This document shows positions 1-64,000 of a DNA stretch of 64,000 bases, one piece after another. This DNA comes from Arachis hypogaea (lineage: Eukaryota > Streptophyta > Magnoliopsida > Fabales > Fabaceae): NCBI RefSeq assembly GCF_003086295.3, contig NC_092051.1, positions 79,430,445-79,494,444 on the forward strand, given 5' to 3'. Each line of letters begins with the position of its first letter. The first letter of the stretch is position 1. The position numbers and the translations under genes are program-made. Below the pieces are notes generated by a model that saw nothing but the letters and a program-made list of their open reading frames with translations, searched no databases and had not been told where the DNA came from.

Positions 1-656
1 ATCGTCTGGAGGCATCACCCTTGTCAATGGCTTCATCTTATCCTCTCAGTGAATAATATGCTCACGCACCCTGTCACGGCACGGCTATTCATCTGTTGGT
101 TCTCGATCATGCTGGAATAGGGTTTACTATCCTTTTGTGTCTGTCACTAACGCCCTGCAATCGCGAGTTAGGAGCTCGTCACAGTCATTCAATCATTGAA
201 TCCTACTCGGAATACCACAGACAAGGTTTAGACCTTCCGGATTCTCTTGAATTCCGCCATCATTCTAGCTTACGCCACGAAGATTCTGGTTAGGAGATCT
301 AAGAGATATTCATTCTAGCTTAATTCAAGTAGAACAGAAGTGTTTGTCAGGCACGCGTTCATAAGGGAGAAGGATGATGAGCGTCACACATAATCATCAC
401 CTTCATCACGTTCTTGGGTGCGAATGGATATCTTAGAAGCGAAATAAGAAGAATTGAATAGAAAACAGTAGTACTTTGCATTAATCTTTGAGGAACAGCA
501 GAGCTCCACACCTTAATCTATGGAGTGTAGAAACTCTACCGTATGAAAATACATAAGTGAAGGTCCAGGCATGGCCGAGATGGCCAGCCCCCTAAAGCGT
601 GATCAAAGGATCATAAGGTAATCCAAAGATGGTCTAAAAGACAATAGTAAGAGGTC

Positions 657-665
657 CTATTTATA
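657..665 (-). promoter_or_regulatory. TATA-like box of Element 1 3' LTR
   Basis: The minus-strand sequence TATAAATAG lies in the LTR at the place where all Family I LTRs keep it. It is a good candidate for the retrotransposon promoter. There is no experimental support in the sequence itself. Confidence 0.5.
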
Positions 666-781
666 ATAAACTAGTCACTAGGGTTTACATGAGTAAGTAA
701 TTGATGCATAAATCCACTTCCAGGGCCCACTTGGTGTGTGCATGGGCTGGGCTTTAAGTGTTGCACGTGCAGAGGTCCTCC

Positions 782-894
782 TTGGAGTTGAACGCCAGTT
801 TTAGTGCCAGTTTGGGCGTTCAACTCTGGTTTTGGCTCCTTTTCTGGCGCTGGACGCCAGATTTGGGTAGAAAGCTGGCGTTGAACGCCAGTTT
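782..894. repeat. Palindromic GGCGTT/AACGCC minisatellite in Element 1 3' LTR
   Basis: Several units of the type CTGGCGTTGAACGCCAG, or half-units GTTGAACGCCAG and GGCGTTCAAC, are spaced by about 15 bases. Each unit can fold on itself. The same kind of array is in every Family I LTR in the window. Confidence 0.85.
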
Positions 895-1266
895 ACGTCA
901 TCTATTCTTGGCCAAAGTATGGACTATTATATATTGCTGGAAAGCCCTGGATGTCTACTTTCCAACGCAATTGGAAGCGCGCCATTTCGAGTTCTGTGGC
1001 TCCAGAAAATCCACTTTGAGTGCAGGGAGGTCAGAATCCAATAGCATCAGCAGTCCTTTTTCATCCTCTGAATCTGATTTCTGCTCAAGTCCCTCAATTT
1101 CAGCTAGAAAATACCTGAAATCACAGAAAAACACACAAACTCATAGTAAAGTCCAGAAATGTGAATTTAACATAAAAACTAATGAAAACATCCCTAAAAG
1201 TGACTAGATCCTATTAAAAACATACTAAAAACAATGTCAAAAAGCATATAAATTATCCGCTCATCA

Positions 1267-1304
1267 CAACACCAAACTTAAAGTGTTGCTTGTCCCCAAG
1301 CAAC
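1267..1304 (-). other. GAGGAC-type hairpin plus PPT-like tract at the 3' LTR of Element 1
   Basis: On the minus strand the hairpin GTTGCTT-GGGGAC-AAGCAAC (1304-1285, seven perfect pairs, six-base loop) is followed by ACTTTAAGTTTGGTGTTG, which abuts the LTR start at 1266. This is where the plus-strand primer (polypurine tract) must lie in an LTR element. Confidence 0.75.
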
Positions 1305-2382
1305 TGAAAATCAAATAGGATAAAAAGAAGAGAATATACTATAAATTCCAAACTATCAATGAAACATGGCTCCAATAATATGAGCGGGACTTATAGCTTT
1401 TTGCCTCTTGAATAGTTTTGGCATCTCACTTTATCCATTGAGGTTCAGAATGATTGGCATCTATAGGAACTTCAGATTTCGAATAGTGTTATTGACTCTC
1501 CTAGTTCAGTATGATGATTCTTGAACACAGCTTCTTTATGAGTCTTGGCCGTGGCCCTAAGCACTTTGTTTTCTAGTATTACCACCGGATACATAAATGC
1601 CACAGACACATAATTGGGTGAACCTTTTCAGATTGTGACTCAGCTTTGCTAGAGTCCCCAATTAGAGGTGTCCAGGGTTCTTAAGCACACTCTTTGTTTT
1701 TGCTTTGGACCTTGACTTTAACCGCTCAGTCTCAAGTTTTCACTTGACACTTACACGCCACAAGCACATGGTTAGGGACAGCTTGGTTTAGCCGCTTAGA
1801 CCAGGATTTTATTCCTTTAGGCCCTCCTATCCACTGATGCTCAAAGCCTTGGGATCCTTTTTATTTGCCCTTGCGTTTTGGTTTTAAGGGTTATTGGCTT
1901 TTTCTGCTTGCTTTTTCTTTTTCTCTTTTTTTTTCGCCTATTTTTTCTTTTTTTTTTTCCTGCAAGCTTTGTTCTTTGCTGCTTTTTCTTGCTTCAAGAA
2001 TCATTTTTATGATTTTTCAGATTATCAAATAACATGTCTCCTAGTCATCATTCTTTCAAGAGCCAACATATTTAACATTCTTAAACAACAACTTCAAAAG
2101 ACATATGCACTGTTCAAGCATACATTCAGAAAACAAGAAGCATTGTCACCACATCAATATAATTAAACTAAGTTCAAGGATAAATTCGAAACTCATGTAC
2201 TTCTTGTTCTTTTGAATTAAAACATTTTTCATTTAAGAGAGGTGATGGATTCATAGGACATTTATATCTTTAAGACAAAGTTACTAACTACTAATGATCA
2301 TGTAATGAAGGCACAAACATAGATAAGCACATAATACAGAAAACGAAAAACAGAGAAAGCAAGAACAAGGAATGAATCCACC
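1305..2382 (-). other. Element 1 3' non-coding region with conserved block
   Basis: No credible ORF is present; the one at 1894-2166 (plus) is only a poly-T tract. The part at 1391-1862 is closely conserved with 10952-11405 (Element 2) and 30757-31225 (Element 4), including runs such as CCCTAACCATGTGCTTGTGG. Conservation without coding suggests a structural or replication role. Confidence 0.7.
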
Positions 2383-3534
2383 TTAGTGATGGTGGCGTTT
2401 CCTTCTTGAGGAACCAATGATGTCCTTGAGCTCTTCTATGTCTCTTCCTTGTCTTTGTTGCTCCTCCCTCATTGCTTTTTGATCTTCTCTTATTTCATGA
2501 AGCATGATGGAGTGCTCTTGATGTTCCACCCTTAGTTGTCCCATATTGGAACTCAATTCTCCTAGGGAGGTGTTGATTTGCTCCCAATAATTTTGTGGAG
2601 GAAAGTGCATTTGAGGCATCTCCGGGATCTCATGGAAATGAGCTTCTTGCGCCTCTTGAGCTCCATGATTGGGCTCTCTTGCTTGCTCCATCTTTTTCTT
2701 AGTGATGGGCTTGTCCTCTTTAATGAGGATATCTCCCTCTATGTCAATTCCAGCTGAATTGCATAGGTGGCAAATGAGGTGAGGAAAGACTAACCTTGCC
2801 ATGGTGGAGGACTTGTCAGCCACCTTGTAGAGTTCTTGAGGTATAATCTCATGAACTTCCACCTCTTCTCCAATCATGATGCTATGGATCATGATGGCCC
2901 GGTCTATAGTAAATTCAGACCGGTTGCTAGTGGGAATGATTGAGCATTGAATAAACTCCAACCATCCTCTAGCTATAGGCTTGAGGTCCAATCTTCTTAG
3001 TTGAACCAGCTTGCCTTTGGAGTCAATCTTCCATTGAGCTCCTTCTACACATATGTCCATAAGGACTTGGTCCAACCTTTGATCAAAGTTGACTCTCCTT
3101 GTGTAGGGGCGTGCGTTCTCTTCCATGTATGGCAAGTTGAACGCCAACCTCACATTCTCCGGACTAAAATCTAAGTATTTCCCCCGAACCATTGTAACAT
3201 AGTTCTTTGGATCCGGGTTCTTACTTTGATCATGGTTCTTGGTGATCCATGCATTGGCATAGAACTCTTGAACCATTAAGATGCCAACTTGTTGGATGGG
3301 GTTTGTTAGAACTTCCTAACCTCTTCTTTGAATTTCATGTCGGATCTCCGGATACTCATTTCTTTTGAGTTTAAAAGGGACCTCAGGGATCACCTTCTTC
3401 TTGGCCACAACATCATAGAAGTGGTCTTGATGGGCTTTGGAGATGAACCTTTCCATTTCCCATGACTCGGATGTGGAAGCTCCTGTCTTCCCTTTCCCCT
3501 TTTTAGAGGATTCTCCGGTCTTAGATGCCATCAA
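2383..3534 (-). pseudogene. Element 1 ORF2 (env-position plant retrotransposon protein), one internal stop
   Basis: A single minus-strand frame of 384 codons starts at the ATG at 3534 and is broken only by TAG at 3318-3316, where the copy in Element 4 has a Trp codon (TGG to TAG). The N-terminus is Ser/Lys-rich (KGKGKTGAST). A central globular part contains WEMERFISKAHQDHFYDV and a long segment with HLICHLCNSAGIDIE. The C-terminus is a predicted coiled coil rich in Glu/Gln, ending in Arg/His. The layout looks like the family often annotated as 'putative plant transposon protein', found at the env position of Athila elements; this is from memory. No signal peptide or membrane segment is visible, so an envelope function is not supported. 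Siblings are at 11929-13074 and 29134-30263. Confidence 0.8.
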
Positions 3535-3568
3535 TGGTAATGGAAAAACAAAAAAGCTATGCTTTTAC

Positions 3569-3605
3569 CACACCAAACTTAGAATATTGCTCGCCCTCGA
3601 GCAAT
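3569..3605 (-). other. GAGGAC-type hairpin upstream of ORF2, Element 1
   Basis: The minus-strand hairpin ATTGCTC-GAGGGC-GAGCAAT (3605-3586) is followed by ATTCTAAGTTTGGTGTGGT, about 35 bases before the ORF2 start. It has the same architecture as the PPT hairpin at 1304-1267. Confidence 0.75.
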
Positions 3606-4080
3606 AAACAAAAGAATAGAAGAAGAAGAAGAAGAAATATGGAGAGGGAGAGGGAGATGTGGTTTCGGCCAAGGAGAGTGTAGAGGGGTGTGTTGTGTGA
3701 ATTTGATGAAGAATGGAGGGCTTTATATAGGGAAGGGAAGGGGGGTTAAGGTTCGGCCATATGGGTGGGTTTGGGTGGGAAATTGGTTTTGAATTTTGAA
3801 GGTAGGTGGAGTTTATGAGGTAGGTTTATTGGGAAGAGTGGATGGATGTGAGTGGTGAAGAGGTGATGGGGAAGAGAGTTTGAGGTGATTGGTGAAGGGT
3901 TTTTGGGGAAGAGTGTTTATGGGGTTATGTGAAAGAGAGTGGTGAGAAGAAGTGAGTGGAGGTCTGAGTGGATCCTGTGGGGTCCATAGATCCTGAGTGG
4001 ATCCTCTGGGGTCCACAGATCCTGAGGTGTTCAAGGATTTACATCCCTGCACCCATTAGGCATGTAAAAATGCCTTTGTA
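3606..4080 (-). other. Pyrimidine-rich spacer between minisatellite and ORF2, Element 1
   Basis: On the coding (minus) strand this is C/T-rich with CTTCTTCTTCT runs and a TATATAAAG-like site near 3723-3730. No ORF is conserved with the sibling elements. It could be the promoter or leader for a separate ORF2 transcript, which is inference only. Confidence 0.5.
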
Positions 4081-4089
4081 CCCAACTCT

Positions 4090-4260
4090 AGGCGTTCAGC
4101 GCCAGGTTGGTGGCCATTTTGGGCGTTCAACGCCCATTTGTGTGCCATTTCTGGCGTTGAACACCAGAACCATGCCTGTTCTGGCGTTCAGCGCCCAGAA
4201 GCTGCCCATTTTGGGCGTTCAGCGCCAGAACCATGCTCTGTTTTGGCGCTGAACGCCAGA
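4090..4260. repeat. Palindromic GGCGTT minisatellite, gag-ORF2 spacer of Element 1
   Basis: About eight half or full palindromes of the type GGCGTTCAGCGCCAG or TGGCGTTGAACACCAG occur at roughly 20-30 base spacing. They alternate TGCCCATTTTGGGCGTT-like spacers with the palindromes. Siblings are at 13574-13748, 28492-28633 and 63275-63476. Confidence 0.9.
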
Positions 4261-4397
4261 CAGATGCTCCTCCAGGGTGTGATTTTTCTTCTGCTGTTTT
4301 TGATTCCGTTTTCAATTTTTCTATTTATTTTGTGACTCCACATGATGATGAACCTAAGAAAACATGAAAAACAATAAAAATAAGAATTAGATAAACA

Positions 4398-4413
4398 TTG
4401 GGTTGCCTCCCAA
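4398..4413 (-). other. AGGCAA-loop hairpin after gag-protease, Element 1
   Basis: The minus-strand hairpin TTGGG-AGGCAA-CCCAA has a perfect five-pair stem. It lies about 50 bases downstream of the end of the gag-protease frame and is preceded by AAGAAGCGCTTG. The same hairpin follows the first ORF in all seven elements. Confidence 0.75.
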
Positions 4414-4462
4414 CAAGCGCTTCTTTAATGTCAATAGCTTGACAGTGGGCTCTCATGGAGCC

Positions 4463-6790
4463 TCACAGATGTGCAGAGCTTTGTTGAAACTCTCCAACAC
4501 CAAACTTAGAGTTTGGATATGGGAGTTCAACACCAAACTTAGAGTTTGGTTGTGGCCTCCCAACACCAAACTTAGAGTTTGACTGTGGGGGCTCTGGTTG
4601 ACTCTGCTTGGAGAGAAGCTTTTTCTGCTTCCTCTCCATGGTTGCAGAGGGAGATCCTTGAGTTTTAAACATAAGGGAGTTCTCATTCCATTAAAGGAAT
4701 AATTCACCACTGTCAACATCAATCATAGCTCTTGCTGTGGCCAGGAAAGGTCTTCCCAGGATGATGGGTTCATCCTCTTCCTTTCCAGTATCCAGGACTA
4801 TGAAATCAGTAGGTATGTAAAGGCCCTCAACCTTTACTAATACATCTTCTACTTGTCCATAAGCCTGTTTTCTTGAGCTGTCTGCCATCTCTAGTGAGAT
4901 TTTAGCAGCTTGCACCCCATAGATTCCCAGTTTCTCTATTACAGAGAGGGGCATGAGGTTTATTCCTGAACCAAGGTCACACAGAGCCTTAAAGATCATG
5001 GTGCCTATGGTGCAGGGTATTATGAACTTTCCAGGATCCTGTTTCTTCTGAGGCAATGTCAGTTGATCCAGATCACTTAGTTCATTGATGAACAAGGGAA
5101 GTTCAACTTCCCAAGTATCAATGTCAAATAATTTGGCATTCAGCTTCATGATTGCACCAAGAAACTTGGCAGTTTGCTCTTCAGTAACATCCTCATTCTC
5201 TTCAGAAGAGGAATACTCATCAGAGCTCATGAAGGGCATAAGAAGGTTCAATGGAATCTCTATGGTCTCTAGATGAGCCTCAGAGTCCTTTGGTTCCTCA
5301 GAGGGAAGCTCCTTATTGATCACTGGACGTCCCAGGAGGTCTTCCTCCTTGGGATTCACGTCCTCTCCTCTCCTCACAGGTTCGGCCATGGCGCTTATGT
5401 CAATGGCCTTGCACTCTCCTTTTGGGTTCTCTTCTGTATTGCTTGGGAGAGTACTAGGAGGGATTTCATTGATCCTTTTACTCAGCTGGCCCACTTGTGC
5501 TTCCAGATTTCTAATGGAAGACCTTGTTTCATTCATGAAACTTACAGTGGCCTTAGATAGATCAGATACTAGATTTGCTAAATTAGAGGCATTTTGTTCA
5601 GAGTTCTCTGTCTGTTGCTGAGTTGATGATGGAAAAGGCTTGCTATTGCTAAACCTGTTTCTTCCACCATTATTAAAGCCTTGTTGGGGCTTTTGATCCT
5701 TCCATGAGAAATTTGGATGATTTCTCCATGTTGAGTTATAGGTGTTTCCATAAGGTTCACCTAAGTAATTTACCTCTGCTATTGCAGGGTTCTCAGGATC
5801 ATAAGCTTCTTCTTCAGAAGATGCCTCTTGAGTACTGTTGGATGCAGCTTGCATTCCATGCAGACTCTGAGAAATCATATTGACTTGCTGAGTCAATATT
5901 TTATTCTGAGCCAATATGGCATTCAGAGTATCAACCTCAAGAACTCCCTTCTTCATAGGCGTCCCATTGCTCACAGGATTCCTTTCAGAAGTGTACATGA
6001 ACTGGTTATTAGCAACCATGTCAATGAGTTCTTGAGCTTCTGCAGGCGTTTTCTTTAGGTGAATGGATCCACCTGCAGAAGTGTCCAGTGACATCTTCGA
6101 TAGCTCAGATAAACCATCATAGAATATATCCAGGATGGTCCATTCTGAAAGCATGTCAGAAGGACACTTTTTGGTCAACTGTTTGTATCTTTCCCAAGCT
6201 TCATAGAGGGATTCACCTTCTTTCTGTCTGAAGGTTTGAACATCAGCTCTAAGCTTGCTCAGCTTTTGAGGAGGAAAGTACTTGGCTAAGAAAGCCGTGA
6301 CCAGCTTATCCCAAGAGTTCAGGCTGTCTTTGGGTTGAGAATCCAACCATAATCTAGCTCTGTCTCTTACAGCAAAAGGGAAAAGCATTAGCCTGTAGAC
6401 TTCAGGATCTACTCCATTAGTCTTAACAGTATCACATATCTGCAAGAATTCAGTTAAGAACTGAAAAGGATCTTCAGATGGAAGTCTATGAAACTTGCAG
6501 TTCTGCTGCATCAGAGAAACTAATTGAGGTTTCAGCTCAAAGTTGTTTGCTCCAATGGCAGGAATGGAGATGCTTCTTCCATGTAGTTTGGAATTAGGTG
6601 CAGTAAAGTCACCAAGCATCTTCCTTACATTATTATTATTTTCGGTTGCCGTCTCCTCTTCCTGTTCGAAAATTTCTGAAAGGTTATCTCTGGATTGTTG
6701 TATTTTAGCTTCTCTTAATTTTCTCTTCAGAGTCCTTTCAGGTTTTGGATCTGCTTCCACAAGAATGTTCTTATCCTTGCTCCTGCTCAT
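4463..6790 (-). pseudogene. Element 1 gag-protease polyprotein (699 aa open, then one stop before the C-terminal tail)
   Basis: The ATG at 6790 follows an in-frame Met-Ser-Arg-Ser-Lys start shared with siblings. The frame is open for 699 codons to TAG at 4693-4691, then continues in the same frame for a tail of three NSKFGV repeats to 4463. The capsid-like retrotransposon gag domain spans about residues 135-260 ([28 protein letters not shown]). A Gln/Asn-rich linker lies near 360-400. A retropepsin-like aspartic protease begins near residue 602, with catalytic CDLGSGINLM (Asp605) and the ILGRPF loop at about 677-682. I see no CCHC zinc knuckle. There is no frameshift and no RT downstream, so this is the complete first ORF of a non-autonomous element. 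It would form particles and self-process, while genome copying would need another element. The longest uninterrupted ORF is 4691-6790. Confidence 0.85.
4493..4580 (-). repeat. Three copies of an AACTCTAAGTTTGG palindrome coding for NSKFGV repeats
   Basis: Three roughly 33-base repeats lie in the tail of the gag-protease frame, each containing a near palindrome of the PPT-adjacent motif AAGTTTGGTGTTG. In frame they give three N-S-K-F-G-V units. Confidence 0.8.
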
Positions 6791-7811
6791 ATGACAAAGA
6801 AGAAGGCACAGAAAAATAATAATAATAATAGAGATCCTTTATACCACAGTATAGGGATCCCTTTGTGAGTGGAAGAAAAGAGGGGGAGTCAAAGAATGTG
6901 ATGTAAAGGAAGAAACACAACTGTACGGATGGAAGAGATGTGAGATGAGATGTTAGGATATGAATGAATAAATAGAATAGGATGGGGGAGGGATAATTTT
7001 CGAAAATTATTTTGAAAAAGAGTTAGTGATTTTTGAAAAATGGTTTTTGAAAAATGTTAGTAATTTTTGAAAATTTTTGAAATTAAAAAAAATAATTAGT
7101 TAATTAAAAAGAAATTTTTGAAAAAGAGGGAAGATATTTTCGAAAATTAGAGAGAGAGAGTTAGTTAGGTGGTTTTGAAAAAGTTAAGAAACAAACAAAA
7201 AGTTAGTTAGTTAGTTGAAACAATTTTTGAAAAGATAAGAAGTTAGGAAGTTAGAAAAGATATTTTGAAAAGATATTTTTGAAAAAGATAAGATAAGAAG
7301 ATATTTTTGAAAAGATATGATTGAAATTAGTTTTGAAAAAGATTTGATTTTTAAAATCACAATTAATGACTTGATTCATAAGAAATCACAAGATATGATT
7401 CTAGAACTTAAAGTTTGAATCTTTCTTAACAAGCAAGTAACAAACTTCAAGTTTTTGAATCAAAACATTAATTGATTATGTTATTTTTGAAAATTTGGTA
7501 TAAAAATAAGAAAAATATTTTTTTGAAAAATATTTTTGGAATTTTCGAAAATAACTAAGAATTTTTGAAAAAAGATTTGATTTTTGAAAAAGATTTTGAA
7601 AAAGATAAGATTTTCAAATTGAAAATTTGATTTGACTCATAAGAAACAACTTGATTTTAAAAATTTTTTAAAAAGTCAACTCAAATTTTCGAATTTGATG
7701 AGAGAAAAAGGGAAAGATATTTTTTTTATTTTTGAATTTTTATGATGCAAGAGGAAAACACTAAAAGGATGCAATGCATGAAATTTTTAGATCAAAACAA
7801 TGAATGCATCC

Positions 7812-7882
7812 AAGAATGCTATGAATGTCAAGATGAACACCAAGAACACTATGAATGTCATGATGAACATCAAGAACATATT
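7812..7882. repeat. About 33-base tandem repeat in Element 1 leader
   Basis: Two to two-and-a-half copies of a unit containing CTATGAATGTCA, GATGAACA and CAAGAACA stand head to tail. The reverse complement words (TGTTCTTG, TGTTCATC) also recur in the leaders of Elements 4 and 6. Confidence 0.65.
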
Positions 7883-8269
7883 TTTGAAAAATTTTTAATG
7901 CAAAGAAAACATGCAAGACACCAAACTTAGAATTCTTTAATGCTTAGGCACTAAGAATTCAAGAATGCATATGATAAACATGAAAAGACACAAAACAAAA
8001 AATCATCAAGATCAAACAAGAAGACTTACCAAGAACAACTTGAAGATCATGAAGAACACTATGAATGCTTGATATTTTCGAAAAAATGCAAGATGCATAT
8101 GCAATTGACACCAACTTATAACATGACTCAAGACTCAAACAAGAAATACAAAAATATTTTTGATTTTTTTGATTTTCTAATTTTTTTTTGGATTTTTCTT
8201 TTATATTTTTCGCATAATAAAAGGAAAAATGAGGATTCCAAAAATTTTTAATATGAATTCCAGGAATCT

Positions 8270-8510
8270 TGCCATGTTAGTCTAAAGCTTCAGTCCAGGA
8301 ATTAGACATGGCTCACTAGCCAGCCAAGCTTTCAAAGAAAGCTCCAGTCCAAAACACTAGACATGGCCAATGGCCAGCCAAGCTTCAGCAGGTGATCATG
8401 GATCAGCAGCAGGTGGATGAGCAACAACTAATTTGCTCTTGATAACAAATTGCAAGCCTCAGTCCAAATGAATTTAGACATGGCTTTACAGCCAGCCAGG
8501 CTTCAACATG
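8270..8510. repeat. Three-copy TAGACATGGC...CCAGCCAAGC leader repeat, Element 1
   Basis: Three imperfect units each join a CAGTCCA-type word, TTAGACATGGC and CCAGCCA(A/G)GCTT. They match, in reverse complement, 24380-24590 of Element 4. The position near the PBS is where packaging or dimerisation signals usually lie. Confidence 0.7.
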
Positions 8511-8699
8511 CTTCATGAAACACTAGAATTCATTCTTAAAAATTTTGAATAAAATTTTTGAAAACATTTTTATATTATTTTCGAAAACAGATGAGAAAAT
8601 TTTAGAAATATTTTTGAAAAAATTTTTTTTTTTGAAAATAAAATAAAAAAAAAATTACCTAATCTGAGCAACAAGATGAACCGTCAGTTGTCCAAACTC

Positions 8700-8880
8700 G
8701 AACAATCCCCGGCAATGGCGCCAAAAACTTGGTGTTGTTGCCGGGATTGGGATCTCAGACAATTCTTGGCGCCAAACAGGAACAATTAAGTCCCCGGCAA
8801 CGGCGCCAAAAACTTGGTGCACGAAATTGTGATGTCCAGGCTCAAACAATCCCTGGCAACGTGAGGAACTTGGTGCGCTG
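8700..8880 (-). repeat. Cluster of PBS-like copies at the Element 1 LTR/leader junction
   Basis: Besides the PBS at 8791-8808, a second near-complete copy of the PBS-LTR junction lies at 8706-8732 (CCCCGGCAATGGCGCCA then AAAACTTGGTG). Partial copies are near 8739-8775 and 8849-8876. This looks like repeated slippage or template switching at minus-strand priming. Confidence 0.7.
8791..8808 (-). promoter_or_regulatory. Primer-binding site (tRNA-Asp type), Element 1
   Basis: The minus-strand TGGCGCCGTTGCCGGGGA lies six bases inside the 5' LTR end. It is identical in Element 3 and in Element 4. It is the complement expected for the 3' end of plant tRNA-Asp, the usual Athila primer. Confidence 0.85.
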
Positions 8881-9859
8881 ATCTCAATACATAATTGTCA
8901 CAACTTCGATACAACTAACCAGCAAGTGCACTGGGTCATCCAAGTAATACCTTACGTGAGTAAGGGTCGAATCCCACGGAGATTGTTGGTATGAAGCAAG
9001 CTATGGTCACCTTGCAAATCTCAGTCAGGCAGATATAAAGTGATAATGGTGTTTTCGAATATTATATAATAAAATAGGGATAGAGATACTTATGTAATTC
9101 ATTGGTAGGAATTTCAGATAAGCGAATGGAGATGCTTTTCGTCCCTCTGAACCTCTGCTTTCCTGCTATCTTCACCCAGTCAGTCTTACTCCTTTCCATG
9201 GCTGGCTTTATGTGATACATCACCACTGTCAACGGCTACTTTCGGTCATCTCTCGGGAAAATGATCCAATGCCCTTTCACGGCACGGCTAATCATCTGTC
9301 GGTTCTCGATCATGCTGGAATAGGATTTACTATCCTTTTGCGTCTGTCACTAACGCCCTGCAATCGCGAGTTAGGAGCTCGTCACAGTCATTAAATCATT
9401 GAATCCTACTCGGAATACCACAGACAAGGTTTAGACCTTCCGGATTCTCTTGAATGCCGCCATCATTCTAGCTTACGCCACGAAGATTCTGGTTAGGAGA
9501 TCTAAGAGATATTCATTCTAGCTTAATTCATGTAGAACAGAAGTGTTTGTCAGGCACGCGTTCATAAGGGAGAAGGATGATGAGCGTCACACATAATCAT
9601 CACCTTCATCACGTTCTTGGGTGCGAATGGATATCTTAGAAGCGAAATAAGAAGAATTGAATAGAAAACAGTAGTACTTTGCATTAATCTTTGAGGAACA
9701 GCAGAGCTCCACACCTTAATCTATGGAGTGTAGAAACTCTACCGTATGAAAATACATAAGTGAAGGTCCAGGCATGGCCGAGATGGCCAGCCCCCTAAAA
9801 CGTGATCAAAGGATCATAAGGTAATCCAAAGATGGTCTAAAAGACAATAGTAAGAGGTC

Positions 9860-9868
9860 CTATTTATA
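9860..9868 (-). promoter_or_regulatory. TATA-like box of Element 1 5' LTR
   Basis: The minus-strand TATAAATAG lies in the conserved setting GTTATAAATAGGACC. It would start the genomic transcript toward the leader and gag. Confidence 0.55.
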
Positions 9869-9986
9869 ACAAACTAGTCACTAGGGTTTACATGAGTAAG
9901 TAATTGATGCATAAATCCACTTCCGGGGCCCACTTGGTGTGTGCTTGGGCTGGGCTTTAAGTGTTGCACGTGCAGAGGTCCTCCTT

Positions 9987-10069
9987 GGAGTTGAACGCCA
10001 GTTTTAGTGCCAGTTTGGGCGTTCAACTCTGGTTTTGGCTCCTTTTCTGGCGCTGGACGCCAGTTTACG
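9987..10069. repeat. Palindromic minisatellite in Element 1 5' LTR
   Basis: Units GTTGAACGCCAG, GGGCGTTCAACTC and CTGGCGCTGGACGCCAG are present. This copy is one unit shorter than in the 3' LTR. Confidence 0.85.
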
Positions 10070-10438
10070 TCGTCTATTCTTGGCCAAAGTATGGACTATT
10101 ATATATTGCTGGAAAGCCCTAGATGTCTACTTTCCAACGCAATTGGAAGCGCACCATTTCGAGTTCTATGGCTCCAGAAATTCCACTTTGAGTGCAGGGA
10201 GGTCAGAATCCAACAGCATCAACAGTCCTTTTTCATCCTCTGAATCTGATTTCTGCTCAAGTCCCTCAATTTCAGCCAGAAAATACCTGAAATCACAGAA
10301 AAACATACAAACTCATAGTAAAGTCCAGAAATGTGAATTTAACATAAAAACTAATGAAAACATCCCTAAAAGTGACTAGATCCTACTAAAAACATACTAA
10401 AAACAATGTCAAAAAGCGTATAAATTATCCGCTCATCA

Positions 10439-10926
10439 ACTTCTCCAAGATTTTTAAAATACAATAGTAAAAGGTCCTATTTATAGAGAACTAGTAGCCT
10501 AGGGTTTACAGAAATAAGTAATTAATGCAGAAATCTTCTTCCGGGCCCACTTGGTGTGTGCTTGGGCTGAGCATTGAAGCTTTCATGTGTAGAGACTTTT
10601 CTTGGAGTTAAACGCCAGCTTTTGTGCCAGTTCTGGCGTTTAACTCCTGCTTTTGTGCCAGTTCTGGCGTTTAGTTCCAACTTTTGTGCCAGGATTCTTA
10701 AGCTGACTTGGATCGCCGATTTGGGCCATCAAATCTTGGACAAAGTATGGACTATTATATATTTCTGGAAAGCCCAGGATGTCTACTTTCCAACGCAATT
10801 AAGAGCATGCCAATTGGGCTTCTGTAGCTCTAGAAAATCCACATCGAGTGCAGGGAGGTCAAAATCCAACAGCATCTACAGTCCTTTTTCAGCCTCTGAA
10901 TCAGATTTTTGCTCAGGTCCCTCAAT
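10439..10926 (-). repeat. Element 2 3' LTR fragment
   Basis: This matches 39004-39490 in the 5' LTR of the same element. It is cut on the left by insertion of Element 1. On the right it ends abruptly at CCTCAAT, where internal sequence (ATTAATTAGATGAG) follows directly. A TATA-like box is at 10477-10485 and minisatellite half-units are at 10604-10690. Confidence 0.85.
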
Positions 10927-11928
10927 ATTAATTAGATGAGTGGGGCTTTTAGCTTTTTGCTTCTGAACAGTTTTGGGATCTCACTTTATCCTTTTGAAGT
11001 TCAGAATGATTGGCTTCTATAGGAACTCAGAATCCAGATAGTGTTATTGATTCTCCTAGTTAAGTATGTTGATTCTTGAATACAGCTACTTTATGAGTCT
11101 TGGCTATGACCCAAAGCATTTTGTTTTCCAGTATTACCACCGGATACATAAATGCCACAGACACATAACTGGGTAAACCTTTTCAGATTGTGACTCAGCT
11201 TTGCTGGAATCCCCAATTAGAGGTGTCCAGAGCTCTTAAGCACACTCCTTTTGCTTTTGGACCACGACTTTAACCGCTCAGTCTCAAGTTTTCACTTGAC
11301 ACCTTCACGCCACAAGCACATGGTTAGGGACAGCTTGGTTTAGCCGCTTAGGCCAGGATTTTATTCCTGTGGGCCCTCCTATCCACTGATGCTCAAAGCC
11401 TTGGATTCTTTTTATTTTACCCTTGCCTTTTGGTTTAAAGGGTTACTAGCTTTTTCTGGTTGCTTTTCTTTCTTTTTCTCTCTTTTTTTTTTCTTTTTTT
11501 GCATTTTTTTCTGCAAGATTTTCACTGCCTTTTCTTGCTTCAAGAATCAATTTTATGATTTTTCAGATTATCAAATAACATTTCTCCTTTTTCATCATTC
11601 TTTCAAGAGCCAACAATTTTAAGATTCATGAATCAACAAATTCAAAAATATGCACTGTTTAAGCATTCATTCAGAAAAATAATATTATTGCCACCACATC
11701 AAAATAACTAAACTGTTTTAAAATTTGAAATTGATGCACTTCTTTTTCTTTTTCAATTAAAAACATTTTTCATTTAAGAAAGGTGATGGATTCATTTTCA
11801 TAGCTTCAAGGCATAGACAATAAGACACTAATGATCATGTAATAAAGACACAAACATAGATGAACATAAAGCATAATTTTCAAAAAACAGAGAAATAAAG
11901 AACAAGGAAATTAAAGAACGGGTCCACC
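10927..11928 (-). other. Element 2 3' non-coding region
   Basis: No real ORF is present. The stretch 10952-11405 is the block conserved with Elements 1 and 4. The remainder is AT-rich. The PPT hairpin expected at the LTR edge is missing because of the deletion at about 10926. Confidence 0.7.
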
Positions 11929-13074
11929 TTAGTGATGGCGGCTAGTTCTTCCTTTTGAAGATCTTATGGAGTGCTTGAGCTCCTCAATGTCTCTTCCTTG
12001 CCTTTGTTGCTCCTCTCTCATGACTCTTTGGTCTTCTCTATTTTCATGGAGGAGGATGGAATTCTCTTGGTGCTCCACCCTTAGTTGTCCCATGTTGGAA
12101 CTTAATTCTCCTAGGGAGGTGTTGATTTGCTCCCAATAGTTTTGTGGAGGAAAATGCATCCCTTGAGGCATCTCAGGGATTTCATGGTGAGGAATTTCCT
12201 CATGTCCATGAGTGGGATCTCTTGTTTGTTCCATCCTTTTCTTAGTGATGGGCTTATCCTCATCAATGAGGATGTCTTCCTCTATGTCAATTCCAGCTGA
12301 ATTGCAGAGGTGACAAATGAGATGAGGGAAGGCTAACCTTGCCAAAGTAGAGGACCTGTCCGCCACCTTGTAGAGTTCTTGGGATATAACTTCGTGAACT
12401 TCTACTTCCTCCCTAATCATGATGTTATGGATCATGATAGCCCATTCTATAGTAACTTCAGACTGGTTGCTAGTGGGAATGATTGAGCGTTGGATGAACT
12501 CCAACCATCCCCTAGCCACGGGCTTGAGGTCATGCCTTCTTAGTTGAACCAACTTTCCTCTTGAATTTCTTTTCCATTGAGTGCCCTCTTCACAGATGTC
12601 TATGAGGACTTGGTCCAACATTTGATCAAAGTTGACCCTTCTAGTGTAGGGGTGTGCATCTCCTTGCATCATGGGCAAGTTGAGTGCAAACCTTACATTC
12701 TCCAGACTAAAATCGAAGCATTTTCCCCGAACCATTGTAAGCCAATTCTTTGGGTCTGGGTTCACACTTTGATCATGGTTCTTGTTGATCCATGCATTGG
12801 CATAGAACTCTTGAACCATTAAGATTCCGACTTGTTAAATGGGGTTGGTGAGAACTTCCCAACCTCTTCTTCGAATCTCATGTCGGATCTCTGGATATTC
12901 ACCCTTTTTGAGTTTGAAAGGGACCTCGGGGATCACCTTCTTCTTGGCCACAACTTCATAGAAGTGGTCTTGGTGCACTCTTGAAATGAATCTCTCCATC
13001 TCCCATGACTCGGAGGTGGAAGCTTTTGCCTTCCCTTTCCTCTTTCTAGAGGTTTCTCCGGCCTTAGGTGCCAT
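11929..13074 (-). pseudogene. Element 2 ORF2, one internal stop
   Basis: The minus-strand frame runs from ATG 13074 (M-A-P-K-A-G-E-T-S) to 11929, 382 codons including stops. Its only break is TAA at 12837-12835, where siblings have a Gln codon (CAA to TAA). The parts match Element 1: a Lys/Ser-rich N-terminus, the segment WEMERFISRVHQDHFYEV, the region with HLICHLCNSAGIDIE, and a C-terminal coiled coil of Glu/Gln repeats ending in Arg-His-His. Nothing suggests a secreted or membrane protein. One stop in an otherwise full-length frame, while gag of the same element is badly broken, suggests either chance or longer selection on ORF2. The biochemical role is unknown. Confidence 0.8.
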
Positions 13075-13110
13075 AAATAGTTATGGAAAAATAAAAAGCA
13101 ACCCTTTTAA

Positions 13111-13148
13111 CACACCAAACATAGAAAGTTTGCTCATCCTCGAGCAAA
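13111..13148 (-). other. GAGGAC-type hairpin upstream of ORF2, Element 2
   Basis: The minus-strand hairpin TTTGCTC-GAGGAT-GAGCAAA (13148-13129) is followed by CTTTCTATGTTTGGTGTG, just upstream of the ORF2 start. Confidence 0.75.
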
Positions 13149-13573
13149 AGAAGAAAGAAGAGAGTAGAAGAAGAAGAAATAGAGGAGATGGAGGGGGCTT
13201 AGTGTTTTGGCCAAGGGGGAGAAGTAGTGTGTATGTTGTGTGAAAATGAAGGAGTGAAGATGGGTTTATATAAGAGTGGAGAGGGGGGTATGGTTCGGCC
13301 ATTATGGGTGGGTTTAGTTGGGAAAGTGGTTTGAATTTGAATGGTGAGGTAGGTGGGGTTTTATGAAGGATAGATGTGAGTGGTGAAGAGAATGGTGGGA
13401 TTTGATAGGTGAGGGGTTTTTGGGGAAGAGGTATTGAGGTGATTGGTGAATGGGAGAAGAAGAGAGAGAGAGGTAAGATAGGTGGGGATCCTGTGGGATC
13501 CACAAATCCTGAGGTGTCAAGGATATCTCATCCCTGCACTAAGTGGCGTGCAAAAATGCCCCTTTCTGCCAAT
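13149..13573 (-). other. Pyrimidine-rich spacer, Element 2
   Basis: On the coding strand this is C/T-rich with CACCTACC and CTTCTTCTTCTAC words and a TATATAAAC-like site near 13265-13273, as in 28680-29060 of Element 4. ORFs crossing it are not conserved in frame. Confidence 0.5.
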
Positions 13574-13748
13574 CCTGGCATTAAACGCCAGGTTGCTGCC
13601 CATTTCTAGCGTTTAACGCTAGCTTCTTGCCCATTCCTGGCGTTAAAATCCAGTCTGGCACCATTCTGGGCGTTTAACGCCCAGAATGGTGCCAGACTGG
13701 GCGTTTAACGCCCATTCTGCTACCCTTACTGGCGTTTAAACGCCAGTA
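13574..13748. repeat. Palindromic GGCGTT minisatellite, gag-ORF2 spacer of Element 2
   Basis: About eight units occur, such as CTGGCGTTTAAACGCCAG and GGGCGTTTAACGCCC, separated by spacers like AATGGTGCCAGACT. Its core is TTTAA where Element 1 has TTCAG/TTGAA. Confidence 0.9.
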
Positions 13749-13888
13749 AGTGTCTCCTCCAGGGTGTTCTATTTTTCATTCTGTTTTTTAGTATGTTTTT
13801 GCTTTTTCAATTGTTTTTTTGACTTCACATGATCATCAACCTACAGAAAACATAAAATAACAATGGAAAATAACATAGATAAGTAAAA

Positions 13889-13904
13889 TTGGGTTGCCTC
13901 CTAA
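13889..13904 (-). other. AGGCAA-loop hairpin after gag, Element 2
   Basis: The minus-strand TTAGG-AGGCAA-CCCAA pairs five bases, one of them G-T. It is preceded by AAGAAGCGCTTG, as in the sibling elements. Confidence 0.7.
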
Positions 13905-13953
13905 CAAGCGCTTCTTTAATGTCAATAGCTTGACAGTGGGCTCTCATGGAGCC

Positions 13954-16301
13954 TCACAGATGTTTAGAGCAATGTTGGAACCTCCGAACACCAAACTTTA
14001 GAGTTTGAATGTGGGGGTTCAACCCCAAACTTAAAGTTTGGTTGTGGCCTCCCAACACCAAACTTAGAGTTTGACTGTGGGGGCTCTGTTTGTCTCTGTA
14101 TTGAGAGAGAAGCTCTTCATGCTTCCTCTCCATGGTTACAGAGGGATATCCTTGAGCTTTAAACATAAGGGAGTCTTCATTCACTTGAATGATCAATTCT
14201 CCTCTGTCAACATCAATTACAGCTTTTGCTGTGGCTAGGAAGGGTCTGCCAAGGATGATGGATTCATCCATACACTTCCCAGTCTCTAGGATTATGAAAT
14301 CAGCAGGGATGTAGTGGCCTTCAACCTTTACCAAGACATCCTCTACAAGTCCGTAAGCCTGTTTCTTTGAATTGTCTGCCATCTCCAGTGAGATTCTTGC
14401 AGCTTGTACCTCAATGATCCCTAGCTTCTCCATTACAGAGAGTGGCATGAGGTTTATGCTTGACCCTAGGTCACATAGAGCCTTCTCAAAGGTCATGGTT
14501 CCTATGGTACAAGGTATTGAGAACTTTCCAGGATCTTGTCTCTTCAGAGGTAATTTCTGCCTAGTCAAGTCATCCAGTTCTTCAATGAGCAATGGAGGTT
14601 TATTCTCCCAAGTTTCATTACCAAATAACTTGGCGTTTAGCTTCATGATTGCTCCAACGTACTTAGCAACTTGCTCTTCAGTAACATCTTCATCCTCTTC
14701 AGAGGAAGAATACTCATTAGAGCTCATGAATGGCAGGAGTAAATTCAATGGAATCTCTATGGTCTCTATGTGATCCTCAGATTCTCATGGTTTTTCATCA
14801 GGGAATTCCATGGAGGCCAGTGGACGTCCATTGAGGTCTTCCTCAGTGGAGATTACTGCCTCTTCCTCCTCTCCATGTTTGGCCATGTGAGACGTGTTTA
14901 TGGCCTTGCACCCTCTCTTTGGATTCTCTTCTATATTGCTTGGGAGAATACTAGGAGGGAGTTCAGTAACTTTCTTACTCAGGTGACCTACTTGTGCCTC
15001 CAAATTTCTAATGGAGGACCTTGTTTCAGTCATGAAACTTTGAGTGGTTTTAATTAGATCAGAGACTATAGGTGCTAAGTCAGAGTGACTTTGCTTAGAA
15101 TTCTCTGTCTGTTGCTAAGAAGATGATGGAAAAGGTTTGCTATTGCTAAACCTGTTTCTTCCACCATTATTGTTATTGAAGCCTTGTTGAGGCCTCTGTT
15201 GGTCCTTCCATAAGAGATTTGGATGATTTCTCCATGAAGGATTATAGGTGTTTCCCTAGGAATCTCCCATGCAATTCACCTCTTCCATTGCTGGGTTCTC
15301 AGGATCATAAGCTTCTTCTTCAGGGGAAGCTTCCTTAGTACTGCCTGGTGCATCTTGCATTCCAGACAGACCTTTAGAAATCATATTGACTTGCTAAGTC
15401 AATATTTTATTCTAAGCCAGTATGGCATTCAGAGTATCAATCTCAAGAACTCCTTACTTCTGATTTGTCCCATTATTCACAGGGTTCCTTTTAGAAGTGT
15501 ACATGAATTGGTTATTTGCAACCATCTCAATGAGTTCCTGAGCTTCTGTAGGCATCTTCTTCAGATGAAGAGATCCTCCAACAGAGCTGTCTAATAATAT
15601 CTTGGACAGTTCAGACAGACCATCATAGAAGATACCTATGATGCTCCATTCAGAAAGCATGTAAGAAGGACACCTTCTGATCAATTGCTTGTATCTTTTC
15701 CAAGCTTCATAGAAGGATTCTCCTTCCTTCTGTCTGAAGGTTTGGACTTCCATTCTAAGCTTCTCAATATTTGAGGTGGAAAGAACTTTGCCAAGAAGGC
15801 ATTGTCTAGCTTTTCCCAACAGTTCAGGCTTTCTTTGGGTTGTGAATCCAACCATGTCCTAGCTTTGTCTCTTACAGCAAAAGGAAAGAGCATAAGTCTG
15901 TAGACTTCAGGGTCAACCCCATTAGTCTTGACAGTGTCACAGATTTGCGAGAATTCAGCTAAGAACTGATGAGGATCTTCCAATGAAAGTCCATGAAACT
16001 TGCAATTCTGTTGCATTAGAGAAACTAATTGAGGCTTAAGCTCAAAGTTGTTTGCTCCAATGGCAGGGATTCAGATGCTTCTCCCATAGAAGTCAGGAGT
16101 AGGTGCAGTAAAGTCACCAAGCACCTTCCTTGCATTGTTGACATTGTTGTTTTCGGTTGCCATGGCTTCTTCTTGTTTGAAAAGCTCTGTTAGGTCCTCT
16201 ATAGAGAGTTGTACTTTAGCTTCTCTTAGCTTTCGCTTCAAGGTCCTTTCAGGTTCAGGATCAGCCTCAACAAGAATGCTTTTATCTTTATTCCTACTCA
16301 T
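13954..16301 (-). pseudogene. Element 2 gag-protease polyprotein, multiply broken
   Basis: It starts at ATG 16301 (M-S-R-N-K-D-K-S-I-L-V). The frame is stopped near 16071, shifted by one base near 15762 inside the gag domain, and stopped several more times (for example near 15454 and 14785). The last piece, 14748-13954, is open for 264 codons. It holds the aspartic protease ([24 protein letters not shown]) and the tail with LKFGV repeats. The gag capsid signature ([17 protein letters not shown]) is still readable at 15855-15454. No RT follows. Domain order and size equal Elements 1 and 4, so this is a dead copy of the same non-autonomous gag-protease. Confidence 0.82.
13988..14072 (-). repeat. 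PPT-like palindrome repeats in gag tail, Element 2
   Basis: Three diverged copies of a motif containing AACTCTAAGTTTGG, or its variants, lie in the end of the gag-protease frame. They are homologous to 4493-4580. Confidence 0.7.
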
Positions 16302-17680
16302 ATGAAAGAGAAGAGAACAAGAAAGTATCGAATCCTCTATGTTACAGTATAGAGATTCCTTGAAGTGTCAGAGGAAAAGAAGAATAGAAGGAGAAGGTAG
16401 AAAGAGAAGAATTCGAACTTATCAAGAGGGATAGAGTTCGAATTGTTGACAGTGGAGGAGTGTTAGTCCTTAAATAGAAGGATGTGAGAAGAGGGAAAGA
16501 ATTTTCGAAATTGAAGTAAAAGATTTTGAAATAATTAAAAGAAATTTTGAAAACTTGATTGATGATTTTTGAAAACTAAGATTGGGAAAGAAATTAAGTG
16601 ATTTTTGAAAAGATTTTGAAATTAGAAATCAAAAAGATATCATTGAAAATTAATTTTGAAAAAGATGTGATTGAAAAGTTATGATTGAGAAGATATGATT
16701 GAAAATCAAATTAAAAAGAGAAAGTTTTAAAAATTAAAGTTGATTACTTTACTAACAAGAAATTAAAAGATATGATTCTAAAATTTAAAATTTGATCCTT
16801 TCTTAATAAGCAAGTAACAACTTGAAAATTTTGAATTAAATTACTAATTGTAGCAAGGATTTTCGAAAATAGTAAAAAAATAAAAAAATGGAAAGAAATT
16901 GATTTTGAAGAGATATGATTGAAAAGATATGATTTGAAAAAGATTTGATTTTGAAAAATTATGAAGATTTGAAAAAAAATTGGATTAAAAACAAAATCTT
17001 CCCTCTAGTGTCATCTTGGCGTTAAACGCCCAGAATGGCATTCTGGCGTTTAACGCCCAAAATGCTACCTTTTTGGGCGTTAAACGCCCAGCCAGGTACC
17101 CTGGCTGGCATTTAAATGCCAGTTTTCCTTCTTCACTGGGCGTTTTGAACGCCCAGCTTTTTCTGTTTAATTCCTCTGCTGAATATTCTGAATCTTCAAT
17201 TCTCTGTATTATTAACTTGAAAAGACACAATTTTGAAAATATTTTTGAATTTTTAATGATGAGAAACAATAAAAATGCAACTAAGATCAAATAAACAATG
17301 CATGCAAGACACCATACTTAAGAATTGATACTAAGATACATAAAATATTTTTGATTTTTATGATTTATTAAATTTTTTTTTGTGATTTTTCAAAAATTAT
17401 ATGGAAAAGAGGATAAAGAGATTCAAAACTTTTAATAAGAATTCCAGGAATCATGCAATGTTAGTCTAAAGCTTTAGTCTAAAAAGATTAGACATGGCTA
17501 GCCGAGCTTCAGCAGGACATTACATTCAGCAGCTAAATTGATGAGAATCAATCAGCTTTTGTGATGATAAGAACATCACTTTGAAACTGTAGAATTCATT
17601 CTTAAAAATTCTGAAAAATAAAAAGAAAAGTACCTAATCTAAGCAACAAGATGAACCGTCAGTTGTCCAAACTCGAACAA
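16302..17680 (-). other. Element 2 5' leader
   Basis: The leader is AT-rich and non-coding. On the coding strand it has repeated ATATC and TTTTTCAAAATC words (16500-16990), the minisatellite at 17016-17157, and diverged TAGACATGGCTAGC repeats near 17460-17510. No conserved ORF is seen. Confidence 0.65.
17016..17157. repeat. Palindromic minisatellite in Element 2 leader
   Basis: About five units are present, including GGCGTTAAACGCC, GGCGTTTAACGCC and GGGCGTTTTGAACGCCC. It is homologous to 25091-25236 of Element 4, in the opposite orientation. Confidence 0.88.
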
Positions 17681-17698
17681 TCCCCGGCAACGGTACCA
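17681..17698 (-). promoter_or_regulatory. Primer-binding site of Element 2 (mutated)
   Basis: The minus-strand TGGTACCGTTGCCGGGGA lies six bases inside the LTR end at 17705. It differs from the tRNA-Asp consensus at two adjacent bases (GGCGCC to GGTACC), which may weaken priming. Confidence 0.8.
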
Positions 17699-17704
17699 AA
17701 AACT

Positions 17705-17779
17705 TGGTGCACGAAATTGTGATCATCAACAATGGCGCCAAAGACTTGGAGCTCTCAAACGTGAATCACACTTTGTCAC
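17705..17779 (-). repeat. Element 2 5' LTR, U5 end
   Basis: This is the last 75 bases of the LTR, ending GTGCACCA at 17705. It contains an extra PBS-like piece (TTTGGCGCCATTG on the minus strand, about 17730-17745). Element 3 interrupts it at 17780; the remainder is 38073-39650. Confidence 0.88.
17775..17779. repeat. Target-site duplication of Element 3, left copy
   Basis: GTCAC here matches GTCAC at 38068-38072. Removing Element 3 and one copy restores a continuous Family I LTR. Confidence 0.9.
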
Positions 17780-19256
17780 TGACGTTAGGATTTTTGCCAG
17801 TAAAGAATTTTACAACAATAATCGCGTTGTAGATATAGTTTCTAAACCAACAGAAATCCCTTCGTACAAACGTTTTGGTTGTCACAAGTAACAAACCCCT
17901 TAAAAATTGATAACCGAAGTATTTAAACCTCGGGTCGTCTTCTCAACGAACTGCAGGGAAGTATGTTCTTATTATTGGTTATGAAGATTGTAAATCGGGG
18001 TTTTGAAGATGAGGAACAAGTGATTTGAATTGCAATTAAAATAAGTAAAAGACTGTAAAATAAATAAATAACTGTAAAATAAACTTTTGGCAAGGTATGA
18101 GAAATTAGAAGTCCTATCCTAGTTATCCTTATCAATGATGAAGAAGATTGAATCTTAATTCCACTTAGTTAGTCTTTACTTAAAGCAAAGAAAGGTCAAG
18201 TGACTAATTAGTTTGATCTTCAAATCCTAGTTAATCCCTAAGGAAAGATTGGGATTATTGAAGTTCAATTCAATTAGCAAAGTTAACAATTATCAATCAT
18301 GTTGAGTTTGATAACTCCTGAGTTACTGATTTCTTAACCAAGACCAAAAGGGGAAAAGTAAATCTACTAGAATAAAAATGTCTTCAGATTGGAAGCAACA
18401 ATAACATAAATAAAAGAAAGCAATAATAAACTGAAATACCTCAAATAACATTAATTCAAAGAATAATCTGTAACATAGAAGAATTCATAAATTAAATTAA
18501 GAAAATAAATAAAAAGGAATGTTGAACCTGATAAAAAGATAGTCCTGAAAGCAAAAGAAATCCTAATCCTAAAAGAGAGAGGAGAGAACCTCTCCCTCAA
18601 AACTACATCTAAATCAGGAAAAGTAACTAATTGGAGACTTTCCTCCTGAATGGATGCATTCCCCCACTTCATAACCTCTTATCTATGCCTTCTGGACTTA
18701 GATTTGGGCCAAAAAGGGCTTCAGAAATCGCTGGGAGCGTTTTCTGTACTTTCTGGTGCGTAGCCTCTGTCACGCATCCGCGTGGGTCACGCGGTTGCAT
18801 CATTTGGAGTTTTCCTTGTCACGCGGTCGCTTCAATCATGCATCCGTATCATATGCATTTCGCTCAAGGCGCGCGATCGCGTCAATGACGCGGTCGCGTC
18901 ACTATCATTTTGCGCTGGCATGCGGTCACGTCGTCCATGCGATTGCGTCACTGACAGTTTCTTCAAAAACTCCGTTTTATGCTTTCCTTCCTATTTTGTA
19001 TGTTTCCTTTCCATCCTTTATGTTATTCCTGCCTTAGAAGCTCTGAAACTACTCAACACACGAATCACGACATCGAATGAAAACAAAGGATAATTAAAAT
19101 AATTACTTTTAAAGCATAGGAAACATGTTTTTTCACATACATCACATAATAAGGACGGGAAAGTAAAACCATGCAATTTATATGAATAAGTGAGTGAAGG
19201 ATTGAATAAATCACTTAAATTAGGCACAAAATATATCATAAAATATGGGTTTATCA
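17780..19256 (-). repeat. Element 3 3' LTR
   Basis: The minus strand begins TGATAAACCCATATTTTA at 19256 and ends AATCCTAACGTCA at 17780. It is nearly identical to 36594-38067. A GC-rich palindrome array is at 18770-18951. Confidence 0.93.
18770..18951. repeat. GC-rich palindrome array in Element 3 3' LTR
   Basis: Diverged units such as CACGCGGTCGC, GCGCGATCGCGTC and ATGACGCGGTCGCGTC stand in an AT-rich LTR. The matching array in the other LTR is at 37582-37763 and keeps more intact CG pairs. Confidence 0.85.
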
Positions 19257-19294
19257 ACCTCCCCACACTTAAACAATAGCATGTCCTCATGCTA
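19257..19294 (-). other. GAGGAC-loop hairpin plus polypurine tract, Element 3
   Basis: On the minus strand TAGCAT-GAGGAC-ATGCTA (19294-19277) is followed by TTGTTT and then AAGTGTGGGGAGGT directly against the LTR start at 19256. The purine run is a textbook PPT position. Confidence 0.85.
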
Positions 19295-20990
19295 AATCAA
19301 AGATAAAGAGTAAGGTAAGGTTGAAGTGGTGGAATCTCATGCAATGCAATCTATTCTAAATGCAACTACCTAAATAAATCATGCAATTCTAATTTTTATT
19401 CACTTGTATATAAAACTTACATGTAGTTGAATTAATTTACATTCTCAAGGAATCTTATATATATGTAGCCAAACCTTAGATAGTGATAAAGTACCTTTAC
19501 AATTGAGATGGGAGAGAAAAATATTTTACAATTTTGCAAGACAATTAATAATTTAAGCAGAGATATATGTTGATGAGCTATTGAACCCTCACTGGATTTT
19601 GTGTTTACTCTCTAGTCACTCAGCGTTTATTGGTTAATCACTCTATTCTTATTTTTATCCTTACTTTCTATAACTTTGTTCTTCATCTAACCAATCAACA
19701 ATTATAGAATATAGGCATACAAAAATCATGAGGTCTTTAATTAAGGTTGTAATGGGGCCAAGGTAAAGGTAAGGGTATATGTATAAGGCTAAGTAAGCTA
19801 ATTAAGTGAATCCTTGATTAGTCTAAGATCTCACCTAACATACATAATTTGTAAAGCAAAGCTTCTTTACCTATTTCCCATATTTTTCCCACTTTTTATG
19901 TTACATGCTCATGCATTAGTTTTAATTTTATCCTATGTGCATTTGCTTTATTTTGCATTTGGGGAATTCTTTTGTATCCCCTTTATTCAAATACTGAAAC
20001 TTTTTCTTTTTAATGCACATGGTCATTCAATTATTTTGATTTCACATGAGCATGCTTCCCAAAACTTTTATTTTGAATTATTTTATTCTTTTTAACTTTC
20101 TACCCTTTGTTTTTATCATCCATGTTCCCATAAGGTTCCCACACTTACACAATACACAATTTCTATCTTAAACTAACCAAGGATTCAACTTGGGATTTTT
20201 ATTTTGTTTTTCTACTTAAGGATAGTAATATGGTTATAAAACAAGAGGGGTTTTAAAGGCTCAAGGGGGCTAACAAGGGTGATGTAAAAGGTAGGCTAAT
20301 TTGGGAATAGTGAGCTAGAATCAAACACTGGCCTCAATCACTTTCTTGTTATGTATCTATATTCTACGATCGGACATATAGATTAAAACAAAGTAAAGAA
20401 CACCAGAATAAATAAGAAGGGCGGAACACACAGGAAAAAAATTATGGTTTAAATGTAACCATACAATTAAGCTCAAAACACACAGGCTGTGCGTTCTCTA
20501 ACTCAAAAATCATATATCAGTTATATATGTCAAGCAAGTAAAAATTAAGAGTTCCCATTATTCTCAATGTAAATCTTAAGGTAGCTTTAAAGTTCTAGTG
20601 TTTCTCCTTGATGAAATGTTGTTAACTAACTAACATGTAATGCTATATATACAAGGTGTGGGTTGTTTTTATTCTGTTAAAGTCTCTAGTTTACTTCCTT
20701 TTTATATTTTTAATTTAAACTAAGTTATCTTATGCTAAAAAGGGTAAACTATACTAATTAAGCCACATTCTCTATAACTAATAAGTTAGAATTGCAACTA
20801 AACTAAATGGCTAAAACATGAACTAAAGTGCAACATGCAGAAATATAGTAAAAATACATGAAAATAGCAATGTATAAGTACTGAGAAAATAAAAAGAAAA
20901 TAAAAAGAAAATAAAAAGAAAAATACAGAAAAGTAATAAAGTAAAAAGAGTCTGTAGTGGTTCACCAAAAAATATACGCCAGAGATGGCG
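19295..20990 (-). other. Element 3 3' non-coding region
   Basis: No supported ORF is present. It shares short conserved blocks with 46590-47871 and 52805-54220, including an ACACACA..CTGTG word near 20465-20490 and a third PPT-like GTAAGTGTGGGAACC (minus, 20148-20134). A pure A/G run with repeated AAAATAAAAAG lies at 20884-20930. Confidence 0.65.
20884..20930. repeat. AAAATAAAAAG microsatellite
   Basis: About four tandem copies of an 11-base A-rich unit. Simple sequence of no evident function. Confidence 0.75.
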
Positions 20991-21029
20991 ACCTCCCCAC
21001 ACTTAATATGAAGCATCGTCCCTGATGCT
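20991..21029 (-). other. GAGGAC-type hairpin at the end of ORF2, Element 3
   Basis: On the minus strand AGCATC-AGGGAC-GATGCT (21029-21012) is followed by TCATATTAAGTGTGGGGAGGT (split here: TCATAT then TTAAGTGTGGGGAGGT region). It lies three bases after the ORF2 stop and copies the layout of the true PPT at 19257-19294. Confidence 0.78.
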
Positions 21030-21032
21030 CAC

Positions 21033-22484
21033 TCAAGCAGGGTGTGAAGGGGTGTCATCACTGGAAGGATGGGTAGCTGGGGTCTCTGTGGTGGTGGTCT
21101 GAGGATCTACCTGCAGCAGAGGAGGTGCTGACTGAATAGGGATCTCTGGGTCTGCAGGCTGAATCTGAGGTGGGGCCTCCTGCTGTGATGCAACCTGCTC
21201 CGTGCCTGCCTGCGCAGCCTCACTCTGTGGATGGGTCTCCGCCTCGTGATCATCCGCCTCTTCCTCAGATGGCTCTGATGGGGTGTCAGGCTGGGAGGAG
21301 ATGTCGCTGCCAGAACGGATCATCAGCTTCAGGTGCTCATAGCGTCGCCTGCTGCGATGGTCAGATCTCTCGTATCACCGCCGGTTGCGGCGCTCCATCT
21401 GGTCTAGCTGCTGAAACAGGCGGTGCACTAAGTGATAAACTGGCTCTGAGGCAGGTGGGGGTGCAGTGGTGGTGGCAGAGGTAGCTGTAGAGGAAGAGGG
21501 GCCGGCAGATGGTGTGGCTGTCTCATCAGTAGGAGTGAGGAATGGAGGTCTGTAGCCCAAAGCCAGAAAGTTCCTACTGTGAGGGATAATTTTCTTGCAT
21601 TTTGCAGCAGGTGGCTTCTCATCAGCATCCTCCCAAGGCACGTCAGCTCGATGGCCAAGCTGTGTAATCAGATATGGAAAGGCAAGAGTGCCTCAGACGT
21701 GGACCCTGGCCATGTAGTACCGAATGAAGCGTGGCAGGTACAGGTCCTTACCCTCCATCACACACCATAAGAGGGTGATCATAGCGGCAGGTAACTCCGT
21801 CTCATGAGTACTCGGCGTAATAAAGTTGCTTAGGATCTGATGCCATAGCCGAGCCTCATCATTCAAGTATGCCCGCTTGATTCCCTTAGGCATGGTGGTG
21901 TTCTGACCCATGACCCATGGAACAGTCGGGTCAAGGGCGATCCTTGCCTTGACAGCATCCCAGTCAAATTTCATGAAGCGCATGTCCTCCTCAGCCTGTT
22001 GATAACCATCTGGCTGATCGGATTTAGGCAGGAGCTTCAGAACATCCTCTATGGCCTCTTCAATGACCAGTATCTGCTTCCCTCTTAGGTTTACTGCATC
22101 TAGGGAAGTTTTGAAGTAATTGCAGTAAAATTCCCTTACCCAAGATGCATTGACCTGAGTCAGGTTTCTCTCCAGAAAGAACCAGCCTCTTTGTTTGATC
22201 TGATCAGAGGTGTATTACTGGAGTTCATCTGGGATCTTCAGAGTCCTCCCCAGGTACAGGTTCCTGGAGGTTGCAAACACCGGATACTTCAGCTCACAGT
22301 ATCGGTTTGCAAACTTAATGGGATCAGTAGCAGGGAGTAGCTGGTCAGCCTTCTCCTGTGGGGTAAAGTGTTTCTCCCATCAGGAGTCATCATGCAAGAT
22401 GTCCAGGATGGACATGGAGGATTCTCCTCTTTTTCGTTTGCCAGTTGTTGCCTTTCCCTTTCCTTTTCTTTGGGTGTCAGACAT
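21033..22484 (-). pseudogene. Element 3 ORF2 (env-position protein), several in-frame stops
   Basis: One minus-strand frame of 484 codons runs from ATG 22484 (M-S-D-T-Q-R-K-G-K-G-K) to TGA at 21035-21033. It is interrupted by stops near 22380, 22215, 21691 and 21375 and has no frameshift. The N-terminus is Lys/Gly-rich. The middle has FANRYCELKYPVFATSRNLY, WVREFYCNYFKTSLDAV and MITLLWCVMEGKDLYLPRF, the pattern of the plant retrotransposon 'putative transposon protein' family (family assignment from memory). The C-terminal third is low complexity, Pro/Ser/Thr/Glu-rich. Several of the stops look like CGA-to-TGA changes. Relatives are 51524-52804 (Element 5) and the stub 46446-46577 (Element 6). 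No transmembrane segment is seen. Confidence 0.78.
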
Positions 22485-22607
22485 CCTGAAAAATAGAAAA
22501 CCCGGATATAATAAAAACAGGAAAACAAGTAGGCAAATCACAAAATAAGCATATAATGGCAAAGGAGCAGTGGATTAATGAAAATGAGTTAAGTAAATGT
22601 GCATTAA

Positions 22608-22612
22608 GGATT
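22608..22612. repeat. Target-site duplication of Element 4, left copy
   Basis: GGATT here is repeated at 32956-32960, exactly flanking the LTR ends. Confidence 0.93.
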
Positions 22613-23011
22613 TGATGAGCGGATAATTTATACGCTTTTTGGCATTGTTTTTAGTATGTTTTTAGTATATTTTAGTTAGTTTTTATTATGTTTTTTAGTT
22701 TTTAAATAAAAATCACTCTTCTAGACTTTACTATGAGTTTGTGTGTTTTTCTGTAATTTCAGGTATTTTCTAGCTGAAATTGAGGGACTTGAGCAAAAAT
22801 CTGATTCAGAGGCTGAAAAAGGACTGCAGATGCTGTTGGATTCTGACCTCCCTGCACTCAAAGTGGATTTTCTGGAGCTACAGAAGCCCAATTGGCGCAC
22901 TCTCAATCGCGTTGGAAAATAGACATCCTGGGCTTTCCAACAATATATAATAGTCTATACTTTGCCCAAGATTTGATGGCCCAAATAGGCATTCCAAGTC
23001 AGCTCAAGAAT

Positions 23012-23091
23012 TCTGGCGTTTAACTCCAAAACTGGCACAAAAGCTGGAGTTAAACGCCCAAACTGGCACAAAAGCTGGCGTTTAACTCCAA
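23012..23091. repeat. Palindromic minisatellite in Element 4 5' LTR
   Basis: Half palindromes CTGGCGTTTAACTCC, TGGAGTTAAACGCC and CTGGCGTTTAACTCC alternate with AACTGGCACAAAAG spacers. The arms pair between neighbouring units. The matching array in the 3' LTR is 31742-31822. Confidence 0.85.
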
Positions 23092-23206
23092 GAAAAGTCT
23101 CTACACATGGAAGCTTCAATGCTCAGCCCAAGCACACACCAAGTGGTCCCGGAAGTAGATTTCTGCAATAATTACTGATTTCTGTAACCCTAGGCTACTA
23201 GTTTTC

Positions 23207-23215
23207 TATAAATAG
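23207..23215 (+). promoter_or_regulatory. TATA box of Element 4 5' LTR
   Basis: TATAAATAG lies in the conserved context TTTTCTATAAATAGGACC. It probably drives the genomic RNA. Confidence 0.6.
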
Positions 23216-24263
23216 GACCTTTTGCTATTGTATTTTTCATCTTGGAATCTTTGATAAGTCTTATGCTATCTTAGACACGTTTAGGGCTGGCCTCACGGCC
23301 ATGCCTGGACCTTGTTCTTATGTATTCTCAACGGTGGAGTTTCTACACACCATAGATTAAGGTGTGGAGCTCTGATGTTCTTCATGAATTAATACAAGTA
23401 CTATTGTTTTTCTATTCAACTCAAGTCTATTTCTTCTCCAAGATATTCATTCGTTCTTCAACTTGATGAATGTGATGATCCGTGACACTCATCATCATTC
23501 TCACCTATGAACATGTACCTGACAACCACCTCTGTTCTACTAGCAATGGCTTGAATGTGTATCTCTTGGGTTTCTAATCTAAGATTGGAACCTTCGTGGT
23601 ATAGGCTAAAATTATTGGCGGCCATTCCTGAGATCCGGAACGTCTAAACCTTGTCTGTGGTATTCTGAGTAGGATCTAGGAAGCGATGAGTGTGACGAGC
23701 TTCAAACTCGCGATTGTGGGGCGTGTGACAGACACAAAAGGATCAATGGATCCTATTCCGACATGATCGAGAACAGACAACTGATTAGCCGATGTTGTGA
23801 CAGAGCATCAGGACCATTTTCACTGAGAGGATGGGATGTAGCCATTGACAACGGTGATGCCCAACATAAAGCTTGCCATGGAAAGGAGTATGAATGATTG
23901 GAAGAAGGCAATAGGAAAGCAGAGGTTCAAGGGGAACAAAGCATCTTCATACGCCTATCTGAAATCCACCAATGAATTACATAAGTATCTCTATCTTTAT
24001 TTTATGTTTTATTCATCTTTTAATTATCAACCCTTCATCACCATTTGAATCTGCCTGACTGAGATTTACAAGATGACCATAGCTTGCTTCAAGCTGACAA
24101 TCTCCGTGGGATCGACCCTTACTCACGTAAGGTTTATTACTTGGACGACCCAGTGCACTTGCTGGTTAATTGTGCGGAATTGTGACAAAGTGTGATTCAC
24201 GTTTGAGAGCTCCAAGTCCTTTGGCGCCATTGTTGATGATCACAATTTCGTGCACCAAGTTTT

Positions 24264-24281
24264 TGGCGCCGTTGCCGGGGA
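24264..24281 (+). promoter_or_regulatory. Primer-binding site (tRNA-Asp type), Element 4
   Basis: TGGCGCCGTTGCCGGGGA lies six bases (AGTTTT) after the LTR end. It is unmutated. Confidence 0.9.
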
Positions 24282-24379
24282 TTGTTCGAGTTTGGACAAC
24301 TGATGGTTCATCTTGTTCTTCAGAGTTTTTAAGAATGAATTCTAGAGTTTCATGATGATTTGTTGAAGTCTGACTAGCT

Positions 24380-24590
24380 GTGAAGCCATGTCTAATCTTA
24401 TTGGACCGAGGTTTCAACTTATCATCACAAGAGCTTGTTGATTTCTATCAATTTTGCTGTTGTTAGCAACGATCTGCTAAAGCTTGGCTGGCCATTGGCC
24501 ATGTCTAGTGTTTTGGACCGGAGCTTTCATTGAAAGCTTGGCTGGCTAGTAAGCCATGTCTAATTCCTGGACCGGAGTCTTAGACTAGAT
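24380..24590. repeat. Three-copy leader repeat, Element 4
   Basis: Three units have the form AAGCTTGGCTGGC..GCCATGTCTA...TTGGACCGGAG. One unit contains TGGCCATTGGCCA, a near palindrome. Homologous units in Element 1 are at 8270-8510. Confidence 0.75.
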
Positions 24591-25090
24591 TGCAATGATT
24601 CTTGGAACTCGTATTAAAAATTTTGAACCCCTTTATTTTCTTTTCCACTCAATTTTTGAAAAAAATACAAAAAAATTTTTAAAATCATAAAACCAAAAAT
24701 ATTTTATGTTTCTTGTTTGAGTCTATTGTCTAATTTTAAGTTTGGTGTCAATTGCATGTTTTTATTCTTGCATTTTTCGAAAATTTATACATATTATTCT
24801 TCATTGATCTTCAAGTTGTTCTTGATGATTTCATTGCTCTGATCTTCAAATTCTCTTGTCTTGTATGTTTTGTTGTTTCTTACATGCATTTTTTACATTG
24901 TTATAGTCCTTAGTATACAAACATTTAAATTTGGTGTCTTGCATGCATTGTTTATTTGATCTTACTTGAAATTTTTATTGTTTCTCATCATTAAAAATTC
25001 CAAAATATTTTCAAAATTATGTCTTTTCAAGTCAATAATACAGAGAATTGAAGATTCAGAACATTCAGCAGAGGAATCAAACAGAAAAAG

Positions 25091-25236
25091 CTGGGCGTTC
25101 AAAACGCCCAGTGAAGAAGGAAAACTGGCGTTTAAACGCCAGCTAGGGCACCTGGCTAGGCGTTTAATGCCCAAAAAGGTAGAGATTTGGGCGTTAAATG
25201 TCAGAATGGGCACCATTCTGGGCGTTTAACGCCAGG
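25091..25236. repeat. Palindromic minisatellite in Element 4 leader
   Basis: Units include CTGGGCGTTCAAAACGCCCAG, shown here only as a description of arms CTGGGCGTT and AACGCCCAG, then CTGGCGTTTAAACGCCAG and GGGCGTTTAACGCC. About five units are present. Confidence 0.88.
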
Positions 25237-25928
25237 ATGACACTAGAGGGAAGATTTTGTTTTTAATTCACATTTTTTCAAGTTTTCATAATTTTTCAAA
25301 ATCAAATCTTTTTCAAATCATATATTTTCAATCATATCTCTTTCAAAATCAATTTCTTTCCATTTTATATTTATTTTCACTATTTTCAAAAATCCTTGCT
25401 TCAATTAAACATTTACTTCAAAAATTTTCAAGTTATTACTTGCCTATTAAGAAAGGATCAAAATTTTAAATTTTAGAATCATATCTTTTAATTTCTTGAT
25501 AGTCAAGTAATCAACTTTAGTTTTAAAACTTTCTCTTTTTAATTTGATTTTCAATTATTTCTTTTCAATCACATCTGTTTCAAAATTAACTCTCAATCAT
25601 ATCTTTTTAATTTATAATTTCAAAATCTTTTTCAAAAATCACTTTATTTCTTTCCCAATCTTAATTTTTGAAAATCTTAATCAATTTTTCAAAATTTTTT
25701 GCAAAATCTCTTACTTTAATTTTCGAAAATTCTTCCCCTCTTCTCACATCCTTCTATTTAAGGGACTAAGACTCCTCCTCAAGGTACAATTCGAACTCCC
25801 TCCTTCTTTATATGTTTGAATTCTCTTCTCCACCTCCTCCTTCTATTCTTCTTTTCCTCTGACACCTCAAGGAATCTCTATACTGTGACATAGAGGATTC
25901 CCTACTTTCTTGTTCTCTTCTCTTTCAT

Positions 25929-28279
25929 ATGAGCAGGAATAAAGATAAAGGCATACTTGTTCAAGCTGATCCTGAACCTGAAAGGACCTTGAAGAGAGAG
26001 CTAAGAGAAGCTAAAGAACATTTCTCTTTAGAGGGCCTAACAGAACTCTTCAAAGAAGAAGAAACCATGGCAGCCGAAAACAACAACAATGTCAACAATG
26101 CAAGGAAGGTGCTTGGTGACTTTACTGCACCTACTCCCGACTTCTATGGGAGAAGCATCTCAATCCCTGCCATTAGAGCAAACAACTTTGAGCTTAAGCC
26201 TCAATTAGTTTCTCTAATGCAACAGAATTGTAAGTTTCATAGACTTCCATTGGAAGATCCTCATCAGTTCTTAGCTGAGTTCTTGCAAATCTGTGACACT
26301 GTCAAGACCAATGGGGTTGACCCTGAAGTCTACAGACTTATGCTTTTTCCTTTTACTGTAAGAGACAGAGCTAGGACATGGTTGGATTCACAAACTAAAG
26401 AAAGCCTAAACTCTTGGAAAAAGCTAGTCAATGCCTTCTTGGCAAAGTTCTTTCCACCTCAAAAATTGAGCAAGCTTAGAGTGGAAGTCCAAACCTTTAG
26501 ACAGAAGGATGGTGAGTCCCTCTATGAAGCTTGGGAGAGATACAAGCAATTGATCAGAAGGTGCCCTTCTGACATGCTTTCAGAATGGAGCATCATAGGA
26601 ATCTTCTATGATGGTTTGTCTGAACTATCCAAGATGTCATTGGATAGCTCTGCTGGAGGATCTCTTCATCTGAAGAAGACGCCTGCAGAAGCTCAAGAAC
26701 TCATTGAAATGGTTGCAAATAACCAATTCATGTACACCTCTGAAAGGAATCCTGTGAATAATGGGACAACTCAGAAGAAAGGAGTTCTTGAGATTGATAC
26801 TCTGAATGCCATATTGGCTCAGAATAAAATATTGACCCAACAAGTCAATATGATTTCTCAGAGTCTGTCTGAAATGCAAGCAGCAACAGGTAGTACTAAG
26901 GAAGCTTCCTCTGAAGAAGAAGCTTATGATCCTGAGAACACAGCAATGGAAGAGGTGAATTACATGGGAGAACCCTATGGAAACACCTATAATCCTTTAT
27001 GGAGAAATCATCCAAATCTCTCATGGAAGGATCAACAGAAACCTCAACAAGGTTTCAACAACAATAATGGTGGAAGAAACAGGTTTAGCAATAGCAAGCC
27101 TTTTCCATCATCTTCTCAGCAACAGACAGAGAATTCTAAGCAAAACCCCCCTGACTTAACAACTATTGTCTCTGATCTAATCAAAACCACTCAAAGTTTC
27201 ATGACTGAAACAAGGTCCTCCATTAGAAATTTGGAGGCACAATTGGGTCAGCTGAGTAAGAAAATTACTAAACTCCCTCCTAGCACTCTCCCTAGCAATA
27301 CAGAAGAGAATCCAAAAAGAGAGTGTAAGGCCATAACCACATCTCACATGGCCGAACATGGAGAGGAGGAAGAGGCAGTGATTCCCACTGACGAAGACCT
27401 CAATGGACGCCCACTGACCTCCATGGAGTTCCCTAATGAGGAACCATGGGAATCTGAAGCTCAGACTGAGACCATTGAGATTCCATTAAATTTACTTCTG
27501 CCATTCATGAGCTCTGATGAATATTCTTCCTCTGAAGAGGATGAAGATGTCACTGAAGAGCAAGTTGCTAAGTACCTTGGAGTAATCATGAAGCTAAATG
27601 CCAAGTTATTTCGTAATGAGACTTGGGAGAATGAACCTCCATTGCTTATCAAAGAACTGGATGACTTGACTAGGCAGAGATTACCTCAAAAGAGACAGGA
27701 CCCTGGAAAGTTCTCAATCCCTTGTACCATAGGCACCATGACCTTTGAGAAGGCTCTGTGTGACCTAGGGTCAAGCATAAACCTTATGCCTCTCTCTCTG
27801 TAATGGAGAAGCTAGGGATCATTGAGGTACAAGCTGCAATAATCTCACTAGAAATGGCAGACAATTCAAAGAAACAGGCTTATGGACTTGTAGAGGATGT
27901 TTTGGTGAAGGTTGAAGACCATTACATCCCTGCTGATTTCATAGTCCAAGAGACTGGGAAGTGTATGGATGAATCCATCATCCTTGGCAGACCCTTCCTA
28001 GCCACAGCAAAGGCTGTGATTGAAGTTGACAGAGGAGAATTGATCATTCAAGTGAATGAAGACTCCCTTGTGTTTAAAGCTCAAGGATATCCCTCTGTAA
28101 CCATGGAGAGGAAGCAGGAAGAGCTTCTCTCAATACAGAGACAAACAAAGCCCCCACAGTCAAACTTTAAGTTTGGTGTTGGGAGGCCACAACCAAACTT
28201 TAAGTTTGGTGTTGAACCCCCATATTCAAACTCTAAGTTTGGTGTTGGGAGGTTCCATCATTGCTCTGAACATCTGTAA
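25929..28279 (+). pseudogene. Element 4 gag-protease polyprotein, one frameshift
   Basis: From ATG 25929 ([11 protein letters not shown]) the frame is open for 624 codons to 27803. A two-base expansion of a CT run (27790-27800, CTCTCTCTCT against CTCTCT in siblings) then shifts it, and the next frame carries on from 27803 to 28279. The retrotransposon gag domain is at about residues 130-260 ([29 protein letters not shown]). A Gln/Asn linker is near 360-410. The aspartic protease has [13 protein letters not shown] right at the shift and [10 protein letters not shown] after it. The tail has three NFKFGV-type repeats. No zinc knuckle is seen. Apart from the shift this is the best preserved Family I gag-protease in the window, with about 780 codons in all. 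Confidence 0.88.
28160..28243 (+). repeat. PPT-like palindrome repeats coding for FKFGV units, Element 4
   Basis: Three copies of CAAACTTTAAGTTTGGTGTTG-like sequence occur at 33-base spacing, in frame in the gag tail. CCAAACTT-T-AAGTTTGG is an almost perfect inverted repeat. The right half is the motif that also abuts the 3' LTR. Confidence 0.85.
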
Positions 28280-28327
28280 GGCTCCTTGAGAGCCACTGTC
28301 AAGCTATTGACATTAAAGAAGCACTTG

Positions 28328-28343
28328 TTGGGAGGCAACCCAA
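28328..28343 (+). other. AGGCAA-loop hairpin after gag-protease, Element 4
   Basis: TTGGG-AGGCAA-CCCAA begins 49 bases after the end of the gag-protease frame and is preceded by AAGAAGCACTTG. Confidence 0.75.
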
Positions 28344-28491
28344 TCGTTACTATTTTATGATAATTTTCTATTTTCTTGTTATTTTATGTTTTCTGTAGGT
28401 TGATGATCATGTGAAGTCACAAAAAAAATTAAAAAAACAAAAACAAAGTGAAAAACAAAATGAAAAATAGAACACCCTAGAGGAGACAGTT

Positions 28492-28633
28492 ACTGGCGTT
28501 TAAACGCCAGTAAAGGTAGCAGAATGGGCGTTAAATGCCCAGTCTGGCACCAGACTGGCGTTTAACGCCAGGAATGGGCAAGAAGCTGGCGTTAAACGCC
28601 AGAAATGGGCAGCAGCCTAGCGTTTAATGCCAG
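28492..28633. repeat. Palindromic GGCGTT minisatellite, gag-ORF2 spacer of Element 4
   Basis: Units include CTGGCGTTTAAACGCCAG, GGGCGTTAAATGCCC, CTGGCGTTTAACGCCAG and CTGGCGTTAAACGCCAG, with spacers such as GAATGGGCAAGAAG. Confidence 0.9.
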
Positions 28634-29060
28634 GATTGGCAGAAAGGGGCGTTTTGCACGGCACTTGGTGCAGGGATGAGATATCTTTGCCACCTCAGGA
28701 TCTGTGGACCCCACAGGATCCCCACCTACCCCACCACTCTCTCTCTTCTTCACCCATTCACCAATCACCTCAATACCTCTTCCCCAAAAACCCCTCACCT
28801 ATCAAATCCCACCATTCTCTTCACCACTCACATCCATCCTTTATAAAACCCCACCTACCTCACCATTCAAATTCAAACCACTTTCCCTCCCAAACCCACC
28901 CTCTATTGCCGAACCATACACACCCCTCTCACTCCTATATAAACCCATCTTCACTCCTTCATTTTCACACAACCTAAACACCACTTCTCCCCCTTGGCCG
29001 AAACACAATGCTCACTCCATCTCCTCTATTTATTCTTCTTCTACTCTCTTCTTTCTTCTT
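28634..29060 (+). other. Pyrimidine-rich spacer before ORF2, Element 4
   Basis: C/T-rich sequence (CCACCTACC, CCACTCTCTCTCTTC) with TATATAAACCC at 28938-28948 and a C/T run of TTCTTCTTCTACTC just before the hairpin. ORFs here are not shared in frame between siblings. It may act as a promoter or leader for ORF2. Confidence 0.5.
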
Positions 29061-29098
29061 TTGCTCGAGGACGAGCAACCTTCTAAGTTTGGTGTGGT
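29061..29098 (+). other. GAGGAC-loop hairpin upstream of ORF2, Element 4
   Basis: TTGCTC-GAGGAC-GAGCAA (29061-29078) is followed by CCTTCTAAGTTTGGTGTGG. It ends 35 bases before the ORF2 ATG. Confidence 0.8.
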
Positions 29099-29133
29099 AA
29101 AAGCTAAAGCTTTTTGTTTTTCCATAACCATTT

Positions 29134-30263
29134 ATGGCACCAAAGGCCGGAGAAACCTCTAGAAAGAGGAAAGGGAAGGCAAAAGCTTCTACCTCCAAGT
29201 CATGGAAGATGGACCGATTCCTCTCAAGGGTGCATCAAGACCACTTCTATGAAGTTGTGGCCAAGAAGAAAGTGATCCCCGAGGTCCCTTTCAAACTCAA
29301 AAAGAATGAGTATCCAGAGATCCGACATGAGATCCGAAGAAGAGGTTGGGAAGTTCTCACCAACCCCATTCAACAAGTCGGAATCTTAATGGTTCAAGAG
29401 TTTTATGCCAACGCATCGATCACCAAGAACCATGATCAAAGTGTGAACCCGGACCCTAAGAATTGGCTTACAATGGTTCGGGAGAATTACTTAGATTTCC
29501 GAAAAATGTAAGGTTGGCATTCAACTTGCCTATGATGCAAGGAGATGCACACGCCTACACTAGAAGGGTCAACTTTGATCTAAGGTTGGACCAAGTCCTC
29601 ATGGACATCTGTGAAGAGGGCGCTCAATGGAAGAGAGATTCAAGAGGGAAGCCGGTTCAACTAAGAAGGCATGACCTCAAGCCTGTGGCTAGGGGATGGT
29701 TGGAGTTCATCCAACATTCAATCATTCCCACTAGCAACCGGTCCGAAGCTACTATAGACTGAGCTATCATGATACATAGCATCATGATTGGAGAGGAAGT
29801 GGAAGTTCATATGGTTATATCCCAAGAACTCTACAAGGTGGTGGACAAGTCCTCCACTGTGGCAAGGTTAGCCTTCCCTCATCTCATTTGTCACCTCTGC
29901 AATTCGGCTAGAATTGACATAGAGGAAGACATCCTCATTGATGAGGACAAGCCCATCACTAAGAAAAGGATGGAGCAAACAAGAGATCCCACTCATGGAC
30001 AAGAGCATGAGGAATTTCCTCATCATGAAATCCCTGAGATACCTCCACAAAACTATTGGGAGCAAATCAACACCTCCCTAGGAGAATTATTTTCCAACAT
30101 GGGACAACTAAGGGTGGAGCACAAAGAGCATTCCATCCTCCTCCATGAAATTAGAGAAGATCAAAGAACCATGAGAGAGGAGCAACAAAGGCAAGGAAGA
30201 GACATTGAGGAGCTCAAGCACTCCATAAGATCTTCAAGAGGAAGAACAAGCCGCCATCACTAA
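29134..30263 (+). pseudogene. Element 4 ORF2, one frameshift and one stop
   Basis: It starts at ATG 29134 (M-A-P-K-A-G-E-T-S-R-K-R-K-G-K). A four-base loss near 29500, compared with Element 1, shifts the frame. The second piece (29463-29762) ends in TGA at 29760-29762, where siblings have Arg or Trp. The third piece (29769-30263) runs to the normal stop. Features are the Lys-rich start, HQDHFYEVVAKKKVIPEVPF, LDQVLMDICEEGAQW, HLICHLCNSARIDIE, and a C-terminal Glu/Gln coiled coil ending SRHH. Length and layout equal the copies in Elements 1 and 2. The role is unknown. It occupies the env position but shows no signal peptide or membrane anchor. Confidence 0.82.
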
Positions 30264-31303
30264 GGTGGACCCGTTCTTTAATTTCCTTCTTCTTTATTTT
30301 CTATTTTTCGAAAATTGTGCTTTATGTTTATCTATGTTTGTGTCTTTATTACATGATCATTAGTGTCTTAGTATCTATGCCTTAAAGCTAAGAAAATGAA
30401 TCCATCACCTTTCTTAAATGAAAAAAGTTTTTAATTGAAAAAGAAAAAGAAGTGCATGAATTTCAAATTTTAAAACAGTTTAATTATTTTGATGTGGCAG
30501 TGATACTATTGTCTTTCTGAATGAATGCTTGAACAGTGCATATTTTTGAATTTGATTTTTTATGAATGTTAAAATTGTTGGCTCTTGAAAGAATGAAAGG
30601 AAAAGGAGAAATGTTATCTGATGATCTGAAAAATCATAAAATTGATTCTTGAAGCAAGAAAAAGCAGTGAAAAGCTTGCAAAAAAAAAGAGAGAAAAGCA
30701 AGCAGAAAAAGCCAATACCCCTTTAAACCAAAAGGCAAGGGTGATAAAAAAAAGTATCTAAGGCTTTGAGCATCAGTCGGTAGGAGGGCCCACAGGAATA
30801 AAATCCTGGCCTAAGCGGCTAAACCAAGCTGTCCCTAACCATGTGCTTGTGGCGTGAAGGTGTCAAGTGAAAACTTGAGACTGAGCGGTTAAAGTCGAGG
30901 TCCAAAGCAAAAAGAAGAGTGTGCTTAAAAACCCTGGACACCTCTAATTGGGGACTCTAGCAAAGCTAAGTCACAATCTGAAAAGGTTCACCCAGTTATG
31001 TGTCTGTGGCATTTATGTATCCAGTGGTAATACTGGAAAACAAAGTGCTTAGGGCCACGGCCAAGACTCATAAAGTAGCTGTGTTCAAGAATCAACATAC
31101 TTAACTAGGAGAATCAATAACACTATCTGGATTCTGAGTTCCTATAGATGCCAATCATTCTGAACTTCAAAGGATAAAGTGAGATGCCAAAACTGTTCAG
31201 AAGCAAAAAGCTAAAAGCCTCGCTCATCTAATTAATACTGATCTTCATAGATGTTTTTGGAATTTATTGTATATTCTCTTCTTTTTATCCTATTTGATTT
31301 TCA
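30264..31303 (+). other. Element 4 3' non-coding region with conserved block
   Basis: No coding signal is present. The part at 30757-31225 is nearly the same in Elements 1 and 2, including the related words AAGCGGCTAAACC and GAGCGGTTAAAG about 70 bases apart. A region resembling 63900-64000 of Element 7 lies at 30480-30560. Confidence 0.7.
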
Positions 31304-31341
31304 GTTGCTTGGGGACAAGCAACAATTTAAGTTTGGTGTTG
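31304..31341 (+). other. GAGGAC-type hairpin plus PPT-like tract, Element 4
   Basis: GTTGCTT-GGGGAC-AAGCAAC (31304-31323) is followed by AATTTAAGTTTGGTGTTG, ending at the 3' LTR start (31342). Confidence 0.82.
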
Positions 31342-32955
31342 TGATGAGCAGATAATTTATACGCTTTTTGGCATTGTTTTTAGTATGTTTTTAGTATATT
31401 TTAGTTAGTTTTTATTATGTTTTTATTAGTTTTTAAATAAAAATCACTCTTCTGGACTTTACTATGAGTTTGTGTGTTTTTCTGTAATTTCAGGTATTTT
31501 CTGGCTGAAATTGAGGGACCTGAGCAAAAATCTGATTCAGAGGCTGAAAAAGGACTGCAGATGCTGTTGGATTCTGACCTCCCAGCACTCAAAGTGGATT
31601 TTCTGGTGCCATAGAAGCCCAATTGGGGCGCTCTTAATTGCGTTGGAAAATAGACATCTTGGGCTTTCCAGCAATATATAATAGTTCATACTTTGCCCAA
31701 GATTTGATTGCCAAAACAGGCGTTCCAAGTCAGCTCAAGAATTCTAGCGTTTAACTCCAAAACTGGCACAAAAGCTGGAGTTAAACGTCCAAACTGGCAC
31801 AAAAGCTGGCGTTTAACTCCAAGAAAAGTATTTACACATGGAAGCTTCAATGCTCAGCCCAAGCAATCACCAAGTGGGCCCGGAAGAAGATTTCTGTAAC
31901 CCTAGGCTACTAGTTTTCTATAAATAGGACCTTTTGGTATTGTATTTTTCATCTTGGAATCTTTGATAAGTCTTATGCTATCTTAGACACGTTTGGGGCT
32001 GGCCTCACAGCCATGCCTGGACCTTGTTCTTATGTATTCTCAACGGTGGAGTTTCTACACACCATAGATTAAGGTGTGGAGCTCTGCTGTTCTTCATGAA
32101 TTAATACAAGTACTATTGTTTTTCTATTCACTCAAGTCTATTTCTTCTCCAAGATATTCATTCGTTCTTCAACTTGATGAATGTGATGATCCGTGACACT
32201 CATCATCATTCTCACCTATGAACATGTGCCTGACAACCACCTCTGTTCTACTAGCAATGGCTCTTGGGTTTCTAATCTAAGATTGGAACCTTCGTGGTAT
32301 AGGCTAGAATTATTGGCGGCCATTCCTGAGATTCGAAACGTCTAAACCTTGTCTGTGGTATTCTGAGTAGGATCTGGGTAGGGATGACTGTGACGAGCTT
32401 CAAACTCGCGATTGTGGGGTGTGTGACAGACGCAAAAGGATCAATAGATCCTATTCCGACATGATCGAGAACCGACAGCTGATTAGCCGATGTTGTGACA
32501 GAGCATCAGGACCATTTTCACTGAGAGGACGGGATGTAGCCATTTACAATGGTGATGCCCAACATAAAGCTTCCCATGGAAAGGAGTATGAATGATTGGA
32601 AGAAGACAATAGGAAAGCAGAGGTTCAAGGGGAACAAAGCATCTTCATACGCTTATCTGAAATCCATCAATGAATTACATAAGTATCTCTATCTTTATTT
32701 TATGTTTTATTCATCTTTTAATTATCAACCCTCCATCACCATTTGAATCTGCCTGACTGAGATTTACAAGATGACCATAGCTTGTTTCAAGCCGACAATC
32801 TCCGTGGGATCGACCCTTTCTCACGTAAGGTTTATTACTTGGACGACCCAGTGCACTTGCTGGTTAGTTGAGCGGAATTGTGACAAAGTGTGATTCACGT
32901 TTGAGAGCTCCAAGTCCTTTGGCGGCATTGTTGATGATCACAATTTCGTGCACCA
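31342..32955 (+). repeat. Element 4 3' LTR
   Basis: It starts TGATGAGCAGATAATTTAT and ends CGTGCACCA, 1614 bases. A TATA box is at 31919-31927 and half-palindromes are at 31742-31822. It is followed at once by the TSD GGATT. Confidence 0.95.
31919..31927 (+). promoter_or_regulatory. TATA box of Element 4 3' LTR
   Basis: TATAAATAG lies in the same context as 23207-23215. Transcription from here would read out into Element 3. Confidence 0.55.
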
Positions 32956-32960
32956 GGATT
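32956..32960. repeat. Target-site duplication of Element 4, right copy
   Basis: GGATT, identical to 22608-22612. Confidence 0.93.
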
Positions 32961-34242
32961 GTATAGGAATTAGAAAACTAAGAGGAAAAATTCACAATCC
33001 AAAATGTATTAGAAATAATGTTAATTAGGAAAATGTATCACTATGCCTTGGTTAGAAGGTTAAAGAGAATAGTGAAAAACCAATAAAGATGTTTTGAAAG
33101 GTAAGTAGGTTAGGAATGAAAAAAAAAGTTTAGGAAATTAAAATTTATGAATTAGTAAGAAGTGGGTTAGAGTGAGTGGCATGATGATCATTTTCTAAGT
33201 AACAAGCATTCTCAATTAGAAGCTACAGTTAACTCATATCCAAACAAGGGAATCAGGTTGATGATGAATCAAAAAGTGGAAGCTAAACAGCAAAAATGCA
33301 GATTATGAACCAGGAAATAAAAAAGAATAAGAAAGCTTGCCCTGGTATTCATGAAGTGGTTTGGTAAAAGCAGAGTAAAGCAGAGTTCAAAGTGCCAAAA
33401 CCAAGACATGAATGGAAACAAAATAGTTTACAGAAAATTGGGCAACATTCCGGCTAAAAGTGGATGTTGCCGGAAATTAAACAGTAAGCAGGACAGTTCA
33501 TATGAAACAAAAATATAGCTGCAATTACATATAAGGAATATGAACATGGAAAAGCAGTGTAAAGAGCAGCAGGAAATAAGAAATTACAGCATATGAATAA
33601 TATTAACAGTAACAGCAGAATTGTGAAATTAATAAAACAGGTAGCAAGAACAGCGCAATTAATTAGGCCTAAATCCACTAACCACATCCTAGGCTACCTA
33701 ACCACCTAGAATCCACTACAACATGCATATCTAACTAGCCTAAATATAAACATAAACAGAAATATATGTAATTAACTAGGAATTGAAAGAAAGGTGGTGT
33801 TTGGCGGAACCTGGAAGGCGTATGAAAGAAGGTGGGGCAGAGAGGTGGCTGGGGGATGGTGGTGGTGGCGGCTGATGCGGTGGTTGATGGTGGTTGTGCG
33901 GCAGTGAGGGCTATTCGGAGGCAGGGGGTTTGGGGGGTAATGTGGGTAGGGGGACGGAATGGAAGGGGGCATTGGGGCGGTTGGAGGCGTAGCGGTGACG
34001 GCGGCGCGGTGGGTGTGGCGGTCGCGGAGGGGGTAGTGGTGGTGGAGGGAAGAAGAGGAAAGAAGAAGAAGAAAGAAGGGGAAGGGGGAAGGGGGTTGGC
34101 GTCGCGGTGGGTTCTGGGTGGTCGACGGGGGTGGCAGTGGTCGGTGGTGGTGGCTAGTTAGAGAGAAGAGAGGAAGGAGAAGCGGCTGGGGGGGGCGTGA
34201 ATGGGTAGGGTTCGTGTGACTGGGGGGTTATCGAATTTGAAT
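32961..34242 (-). other. Element 3 internal spacer with an unusual C-rich segment
   Basis: From 32961 to about 33785 the sequence is AT-rich without a supported ORF. From about 33790 to 34200 the coding (minus) strand is strongly C-rich with many CCACCACC and CCCCC runs, unlike Elements 5 and 6, which have ordinary CTTCTT tracts at the matching place. Short ORFs in it (33972-33772 minus, 33832-34161 plus) are low-complexity. It could be host DNA captured by the element or simple expansion; I cannot tell which. Confidence 0.5.
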
Positions 34243-34707
34243 CCACGCAATCGCGTGGAGCACGCGGTCGTGTAGCTAGGGTGGAATGGGAGTTGACGCG
34301 ATCGCGTGAGTGATGCGGTCGCATAGAATGGGGAAAAGGGTGAATAACGCGGTCGCGTGAGGCATGCGACCGCGTCGCTGGAAATTGTGCTAAACGCGCA
34401 ATTCCAGCGTCGTTTCAGCGCAACTCTCTGTCTCCTTTGGGGTGTTGTGCAATCCTTGCGACGCGATCGCGTCGCTCACGCTGTCGCGTGGGATTGGTGT
34501 TGTGCAAGTGATGCGATCGCGTTTGGGACGCGATCGAGTGGGTCATTTTGTGCGAAACGCACAACAGCCGCAGAATTCCAGCCCAACTTTCTGGGCGTTG
34601 GATCCTTATGCCGATTTCCAGGTCACGCGGCCGCGTGAATGACGCGGACGCGTGGGAAGTGTTTTTCGCAACTGACGCGATCGCATGAGTGATGCGGTCG
34701 CGTCGCA
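34243..34707. repeat. GC-rich palindrome array, Element 3 interior
   Basis: About ten pairs of ACGCGATCGCGT or ACGCGGTCGCGT units occur at 15-25 base spacing over 465 bases. Typical pieces are TGACGCGATCGCGTGAGTG and GATGCGGTCGCGT. It is CG-rich against an AT-rich background and homologous in position to 45222-45720 and 50275-50700. Confidence 0.9.
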
Positions 34708-34844
34708 CGCCCTTTCTCTTTTTTTTTATGCATGTATGCAATTATGCAGTATGCAATGCGAATGAATAATATTCAGGTTCAACTGAAAAGGAAAACAAAA
34801 ATAAATAACACGAAATAAAACTGAAAAAGAAACGACCATACCAT

Positions 34845-34862
34845 GGTGGGTTGTCTCCCACC
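34845..34862 (-). other. AGACAA-loop hairpin after the first ORF, Element 3
   Basis: The minus-strand GGTGGG-AGACAA-CCCACC has a perfect six-pair stem, preceded by AAAGTGCTA, 50 bases past the end of the ORF at 34912. Confidence 0.78.
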
Positions 34863-34911
34863 TAGCACTTTTAGTTAAAGTCCTTAAGTTGGACATTGGA
34901 TGAGCTTCCTA

Positions 34912-36477
34912 TTATGGCTGATTGCACTTAAATTCGTCCAGAAATCTCCACCAATGTTTGGAATGCCAACAGCCTCTGGGGTCCCAAACTAGGCATGTAA
35001 TGCTTCTGAGCAGCTTCAAACAGATTCTCAGGCTCCCGGGGTGACGAATATCAGAATAGATTCCAGGATCCCAAACTTTGCTTTTAAATCTGCCTCCGTC
35101 TTGATCTATATTTTTCCATCCGGGCGGTTTAGAAAGTAGATTTTCACTAAGATGACCAAACTTTTTCCGAGATCCATTCGATTGATCATAATGCCAATCC
35201 GTGCACTTCGAGTTGAAGCGTGGAACCTTATTGAACCTTGTGCACCAGCTCTGAGTGCGAGCCATTTCCCTCTTACTCTTAAAGCCGCAGAGAGCTCTAA
35301 GCTGGCCATCTGTTTCAAGCAAACCATATTCAACTGGGAAGATAAAGCTAAAGGTTAAGGATTATACCCATTTGAAGCTTGTATTGGGTGGTAATGGCCT
35401 TGGGATAGGTGTTTCCAGTGGTTCTGTGAGTTCTACTCCCTTGTCCTCTTCGGTGCATTTCTTCACTTCCTTGCAGACTTCTTCAATTGCATCCATGTCC
35501 TAATCAAAGCCTTCTATGTTTTCCTCGTCACTTAAGTCATAAACGGGAGGTTGAGAGAAATCTACCTCCGCATCATCTTCATATTCACTTGGGGAAGAGT
35601 CTTCGATTTCAGCGAATTCACTTGTTGATGCAAGTTCACTACTGGAAGAGCTTGACTTGAGATTATCATTATCAAGGAAACTTGCTTCTAGGATTATTCC
35701 GTCTAGTTCTTCATAAAAGACTTGCTTTAGGAGTTGTGCACCATCCTCCTTAGCATCAATTGTAACATTTTTGACAGAATTCTCCATAACTCTGGATTCC
35801 CATGGAAGTTCAGCATCTCCTAAGTCTTCAACCAACTCTTCTTCCTTTACAATGACAGCTTCCTCGACTTGTTCCAGTACAAAGTCATGCCCTGTTCCAT
35901 TCACTGGAGTTTCTAGTATCTCCTTCATGCTACGTTCTTCTTTAGATTGTCCACATGGGGCTGTGGGAGGTCCTTGAATGTTCGAACGTCTAGAAGATAA
36001 TAAACTTACTGCCTGCTCCAGTTCATGAAGGGTTGTTTAAAGTTGATCTACTGTTTTCTTGAGGCGAACCTATGATTCTTGGGGTGATAGATTTGGACGT
36101 GGTATATGGGGAAATGGTGGTATTTGGGAGTAATTGGATTGGAATTTGGGTAGATGAGGATCATATGGTAGTGAATGGTGAAAAGGAGCTTGTGAGTGTG
36201 GTGGTGCGAAGTTATGTTGAGAGGATGGCCTATAAGCACAGGGTGGGGCTTGTTGGTAACTACAAGGTTGTCCACCATGTCTATTGGCTTGGTATGCATT
36301 GTAGAATGGTCTTTATCCATGATATCTTGGAGGGTGTTGTTGCCTAAAGGGTTGATCAGATCCTCTTGGCTCCATCCATCTTTGATTGCTCTGACCTTGA
36401 TGCATGTTCCTATTATAACTTTTACTCCTTTCAACAATATCAGAACCAAACTCAAAGCGAGAGGGGTGAGAATTCAT
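34912..36477 (-). pseudogene. Element 3 unrecognised ORF in the gag-pol position (Pro/Tyr-rich, acidic, then a conserved C-terminal domain)
   Basis: The minus-strand start at ATG 36477 (M-N-S-H-P-S-R-F-E-F) is the same as in Element 6 (43423). The N-terminal part is Gln/Pro/Tyr-rich and frameshifted near 36320. A long acidic Glu/Asp/Ser-rich part follows (35928-35500, with FVLEQVEEAVIVKEEE and EDLGDAELPWES). The C-terminal domain (35322-34912) reads LETDGQLRALCGFKSKRE ... KVWDPGIYSDI ... GSLRICLKLL ... TCLVWDPRG. This domain is clearly conserved in Element 6 although the rest has drifted. I do not recognise it as gag, protease, RT or integrase. It may be a capsid substitute or regulatory protein of these non-autonomous elements, which is inference. 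Confidence 0.7.
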
Positions 36478-36572
36478 AGTAGCTAATGGAAGTAAAAGGA
36501 GAAAATAAAGACAAATAAACAAGTAAAAGAAAAGTATTTACAATAACCAATAATAAGGCACACGATTTCAGT

Positions 36573-36590
36573 TCCCCGGCAACGGCGCCA
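36573..36590 (-). promoter_or_regulatory. Primer-binding site (tRNA-Asp type), Element 3
   Basis: The minus-strand TGGCGCCGTTGCCGGGGA is three bases from the LTR end at 36594. The leader between it and the first ORF is only about 95 bases, much shorter than in Family I. Confidence 0.9.
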
Positions 36591-36593
36591 TTT

Positions 36594-38067
36594 TGACGTT
36601 AGGATTTTTGCCAGTAAAGAATTTTACAAAAACTGTCGCATTGTAGATATAGTTTCTAAACCAACAGAAATCCCTTCGTACAAACGTTTTGGTTGTCACA
36701 AGTAACAAACCCCTTAAAAATTGATAACCGAAGTATTTAAACCTCGGGTCGTCTTCTCAAGGAACTGCAGGGAAGTATGTTATTATTATTGGTTATGAAG
36801 ATTGTAAATCGGGGTTTTGAAGATGAGGAAAAGTGATTTGAATTGCAATTAAAATAAGTAAAAGACTGTAAAATAAATAAATAACTGTAAAATAAACGTT
36901 TGGCAAGGTATGAGAAATTAGAAGTCCTATCCTAGTTATCCTTATCAATGATGATGAAGATTGAATCTTAATTCCACTTAGTTAGTCTTTACTTAAAGCA
37001 AAGAAAGGTCAAGTGACTACTTAGTTTGATCTTCAAATCCTAGTTAATCCCTAAGGAAAGATTGGGATTATTGAAGTTCAATTCAATTAGCAAAGATAAC
37101 AATTATCAATCATGTTGAGTTTGATAACTCCTGAGTTACTGATTTCTTAACCAAGACCAAAAGGGGAAAGTAAATCTACTGGAATAAAAAAGTCTTCAGA
37201 TTGGAGGGAACAGTAACATAAATAAAAGAAAGCAATAATAAACTGAAATACCTAAAATAACATTAATTCAAAGAATAATCTGTAACATAGAAGAATTCAT
37301 AAATTAAATTAAGAAAATAAATAAAAAAGAATGTTGAACCTGATAAAAAGATAATCCTGAAAGCAAAAGAAATCCTAATCCTAAAAGAGAGAGGAGAGAA
37401 CCTCTCCCTCAAAACTACATCTAAATCATGAAAAGTAACTAATTGGAGACTCTCCTCCTGAATGGATGCATTCCCCCACTTCATAACCTCTGATCTGTGC
37501 CTTCTGGACTTGGATTTGGGCCAAAAAGGGCTTCAGAAATCGCTGGGAGCGTTTTCTGTACTTTCTGGTGCGTAGCCTCTATCACGCGTCCGCGTGGGTC
37601 ATGCAGTCGCGTCATTTGGAGTTTTCCTTGTCACGCGGTTTCTTTAATCATGCGTCCGCGTCATATGCGTTTCGCTCAAGGCGCGTGATCGCGTCAATGA
37701 CGCGGTCGCGTCACTATCATTTCGCGCTGGCATGCGGTCGCGTCGTCTATGCGATCGCGTCACTGCCAGTTTCTTCAAAAGCTCCGTTTTATGCTTTCCT
37801 TCCAATTTTGTATGTTTTCTTTCCATCCTTTAAATTATTCCTGCCTTAGAAGATCTGAAACTACTCAACACACGAATCACGGCATCGAATGGAAATAAAG
37901 GGTAATTAAAATAATTACTTTTAAAGCATAGGAAACATGCTTTTCACATACATCACATAATAAGGACGGGAAAGTAAAACCATGCAATTTCTATGAATAA
38001 GTGAGTGAAGGATTGAATAAATCACTTAAATTAGGAACAAAATATATCATAAAATATGGGTTTATCA
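36594..38067 (-). repeat. Element 3 5' LTR
   Basis: The minus strand begins TGATAAACCC at 38067 and ends AACGTCA at 36594, 1474 bases. It differs from 17780-19256 by scattered transitions and a few small indels. A GC palindrome array is at 37582-37763. Confidence 0.93.
37582..37763. repeat. GC-rich palindrome array in Element 3 5' LTR
   Basis: Units CACGCGTCCGCGTG, GACGCGGTCGCGTC and GCGATCGCGTC are better kept than in the 3' LTR. Differences between the two are mostly C/T at CG sites. Confidence 0.87.
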
Positions 38068-38072
38068 GTCAC
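38068..38072. repeat. Target-site duplication of Element 3, right copy
   Basis: GTCAC, identical to 17775-17779. Confidence 0.9.
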
Positions 38073-39650
38073 AATTCCGCACAACTAACTAGCAAGTGCA
38101 CTGGGTCGTCCAAGTAATACCTTACGTGAGTAAGGGTCGATCCCACGGAGACTGTCGGCTTGAAGCAAGCTATGGTCATCTTGTAAATCTCAGTCAGGCA
38201 GATTCAAATGGTTATAGAGGATTGATAATTAAAGATAAATAAAACATAAAATAAAGATAGAGATAGAGATACTTATGTAATTCATTGGTAGGAATTTCAG
38301 ATAAGCGTATGAAGCTGCTTTGATCCTTCTGAGCCTCTGCTTTCCTATTGCCTTCTTCCAATCATTCATACTCCTTTCCATAGCAAGCTTTATGTTGGGC
38401 ATCATCGTTGTCAATGGCTACTTCCCATCCTCTCAATGAAAATGTTCTACGCACGCTGTCACCGCATGGCTAATCATCTGTCGGTTCTCGATCATGTTGG
38501 AATAGGATCCATTGATCCTTTTGCATCTGTCACACGCCCAACACTCGCGAGTTTGAAGCTCGTCATAGTCATTCCTTCTCAGATCCTACTCAGAATACCA
38601 CAGATAAGGTTTAGACGTTCCGGATCTCAGGAATGGCCGCCAATAATTCTAGCCTATACCACGAAGGTTCTAATCTTAGATTAGAAACCCAAGAGATACA
38701 CATTCAAGCTTGTTTGCATGTAGAACGGAAGTGGTTGTCAGACACGCATTCATAGGTGAGAATGGTGATGAGTGTCACATAATCATCACATTCATCATGT
38801 TCTTGGGTGCGAATGAATATCTTGGAGAAGAAATAGACTTGAGTTGAATAGAAAAACAATAGTACTTTGCATTAATTCATGAAGAACAGTAGAGCTCCAC
38901 ACCTTAATCTATGGTGTGTAGAAACTCCACCGTTGAAAATATATAAGAACAAGGTCTAGGCATGGCCGTGAGTCTAGCCTCCAAAAGCGTCTAAGATAGC
39001 ATAAGACTTCTCCAAGATTTTTAAAATACAATAGTAAAAGGTCCTATTTATAGAGAACTAGTAGCCTAGGGTTTACAGAAATAAGTAATTAATGCAGAAA
39101 TCTTCTTCCGGGCCCACTTGGTGTGTGCTTGTGCTGAGCATTGAAGCTTCCATGTGTAGAGACTTTTCTTGGAGTTAAACGCCAGCTTTTGTGCCAGTTT
39201 GGGCATTTAACTCCAGCTTTTGTGCCAGTTCTGGCGTTTTGACGCCAAGATTCTTAAGCTGACTTAGATCGCCGGTTTGGGCCATCAAATCCTAGGCAAA
39301 GTATGGACTATTATATATTTCTGGAAAGCCCAGGATGTCCACTTTCCAACGCAATTGAGAGCTCACCAATTGAGCTTCTGTAGCTCCAAAAAATTCATTT
39401 CGAGTGCAGGGAGGTCAGAATCCAACAGCATCTGCAGTCCTTTTTCAGCCTCTGAATCAGATTTTTGCTCAGGTCCCTCAATTTCAGCCAGAAAATACCT
39501 GAAATCATAGAAAAACTCACAAACTTATAGTAAAGTCAAGAAATGTGATTTTTATTTAAAAACTAATAAAAACATAATAAAAACTAACTAAAATATACTA
39601 AAAACATACTAAAAACAATGCCAAAAAGCGTATAAATTATCCGTTCATCA
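38073..39650 (-). repeat. Element 2 5' LTR, main part
   Basis: It continues the LTR interrupted at 17779. The minus strand starts TGATGAACGGATAATTTAT at 39650. A TATA-like box is at 39044-39052 and minisatellite half-units are at 39176-39246. With 17705-17779 the LTR totals about 1.65 kb. Confidence 0.9.
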
Positions 39651-41444
39651 CCAGTACAAGTGGTGCCCAAGAAGTCTGGAGTCACTACAGTGAAGAATGA
39701 GCAAGGAGAGCTCATAGCAACTAGAGTGTAGAATTCTTGGAGGGTTTGCATTGATTACAGGCCCCTCAACCAGGCTACTCGTAAGAATCACTACCCCTTG
39801 CCATTCATTGATCAAATGCTGGATCGCCTGTCAGGTAAATCACATTATTGCTTTTTAGATGGCTATACAGGCTATTTCCATATTCATATAGCTCCTGAAG
39901 ATCAGGAAAAGACTACTTTTACATGTCCTTTTGGAATATATGCTTACAAGAGGATGCCTTTTGGCTTATGTAATGCACTAGCTACTTTCCAAAGGTGCAT
40001 GATGAGTCTTTTCTCTGATCTTATTGAGAGTTGTATGGAAGTTTTCATGGATGATTTTAGCGTATACGGTGATTCCTTTAGCCTTTGCTTGGAAAGTTTA
40101 TCTAGAGTATTAGACAGGTGTGTTAGTTCAAACCTTGTTTTAAATTTTGAAAAGTGTCATTTTATGGTCAAACAAGGTATTGTTCTAGGACATGTTGTCT
40201 CTAATACTGGTATTTCTGTAGATCCAGCAAAGGTAGATGTCATCTATAGTTTACCTTACCCATCCTTCGTGAGGGAAGTCCGTTCGTTCCTTGGCCATGC
40301 AGGTTTCTACCGGAGATTCATCAAGGACTTTAGTAAGGTAGCATTACCCTTATCCAGACTGCTGTAGAAGGATGTTAAATTCGAGCTGAGTGCTGACTGT
40401 ATAGAAGCGTTTAATAAGCTGAAGATCGCCTTCACTCAAGCTCCAATTGTGAGAGGACCAGACTGGAGCCAGCCTTTTGAGATTATATATGATGCCTTCA
40501 ACCATGCAGTAGGAGTGGCGCTGGCTCAGTGCACAGGTAAGGATCTTTTTATAATTGCATATGCCTTAAAGACATTAGACGTTGCTCAGTCTAATTACAC
40601 TACCACTGAGAAAGAGCTTCTGGCTATTGTTTTTGCTCTGGATAAATTCCGAGCCTACTTACATGGTACTAAGGTGGTAGTATACTCAGACCACGCAGCT
40701 CTAAAATATTTATTAGCTAAAAAAGAGTCCAAACCAAGGCTAATACGTTGGATACTGCTGCTAGAAGAATTTGATTTAGAAATTAAGGATAGGAGTGGTT
40801 CTCAGAATTTAGTGGCGGACCACTTGAGTCGCCTAGAGCACATTAAGAATGACTCCACTCCTATCAATGATGCTTTTCCATTTGATAGCTTGCATGCAGT
40901 ATCTGACGTAGTTCCTTGGTATACGCCTATAGCTAATTATCTAGTTAGTCATACCTTCCCTCCCAACTTTACTAAGCATCAAAGGGACAAGCTGAAGAGC
41001 GAATCCAAATATTATATATGGGATGACCCATATTTATGGAGGTATGGTGCTGACCAGATAATTAGGAGGTGTGTGCCTCAATCAGAATTCTAGTCCATTT
41101 TAGAGGCCTACCACTCATCTGAGAGTGGTGGACATTTTGGCCCTCAGAGAATAGCTAGAAAAATTTTAGACTGTGGATTCTGGTGGCCTACTCTTTTTAA
41201 AGATGCTACTGCCTTCTGTAAATCTTGTTCCCCATGTCAAAAGTTTGGTAATATATCCAAGAGGGATGAGATGCCCCAACAGCTGATGCTATTTTGTGAA
41301 ATTTTTTATGTTTGGGGCACTGACTTCATGGGTCCATTCCAAAACTCTAGCGGCTTCTTATACATATTGTTAGCTGTAGATTATGTTTCTAAATGGGTGA
41401 AAACAATTCCTACCCGTACTGATGATGCTAACACTATTGCTTCC
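39651..41444 (+). pseudogene. Element 5 pol fragment: reverse transcriptase, RNase H, start of integrase
   Basis: One frame (first codon at 39651) starts within RT at [10 protein letters not shown] because Element 2 cut off the upstream part. RT motifs include [28 protein letters not shown] and the active site FMDDFSVYG. RNase H follows with the first Asp in [12 protein letters not shown] (the usual DAS/D context is changed), the Glu in [16 protein letters not shown] and the Asp in [13 protein letters not shown]. The integrase zinc-binding region (HSSESGGHF, CKSCSPC) and the first catalytic Asp (GTDFMGPF, 41322-41324) come before the break. In-frame stops are at 39729, 40365 and 41091. Element 6 interrupts after the Ser codon ending at 41444, and the same frame resumes at 49300. 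This is an old, inactive copy. Confidence 0.88.
41440..41444. repeat. Probable target-site duplication of Element 6, left copy
   Basis: CTTCC here against CCTCC at 49295-49299 has one mismatch. The reading frame of integrase rejoins exactly if one copy is removed, which supports the boundary. Confidence 0.75.
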
Positions 41445-42866
41445 TGATAATCCACTATTTTATGGTTTATCTTGTACTCAATTGAGTGGTTTTTATCAAC
41501 TCTTTACCCACTTATTCATACTATTTCGCATGTTTTACATTTTCCTTCCTGATTTTGTGCTATGATTGAAAACATGCTTCTTTGATCTTATATTTGCTTA
41601 TTATTAATCCTCTCTTATTACCATTAGATGCCTTGATATGTGTGTTAAGTGTTTTCAGAGATTATAGAGCAGGAATGGCTTGGAGGATGGAAAGGAAGCA
41701 TGCAAAAGTGGAAGGAATACAAGAAGTTGGAGAAATTGCTAAGTTGTCCAGCCTAACCTCTTCACACTCAAACGACTATAACTTTAGTTATAGAGGTTCA
41801 AACGACGCGGTTTCAGTTGCGTTGGAAAGCTAACGTCCGGGGCTTCAATTTGATATATAATATGATATAGTTACCCTGACGCTAGACGACGCGACTGCGT
41901 GCTCCATGCGGCCGCGTCGCAGTGACGGAAATCAGCGTGTTCGAATTCTTCTCCAGCGATTTCTGGGCTCTTTTCGACCCAGTTTGCGGCCCAGAAAACA
42001 CAGATTAGAGGCCATAAAGTGGGAGAATCTATTCTTTCATAAAAAAAAAAGCTTTCATAATTCAAAATTTTAGGAGTAGATGTAGTTTTTAGAGAGAGAG
42101 GTTCTTTCCTCTCTCTTAGGATTTAGGACCTCTCTTAGTTTTAGGAGTGACTCTCAATCCCAGGTTCAATGTTCTTTTTATTTATTTTCTTAATTTAATT
42201 TATGAACATCTATGCCAGATTTAATTTCTTTTGTAAATGCAATTCGAGGTATTTTCAGATTTAAGATTGCTTTGCTTTATTTATATTAATGCTTTTAATT
42301 TAATTTAGATATTTTTCTCCCTTTTGGCTTTGGTCAAGTGATTGGTAGTACCTGAGTTATCAAACTCAGCAAGTGATTGAAATTGGCAGATTCTGCTTGA
42401 GCTAGGATTGCTCTAACACTAGTCTCTCCACAGGAATTGACTAGGACTTGAGAATCAAGCCAATCAGTCCAGTTAACCTTCCTTTGTTTAATAAAGGCTG
42501 ACCAAGTGGGATTAAAACCCAATTCTGTTCACACCTGATAAGGATAACTAGGATAGGAATTCCAATTCTTATACCTTGCCAAGAGATTTTATTATTATTA
42601 TTTTATTTTACTTGTCATATAACATATTCGCTCCTTACTTCCAAAACCCCAATTTACAAACTAATAACCAATAATAAGAACATACCTCCCTGTAATTCCT
42701 TGAGAAGACGACCCGAGGTTTAAATACTCGGTTATTAATTTTAAAGGGGTTTGTTACTTGTGACAACCAAAACGTTTGTATGAAAGGACTTTTGAAGGTT
42801 TAGAAACTATACTTGCAACGAGGATTTATCCGCAAATTTCTAGACCACACAAAAGTTCTCTCATCA
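41445..42866 (+). repeat. Element 6 5' LTR
   Basis: It starts TGATAATCCACTATTTTATG and ends AAAGTTCTCTCATCA. It matches 47910-49294. A small GC-rich patch (41879-41922) has GACGCGACTGCGT and GCGGCCGCGTCGC. Relative to it the 3' LTR has lost about 37 bases (after 48784). Confidence 0.93.
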
Positions 42867-42869
42867 AAA

Positions 42870-42887
42870 TGGCGTCGTTGCCGGGGA
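42870..42887 (+). promoter_or_regulatory. Primer-binding site, Element 6
   Basis: TGGCGTCGTTGCCGGGGA lies three bases after the LTR. It has one change from the tRNA-Asp consensus. Confidence 0.85.
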
Positions 42888-43422
42888 ATTGCAAACGTGT
42901 GCCTTATTATTGGTTATTGTAAATATTTGCTTTTTGCTTGTTTATTTGTTCTTATTTTTGTTTTTATTTTTGCTTTTTCATAAATTAAGAGGTTATTGGT
43001 TTTTTATTTAGTTATAAAAAATTTTTTCAAAAATTTGTTCTTGGTGTTCATCTTGATCTTCAAGTTGTTCTTCGTGTTCATCTTGACCTTCAAGTTGTTC
43101 TTAGTTGTTTTCTTCGTTTTGATCTAAAAATTGTAGGTTTAGTGTCATTTTATTGTTTTTCTCTGACCTCATTAAATTCAAAAATTTAAAATTCAAAATT
43201 TCAAAAATTTCAAATTTTAATTTTCAAAATTCAAATAAAAATTTAAAATTCAAATTTCAAATTTAAAAAAAAATTTCAAAATTTAAATCTTTTTCAAAAA
43301 AATCATATCTTTTTCAAAATCTTATCTTATCTTATTTTTCAAAAATTCAATTTTTTTAAAATCATCTCTTTTTCAAAATATTTTCTTTTTGTTAGTTTTT
43401 ATTTTTATTTTCTCCTACTACT
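42888..43422 (+). other. Element 6 leader
   Basis: The leader is AT-rich. It has about 2.5 copies of a 30-base tandem repeat with TTGTTCTT.GTGTTCATCTTGA at 43036-43112, then a stretch made of TTCAAAATTT words (43170-43385). No ORF is supported. Confidence 0.7.
43036..43112. repeat. 30-base tandem repeat in Element 6 leader
   Basis: Two full and one partial unit made of GTTCATCTTGA, CTTCAAG and TTGTTCTT. Related words occur in the leader of Element 1 at 7812-7882 and 8020-8060. Confidence 0.75.
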
Positions 43423-44971
43423 ATGAATTCTCACCCCTCTGGCTTCAAGTTTGATTCCAATGTTGTTGTTAGGAATGGAAACTATTATGAGAACAAGCAT
43501 CAAGGTTAGAAGAATCAAAGATGGGAGGAGTCACAAGGATTTAATCAACCCTCATGGCAACAACCACTTCTAATGGACTATCAACAACCATTCCGTGATG
43601 CATATCAAGGCAATGGCTATGGTGAGCGCTCTTTTGATTATCAACAACCACCACCATACGCCTATGAACCCCCTCCTCAACATAACTTTGGACCACCAAA
43701 CTCACAAGTCCCTTTCCACCATTCACCTCCATATGACCCTAACCCACATCCACCACACCAACCACCTTATGAGCCATATAGACCATATATAGAACCACCC
43801 CCATTCCAACACAACTACTCTCATGAACCACCACCTCAATATTCAATCTCCATATCATTATCAAGATGAACCACCTTCCTATTATGAACCCTCTCTCCCA
43901 ACCAATGAATCCTCATATCCACCCCAACCTCCAATGGATGACAGACTTCGTGTTATTCTTCAAAGGCAAGAAAGGATGAATAAGAGTGTGCAAAATTTTG
44001 CGACCACCTTTGGCGAGTTAGTGAATAAAATAGCTTCCCAATATCTGAACACTCAAGGAACTTCCATGGCTACATGTGGAGAATCAAAAGAAGAGCAAAG
44101 CATGAAGGAGACACTAGAAACTTCGGTGGACAATGAGGAACATGGCTTTGTATTGGAACAAGTGGAGGAAGCCATAATAGTTGCAGAGGAAGAAGTGGTT
44201 GAAGACTTAGGAGATGCTGAACCTCCATGGGAAAGTCAAGACATAGAACCTCCTTCCAAGATGGTTGCATTTGATGTTAAGGAGGGTGTACAACCTCCAG
44301 GGCATATCATAGTTGAAGACTTGGAAGAGGTTGGTCAAGAGATGGAGAGTAAAGAAGAAAAAGCATAGCGTCCCATGCCCTTGGTAAGTAATGAAGAAGA
44401 GATTGAATTGGAAGAAAGCTACCAAGAGGAAGACGTTGAAATTGAAGAAGCTTGCAAAGAGGTGGAAGTTGTCAAAGAGCACAAGGGAGTGGAGCTTGAA
44501 ATTACCATGCCAAAGTTATTGGAGACCCCTCCCCCTAAGTTACCATCATCCTTCACAACATTCAAGTGGGTAAAATTCATATCCCTCAGCTTTCTAATTC
44601 CACTTGAATATTGGCTACTGGAGACGGATGGTCAACTTAGAGCTCTTTGTGGCATTAAGAGTAAGAGGAAGATGGTTAGTGGTTGGAATTGTCAAGCAAG
44701 GTTCAACATGGTTGTGTGCTCAAAGTTTAAACGCAAAGGTTGGTGTAGAGCTCAACTGAATGGGTCTAGGAAGTTGTTTGGCCACTTTAGTGAGAATTCA
44801 GATTGCTTGCTACCGGGATGGAATCATGATGATCAACACAAAGACGGGTGTAAAACAAAAGTTTGGGATCCTGGAATCTGTTCTGACATCCAACACCCCG
44901 GGAGCCTAAGAATCTGTTTGAAGCTGCTCAAAGGCTTCACGTGCCTTGTTTGGGATCCCAGAGGCTACTAG
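43423..44971 (+). pseudogene. Element 6 unrecognised ORF in the gag-pol position
   Basis: It starts at ATG 43423 (M-N-S-H-P-S-G-F-K-F). TAG at 43507 replaces a Gln codon, and a frameshift near 43840-43869 moves into the frame that then runs to 44971 with one more TAG at 44366-44368. The N-terminal third is Pro/Tyr/His-rich (YQQPPPYAYEPPPQH). A short predicted coiled coil follows (VILQRQERMNKSVQNFATTF), then a strongly acidic region (FVLEQVEEAIIVAEEEVVED). The C-terminal domain has LETDGQLRALCGIKSKRK, SRKLFGHFSEN, KVWDPGICSDI and TCLVWDPRG, conserved with Element 3 at 35322-34912. I do not recognise a known family. There is no protease or polymerase motif and no membrane segment. The conserved Cys and Trp residues hint at a folded domain. 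Confidence 0.72.
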
Positions 44972-45074
44972 AATTCCAAACATTGGTGGAGATTTCTGGA
45001 TGAGTTCAAGCACAAGCCACTATAACATGGAGCTCATCAAATGTCCAACTTAAGGACTTTAACTAAAAATGCTA

Positions 45075-45092
45075 GGTGGGAGACAACCCACC
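45075..45092 (+). other. AGACAA-loop hairpin after the first ORF, Element 6
   Basis: GGTGGG-AGACAA-CCCACC, a six-pair stem, is preceded by AAAAATGCTA. It is identical in stem and loop to Elements 3 and 5. Confidence 0.8.
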
Positions 45093-45221
45093 GTGGTATG
45101 ATCGTTCTTTTTTTTCATTTTTATTTAGTTTTATAACTTATTTTATTTTATTGTACCTGGAATCATGCATAGCATTCACATTAAGCATTGCATTCTGCAT
45201 TTTTCATATATAAAAAAAATG

Positions 45222-45720
45222 CCACGCGACGCGACCGCATCAGCGACGCGTCCGCGTCGCATGGAGAGGAGAGAAAAAAAAACGAACAGAGAGTCACACT
45301 GGAGGGTGGCTGGAGGCGTGCCAGTAGCACAAATCAACCCACGTGACCGCATCGCTGATGCGTCCGCGTCGTATGGGCATAATGGCCTCACATGCGACCG
45401 CGTGCCCTGATTTTCAACGTAAAAAGGGTGCACAACGAATTATTGTGCGCGAGTGGTGCTGGATTGGTGCTGAACGCACAATTTTATCCACGCAGACGCA
45501 TGGCTCACGCGTCCGCGTCGTTCCCTTCAGAAGCCCACTCACGCGATCGCATGCCCCACGCGATCGCATCACCCCAAATTTGGCAAATATATCAATTCGA
45601 ACAGAGAGTTGTGCAGGCGCGAAGCTGTACTCGCGCCAGAAGCACAACATGGGTCACGCGACCGCGTCACCTTACTTGAAGCGCAATCGCGCGAACGCGA
45701 GCCCCACGCGACCGCGTCGC
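45222..45720. repeat. GC-rich palindrome array, Element 6 interior
   Basis: About ten pairs such as CACGCGACGCGACCGC, GCGACGCGTCCGCGTCGC, CACGCGATCGCATG and CACGCGACCGCGTC occur over 500 bases. It sits between the AGACAA hairpin and a pyrimidine-rich tract, as in Elements 3 and 5. Confidence 0.9.
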
Positions 45721-46445
45721 CTGCGCCGCACAGCTCAAACTTAATTGCCAAAATATCTTTTCTTTTTCTTCTCCAAATCCTAATTTTTCTTTTCCCTCCT
45801 TATTTCTTCCTTACTTCTTCTTCCCTTCTTTCCGTTCTCATTCTTCTTATTTTTCTTTTTATTTTTGCATACTTTTATTCTTTGTATTATTTTCATTGGT
45901 GTTAGAAATTTATTTGGGTCATTATTTCTATATTTTACTTGTGGACTATTAGAGGAATTACTTGACAATTATATATTACTTTTTAAAGGATTGCTTGCAT
46001 GTTCAAATTAATACTTTCAAATAGCTTATTTACCATGCATGCTATGTGTTTGTGAAAACGCCCGTATGGCATTGTGCACTATTTTTAAGATTTCTTTTAA
46101 TCTACTACTATAAATGCTTGTTTTTCACAAAAGCGTTTTTATATTTTATTAATTAAATATAATTGTCATTACAAACATGTTGTTAGTTTGAAAGAGTTGG
46201 TAATCTAACTTGGACATTGAATGCTTGATCTGTGCTACTCATGCCTTTGCCTGCATGCCAATAAATACCTTGAATTCAATTGTTATCATATGCACTAGCT
46301 ATTTTCCATTGATGACTTTTCACATGTACTCATGAGCGTGTGTTAACGTCATTCTTCTTTATTGTGCATTGATTACCACCTTTCCCGTTCTCTTTCTTGC
46401 TCTAACCCTTAGCTTTAAAAGTCACTTTCTTTTTTCCTTTTCAGG
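45721..46445 (+). other. Spacer between GC array and ORF2, Element 6
   Basis: A C/T-rich part (45755-45850) is followed by AT-rich sequence. It shares GGTGTT.GAATTTTATTTGGGTC-type words with Element 5 (50991-51014). No ORF is supported. Confidence 0.6.
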
Positions 46446-46577
46446 ATGGCCACCAAGAAGGGTAAAGAGAAAGCTACTCCCAAATCACCGTCAAGGAAAG
46501 GAACAAAAAGAGCCCCAGTTGAAGCAACCCGTCCACTTGTATATCTCAGCATGCACCGAGGACGGTGCAATCTTTAA
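46446..46577 (+). pseudogene. Element 6 ORF2 stub (large internal deletion)
   Basis: ATG 46446 opens a 43-codon frame beginning M-A-T-K-K-G-K-E-K-A, a Lys-rich start like that of other ORF2 copies (M-D-T-K-K-E-K-E-K in Element 5). It then jumps to the hairpin region, and the TAA stop (46575-46577) lies inside the TTTAAGTGTGG tract. The whole globular part present in Elements 3 and 5 is missing, apparently by one internal deletion. It is therefore not expected to make a functional ORF2 protein. Confidence 0.7.
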
Positions 46578-46589
46578 GTGTGGGGAGGT
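46552..46589 (+). other. GAGGAC-loop hairpin at the end of ORF2, Element 6
   Basis: TGCACC-GAGGAC-GGTGCA (46552-46569) is followed by ATCTTTAAGTGTGGGGAGG. The ORF2 stop codon TAA is part of the tract. Confidence 0.82.
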
Positions 46590-47871
46590 CGATACCGATC
46601 TCCATGAGTTAGTACTTTCTTGTCTCAACACCAATGTTTAAATTTTCTTTGTAGTTAGTTGTTGCATTTGCATGTTTGTTTGATTTTTGTGCATATTTTA
46701 CCACTTGGTTAAAGTAATATTTTCTTTTTCAAGAAACCTTTTAGAGAATTTCACTAATTTGAATAAAATTTAATGTTACACTTGTTTGAAGAGATATTAT
46801 ACTGGAACATGGTTTAGAACTCGAACACACAAAACCTGTGAGATTTTTGAGCCTATTTGAATTGGTTGCATTTTATCAACCAAAAATTTTGTTTTAATGT
46901 GTATTTTTCTCTCTAAAAATTGTGATATTTGTCTTGCTTAATTTTATATTTCCATGGTTTGATGTATACATGCACTTATATGATTGAGGCCTTTGTTTCA
47001 CTAAGCTTACATACCCATATGGCCTTACCTTTCATTATCCTTTGCAAACCAATTTGAGCCTATTTTACCCCTTTGTTCTTTACTTTAGCACATCATTAAC
47101 TCTAAGCGAAAAACAATAATGTCCTTAATTTGAATCCTTGGTTAGCTTAGACTAGTGAAAGTGCTCATGAATTAAGTGTGGGAAAAAGTGGATTTGGAAA
47201 CAATTGGTTTAAGAATTGGGTATTATATATCTTTATGAAAATATGAAAGAAATGTTTAGAACATGATTCATGCATTCAATATCTTAATCATTTGCATTGA
47301 AAAAAAAAGAGAAAAAAGAAGAGCAATTAAACAAAAAGGGGACAAAATGCCCCAAAGTAAATGGTGAAAGCAATGCATATGTACTGTACTTGAAATTAGA
47401 ATGCATGAATATATGGAAAACATGGTTAATGGATAGTTAGATGTGGTATTATTATTTCATGGATTGTCTAAAGTTAGGTGAAAAGTTTAAGTTAATTAAG
47501 GATTCATATTTTAGTCCACTTAGCCAAATACAATCCTACCTTTACCCTAACCCCATTACAACCCTTAGAAAGCAAGGTTAGTAGAGAATTGAGAGATCGA
47601 ACCTTAAACACCTGAGTGATTAGAGTGTATACACTACCAGTAAGGGTTCGATGCTCAATTCCTTGTTCCCTGCTTTCATAAGCTATTTTCTTCTTGCAAG
47701 TCTATTTGTGCTTCATTTTCATGATTGAATAAGTGAAATCTAGTTCATATTTCTTTTTGAAGGATTTGTTTACTTTTAACTAAGAAGGTAGAATCATTTT
47801 GCATTCATATAGATAGGTTGCATTTCATACTCTCTTACATTCCTCTTCATCTTTATAGCTTCTCTTGAGCT
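46590..47871 (+). other. Element 6 3' non-coding region
   Basis: AT-rich with no supported ORF. It shares blocks with Element 5, for example AACCTGTGAGATTTTTGAGC near 46835 and CACTACCAGTAAGGGTTCGA near 47631. A third PPT-like motif TTAAGTGTGGGAAAAAGTGG is at 47172-47191. Confidence 0.7.
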
Positions 47872-47909
47872 TAGCATGAGGACATGCTATTGTTTAAGTG
47901 TGGGAAGGT
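47872..47909 (+). other. GAGGAC-loop hairpin plus PPT, Element 6
   Basis: TAGCAT-GAGGAC-ATGCTA (47872-47889) is followed by TTGTTT and AAGTGTGGGAAGGT, which abuts the 3' LTR at 47910. Confidence 0.87.
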
Positions 47910-49294
47910 TGATAAACCACTATTTTATGGTATATCTTGTACTCAATTGAGTGATTTTTATCAACTCTTTACCCACTTATTCATACTATTTTCGCATGTT
48001 TTACATTTTCCTTCCTGATTTTGTGCTTTGATTGAAAACATACTTCTTTGATCTTATATTTGCTTATTATTAATCCTCTCTTATTACCATTAGATGCCTT
48101 GATATATGTGTTAAGTGTTTTCGGAGATTATAGGGTAGGAATGGCTTGGAGGATGGAAAGGAAGCATGCAAAAGTGGAAGGAATACAAGAAGTTGGAGAA
48201 ATTGCTAAGTTGTCCAGCCTGACCTCTTCACACTCAAACGGCAATAACTTTAGTTATAGAGGTCCAAACGACGTGGTTCCAGTTGCATTAGAAAGCTAAC
48301 GTCTGGGGCTTCCATTTGATATATAATATGCCATAGTTACTCTGACGCTAGGTGATGCAACCGCGTGCTCCATACGGCCGTATCGCAGTGACGGAAATCA
48401 GCGTGTTTGAATTCTTCTCCAGCGATTTCTGGCTGTTTTCGACCCAGTTTGCAGCCCAGAAAACACAGATTAGAGGCTATAAAGTGGGGGAATCCATTCA
48501 TTCATAAAAAAAGCTTTCACAATTCACAATTTTAGGAGTAGATGTAGTTTTTAGAGAGAGAGGTTATCTCCTCTCTCTTAGGATTTAGGATTTAGGACCT
48601 CTCTTAGTTTTAGGAGTGACTCTCAATCCCAGGTTCAATGTTCTTTTTATTTATTTTTTCAATTTAATTTATGAACATCTATGCCATATTTAATTTCTTT
48701 TGTTAATGCAATTCGAGGTATTTTCAGATTTAAGATTGCTTTGCTTTATTTATATTAATGCTTTTAATTTAATTTAGATATTTTATATCAAACTCAGCAA
48801 GTGATTGAAATTGGCAGATTCTGCTTGAGCTAGGATTGCTCTAACACTAGTCTCTCCACAGGAGTTGACTAGGACTTGAGAATCAAGCCAATCAGTCCAC
48901 TTAACCTTCCTTTGTTTAATAAAGACTGACCAAGTAGGATTAAAACCCAATTCTCTTCACACCTGATAAGGATAACTAGGATAGGAATTCTAATTCTTAT
49001 ACCTTGCCAAGAGATTTTATTATTATTATTTTATTTTACTTGTCATATAACATATTCCCTCCTTACTTCCAAAACCCCAATTTACAAACTCATAACCAAT
49101 AATAAGAACATACCTCCCTGCAATTCCTTGAGAAGACGACCCGAGGTTTAAATACTCGATTATCAATTTTAAAGGGGTTTGTTACTTGTGACAACCAAAA
49201 CATTTGTATGAAAGGACTTTTGAAGGTTTAGAAACTATACTTGCAACGAGGATTTATCCGCAAATTTCTAGACCACACAAAAGTTCTCTCATCA
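47910..49294 (+). repeat. Element 6 3' LTR
   Basis: It starts TGATAAACCACTATTTTATG and ends TTCTCTCATCA, followed by CCTCC. It contains a decayed GC patch at 48344-48388. Confidence 0.93.
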
Positions 49295-49299
49295 CCTCC
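49295..49299. repeat. Probable target-site duplication of Element 6, right copy
   Basis: CCTCC, one mismatch from CTTCC at 41440-41444. Confidence 0.75.
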
Positions 49300-50076
49300 T
49301 TTGTTAGAAACCATACTATCTGTCGCTTTGGATCACCACGAGCAATCGTGAGTGATCAAGGCACTCACCTTTGTAACAGGAGATTAGCAGGACTACTAAA
49401 GATGCATGGGATTGTTCACAAGGTTGCAACAACCTACCATCCCCAGACCAATGGACAAGCAGAGGTATCTAACAGAGAAATAAAGCGCATTCTGGAGAGG
49501 ATAGTCAAGCCTCATAGGAAGGACTGGAGCACCAGACTTGTTGATGTGCTCTGGGCATATCGGACAGCATACAAGACACCCATTGGGATGAGCCCCTTCT
49601 ACCTAGTATACGGAAAGGCTTGCCACCTCCCAGTGGAGGTGGAACATAAGGCATTCTGAGCTGTGAGGGAGTGCAACATGGGATTTGAGAAGGTTGGCAC
49701 TGAGAGAAAGCTGCAACTGGCAGAATTGAAGACCCTTCGCCTTGAAGGATATGACAACTCCAGACTATATAAAGAGAAGGTGAAGGCTGTGCATGACACG
49801 CATATCAAGAGAAAGGAGTTCAAACCTGGAGAGCTAGTTCTCCTGTACAACTCAAGACTAAGGCTCATGCCAGGCAAGCTGCGCTCAAAGTGGGAAGGAC
49901 CCTATAGAGTAGATAAGGCAGAGCCATATGGAGTCTTCCACCTGAGTCATCCTTCAAGTTCTAATCTTATCAAGGTCAATGGACATCGCTTAAAGCTGTA
50001 TCATAGTGAGAAGATGAAGGAACATAAAGAGCTAGAGGTCTTCCTCTTGGAAGATCCACCAACAGAGGTAGATTGA
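49300..50076 (+). pseudogene. Element 5 integrase, remaining part with C-terminal domain
   Basis: It continues the integrase frame interrupted at 41444 without loss of a base. The second catalytic Asp is in VSDQGTHL (49354-49356) and the Glu in [11 protein letters not shown] (49462-49464), 35 residues apart as expected for a DD35E integrase. Conserved [12 protein letters not shown] and [12 protein letters not shown] follow. A TGA at 49657-49659 replaces a likely Trp codon. The C-terminal part (FKPGELVLLYNSRLRLMPGK, KWEGPYRV) is the GPY/F-type module that ends Ty3/gypsy integrases, finishing at TGA 50074-50076. Confidence 0.87.
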
Positions 50077-50119
50077 GCGTATGGACCGTCCAACTTAAGG
50101 ACGTAAAAGCAAAATGCTA

Positions 50120-50137
50120 GGTGGGAGACAACCCACC
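50120..50137 (+). other. AGACAA-loop hairpin after pol, Element 5
   Basis: GGTGGG-AGACAA-CCCACC, preceded by AAAATGCTA, 43 bases after the integrase stop. Confidence 0.8.
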
Positions 50138-50274
50138 ATGGTATCATTGTTCCTTTTTATTCTCAGTCTTAGTTTATTTTATTTCTATTTGTACTCATCC
50201 ATAATTGCTAAATATTCGTCTACATACTGCATTTTGCATTATGCAAAAAAAAAAGGGAGCACAAGAAGCGCAAG

Positions 50275-50700
50275 CATCGCTGACGCATACGCGTCATATG
50301 TGCGTAGAAGAAAAAGAAGAATGGAACAGAGAGTTGCACGGGAGCAGGGCTAGAGGCGTGCTTTAGGCACAAACACACTCACACGTACGTGTCCCTGACG
50401 CGTATGCCTCGCTTGCAAGTTCAGCCCCTCACGCATACACGTCACTCACGCGTACGTGTGACCCTGCAAATCGGCGTACGTGGGAGTACAAGCACTATCA
50501 CGCGTACACGTCCTTGACACGTACGCGTCGTTTTCCCACCTAGGCCATCCACGCGTGCGCGTCTTTGACGCGCACGCGTCGTTTGAATTTTTAGCAAATG
50601 TGCGTATTGGACAGAGAGTTGTGCGTGCGCGAGGCTGCCTTCGCGCCATTAGCACAACCCATGTCAAGCGTACGCGTGATGCACGCATACGCGTCGTGTG
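50275..50700. repeat. GC-rich palindrome array with ACGCGTACGCGT core, Element 5
   Basis: About twelve units such as GACGCATACGCGTC, CACGCGTACGTGTG and GACGCGCACGCGTC. The core here is GTAC, while Elements 3 and 6 mostly use GATC, GGTC or GTCC, so the core is element-specific. Confidence 0.9.
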
Positions 50701-51523
50701 CGACGCAAAACTAAAACACCTCAGCGCCTGATTTCATATCTTTTCCCCCTAAATCCTAATTATTTTTCCATTATCATTCTTTCTTCTTTCTTCTCCCTTC
50801 TTTCTTTTTTATTCCTTCTTACTTTCTACTACTTCCTTCTTCCTTCTTCATCTTCTTCATCAAGGTTCTTCTCTTCTTTCCCTTTTACGCTTTCATTATT
50901 ACTTTAATTTATGTTTCCTTCTTCTTTTTCTTTTAATTTCATTATCTATGGTTTCTTTTTCCTTCTTCTTTCATGCATTTTTATGTTGGTGTTGGAATTT
51001 TATTTGGGTCTTACCTTACTATAATGAAGCTTGTGGATATTATGAGGAGTGATTTGACAATTGATATTTTAATTTGGCTCTCTTATACATTTGGATTACG
51101 TTATTTTTATTCCTATTATACCTTACACACCACGTGTTTGTGAAAAAGCTTTTATGGAACTTTGAATCCTATTTTCTTTTACTCTTTTACTTGTATGCCT
51201 CTTTTTCACAACACTTGGATTCCACATGTATTTGATATTATTATTCATAATTGTCATCATTACATATGCTCTTTTATTTGGCACACTTATTACTTGATGC
51301 TTGATTTGTGCTCCACATGCCTATTACTTGCATGCTTTTACCATCTTGCATCTGATTTTATGAATTGCCTTTTGGATCTTTATTGATATCTTACTTACAT
51401 GTTATAGCTACCATGTAGTTGGGCTATCATCTTTTCTTTGGCATTCATTATCACTTGGAATTTTCTCCCTGCCGGTCTTAGTTATCTATATTTAATATTT
51501 TTCCTTTTCTTTCTTCTTTGGAC
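50701..51523 (+). other. Spacer between GC array and ORF2, Element 5
   Basis: A C/T-rich tract (50740-50935, TTCTTCTTT repeats) is followed by AT-rich sequence. No ORF is conserved with Element 6. It may be the leader or promoter of ORF2. Confidence 0.6.
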
Positions 51524-52804
51524 ATGGATACCAAGAAAGAAAAAGAGAAGTTCACTGACAAGACACCAGCAAGGAGAGGAACCAAGAGAACACTGGCGAA
51601 AGCACCTCCATCCACCAGTGTAAAGCCACCAACAAAGCGGGTGAAGAGGATCATTAAAGTTGATGAATCAGAAAAAGCTTTTCCGGCCCGAGACTCCACA
51701 CTGTTTACTAACCACTATTGCGAACAGATGTTCCTCATCCTAGCTGAGAGGAACTACAACAATGAGTATCTACTCATTGTCCCAACACACGTTGTTGATT
51801 TTTTGGAGCCCCGCATAGAGAGGAGACAGTGGGGATTTTTGAGGAGACAGCCGCGAGAGGCGAACCTATCATGGGTCGTTATGTTCTACTCAAACTTCCA
51901 CTCGCCTACTCTGCAGACTGTCTTCGTCCGTCAACAGCAGGTCCCTGTATCCGACAGTGCCATACAGAGAGCACTGGATCTTCCACCTAGTCCAGAGGGA
52001 TGGGACGTTTATCAAAAAGCCTCTTCCAAGCACCAGACATACCAGTTTGGCTAGAGTAGCGTCTTTGGTGTCATAGCACAACTTGGCAGTAAGTGGATCT
52101 ACGGATAGCATAGGACTCGGCCTAAGAGCATCTCAGCCCAGTCACTCACCTTGGAGGCTCCCATGTGGGCACAAATTATGTCCCACTATGTCTTTCTGAG
52201 CACTCACGAGTTGACCTTCACAGCAGACATGGTTGTCCTCACCTGGTGCATCCTGACAGAGCAACCCTTCAACCTGCCCTGACACATCCAGGCTGCCATG
52301 GGACACGTACAGATAGTGGGTAACCTGCTATTTCCCGCCTTGGTTTCAGATTTAGTCTCTACAGCAGGTGTGTCCTCTCGGGCAGGTGACACGAAGGTCA
52401 TGATCCCGATAGTCGACCAGTATATCCCGAACGGGAAGTACATCAGGCCGTCAGTTCCCACTGCGAGCCGGCCTACAGGCCCATCTTTGGACACTCCTCC
52501 TTCTTCTACTCCACCATCATCTACACCACAAGCACTATCTACCCATCAGATGTTCCTTCAGATCCTTAACAGGCTCGACCGGCAAGACCGGTGAATGGAG
52601 CAAATGGGGCGCTGTAACAAGCACCGATACGACTACCTGAAGGAACTCATACTTGGTACACACCCACCTCCAGAACCAAAGGACACTCCAGATTCCGCTT
52701 CATCCAGTAGCACAGGCAGCCAAGGCGAACCAGACACTGGAGGCGACACTTCCAGCCCTCCCTTGCTCCTTACTGATAGCACGAAGGATCGTGCCAAGCT
52801 TTAA
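51524..52804 (+). pseudogene. Element 5 ORF2 (env-position protein), several in-frame stops
   Basis: One frame of 427 codons runs from ATG 51524 (M-D-T-K-K-E-K-E-K-F) to TAA 52802-52804. Stops at about 52052, 52106, 52280 and 52592 interrupt it but there is no frameshift. The N-terminus is Lys/Arg/Thr-rich. The core has FTNHYCEQMFLILAERNYNN, LSWVVMFYSNFHSPTL and VPVSDSAIQRALDLPPSPEG. The end is Pro/Ser/Thr-rich. This is the pattern of the plant retrotransposon protein family found in this position in Athila elements (from memory). It is homologous in layout to 21033-22484. No signal peptide or membrane anchor is visible, so the name 'env-like' rests on position only. Confidence 0.78.
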
Positions 52805-52818
52805 GTATGGGGAGTTCA
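52779..52818 (+). other. GAGGAC-type hairpin at the end of ORF2, Element 5
   Basis: GCACG-AAGGAT-CGTGC (52779-52794) is followed by CAAGCTTTAAGTATGGGGAG. The ORF2 stop TAA lies in the tract. The stem bases differ from those of Element 6 yet still pair. Confidence 0.78.
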
Positions 52819-54220
52819 GTCCTTGACTTCCGGAGGTAACTTCTCTAGCTCTTAACACCAACATTTTTAGTTTTTCTTTTATTAGATAGGATAAATTGCA
52901 TGATAATAATTGTTTGCATGTATGTTTTGCTTGGATAAAGTAATGAGTTTCCTTTCAAGACCCTATTTTATGATATTTCACCAATTTAAATTGAAAATTT
53001 TTGTTCAAATTGTCTGAGGATTATAATTTGGAACATAAATTATAGCTAAGAACACACAACCTGTGAGATTTTAAGCTTATTTATATGGTTACATTATTTA
53101 ACCATAATATTTTAATCTTGTGTGTTCTCTTCCCTATGATTGCAATCTTGCTTTATTCGACTCTATATGTCCATTGTTTAGTGTATTTACATGCTTGCAT
53201 ATGATTGAGGCAATCATTTGTTGTTAGCTCACTCATCCCAAATAGCCTACCCTTTCAATCACCTTTGTTAGCCACCTTGAGCCTTTTAATCCCCATTTGT
53301 TCTATATCTTACCACATCACTAGCCTTAAGCAAAAAAAGAATTAATTACCCCAAATGAATTTTTGGTTAGCTTAAGTTAGAGATTGTGTATAAATTAAGT
53401 GTGGAGAACTGTGGGAACTTGGGTTGATGAAATGGTACTGTGTTTCATTGAAAAAATATTGGGAATTTGGGTGCATACTCACATGAGACCAGAAAAATTA
53501 AAAATCCATGTGCATTGATATGTTGTTATGTTTACTTTTACCTTAAAAAAAAGTAAAAAACAAAAATATTCAAATAATTAAGTAAATAAGTGAATAAGGG
53601 GACAAAAATACCCTAATATTAAGCTTAATAAAAAGATCAATGCATATGTGATAAAATTAAAGAAAATTTGGTATATGAGTATGTGATGCAAAAGTGGGAA
53701 TTTTGGGTAGCTAGGTATGAATTAGAATTACATAGAGTGTGTGTGTGTTAGGTAAGAGCTTAGGTTAGTCAAAGATTCATATTGTAGCTCACTTGGCCAT
53801 ACATGTATCCGCACCCTTACTTTAGCCCCATTTCAACCATGAAAAGACCTCATGATGTTTGCATTGATATACTGAATATTTGTTGATTGGTTAGATGAAG
53901 AAAAAGGTTTAGAAAGCATGACTAGAGAAGAGTAGAGTGATTGATCCTAGACACTTGAGAGATTAGAGTGCATACACACTACCAGTGAGGGTTCAACGCT
54001 TGATTCTATGTTCCCTGCTTTCATAAGCTGTCTTCTCACAAGTTTACTTGTCTTTACTATATGATTTGAATTAGTTGAATCTGAATTATGTTTGTCTTGG
54101 AGAACTTGTTTACTTTTGACCAAGTAAACAGAAGCATCCTAGCATAGAGTTGCATTCATATATAGGTTGCATAGCATGAGTTTTACTTTCCCCTATTCAT
54201 TCTTTTTGTCTCCTTGAGCC
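52819..54220 (+). other. Element 5 3' non-coding region
   Basis: No supported ORF. It has a third PPT-like motif TTAAGTGTGGAGAAC at 53395-53409, a short GT repeat near 53738-53748, and the conserved CACTACCAGTGAGGGTTCAA word near 53986. Confidence 0.68.
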
Positions 54221-54258
54221 TAGCATGAGGACATGCTAATGTTTAAGTATGGGGAGTT
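54221..54258 (+). other. GAGGAC-loop hairpin plus PPT, Element 5
   Basis: TAGCAT-GAGGAC-ATGCTA (54221-54238), then ATGTTT and AAGTATGGGGAGTT directly before the LTR. Confidence 0.87.
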
Positions 54259-55386
54259 TGATAAACTACTATTTTATGGTTTATCCTGTGCTAATTTGAG
54301 TGGTTTTTATCAACTCTTTACTCACTTATTCATATGATTTGCATGATTTTACAACTGCTTCCTAGTTTTGTTCTATGATTGAAAACTTGCTTCCTAAGCC
54401 TTTAATTTATGTATTTTAATTCCCCTTTATACCATTTGATGCCGTGATCTGTGTGTTAAGTGTTTCAGGATTTATAGGGCAGGAATAGCTTAGAGGATGG
54501 AGAAGAAGCTTGCAAAAATGGAAGGAACACAAGAAACTAAAGAGATAACCAGTGAGCATCGACGCGCATGCATGGCACACGCGGACGCGATCTGTAGAAA
54601 ATCACAGCGACGCGTGCACATACCTGAAAGGTACGCATGGATTGGAGCTTGCACGGCGACGCGTGCACGTGCCTGACGCGTACGCATGACACACGAAGAT
54701 GACCAGCGACACATACGCGTGACTGACACGTACGCGTGACATGCGCGACCTACAGAAATCGCAAAAAATGCTGGGGGCAATTTTGGGCCGAGTTTGGACC
54801 CAATTTTTAGCCCAAAAACACAAACTAGAGCCAAGGGACAAACAGAGACTCAACACAGATTCTCATTAGCATAGCTTTTAGTTTTAGTTTTGAATCTTGG
54901 AGAGAATTCACTACTTCCTCTAAGGTTCCTTTACATTTATAGATTTCTAGTTTTCTAGTTTTATGCTTTTGCTTTGGATATTGAGAAGAGTCACTACCTC
55001 CGTAGAAGTTTCATTATTCTAGTTTGTTTTCTTATTCCTTTACTATTTTATTGCCCATTAACCCTGTTTGGATAAGTATGTTTATGATTTTAGGATTTGT
55101 TAATGTAAAGAACTACTTTTGCCTTTAATTATTTTTCAGTTTCTATTTTATTTAATTTATCATGTCTTCTTCTTATATTTCTTTGAACGTTACATTCATG
55201 TCAATGGAGTAGATTCCCCACTTGACTTGGGGGTTGATTAATGGAATGCTCAAGTGATTAGTTAAATTGGAAGTTATTGGCTACTTCTCTATTCACTAAT
55301 GCTAATCCTTCTCAAGGGAGAGGATTAGGACTTGCGAATAAGAGTTAGCTCAATCACTTGACTTTTCTTTATTTAGTAAGGGTTAA
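54259..55386 (+). repeat. Element 5 3' LTR (cut by Element 7)
   Basis: It starts TGATAAACTACTATTTTATG and runs to 55386, where Element 7 begins. The matching point in the LTR of Element 6 is near 48930, so roughly 360 bases should continue beyond Element 7. A GC palindrome array is at 54561-54750. Confidence 0.88.
54561..54750. repeat. GC-rich palindrome array in Element 5 3' LTR
   Basis: Units such as GACGCGTGCACGTG, TGACGCGTACGCATGAC and GACACGTACGCGTGAC. It shares the GTAC-type core with the internal array of the same element (50275-50700). Confidence 0.87.
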
Positions 55387-55757
55387 TGATGAGCGGATAT
55401 TTTATACGCTTTTTGGGGATAATTTCATATAGTTTAGAGTATGTTTTAGTTAGTTTTTAGTCTATTTCTAGTAGTTTTTAGGAAAAATTCATATTTCTGG
55501 ACTTTACTATGAGTTGTGTGTTTTTCTGTAATTTCAGGTATTTTTCTGGCTGAAATTGAAGTAGCTGAGCAAAAATCTGATTCAGGCTGAAAAAGGACTG
55601 CTGATGCTGTTGGATTCTGACCTCCCTGCACTCAAAGAGGATTTTCTGGAGCTACAGAACTCGAAATGGCATGCTTCCAATTGCATTGGAAAGTAGACAT
55701 CCAGGGATTTCCAGCAATATATAATAGTCCATACTTTGCACAAGGATAGATGACGTA

Positions 55758-55872
55758 AACTGGCGTTCAACGCCAGTTCTCTGCCCAATTCTGGCGTCCA
55801 GCGCCAGAAAAGGATCAAAAGCTGGAGTTGAACGCCCAAACTGGCATAAAAAGTGGCGTTCAACTCCACAAA
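55758..55872. repeat. Palindromic minisatellite in Element 7 LTR
   Basis: Units CTGGCGTTCAACGCCAG, CTGGCGTCCAGCGCCAG and GGAGTTGAACGCCC, plus a half-unit GTGGCGTTCAACTCC. Confidence 0.88.
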
Positions 55873-55904
55873 TAGCCTCTTCACGTGAATTGCTTAAGTC
55901 TCAG

Positions 55905-55973
55905 CCCCAGCACACACCAAGTGGGCCCCAGCACACACCAAGTGGGCCCCAGCACACACCAGGTGGGCCCCAG
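55905..55973. repeat. Three tandem copies of a 21-base unit in Element 7 LTR
   Basis: CCCCAGCACACACC(A)AGTGGG occurs three times head to tail, with one A-to-G difference in the third. The other Family I LTRs have a single copy. Confidence 0.9.
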
Positions 55974-56038
55974 AAGTGGATCTCTGCATCATCCATCATA
56001 GTTTATCCAAATTTTGTAACCCTAGGCTACTAGTTTAG

Positions 56039-56046
56039 TATTTAAA
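56039..56046 (+). promoter_or_regulatory. TATA-like box of Element 7 5' LTR
   Basis: TATTTAAA lies where the other Family I LTRs have TATAAATAG, after CTACTAGTTTAG. Confidence 0.45.
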
Positions 56047-56976
56047 CAACTTTTAGAGACTTATTTTGGATCTCAGGACATTTCAGATCTAGACTTTGTA
56101 TTCTCTGACGGTATGAGTCTCTAAACCCCATTGTTGGGGGTGAGGAGCTCTGCTGTGTCTCGATGAATTAATGCAAGTATTTCTGTTTTCCATTCAAACA
56201 CGCTTGTTCCTATCTAAGATGTTCATTCGCGCTTAACTGTGATGAAGGTGATGATCAGTGACATTCATCACCTTCCTCAAACCATGAACGTGTGCCTGAC
56301 AACCACCTCCGTTCTATATCCGATTGAATGAGTATCTCTGAGATCTCTTAATCAGAATCTCCGTGGTATAAGCTAGAACTGATGGCGGCATTCATGAGAA
56401 TCCGGAAAGTCTAAACCTTGTCTGTGGTATTCCGAGTAGGATTCAAGGATTGAATGACTGTGACGAGCTTCAAACTCCTGAAGGCTGGGCGTTAGTGACA
56501 GATGCAAAAGGATAGTAAATCCTATTCCAACCGGATCGAGAACCAACCAGGTGATTAGCCGTGCTGTGACAGAGCGCGTGAGCGTAGTTTTCACTGGAAG
56601 GATGGAAGGTAGCCATTGACAACGGTGATCCACCAACACACAGCTTGCCATAGGAGGACATGCGTGCGTGAATCAGAAGACAGAGGAAAGCAAAGATTCA
56701 GAAGACAAAGCATCTCCAAAACTCCAACATATTCTCCATTACTGCATAACAAGTAACCTTTAATTTATGCTCTCTCAGTAATTCACAATTCAACTGATAA
56801 ACATAATTGACTTCCTGACTAAGATTTATAAGATAACCATAGATTGCTTCAAACCAACAATCTCCGTGGGATTCGACCCTTACTCACGTAAGGTATTACT
56901 TGGACGACCCAGTGCACTTGCTGGTTAGTGGTACGCGTTGTGAAAAGTGTGATTCACAATTCGTGCACCAAGTTTT

Positions 56977-56994
56977 TGGTGCCGTTGCCGGGGA
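56977..56994 (+). promoter_or_regulatory. Primer-binding site (tRNA-Asp type), Element 7
   Basis: TGGTGCCGTTGCCGGGGA lies six bases after the LTR end, with one change from the consensus. Confidence 0.87.
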
Positions 56995-57988
56995 TTGTTC
57001 GTGTTTGGACAACTAACGGTTTATTTTGTTGCTTAGATTAGGAAAAATTTTCTCTTTTTGGTTTAGAGTCTTTTATTATTTATCCCTTGTTAAAACACTT
57101 TAAATTTATAGCTCAGTTAATTAGAACGTGGTGTTTATGTTCATGGTAATTGGCTATCATATTTCTTAAAACCTTTTTCAAAAATAATTTTTTTGTTAAA
57201 TCCTGTGCCAAACTTTAAGTTTGGTGTTTTCAAAAATAATCTTTCTTAAAATTTTCGAAAATTTTCATAACTCATTTGGCTAGAGCGTTAATCTGTGTTC
57301 TTGGTAATTGGGTTAGAGTCTTTTATATTCTTTTCAAAACCTTCTTTTTCATAAATAATATTTTTTCTATTAAATCTTGTGCCAAACTTTAAGTTTGGTG
57401 TTTTCTTGTTGATTTCCCTTTGGTTTTCGAAAATTTTGGTTTAGTTTTCTAAAAATTTTAAGTTTGGTGTTCTTTCTTCATGTTCTTGTGTTCTTGTGAG
57501 TCTTCAAAGTGTTCTTGAGTTTTCCTTGTGTCTTGATCTTAAAATTTTTAAGTTTGGTGTTCCTTGGTGTTTTCCCTCCAAAATTTTCAAAAACAAGGAG
57601 CATTAGATCTAAAAATTTTAAATCTTGTACTATCTTATTGTTTTTCTCTCTCCTCACTAAATTCAAAAATATCTTTTCAAAATATCTCTTCTAACTTCCT
57701 AACTTCTTATCTTTTCAAAATTTGTTTCAACTAACCAACTAACTTTTTGTTTGTTTCTTAACTTTTTCAAAACTACCTAACTAACTCTCTCTCTCTAATT
57801 TTCGAAAATATCTTCCCTCTTTTTCAAAAATTTCTTTTTTTTAACTAATTAATTTTTATTTTCTTTTACGAAAAAAAAAATTTAATTTCAAAATTCAAAT
57901 TCTTTTTAGTTATTTTATTTTATTTAAGTATTTACTTCTTATAAAATAAAATAAATAAATCAGTCCAAGTTATATCCATATATCCATC
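56995..57988 (+). other. Element 7 leader
   Basis: AT-rich and non-coding. It has four copies of a TTTAAGTTTGGTGTT motif (about 57213, 57387, 57456 and 57548); the first two are in the inverted repeat CCAAACTT-T-AAGTTTGG (57208-57224 and 57382-57398). A C/T-rich stretch with CTAACTAACT words precedes gag. Confidence 0.72.
57208..57398. repeat. Two inverted-repeat copies of the PPT-adjacent motif in Element 7 leader
   Basis: CCAAACTT-T-AAGTTTGG at 57208-57224 and again at 57382-57398, both followed by TGTTTTC. The right arm is the sequence that precedes the 3' LTR in Family I. Confidence 0.8.
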
Positions 57989-60900
57989 ATGGACATAAGT
58001 GGAAATGAACAGTCCAGGAGGACTCTGGGGTCATTCTAACCCCTCTACTGCTTCATATGGGAGTATCATATGCATACCCTCCATTGGAGTTAGTAGCTTT
58101 GAGTTGAATCCTCAGCTCATTATCATGGTGCAGCAAAGTTGCCAGTATTCCGGTCTTCCACAGGAAGAACCTATAGAGTTTCTGGCACAATTTTTACAAA
58201 TTGCTGACACAGTACATGATAAGGAAATAGATCAGGATGTCTACAGACTATTACTGTTTCCATTTGCTGTAAAAGATCAAGCTAAGAGGTGGTTAAATAA
58301 CCAACCTAAGGCCAGCATAAGAACATGGAAACAGCTGACAGAAAAATTCCTGAATCAGTATTTTCCTCCAAAAAGGATGACACAGCTAAGGCTGGACATC
58401 CAAGGCTTTAAACAAGGAGATAATGAATCTCTTTATGATGCCTGGGAGAGATACAGAGAGATGCTACGAAAATGCCCCTCTGAAATGTTTTCAGAGTGGG
58501 TTTAGTTAGACATCTTCTACTATGGGCTTGCAGAAGGAGCTCAGATGTCTCTAGATTACTCAGCTGGTGGATCTATCCATATGAGAAAGACAATTGAAGA
58601 GGCTCAAGAGCTCACTGATACAGTTGCCAGGAATCAGCATCTGTATCTAAGCAGCAACCCTTCCATGAATGAAGAGGTTAAAACAGTAACTGCTGAATTC
58701 AGTACTGTAAAACAAGCTGCTGAATTCAATCGGCAATTGGATTTTCTAACAAAGCAGCTAGCTGAATTCAAGGACAGGCTACAGGAGACAAGGATAGCTA
58801 ATATACATATGGACGAACAGTTTAAGCAAACAAAGCAGCAGCTATCAAGGCAAATAGCAGAAGAATGCCAAGCAGTTCAATTAAGAAGTGGGAAAACATT
58901 AAATACCCCACCTCAAGGCATCAAAAATTCAAGAAATGAGCAACCCACCAAAGATTCACCTGAGGACAGTAAGAGCCCAGGGAAAAATAATTCTGGCACT
59001 AAAATGCCAGAAAATGGGTGGAAGGCTGGTGCTGAACGCCCAGACCATGCCCAAAACTGGCGTTCAGCGCTAGAAATAAGGCAGGATTGGCGTTCAATGC
59101 CAGAAATGGGCAAGAATCTGGCGTTGAACGCCCAAATGGGGCAGAATCCAGCGTTGAACGCCCAAAATGGGTACATTTCTGGCGTTCAGGCGCCAGGAAC
59201 AGACAGTGAGCTGGCGTCTAACGTCACTCCAGCTTCTGACTCTAGCACTCAATTGCCAGTGAGGGATCAGACACACACAAGTGCTGATAACAACCCCTCT
59301 AAAAAGGCTTCTTTAACCACTAAGGTTGAGGAATATAAAGCCAAGATACCTTATCCTCAAAAACTCCGGAAAGAGGAGCAGGATAAGCAATTTGCTCGCT
59401 TTGCAGATTATCTAAGGACTCTTGAAATAAAGATTCCATTTACAGAGGCACTTGAGCAAATACCTTCTTATGCCAAGTTCATGAAAGAGATCTTGAGTCA
59501 TAAAAAGGAGTGAAGAGAAACAGAAAGAGTTCTCCTCACTGAAGTATGCAGTGCAGTCATTCTGAAAAGCTTTCCTGAAAAGCTTAAAGACCCTGGGAGT
59601 TTTCTGATACCATGCATATTAGAAGGTGATTGCACCAAGACAGCTTTATGCGATCTTGGGGCAAGCATCAACCTGATACCTGCATCCACTATCAGGAAGC
59701 TTGGCTTAACTGAAGAAGTTAAACCAACCCGGATATGTCTCCAACTTGCTGATGGTTCCACTAAATACCCATCAGGCGTGATTGAGGACATGATTGTCAG
59801 AGTTGGGCCATTCGCCTTTCCTACTGACTTTGTTGTGCTGGAAATGGAGGAGCACAAGAGTGCTACTCTCATTCTAGGAAGACCCTTCCTAGCAACTGGA
59901 CGATCCCTCATTGATGTCCAACAGGGGGAAATAACCCTGAGAGTCAATGATGATGAGTTTAAGTTGAACGCTGTCAAAGCCATGCAGCATCCAGACACAT
60001 CAACAGACTGCATGAAAGTTGATCTCATTGACTCTTTGGTAGAAGAGATCAACATGGCTGAGAGTCTCGAATCAGAGTTGGAAGACATCTTTAAAGATGT
60101 TCAGCCTGATTTGGAGGATTCAGAGGACATGAAAGATCCTCTGAACTTTCTTCTGAAAGAGGAAAAACCTCCTAAACCCGAGCTCAAGCCACTACCACCA
60201 TCCTTGAAATACGCATTTCTGGGAGAAGGTGACACTTTTCCAGTGATCATAAGATCTGCTTTAAATTCACAGGAAGAGGAAGCACTTATTCAAGTGCTAA
60301 GGACACATAAGACAGCTCTTGGGTGGTCCATAGGTGACCTTAAGGGCATAAGCCCAGCTAGATGCATGCACAAAATCCTATTGGAGGATAATGCCAAACC
60401 AGTGGTTCAACCACAGAGGCGGCTAAATCCAGCCATGAAGGAAGTGGTGCAGAAAGAGGTCACCAAATTACTAGAGGCTGGGATTATTTATCCCATTTCT
60501 GATAGCCCCTGGGTGAGCCCTGTTCAAGTCGTCCCAAAAAAGGGAGGCATGACAGTGATTCATAATGAAAAAAATGAACTGGTTCCTACAAGAACAGTTA
60601 CAGGGTGGCGCATGTGTATTGACTACAGAAGGCTCAATACAGCCACCAGAAAGGATCATTTTCCTTTACCATTCATAGACCAGATGCTAGAGAGACTAGC
60701 AGGTCATGATTATTACTGCTTTTTGGATGGCTATTCAGGCTATAACCAGATTGCAGTGGATCCCCAGGATCAAGAGAAAACAGCATTCACATGTCCATCT
60801 GGAGTGTTTGCTTATAGAAGGATGCCATTTGGGCTATGTAATGCGCCTGCAACCTTCCAGAGATGCATGCTCTCTATTTTCTCTGACATGGTGGAAAAAT

Positions 60901-63068
60901 TTCTGGAAGTCTTCATGGATGACTTCTCAGTATATGGAGACTCATTCAGCTCCTGTCTTGATCACCTGAAACTTGTTCTGAAAAGATGCCAAGAAACCAA
61001 CCTAGTTTTAAACTGGGAAAAGTGTCACTTCATGGTGACTGAAGGAATTGTTCTTGGGCATAAAATCTCAAACAAGGGAATAGAGGTGGATCAAGCAAAA
61101 ATAGAGGTAATTGAAAAATTACCACCACCTGCCAATGTTAAGGCAATCAGAAGCTTTCTGGGGCATGCAGGATTCTATAGGAGGTTTATAAAGGATTTTT
61201 CAAAAATCGCAAAACCTCTAAGCAATCTGCTAGCTGCTGACACGCCATTTGTGTTTGACACAGCATGCCTGCAGGCGTTTGAAACGCTGAAAGCTAAGCT
61301 GGTCACAGCACCAGTCATTTCTGCACCAGACTGGACATTGCCATTTGAGTTAATGTGTGATGCCAGTGATCATGCCATTGGTGCAGTATTGGGACAGAGG
61401 CATGACAAGCTTCTGCATGTCATTTATTATGCCAGTCGCGTTCTAAATGATGCCCAGAAAAATTACACAACCACAGAAAAAGAACTACTTGCAGTGGTTT
61501 ACGCCATTGACAAGTTCAGATCATACTTAGTAGGATCAAAAGTGATTGTGTATACTGACCATGCTGCTCTTAAATATCTACTCACAAAGCAGGATTCAAA
61601 ACCCAGGCTCATCAGATGGGTATTACTTCTGCAAGAGTTTGATATAGAAATAAGAGACAGAAAAGGGACAGAGAACCAAGTGGCTGATCATCTGTCCCGG
61701 ATAGAGCCAGTGGAAGGGACGTCCCTCCCCTTTCTTGAGATCTCTGAGACGTTCCCTGACGAGCATCTATTTGCCATTCAGGAAGCACCATGGTTTGCCG
61801 ATATTGCAAACTATAAAGCTGCACGGTTCATACCCAAGGAGTACAATAGAATACAAAAGAAGAAATTAGTCACTGATGCAAAGTACTACTTGTGGGATGA
61901 ACCCTATCTCTTTAAGAGATGTGCAGACGGAATTATCCGTAGGTGTGTCCCCAGAGAGGAAGCACAGAGAATCCTATGGCATTGCCACGGATCTCAATAT
62001 GGAGGCCATTTCGGAGGTGAGCGAACAGCCACCAAGGTCCTCCAATGTGGCTTCTATTGGCCCACACTCTATAAAGATTCCCGAGAGTTTGTACGTAATT
62101 GTGACAGTTGCCAAAGAGCTGGTAATCTGCCTCATGGTTACGCCATGCCTCAACAAGGAATCTTGGAAATTGAGTTGTTTGACGTATGGGGAATTGACTT
62201 CATGGGACCTTTTCCACCATCATATTCAAACACTTATATTCTGGTGGCAGTTGACTATGTATCAAAATGGGTTGAGGCTATTGCCACACCCACCAATGAT
62301 ACTAAAACAGTGCTGAAGTTCCTCCAGAAACATATCTTTAGCAGGTTTGGTGTCCCTAGAGTGTTAATCAGTGATGGGGGCACTCACTTCTGCAATAAAC
62401 AGCTTTACTCTGCCATGGTTCGGTATGGAATTCGCCACAAGGTGGCCACTCCATATCATCCACAAACCAATGGGCAAGCTGAAGTCTCTAACAGAGAATT
62501 AAAGAGAATCCTGGAACGGACAGTAAATACCCGTAGAAAGGATTGGGCACGAAGCTTGGATGATGCTCTGTGGGCTTACAGAACAGCATTCAAGACCCCT
62601 ATAGGGACCTCTCCATACCAACTCGTGTATGGTAAGGCATGTCACCTGCCCATGGAACTGGAACACAAGGCCTACTGGGCAACCAGATTCCTAAACTTTG
62701 ATGCCAAACTAGCAGGAGAAAAATGATTGCTCCAGCTAAATGAGCTAGAGGAATTCAGATTCACAGCTTTCGAAAATGCCAAGCTTTATAAAGAAAAATA
62801 AAAAAAATGGCATGACAGAAAGCTGTCATCTAGAATCTTTGAACCAGGACAGAAGGTTCTGTTGTTTAACTCTAGACTCAGGCTATTCCCCGGGAAACTG
62901 AAATCCCGGTGGAGGGGACCATACGTGATTACAAGTGTATCACCATATGGTTATATGGAGCTTCAAGATATTGATTCTGATAAGAAGTTCATTGTCAATG
63001 GACAGAGAATCAAGCATTATCTTGAGGGCAACATTGAGCAAGAATGCTCAAGGCTGAAGCTAGATTAA
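57989..63068 (+). pseudogene. Element 7 gag-pol polyprotein (gag, protease, RT, RNase H, integrase), few breaks
   Basis: ATG 57989 opens M-D-I-S-G-N-E-Q. A small deletion near 58034 shifts the frame, and the new frame then holds to 63068. Stops are at 58503, 59511, 62724 and 62799. The gag domain (RLLLFPFAVKDQAKRW; SLYDAWERYREML) is at about 58230-58490. A linker carrying the GGCGTT repeat in frame follows (58991-59225). Protease has [10 protein letters not shown] (Asp at 59652) and [12 protein letters not shown] has [11 protein letters not shown] and FMDDFSVYG (Asp pair 60918-60923). RNase H has [28 protein letters not shown] and [11 protein letters not shown]. Integrase has the zinc region ([16 protein letters not shown]), then Asp 62196, Asp 62373 and Glu 62481 (DD35E), and the GPY module (RWRGPYVI). 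The stretch 59778-62726 alone is an open 982 codons. Gag and pol share one frame, so no recoding is needed between them. Confidence 0.9.
58991..59225 (+). repeat. GGCGTT palindrome array translated in frame inside gag of Element 7
   Basis: About ten units (GCTGAACGCC, TGGCGTTCAGCGC, CTGGCGTTGAACGCCC, CTGGCGTTCAGGCGCCAG) stand within the polyprotein frame without shifting it. They code for repeats like N-L-A-L-N-A-Q-M-G and W-R-S-A-L/W-R-S-M-P. The unit spacing is mostly a multiple of three. Confidence 0.87.
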
Positions 63069-63109
63069 AAGCTCAGCAAGGTCCAGCTAAAGACAATAAA
63101 GAAGCGCTT

Positions 63110-63127
63110 GCTGGGAGGCAACCCAGC
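63110..63127 (+). other. AGGCAA-loop hairpin after pol, Element 7
   Basis: GCTGGG-AGGCAA-CCCAGC has six perfect pairs and is preceded by AAGAAGCGCTT, 41 bases after the polyprotein stop. The stem differs from siblings at both sides in a compensating way. Confidence 0.82.
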
Positions 63128-63274
63128 CATGGGGCAACAATCCTCTAAGCATTTTGCCCTATTTTTATTTTTATTTGTTTATATAAAGTTCACTGACACT
63201 AAGGTAAAGAATCATTTGCATAAGTTTACAGGGTTACAGAAGGAATCTACACACAAAACAGAGATAGGGAGCTT

Positions 63275-63476
63275 ACTGGCAAGAAAACGCCAGTGAAGGC
63301 CATTTTGGGCGTTCAGCACCCAAAATGGGCATCCAGTGGGCGCTGAACGCCAGTAAGGATAGCTATCTGGCGTTCAACGCCAGAAAGGGGCAACAACTGG
63401 GCGTTGAACGCCCAGGAGAGCAGCATTTGGGCGTTGAACGCCCAAAACAGGCAGTGTTTGGGCGTTCAAACGCCAG
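63275..63476. repeat. Palindromic GGCGTT minisatellite after pol, Element 7
   Basis: About nine units, such as GGGCGTTCAGCACCC, GGCGCTGAACGCCAG, CTGGCGTTCAACGCCAG and GGGCGTTGAACGCCC, with spacers like AAGGGGCAACAA. Confidence 0.9.
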
Positions 63477-63521
63477 GATGGTGGGGAGGAGCTCTCCTTC
63501 TACCCATCTCCTTCTTTTTCT

Positions 63522-63560
63522 TTTGCTTGAGGACAAGCAAAGCTCTAAGTTTGGTGTGCT
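63522..63560 (+). other. GAGGAC-loop hairpin upstream of ORF2 remnant, Element 7
   Basis: TTTGCTT-GAGGAC-AAGCAAA (63522-63541) is followed by GCTCTAAGTTTGGTGTGCT, 20 bases before the ATG at 63581. Confidence 0.82.
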
Positions 63561-63580
63561 TATCCGTGATCACTAAGATC

Positions 63581-63720
63581 ATGGCCCCTAAAGGAAAACA
63601 ACCCACTCCAAGAGGAGCAAGGGCGTGATTTAAAGGAACTGAAGCACCAGAAATTCTCTCTTGAAGGACCAAGCACCTCACAGACTAGAGGAACATCCAC
63701 TTCCCAAACCTGAAGGTTGT
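63581..63720 (+). pseudogene. Element 7 ORF2 remnant (large deletion)
   Basis: ATG 63581 opens M-A-P-K-G-K-Q-P-T-P, like the start of other Family I ORF2 copies, but stops at TGA 63626-63628 after 15 codons. In the next frame, GAGGAGCAAGGGCGTGATTT resembles the C-terminal coiled-coil end of intact ORF2 (E-E-Q-x-x-Q-G-R-D-I-E-E-L-K). So about 300 codons between start and end have been lost, with a shift at the joint. The element keeps all enzymes but not ORF2, the opposite of Elements 1, 2 and 4. Confidence 0.65.
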
Positions 63721-64000
63721 TGAGTTCTAATCTTAGCCTTAACTCTGTGATAACTGTTCTTATTTTAATTTTACCTTAGGAGTCATATAGTAGTAATTAG
63801 TATCTATTTTGATTTTATCTCCAATTAAGCTATAGTTTATTTTTCTCATCATCAGCAAACATGAATAAAGTAGTAGATCTTTTGAATAAGAAGCAATAAA
63901 ATTTCGAGTTTTAATAAGAGAAATTCTAATTAGTTAAATGTGGTGGCAATGCTTTCTGTCTTCTGAATGAATGCTTGAACAGTGCATATATCTTTTGAAT
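63721..64000 (+). other. Element 7 3' non-coding region (runs out of window)
   Basis: AT-rich. The last 60 bases (GTGGCAATGCTTTC..AACAGTGCATAT) match 30490-30545 of Element 4, upstream of its 3' LTR. No gene is seen. Confidence 0.7.

What the first reader, a model, noticed from the sequence alone, without database searches (positions are those of the whole stretch)
1267..63560. A hexaloop hairpin (GAGGAC class) with compensating stem changes, twelve copies in seven elements
Every element has a 16-20 base hairpin with a six-base loop of the GAGGAC type. Stems seen: GTTGCTT/AAGCAAC (1285-1304, 31304-31323), ATTGCTC/GAGCAAT (3586-3605), TTTGCTC/GAGCAAA (13129-13148), TTGCTC/GAGCAA (29061-29078), TTTGCTT/AAGCAAA (63522-63541), TAGCAT/ATGCTA (19277-19294, 47872-47889, 54221-54238), AGCATC/GATGCT (21012-21029), TGCACC/GGTGCA (46552-46569), GCACG/CGTGC (52779-52794). 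Loops: GAGGAC six times, GGGGAC twice, and GAGGGC, GAGGAT, AGGGAC and AAGGAT once each. Stem sequence varies while pairing is kept, which argues for selection on structure. Each is followed within about ten bases by TTAAGT(T/G)TGG-type sequence. It may guide plus-strand priming, RNA export, packaging or ORF2 expression.
Basis: seen in the sequence. Interest (0 to 1): 0.88.

Follow-up and report, generated by a model that had tools for sequence, protein, structure and literature searches.

The report
Paired hairpin-and-box units in peanut retrotransposons
Peanut jumping genes carry two copies of a small RNA hairpin set at a fixed distance in front of the short sequence where their second DNA strand probably starts to be copied, one copy beside the end of the element and one further in, and the hairpin's pairing has been kept while its letters changed.

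Summary
All 12 hairpins are where stated; a blind scan finds these 12 and no others, against 0.64 expected. Most fold as a closed RGGR tetraloop rather than a hexaloop. The following "TTAAGT(T/G)TGG" box is the PPT position: one unit abuts the 3' LTR (in E4 the LTR ends are fixed by a GGATT target duplication); a second unit lies 1.1-2.3 kb upstream (27 pairs). Each unit is a pyrimidine-rich tract, the hairpin, 11-13 nt from loop to box, then AAGTNTGG.

In 100 copies fetched by stem-free anchors, 78 keep all six pairs. Genome-wide one inner pair is T-A 24,641 and C-G 14,051 times, T·G 741, C×A 670. The inner unit persists in 8 of 14 linkers without an ORF of 80 aa, which speaks against a role in ORF2 expression.

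Best reading: a structured plus-strand origin present twice per element. An extra PPT is reported for Athila4/Calypso (PMC2829016); I found no print of the hairpin. Priming was not shown. The host is very probably peanut.

The parts
1285..1304 (-). E1 LTR-side hairpin, stem 7 bp, loop GGGGAC
1267..1279 (-). E1 box AAGTTTGGTGTTG (PPT position) directly abutting the 3' LTR
11..1266 (-). E1 3' LTR (69-1266 pairs with 9272-10438 at 95.5% identity; 11-1266 aligns to other family I LTRs)
3586..3605 (-). E1 inner hairpin, loop GAGGGC; box at 3570-3580
2386..3315 (-). E1 ORF2, Pfam PF20167 (Transposase_32), between the two hairpin units
13129..13148 (-). E2 inner hairpin, loop GAGGAT; box (ATGTTTGGTGT) at 13112-13122
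11932..12834 (-). E2 ORF2 (PF20167)
19277..19294 (-). E3 LTR-side hairpin, stem TAGCAT/ATGCTA; box 19257-19270, LTR 17780-19256
21012..21029 (-). E3 inner hairpin, stem AGCATC/GATGCT, loop AGGGAC; box 20991-21004
22613..24257 (+). E4 5' LTR, preceded by target duplication GGATT, followed 6 nt on by PBS-like TGGCGCCGTTGCCGGGGA
29061..29078 (+). E4 inner hairpin, loop GAGGAC; box 29085-29095
29763..30260 (+). E4 ORF2 fragment (PF20167, below curated cut-off)
31304..31323 (+). E4 LTR-side hairpin, loop GGGGAC
31329..31341 (+). E4 box AAGTTTGGTGTTG (PPT position); LTR starts at 31342
31342..32955 (+). E4 3' LTR, followed by target duplication GGATT
46552..46569 (+). E6 inner hairpin, stem TGCACC/GGTGCA; box 46576-46589, followed by a second stem GGAGGTCG/CGATCTCC (46584-46603)
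47872..47889 (+). E6 LTR-side hairpin, stem TAGCAT/ATGCTA; box 47896-47909, LTR from 47910
52779..52794 (+). E7 inner hairpin, stem GCACG/CGTGC, loop AAGGAT (A-U closing pair); box 52803-52816
54221..54238 (+). E7 LTR-side hairpin; box 54245-54258 (AAGTATGGGGAGTT, same 14 letters as the inner box), LTR from 54259
59514..62723 (+). E8 pol ORF (protease, RT, one RNase H region, integrase)
63522..63541 (+). E8 inner hairpin, loop GAGGAC; box 63547-63557; its LTR-side partner lies outside the window (L009)

Best explanation
The hairpin is part of a structured plus-strand origin of these Ty3/gypsy (Athila-like) elements, and the origin is present twice in each complete element. Each unit is, 5' to 3': a pyrimidine-rich tract, a 6-7 bp hairpin with an RGGR loop, a short spacer of nearly fixed length, and the box AAGTNTGG that ends at (outer copy) or mimics (inner copy) the PPT/3' LTR junction. 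Proposed working: reverse transcriptase copies the RNA from the 3' LTR inward, passes the box and then meets the hairpin; the structure, with the box, marks where RNase H leaves or makes the RNA primer for the plus strand. The outer copy starts the plus strand at the LTR; the inner copy gives a second, central start. Shown here: anatomy, spacing, duplication, covariation. Inferred: that the box is the primer, that the hairpin acts in priming, and that the inner copy primes.
For: LTR edge fixed by a target duplication, with the box abutting it (E4). All 12 window hairpins precede a box. Of 34 LTR-edge and 30 inner boxes, 31 and 26 have all six stem pairs, against 0 of 61 other box-like sites. 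Loop-to-LTR distance 25 or 26 nt in 33 of 34. Inner and outer boxes match: the identity run from AAGT is 11 of 13 nt in 19 of 27 pairs and reaches the LTR boundary in 6 of 27; in E3 and E7 it is 14 letters although the stems differ. In six representatives of each class identity upstream is 0.23-0.43, in the box 0.84. Pyrimidine content just 5' of the hairpin: 73% (24 distinct outer) and 88% (25 distinct inner) against 51% at 48 other sites. Inner unit kept without an ORF of 80 aa in 8 of 14 linkers. Covariation: and genome counts.
Against: No priming was measured. The box is not a polypurine tract in family I (AAGTTTGGTGTTG). Family I carries further AAGTTTGGTGT copies in the leader and in a coding 33-bp repeat with no such hairpin, so the box may have another role. 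In a finished RNA:DNA hybrid an RNA hairpin would not be formed, so it must act during copying. Single-copy fold z-scores are modest. Covariation is not significant within the family II LTR-side class by haplotype (386 of 2000 shuffles reach it), and family I LTR-side copies hardly vary. Related copies inflate the shuffle tests. In E1 the inner and outer copies also resemble each other 32-60 nt upstream of the box (0.60-0.80), so there the unit is not a clean island.
Confidence: 0.6

Rival explanations
1. The hairpin is a Gag/nucleocapsid binding site (packaging or RNA chaperoning): an exposed-G tetraloop on a short stem, like known packaging hairpins of retroviruses (recalled: HIV-1 SL3 with GGAG).
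For: Exact RRGGRY loop in 96 of 100 fetched copies; RGGR-type tetraloop fold in 10 of 12.
Against: Packaging signals usually sit near the 5' end (recalled); in the window no such hairpin is found outside the two box sites. The near-constant spacing to the box is not needed for packaging.
Confidence: 0.15
2. Cis-element for ORF2 expression (splice acceptor, internal start or reinitiation).
For: The inner unit lies 5' of ORF2 in elements that have it; a pyrimidine tract precedes it.
Against: Inner unit present in 8 of 14 linkers without any sense ORF of 80 aa or more; an equal unit lies directly before the 3' LTR. In E7 a weak PF20167 piece (51482-52051) lies upstream of the inner unit. By inspection no constant AG follows the pyrimidine tract.
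Confidence: 0.07
3. DNA-level site: a dyad read by a protein in double-stranded or single-stranded DNA.
For: A perfect inverted repeat at fixed position works as DNA too; copies are very many.
Against: In E6, E7 and L036 the 5' arm letters of inner and outer copies are almost entirely different (identity 0-0.17) while dyad and loop type are kept, unlike a protein-read palindrome; the GAGGAC side is always on the element's sense strand.
Confidence: 0.1
4. No function: inherited sequence plus chance; the pairing reflects common ancestry only.
For: Mispaired wobble and mismatch states are about equally frequent (741 and 670), as in decaying copies. Related copies inflate shuffle tests. Family II LTR-side haplotypes are not significant.
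Against: Inner class of family II: 148 double-change pairs against a shuffle mean of 26.6, none of 2000 reaching it. Paired states exceed mispaired ones 38,692 to 1,411 at one pair.
Confidence: 0.08

Closest known systems
Extra PPT in the pol-3' LTR linker of Athila4 and Calypso (Wright and Voytas 2002, as cited in PMC2829016, passages read)
   Same: Ty3/gypsy elements with an additional ORF region and a second PPT-like site in the linker
   Different: In the passages I read no hairpin before either site is mentioned; the original paper was not held, so it may describe more
Sirevirus multiple PPTs with an inverted repeat at the terminal PPT/LTR junction (PMC2829016, passages read)
   Same: Repeated plus-strand sites in the linker; secondary structure proposed to help RNase H choose the primer
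   Different: Ty1/copia; there the right arm lies in the LTR and upstream PPTs lack the repeat. Here both arms lie upstream of the box and the inner copy has the hairpin too
Internal PPT of HIV-1 and of Ty1 (mentioned in PMC2829016; details recalled)
   Same: A second, internal plus-strand start
   Different: Those are purine-rich, within the coding region and shown by experiment. Here the box is purine-poor in family I, lies between pol and the 3' LTR, and has not been tested
Ty3 PPT (PMC5371799, passages read)
   Same: Same superfamily; PPT at the PPT/U3 junction
   Different: 12-nt purine run, no central PPT identified; no upstream hairpin in the passages read

Membership tests
Ty3/gypsy, Athila clade | RT, RNase H and integrase in Ty3/gypsy order | tested here: met
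   E8 pol: protease, RVT_1, RT_RNaseH, H2C2, rve in this order. Family II not typed: 10 pieces gave no pol domain, one a weak PF20167 match; the third LTR family was not tested
Ty3/gypsy, Athila clade | No second (archaeal-type) RNase H, which marks Tat (PMC6317226, passages) | tested here: met
   Only one RNase H region found in E8 pol; E8 only
Ty3/gypsy, Athila clade | Placement on an RT tree | not tested
   Homologues found but no tree with named Athila and Tat references was built
Ty3/gypsy, Athila clade | PBS for tRNA-Asp a few bases after the LTR (PMC1142308, passages: 5 bp) | tested here: inconclusive
   TGGCGCCGTTGCCGGGGA 6 nt after the E4 LTR; match to tRNA-Asp recalled, not computed
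Ty3/gypsy, Athila clade | Extra ORF between pol and the 3' LTR | tested here: inconclusive
   PF20167 ORF in E1, E2, L013, L016, L022, weaker in E4; no sense ORF of 80 aa or more in the linkers of E8, L034, L037, L001, E3, E6, E7, L036
Sirevirus-type PPT inverted repeat | Right arm inside the 3' LTR | tested here: not met
   Both arms of the hairpin lie upstream of the box in the LTR-side copies examined. A separate family II pairing across the junction is predicted
Polypurine tract | Purine run at the primer | tested here: not met
   Family I box AAGTTTGGTGTTG is 7 of 13 purines; family II AAGTGTGGGGAGGT does have a GGGGAGG run
Central PPT | Plus-strand start and overlap or gap at the site | not testable with these tools
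   Needs natural extrachromosomal DNA

The most novel reading that the evidence does not exclude
In these elements the plus-strand primer is chosen by RNA structure rather than by a polypurine run: reverse transcriptase stalls at the hairpin and its trailing RNase H cuts a fixed distance behind, at or near the box/LTR junction. The stem base lies 18 nt from the LTR in 26 of 34 copies and 20 nt in 4; HIV-1 RT spacing is 17-18 (recalled), Ty3's about 13, which would cut some 5 nt short. A second such device inside the element makes a central start and perhaps a DNA flap.
Probability: 0.2. Interest if true: 0.8.

Novelty: new variant of a known kind. Interest (0 to 1): 0.58.

Why it matters
Plus-strand priming is understood from purine-rich tracts. 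Here is a very abundant element group in one plant whose priming site is purine-poor in one large family yet sits at near-fixed distance from a covarying hairpin, twice per element. It makes the question of why Athila-type elements carry an extra PPT directly testable, and gives a short, searchable mark (hairpin plus box) for the 3' end and inner boundary of such elements, including ones that lack pol.

Tried and rejected
Sequence search in papers (GAGGACAAGC): 116 papers, the 20 listed unrelated. Literature searches for a hairpin at an Athila PPT or a central PPT in plants; nothing describing this hairpin in the listings or in the passages read (PMC1142308, PMC2829016, PMC11963269, PMC6317226, PMC5371799). 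Wright and Voytas 2002, Havecker 2004 and two peanut retrotransposon papers that I recalled were not held. Rfam: no family at the hairpins. Splice-acceptor reading: dropped, no constant AG by inspection. Hexaloop: replaced by tetraloop. The first covariation script let in five non-hairpin sites and was replaced, which classes boxes by what follows them. Within family II LTR-side copies the haplotype shuffle test is negative; the copy-level association at the outer pair (Fisher 3e-4, one G·A copy left out of the table) counts relatives as independent.
Full report
Setting. Among the 120 relatives listed (of 7,942 found) for the RT region of its one long pol ORF, the highest identities, 97-99%, are to Arachis proteins, mostly A. 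hypogaea, so the host is very probably peanut. Self-comparison shows nested LTR elements, which I number E1, E2, E3, E4, E6, E7 and E8. E4 appears to sit inside E3, whose two LTRs (17780-19256 and 36594-38067, 96% identical) lie on either side of it. E1 and E4 look non-autonomous: their gag or gag-protease ORFs carry no RT or integrase match, and the elements go on to ORF2; E2 was not tested for this but is 90% identical to E4 over 6.4 kb. E8 has protease, RT, RNase H and integrase.

The observation. All 12 hairpins are there. A blind scan for RRGGRY with a perfect stem of at least 5 bp finds these 12 and no others, against a shuffle mean of 0.64. Folding closes positions 1 and 6 of the 'hexaloop' as a pair in 10 of 12, leaving a tetraloop; in 52779 that closing pair is A-U instead of G-C. 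At the five LTR-side hairpins in the window every frame is closed within 123 nt upstream.

What it is attached to. E4's ends are fixed by the target duplication GGATT, and the 3' LTR starts directly after hairpin-AATTTAAGTTTGGTGTTG. So the 'TTAAGT' box is the PPT position. I anchored on the box alone in 32 sources (the window, L001, L008 and L009-L037; L002-L007 left out as overlapping) and classed sites by what follows the box. Then 31 of 34 LTR-edge sites and 26 of 30 inner sites have all six stem pairs, and 0 of 61 other box-like sites do. The inner class was recognised by downstream letters that I had already seen. L001, L008 and L010-L028 were fetched because they hold one hairpin; in the unselected sources (window, L029-L037) the counts are 10 of 12 and 10 of 12. 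Copies short of six pairs are one with a shortened loop (L018), two in L029 with the same mismatch, and L012, L028, L030 and E7's inner copy. Over 25 distinct haplotypes, 138 of 150 cells pair (shuffle mean 94, maximum 115), with 629 double-change pairs (mean 116, maximum 316).

Geometry. Loop end to LTR is 25 nt in 28, 26 in 5 and 24 in 1 of 34 edges; stem base to LTR is 18 nt in 26 of 34 and 20 in 4. The 27 inner-outer pairs lie 1134-2301 bp apart. From AAGT the inner and outer boxes agree for 11 of 13 letters in 19 pairs, up to or past the LTR boundary in 6, and for 9 letters in 2. E3 and E7 agree for 14 letters although their stems differ. In six representatives of each class, mean pairwise identity is 0.23-0.43 upstream, 0.84 in the box and 0.28-0.30 just downstream, rising to 0.53 inside the LTR of the outer set. 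The exception is E1, whose inner and outer copies also resemble each other 32-60 nt upstream of the box (0.60-0.80). A pyrimidine-rich tract lies directly 5' of the hairpin at both sites and not at the other boxes. Of 14 linkers examined (E8's in two pieces), 8 (E8, L034, L037, L001, E3, E6, E7, L036) have no sense ORF of 80 aa or more and keep the inner unit; 6 have one, which carries PF20167 in E1, L013, L016 and L022 and weakly in E4 (L035 not tested).

Genome-wide tests. With stem-free anchors the genome holds 24,135 family I edges, 12,634 family II edges and 18,183 family II inner sites. I fetched 20 of the first 22 listed (one of them, L086, overlaps L022), the first 40, and 40 of the first 42, all on contig C1. 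All six pairs are kept in 17 of 20, 30 of 40 and 31 of 40 (78 of 100), and the exact RRGGRY loop in 96 of 100. L092 has its 5' half replaced by unrelated sequence. Among 21 inner haplotypes there are 148 double-change pairs against a shuffle mean of 26.6 (maximum 88; 0 of 2000 reach it). The 13 family II edge haplotypes are not significant (386 of 2000), although by copy the outer pair is T-A 21, A-T 11, A·A 4, T·T 3, G·A 1. Family I edges hardly vary and say nothing. One inner pair counted over the whole genome in a 14-base context: T-A 24,641, C-G 14,051, T·G 741, C×A 670; I did not check that each hit stands before a box. Wobble and mismatch are about equal, as expected if mispaired copies are mostly decayed fossils. 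The two paired states mark different lineages and sites, so this may be few events seen many times. Of 40 family II edges, 23 have an exact inner anchor on the same strand 1403-1776 bp upstream; one has an anchor on the wrong side and one on the opposite strand.

A further structure. In family II inner sites the letters GGAGGTCG at the end of the box pair with a downstream arm whose letters vary: 19 of 33 distinct copies make 8 or more pairs, against 6% with the downstream part shuffled. The 5' arm was fixed by the anchor. Family I edges show nothing comparable.

How it most likely works. I read the unit as a plus-strand origin made of structure plus box, present at the LTR and again further in. 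An extra PPT is already reported for Athila4 and Calypso, according to PMC2829016 (passages read). The same paper says that in Ty1 the PPT alone does not suffice and that nearby structure may guide RNase H. The new points are the hairpin, its covariation, its near-fixed distance and its presence at both sites. The ruler idea (RT stalls at the stem, RNase H cuts behind) is a guess: 18-20 nt fits the HIV-1 spacing that I recall, but Ty3's is given as about 13 bp (PMC5371799, passages).

Limits. No priming, probing or expression data; no other plant DNA in the collections, so the claim is for one genome; phylogeny-aware covariation testing was not possible; Athila membership rests on the domain order and the lack of a second RNase H in E8, without a tree.

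Noticed in passing
26472-26579 (-), 6149-6256 (+), 15655-15762 (+): Rfam snoR71 (plant C/D snoRNA) matches above the gathering score, full model length, in three elements and antisense to the element; the E4 and E1 copies lie within the gag reading frame. Either a gag-derived snoRNA family or a family contaminated by retrotransposon sequence.
   Followed up: no
28169-28245 (+); 13988-14065 (-); 4497-4573 (-): Three 33-bp repeats of the box motif AAGTTTGGTGT in E4, E2 and E1, behind CAAACTTT or a close variant (near-palindrome), readable as a repeated KFGV peptide after gag in E4 and E1; in E2 the third repeat is out of frame.
   Followed up: partly
57217, 57391, 57460, 57550, 24738 (+); [quoted passage not shown]
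   Followed up: partly
46584-46603 (+); L098-L137: Second stem in family II inner units: GGAGGTCG pairs with a varying downstream arm.
   Followed up: partly
47896-47920, 19245-19270; L038-L077: In family II the PPT letters can pair with the first bases of the LTR (for example GTGGGG with CCCCAT), similar to the Sirevirus inverted repeat.
   Followed up: partly
51482-52051 (+): In E7 a weak PF20167 match (below the curated cut-off) lies upstream of the inner hairpin unit, unlike E1, where ORF2 lies downstream.
   Followed up: no
L001, L008, L010, L011, L026, L028: A further LTR type starting TGATGCGTGAG or TGATGCATGAG with the same outer hairpin unit, and an inner unit in L001, L008 and (broken stem) L028.
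   Followed up: partly
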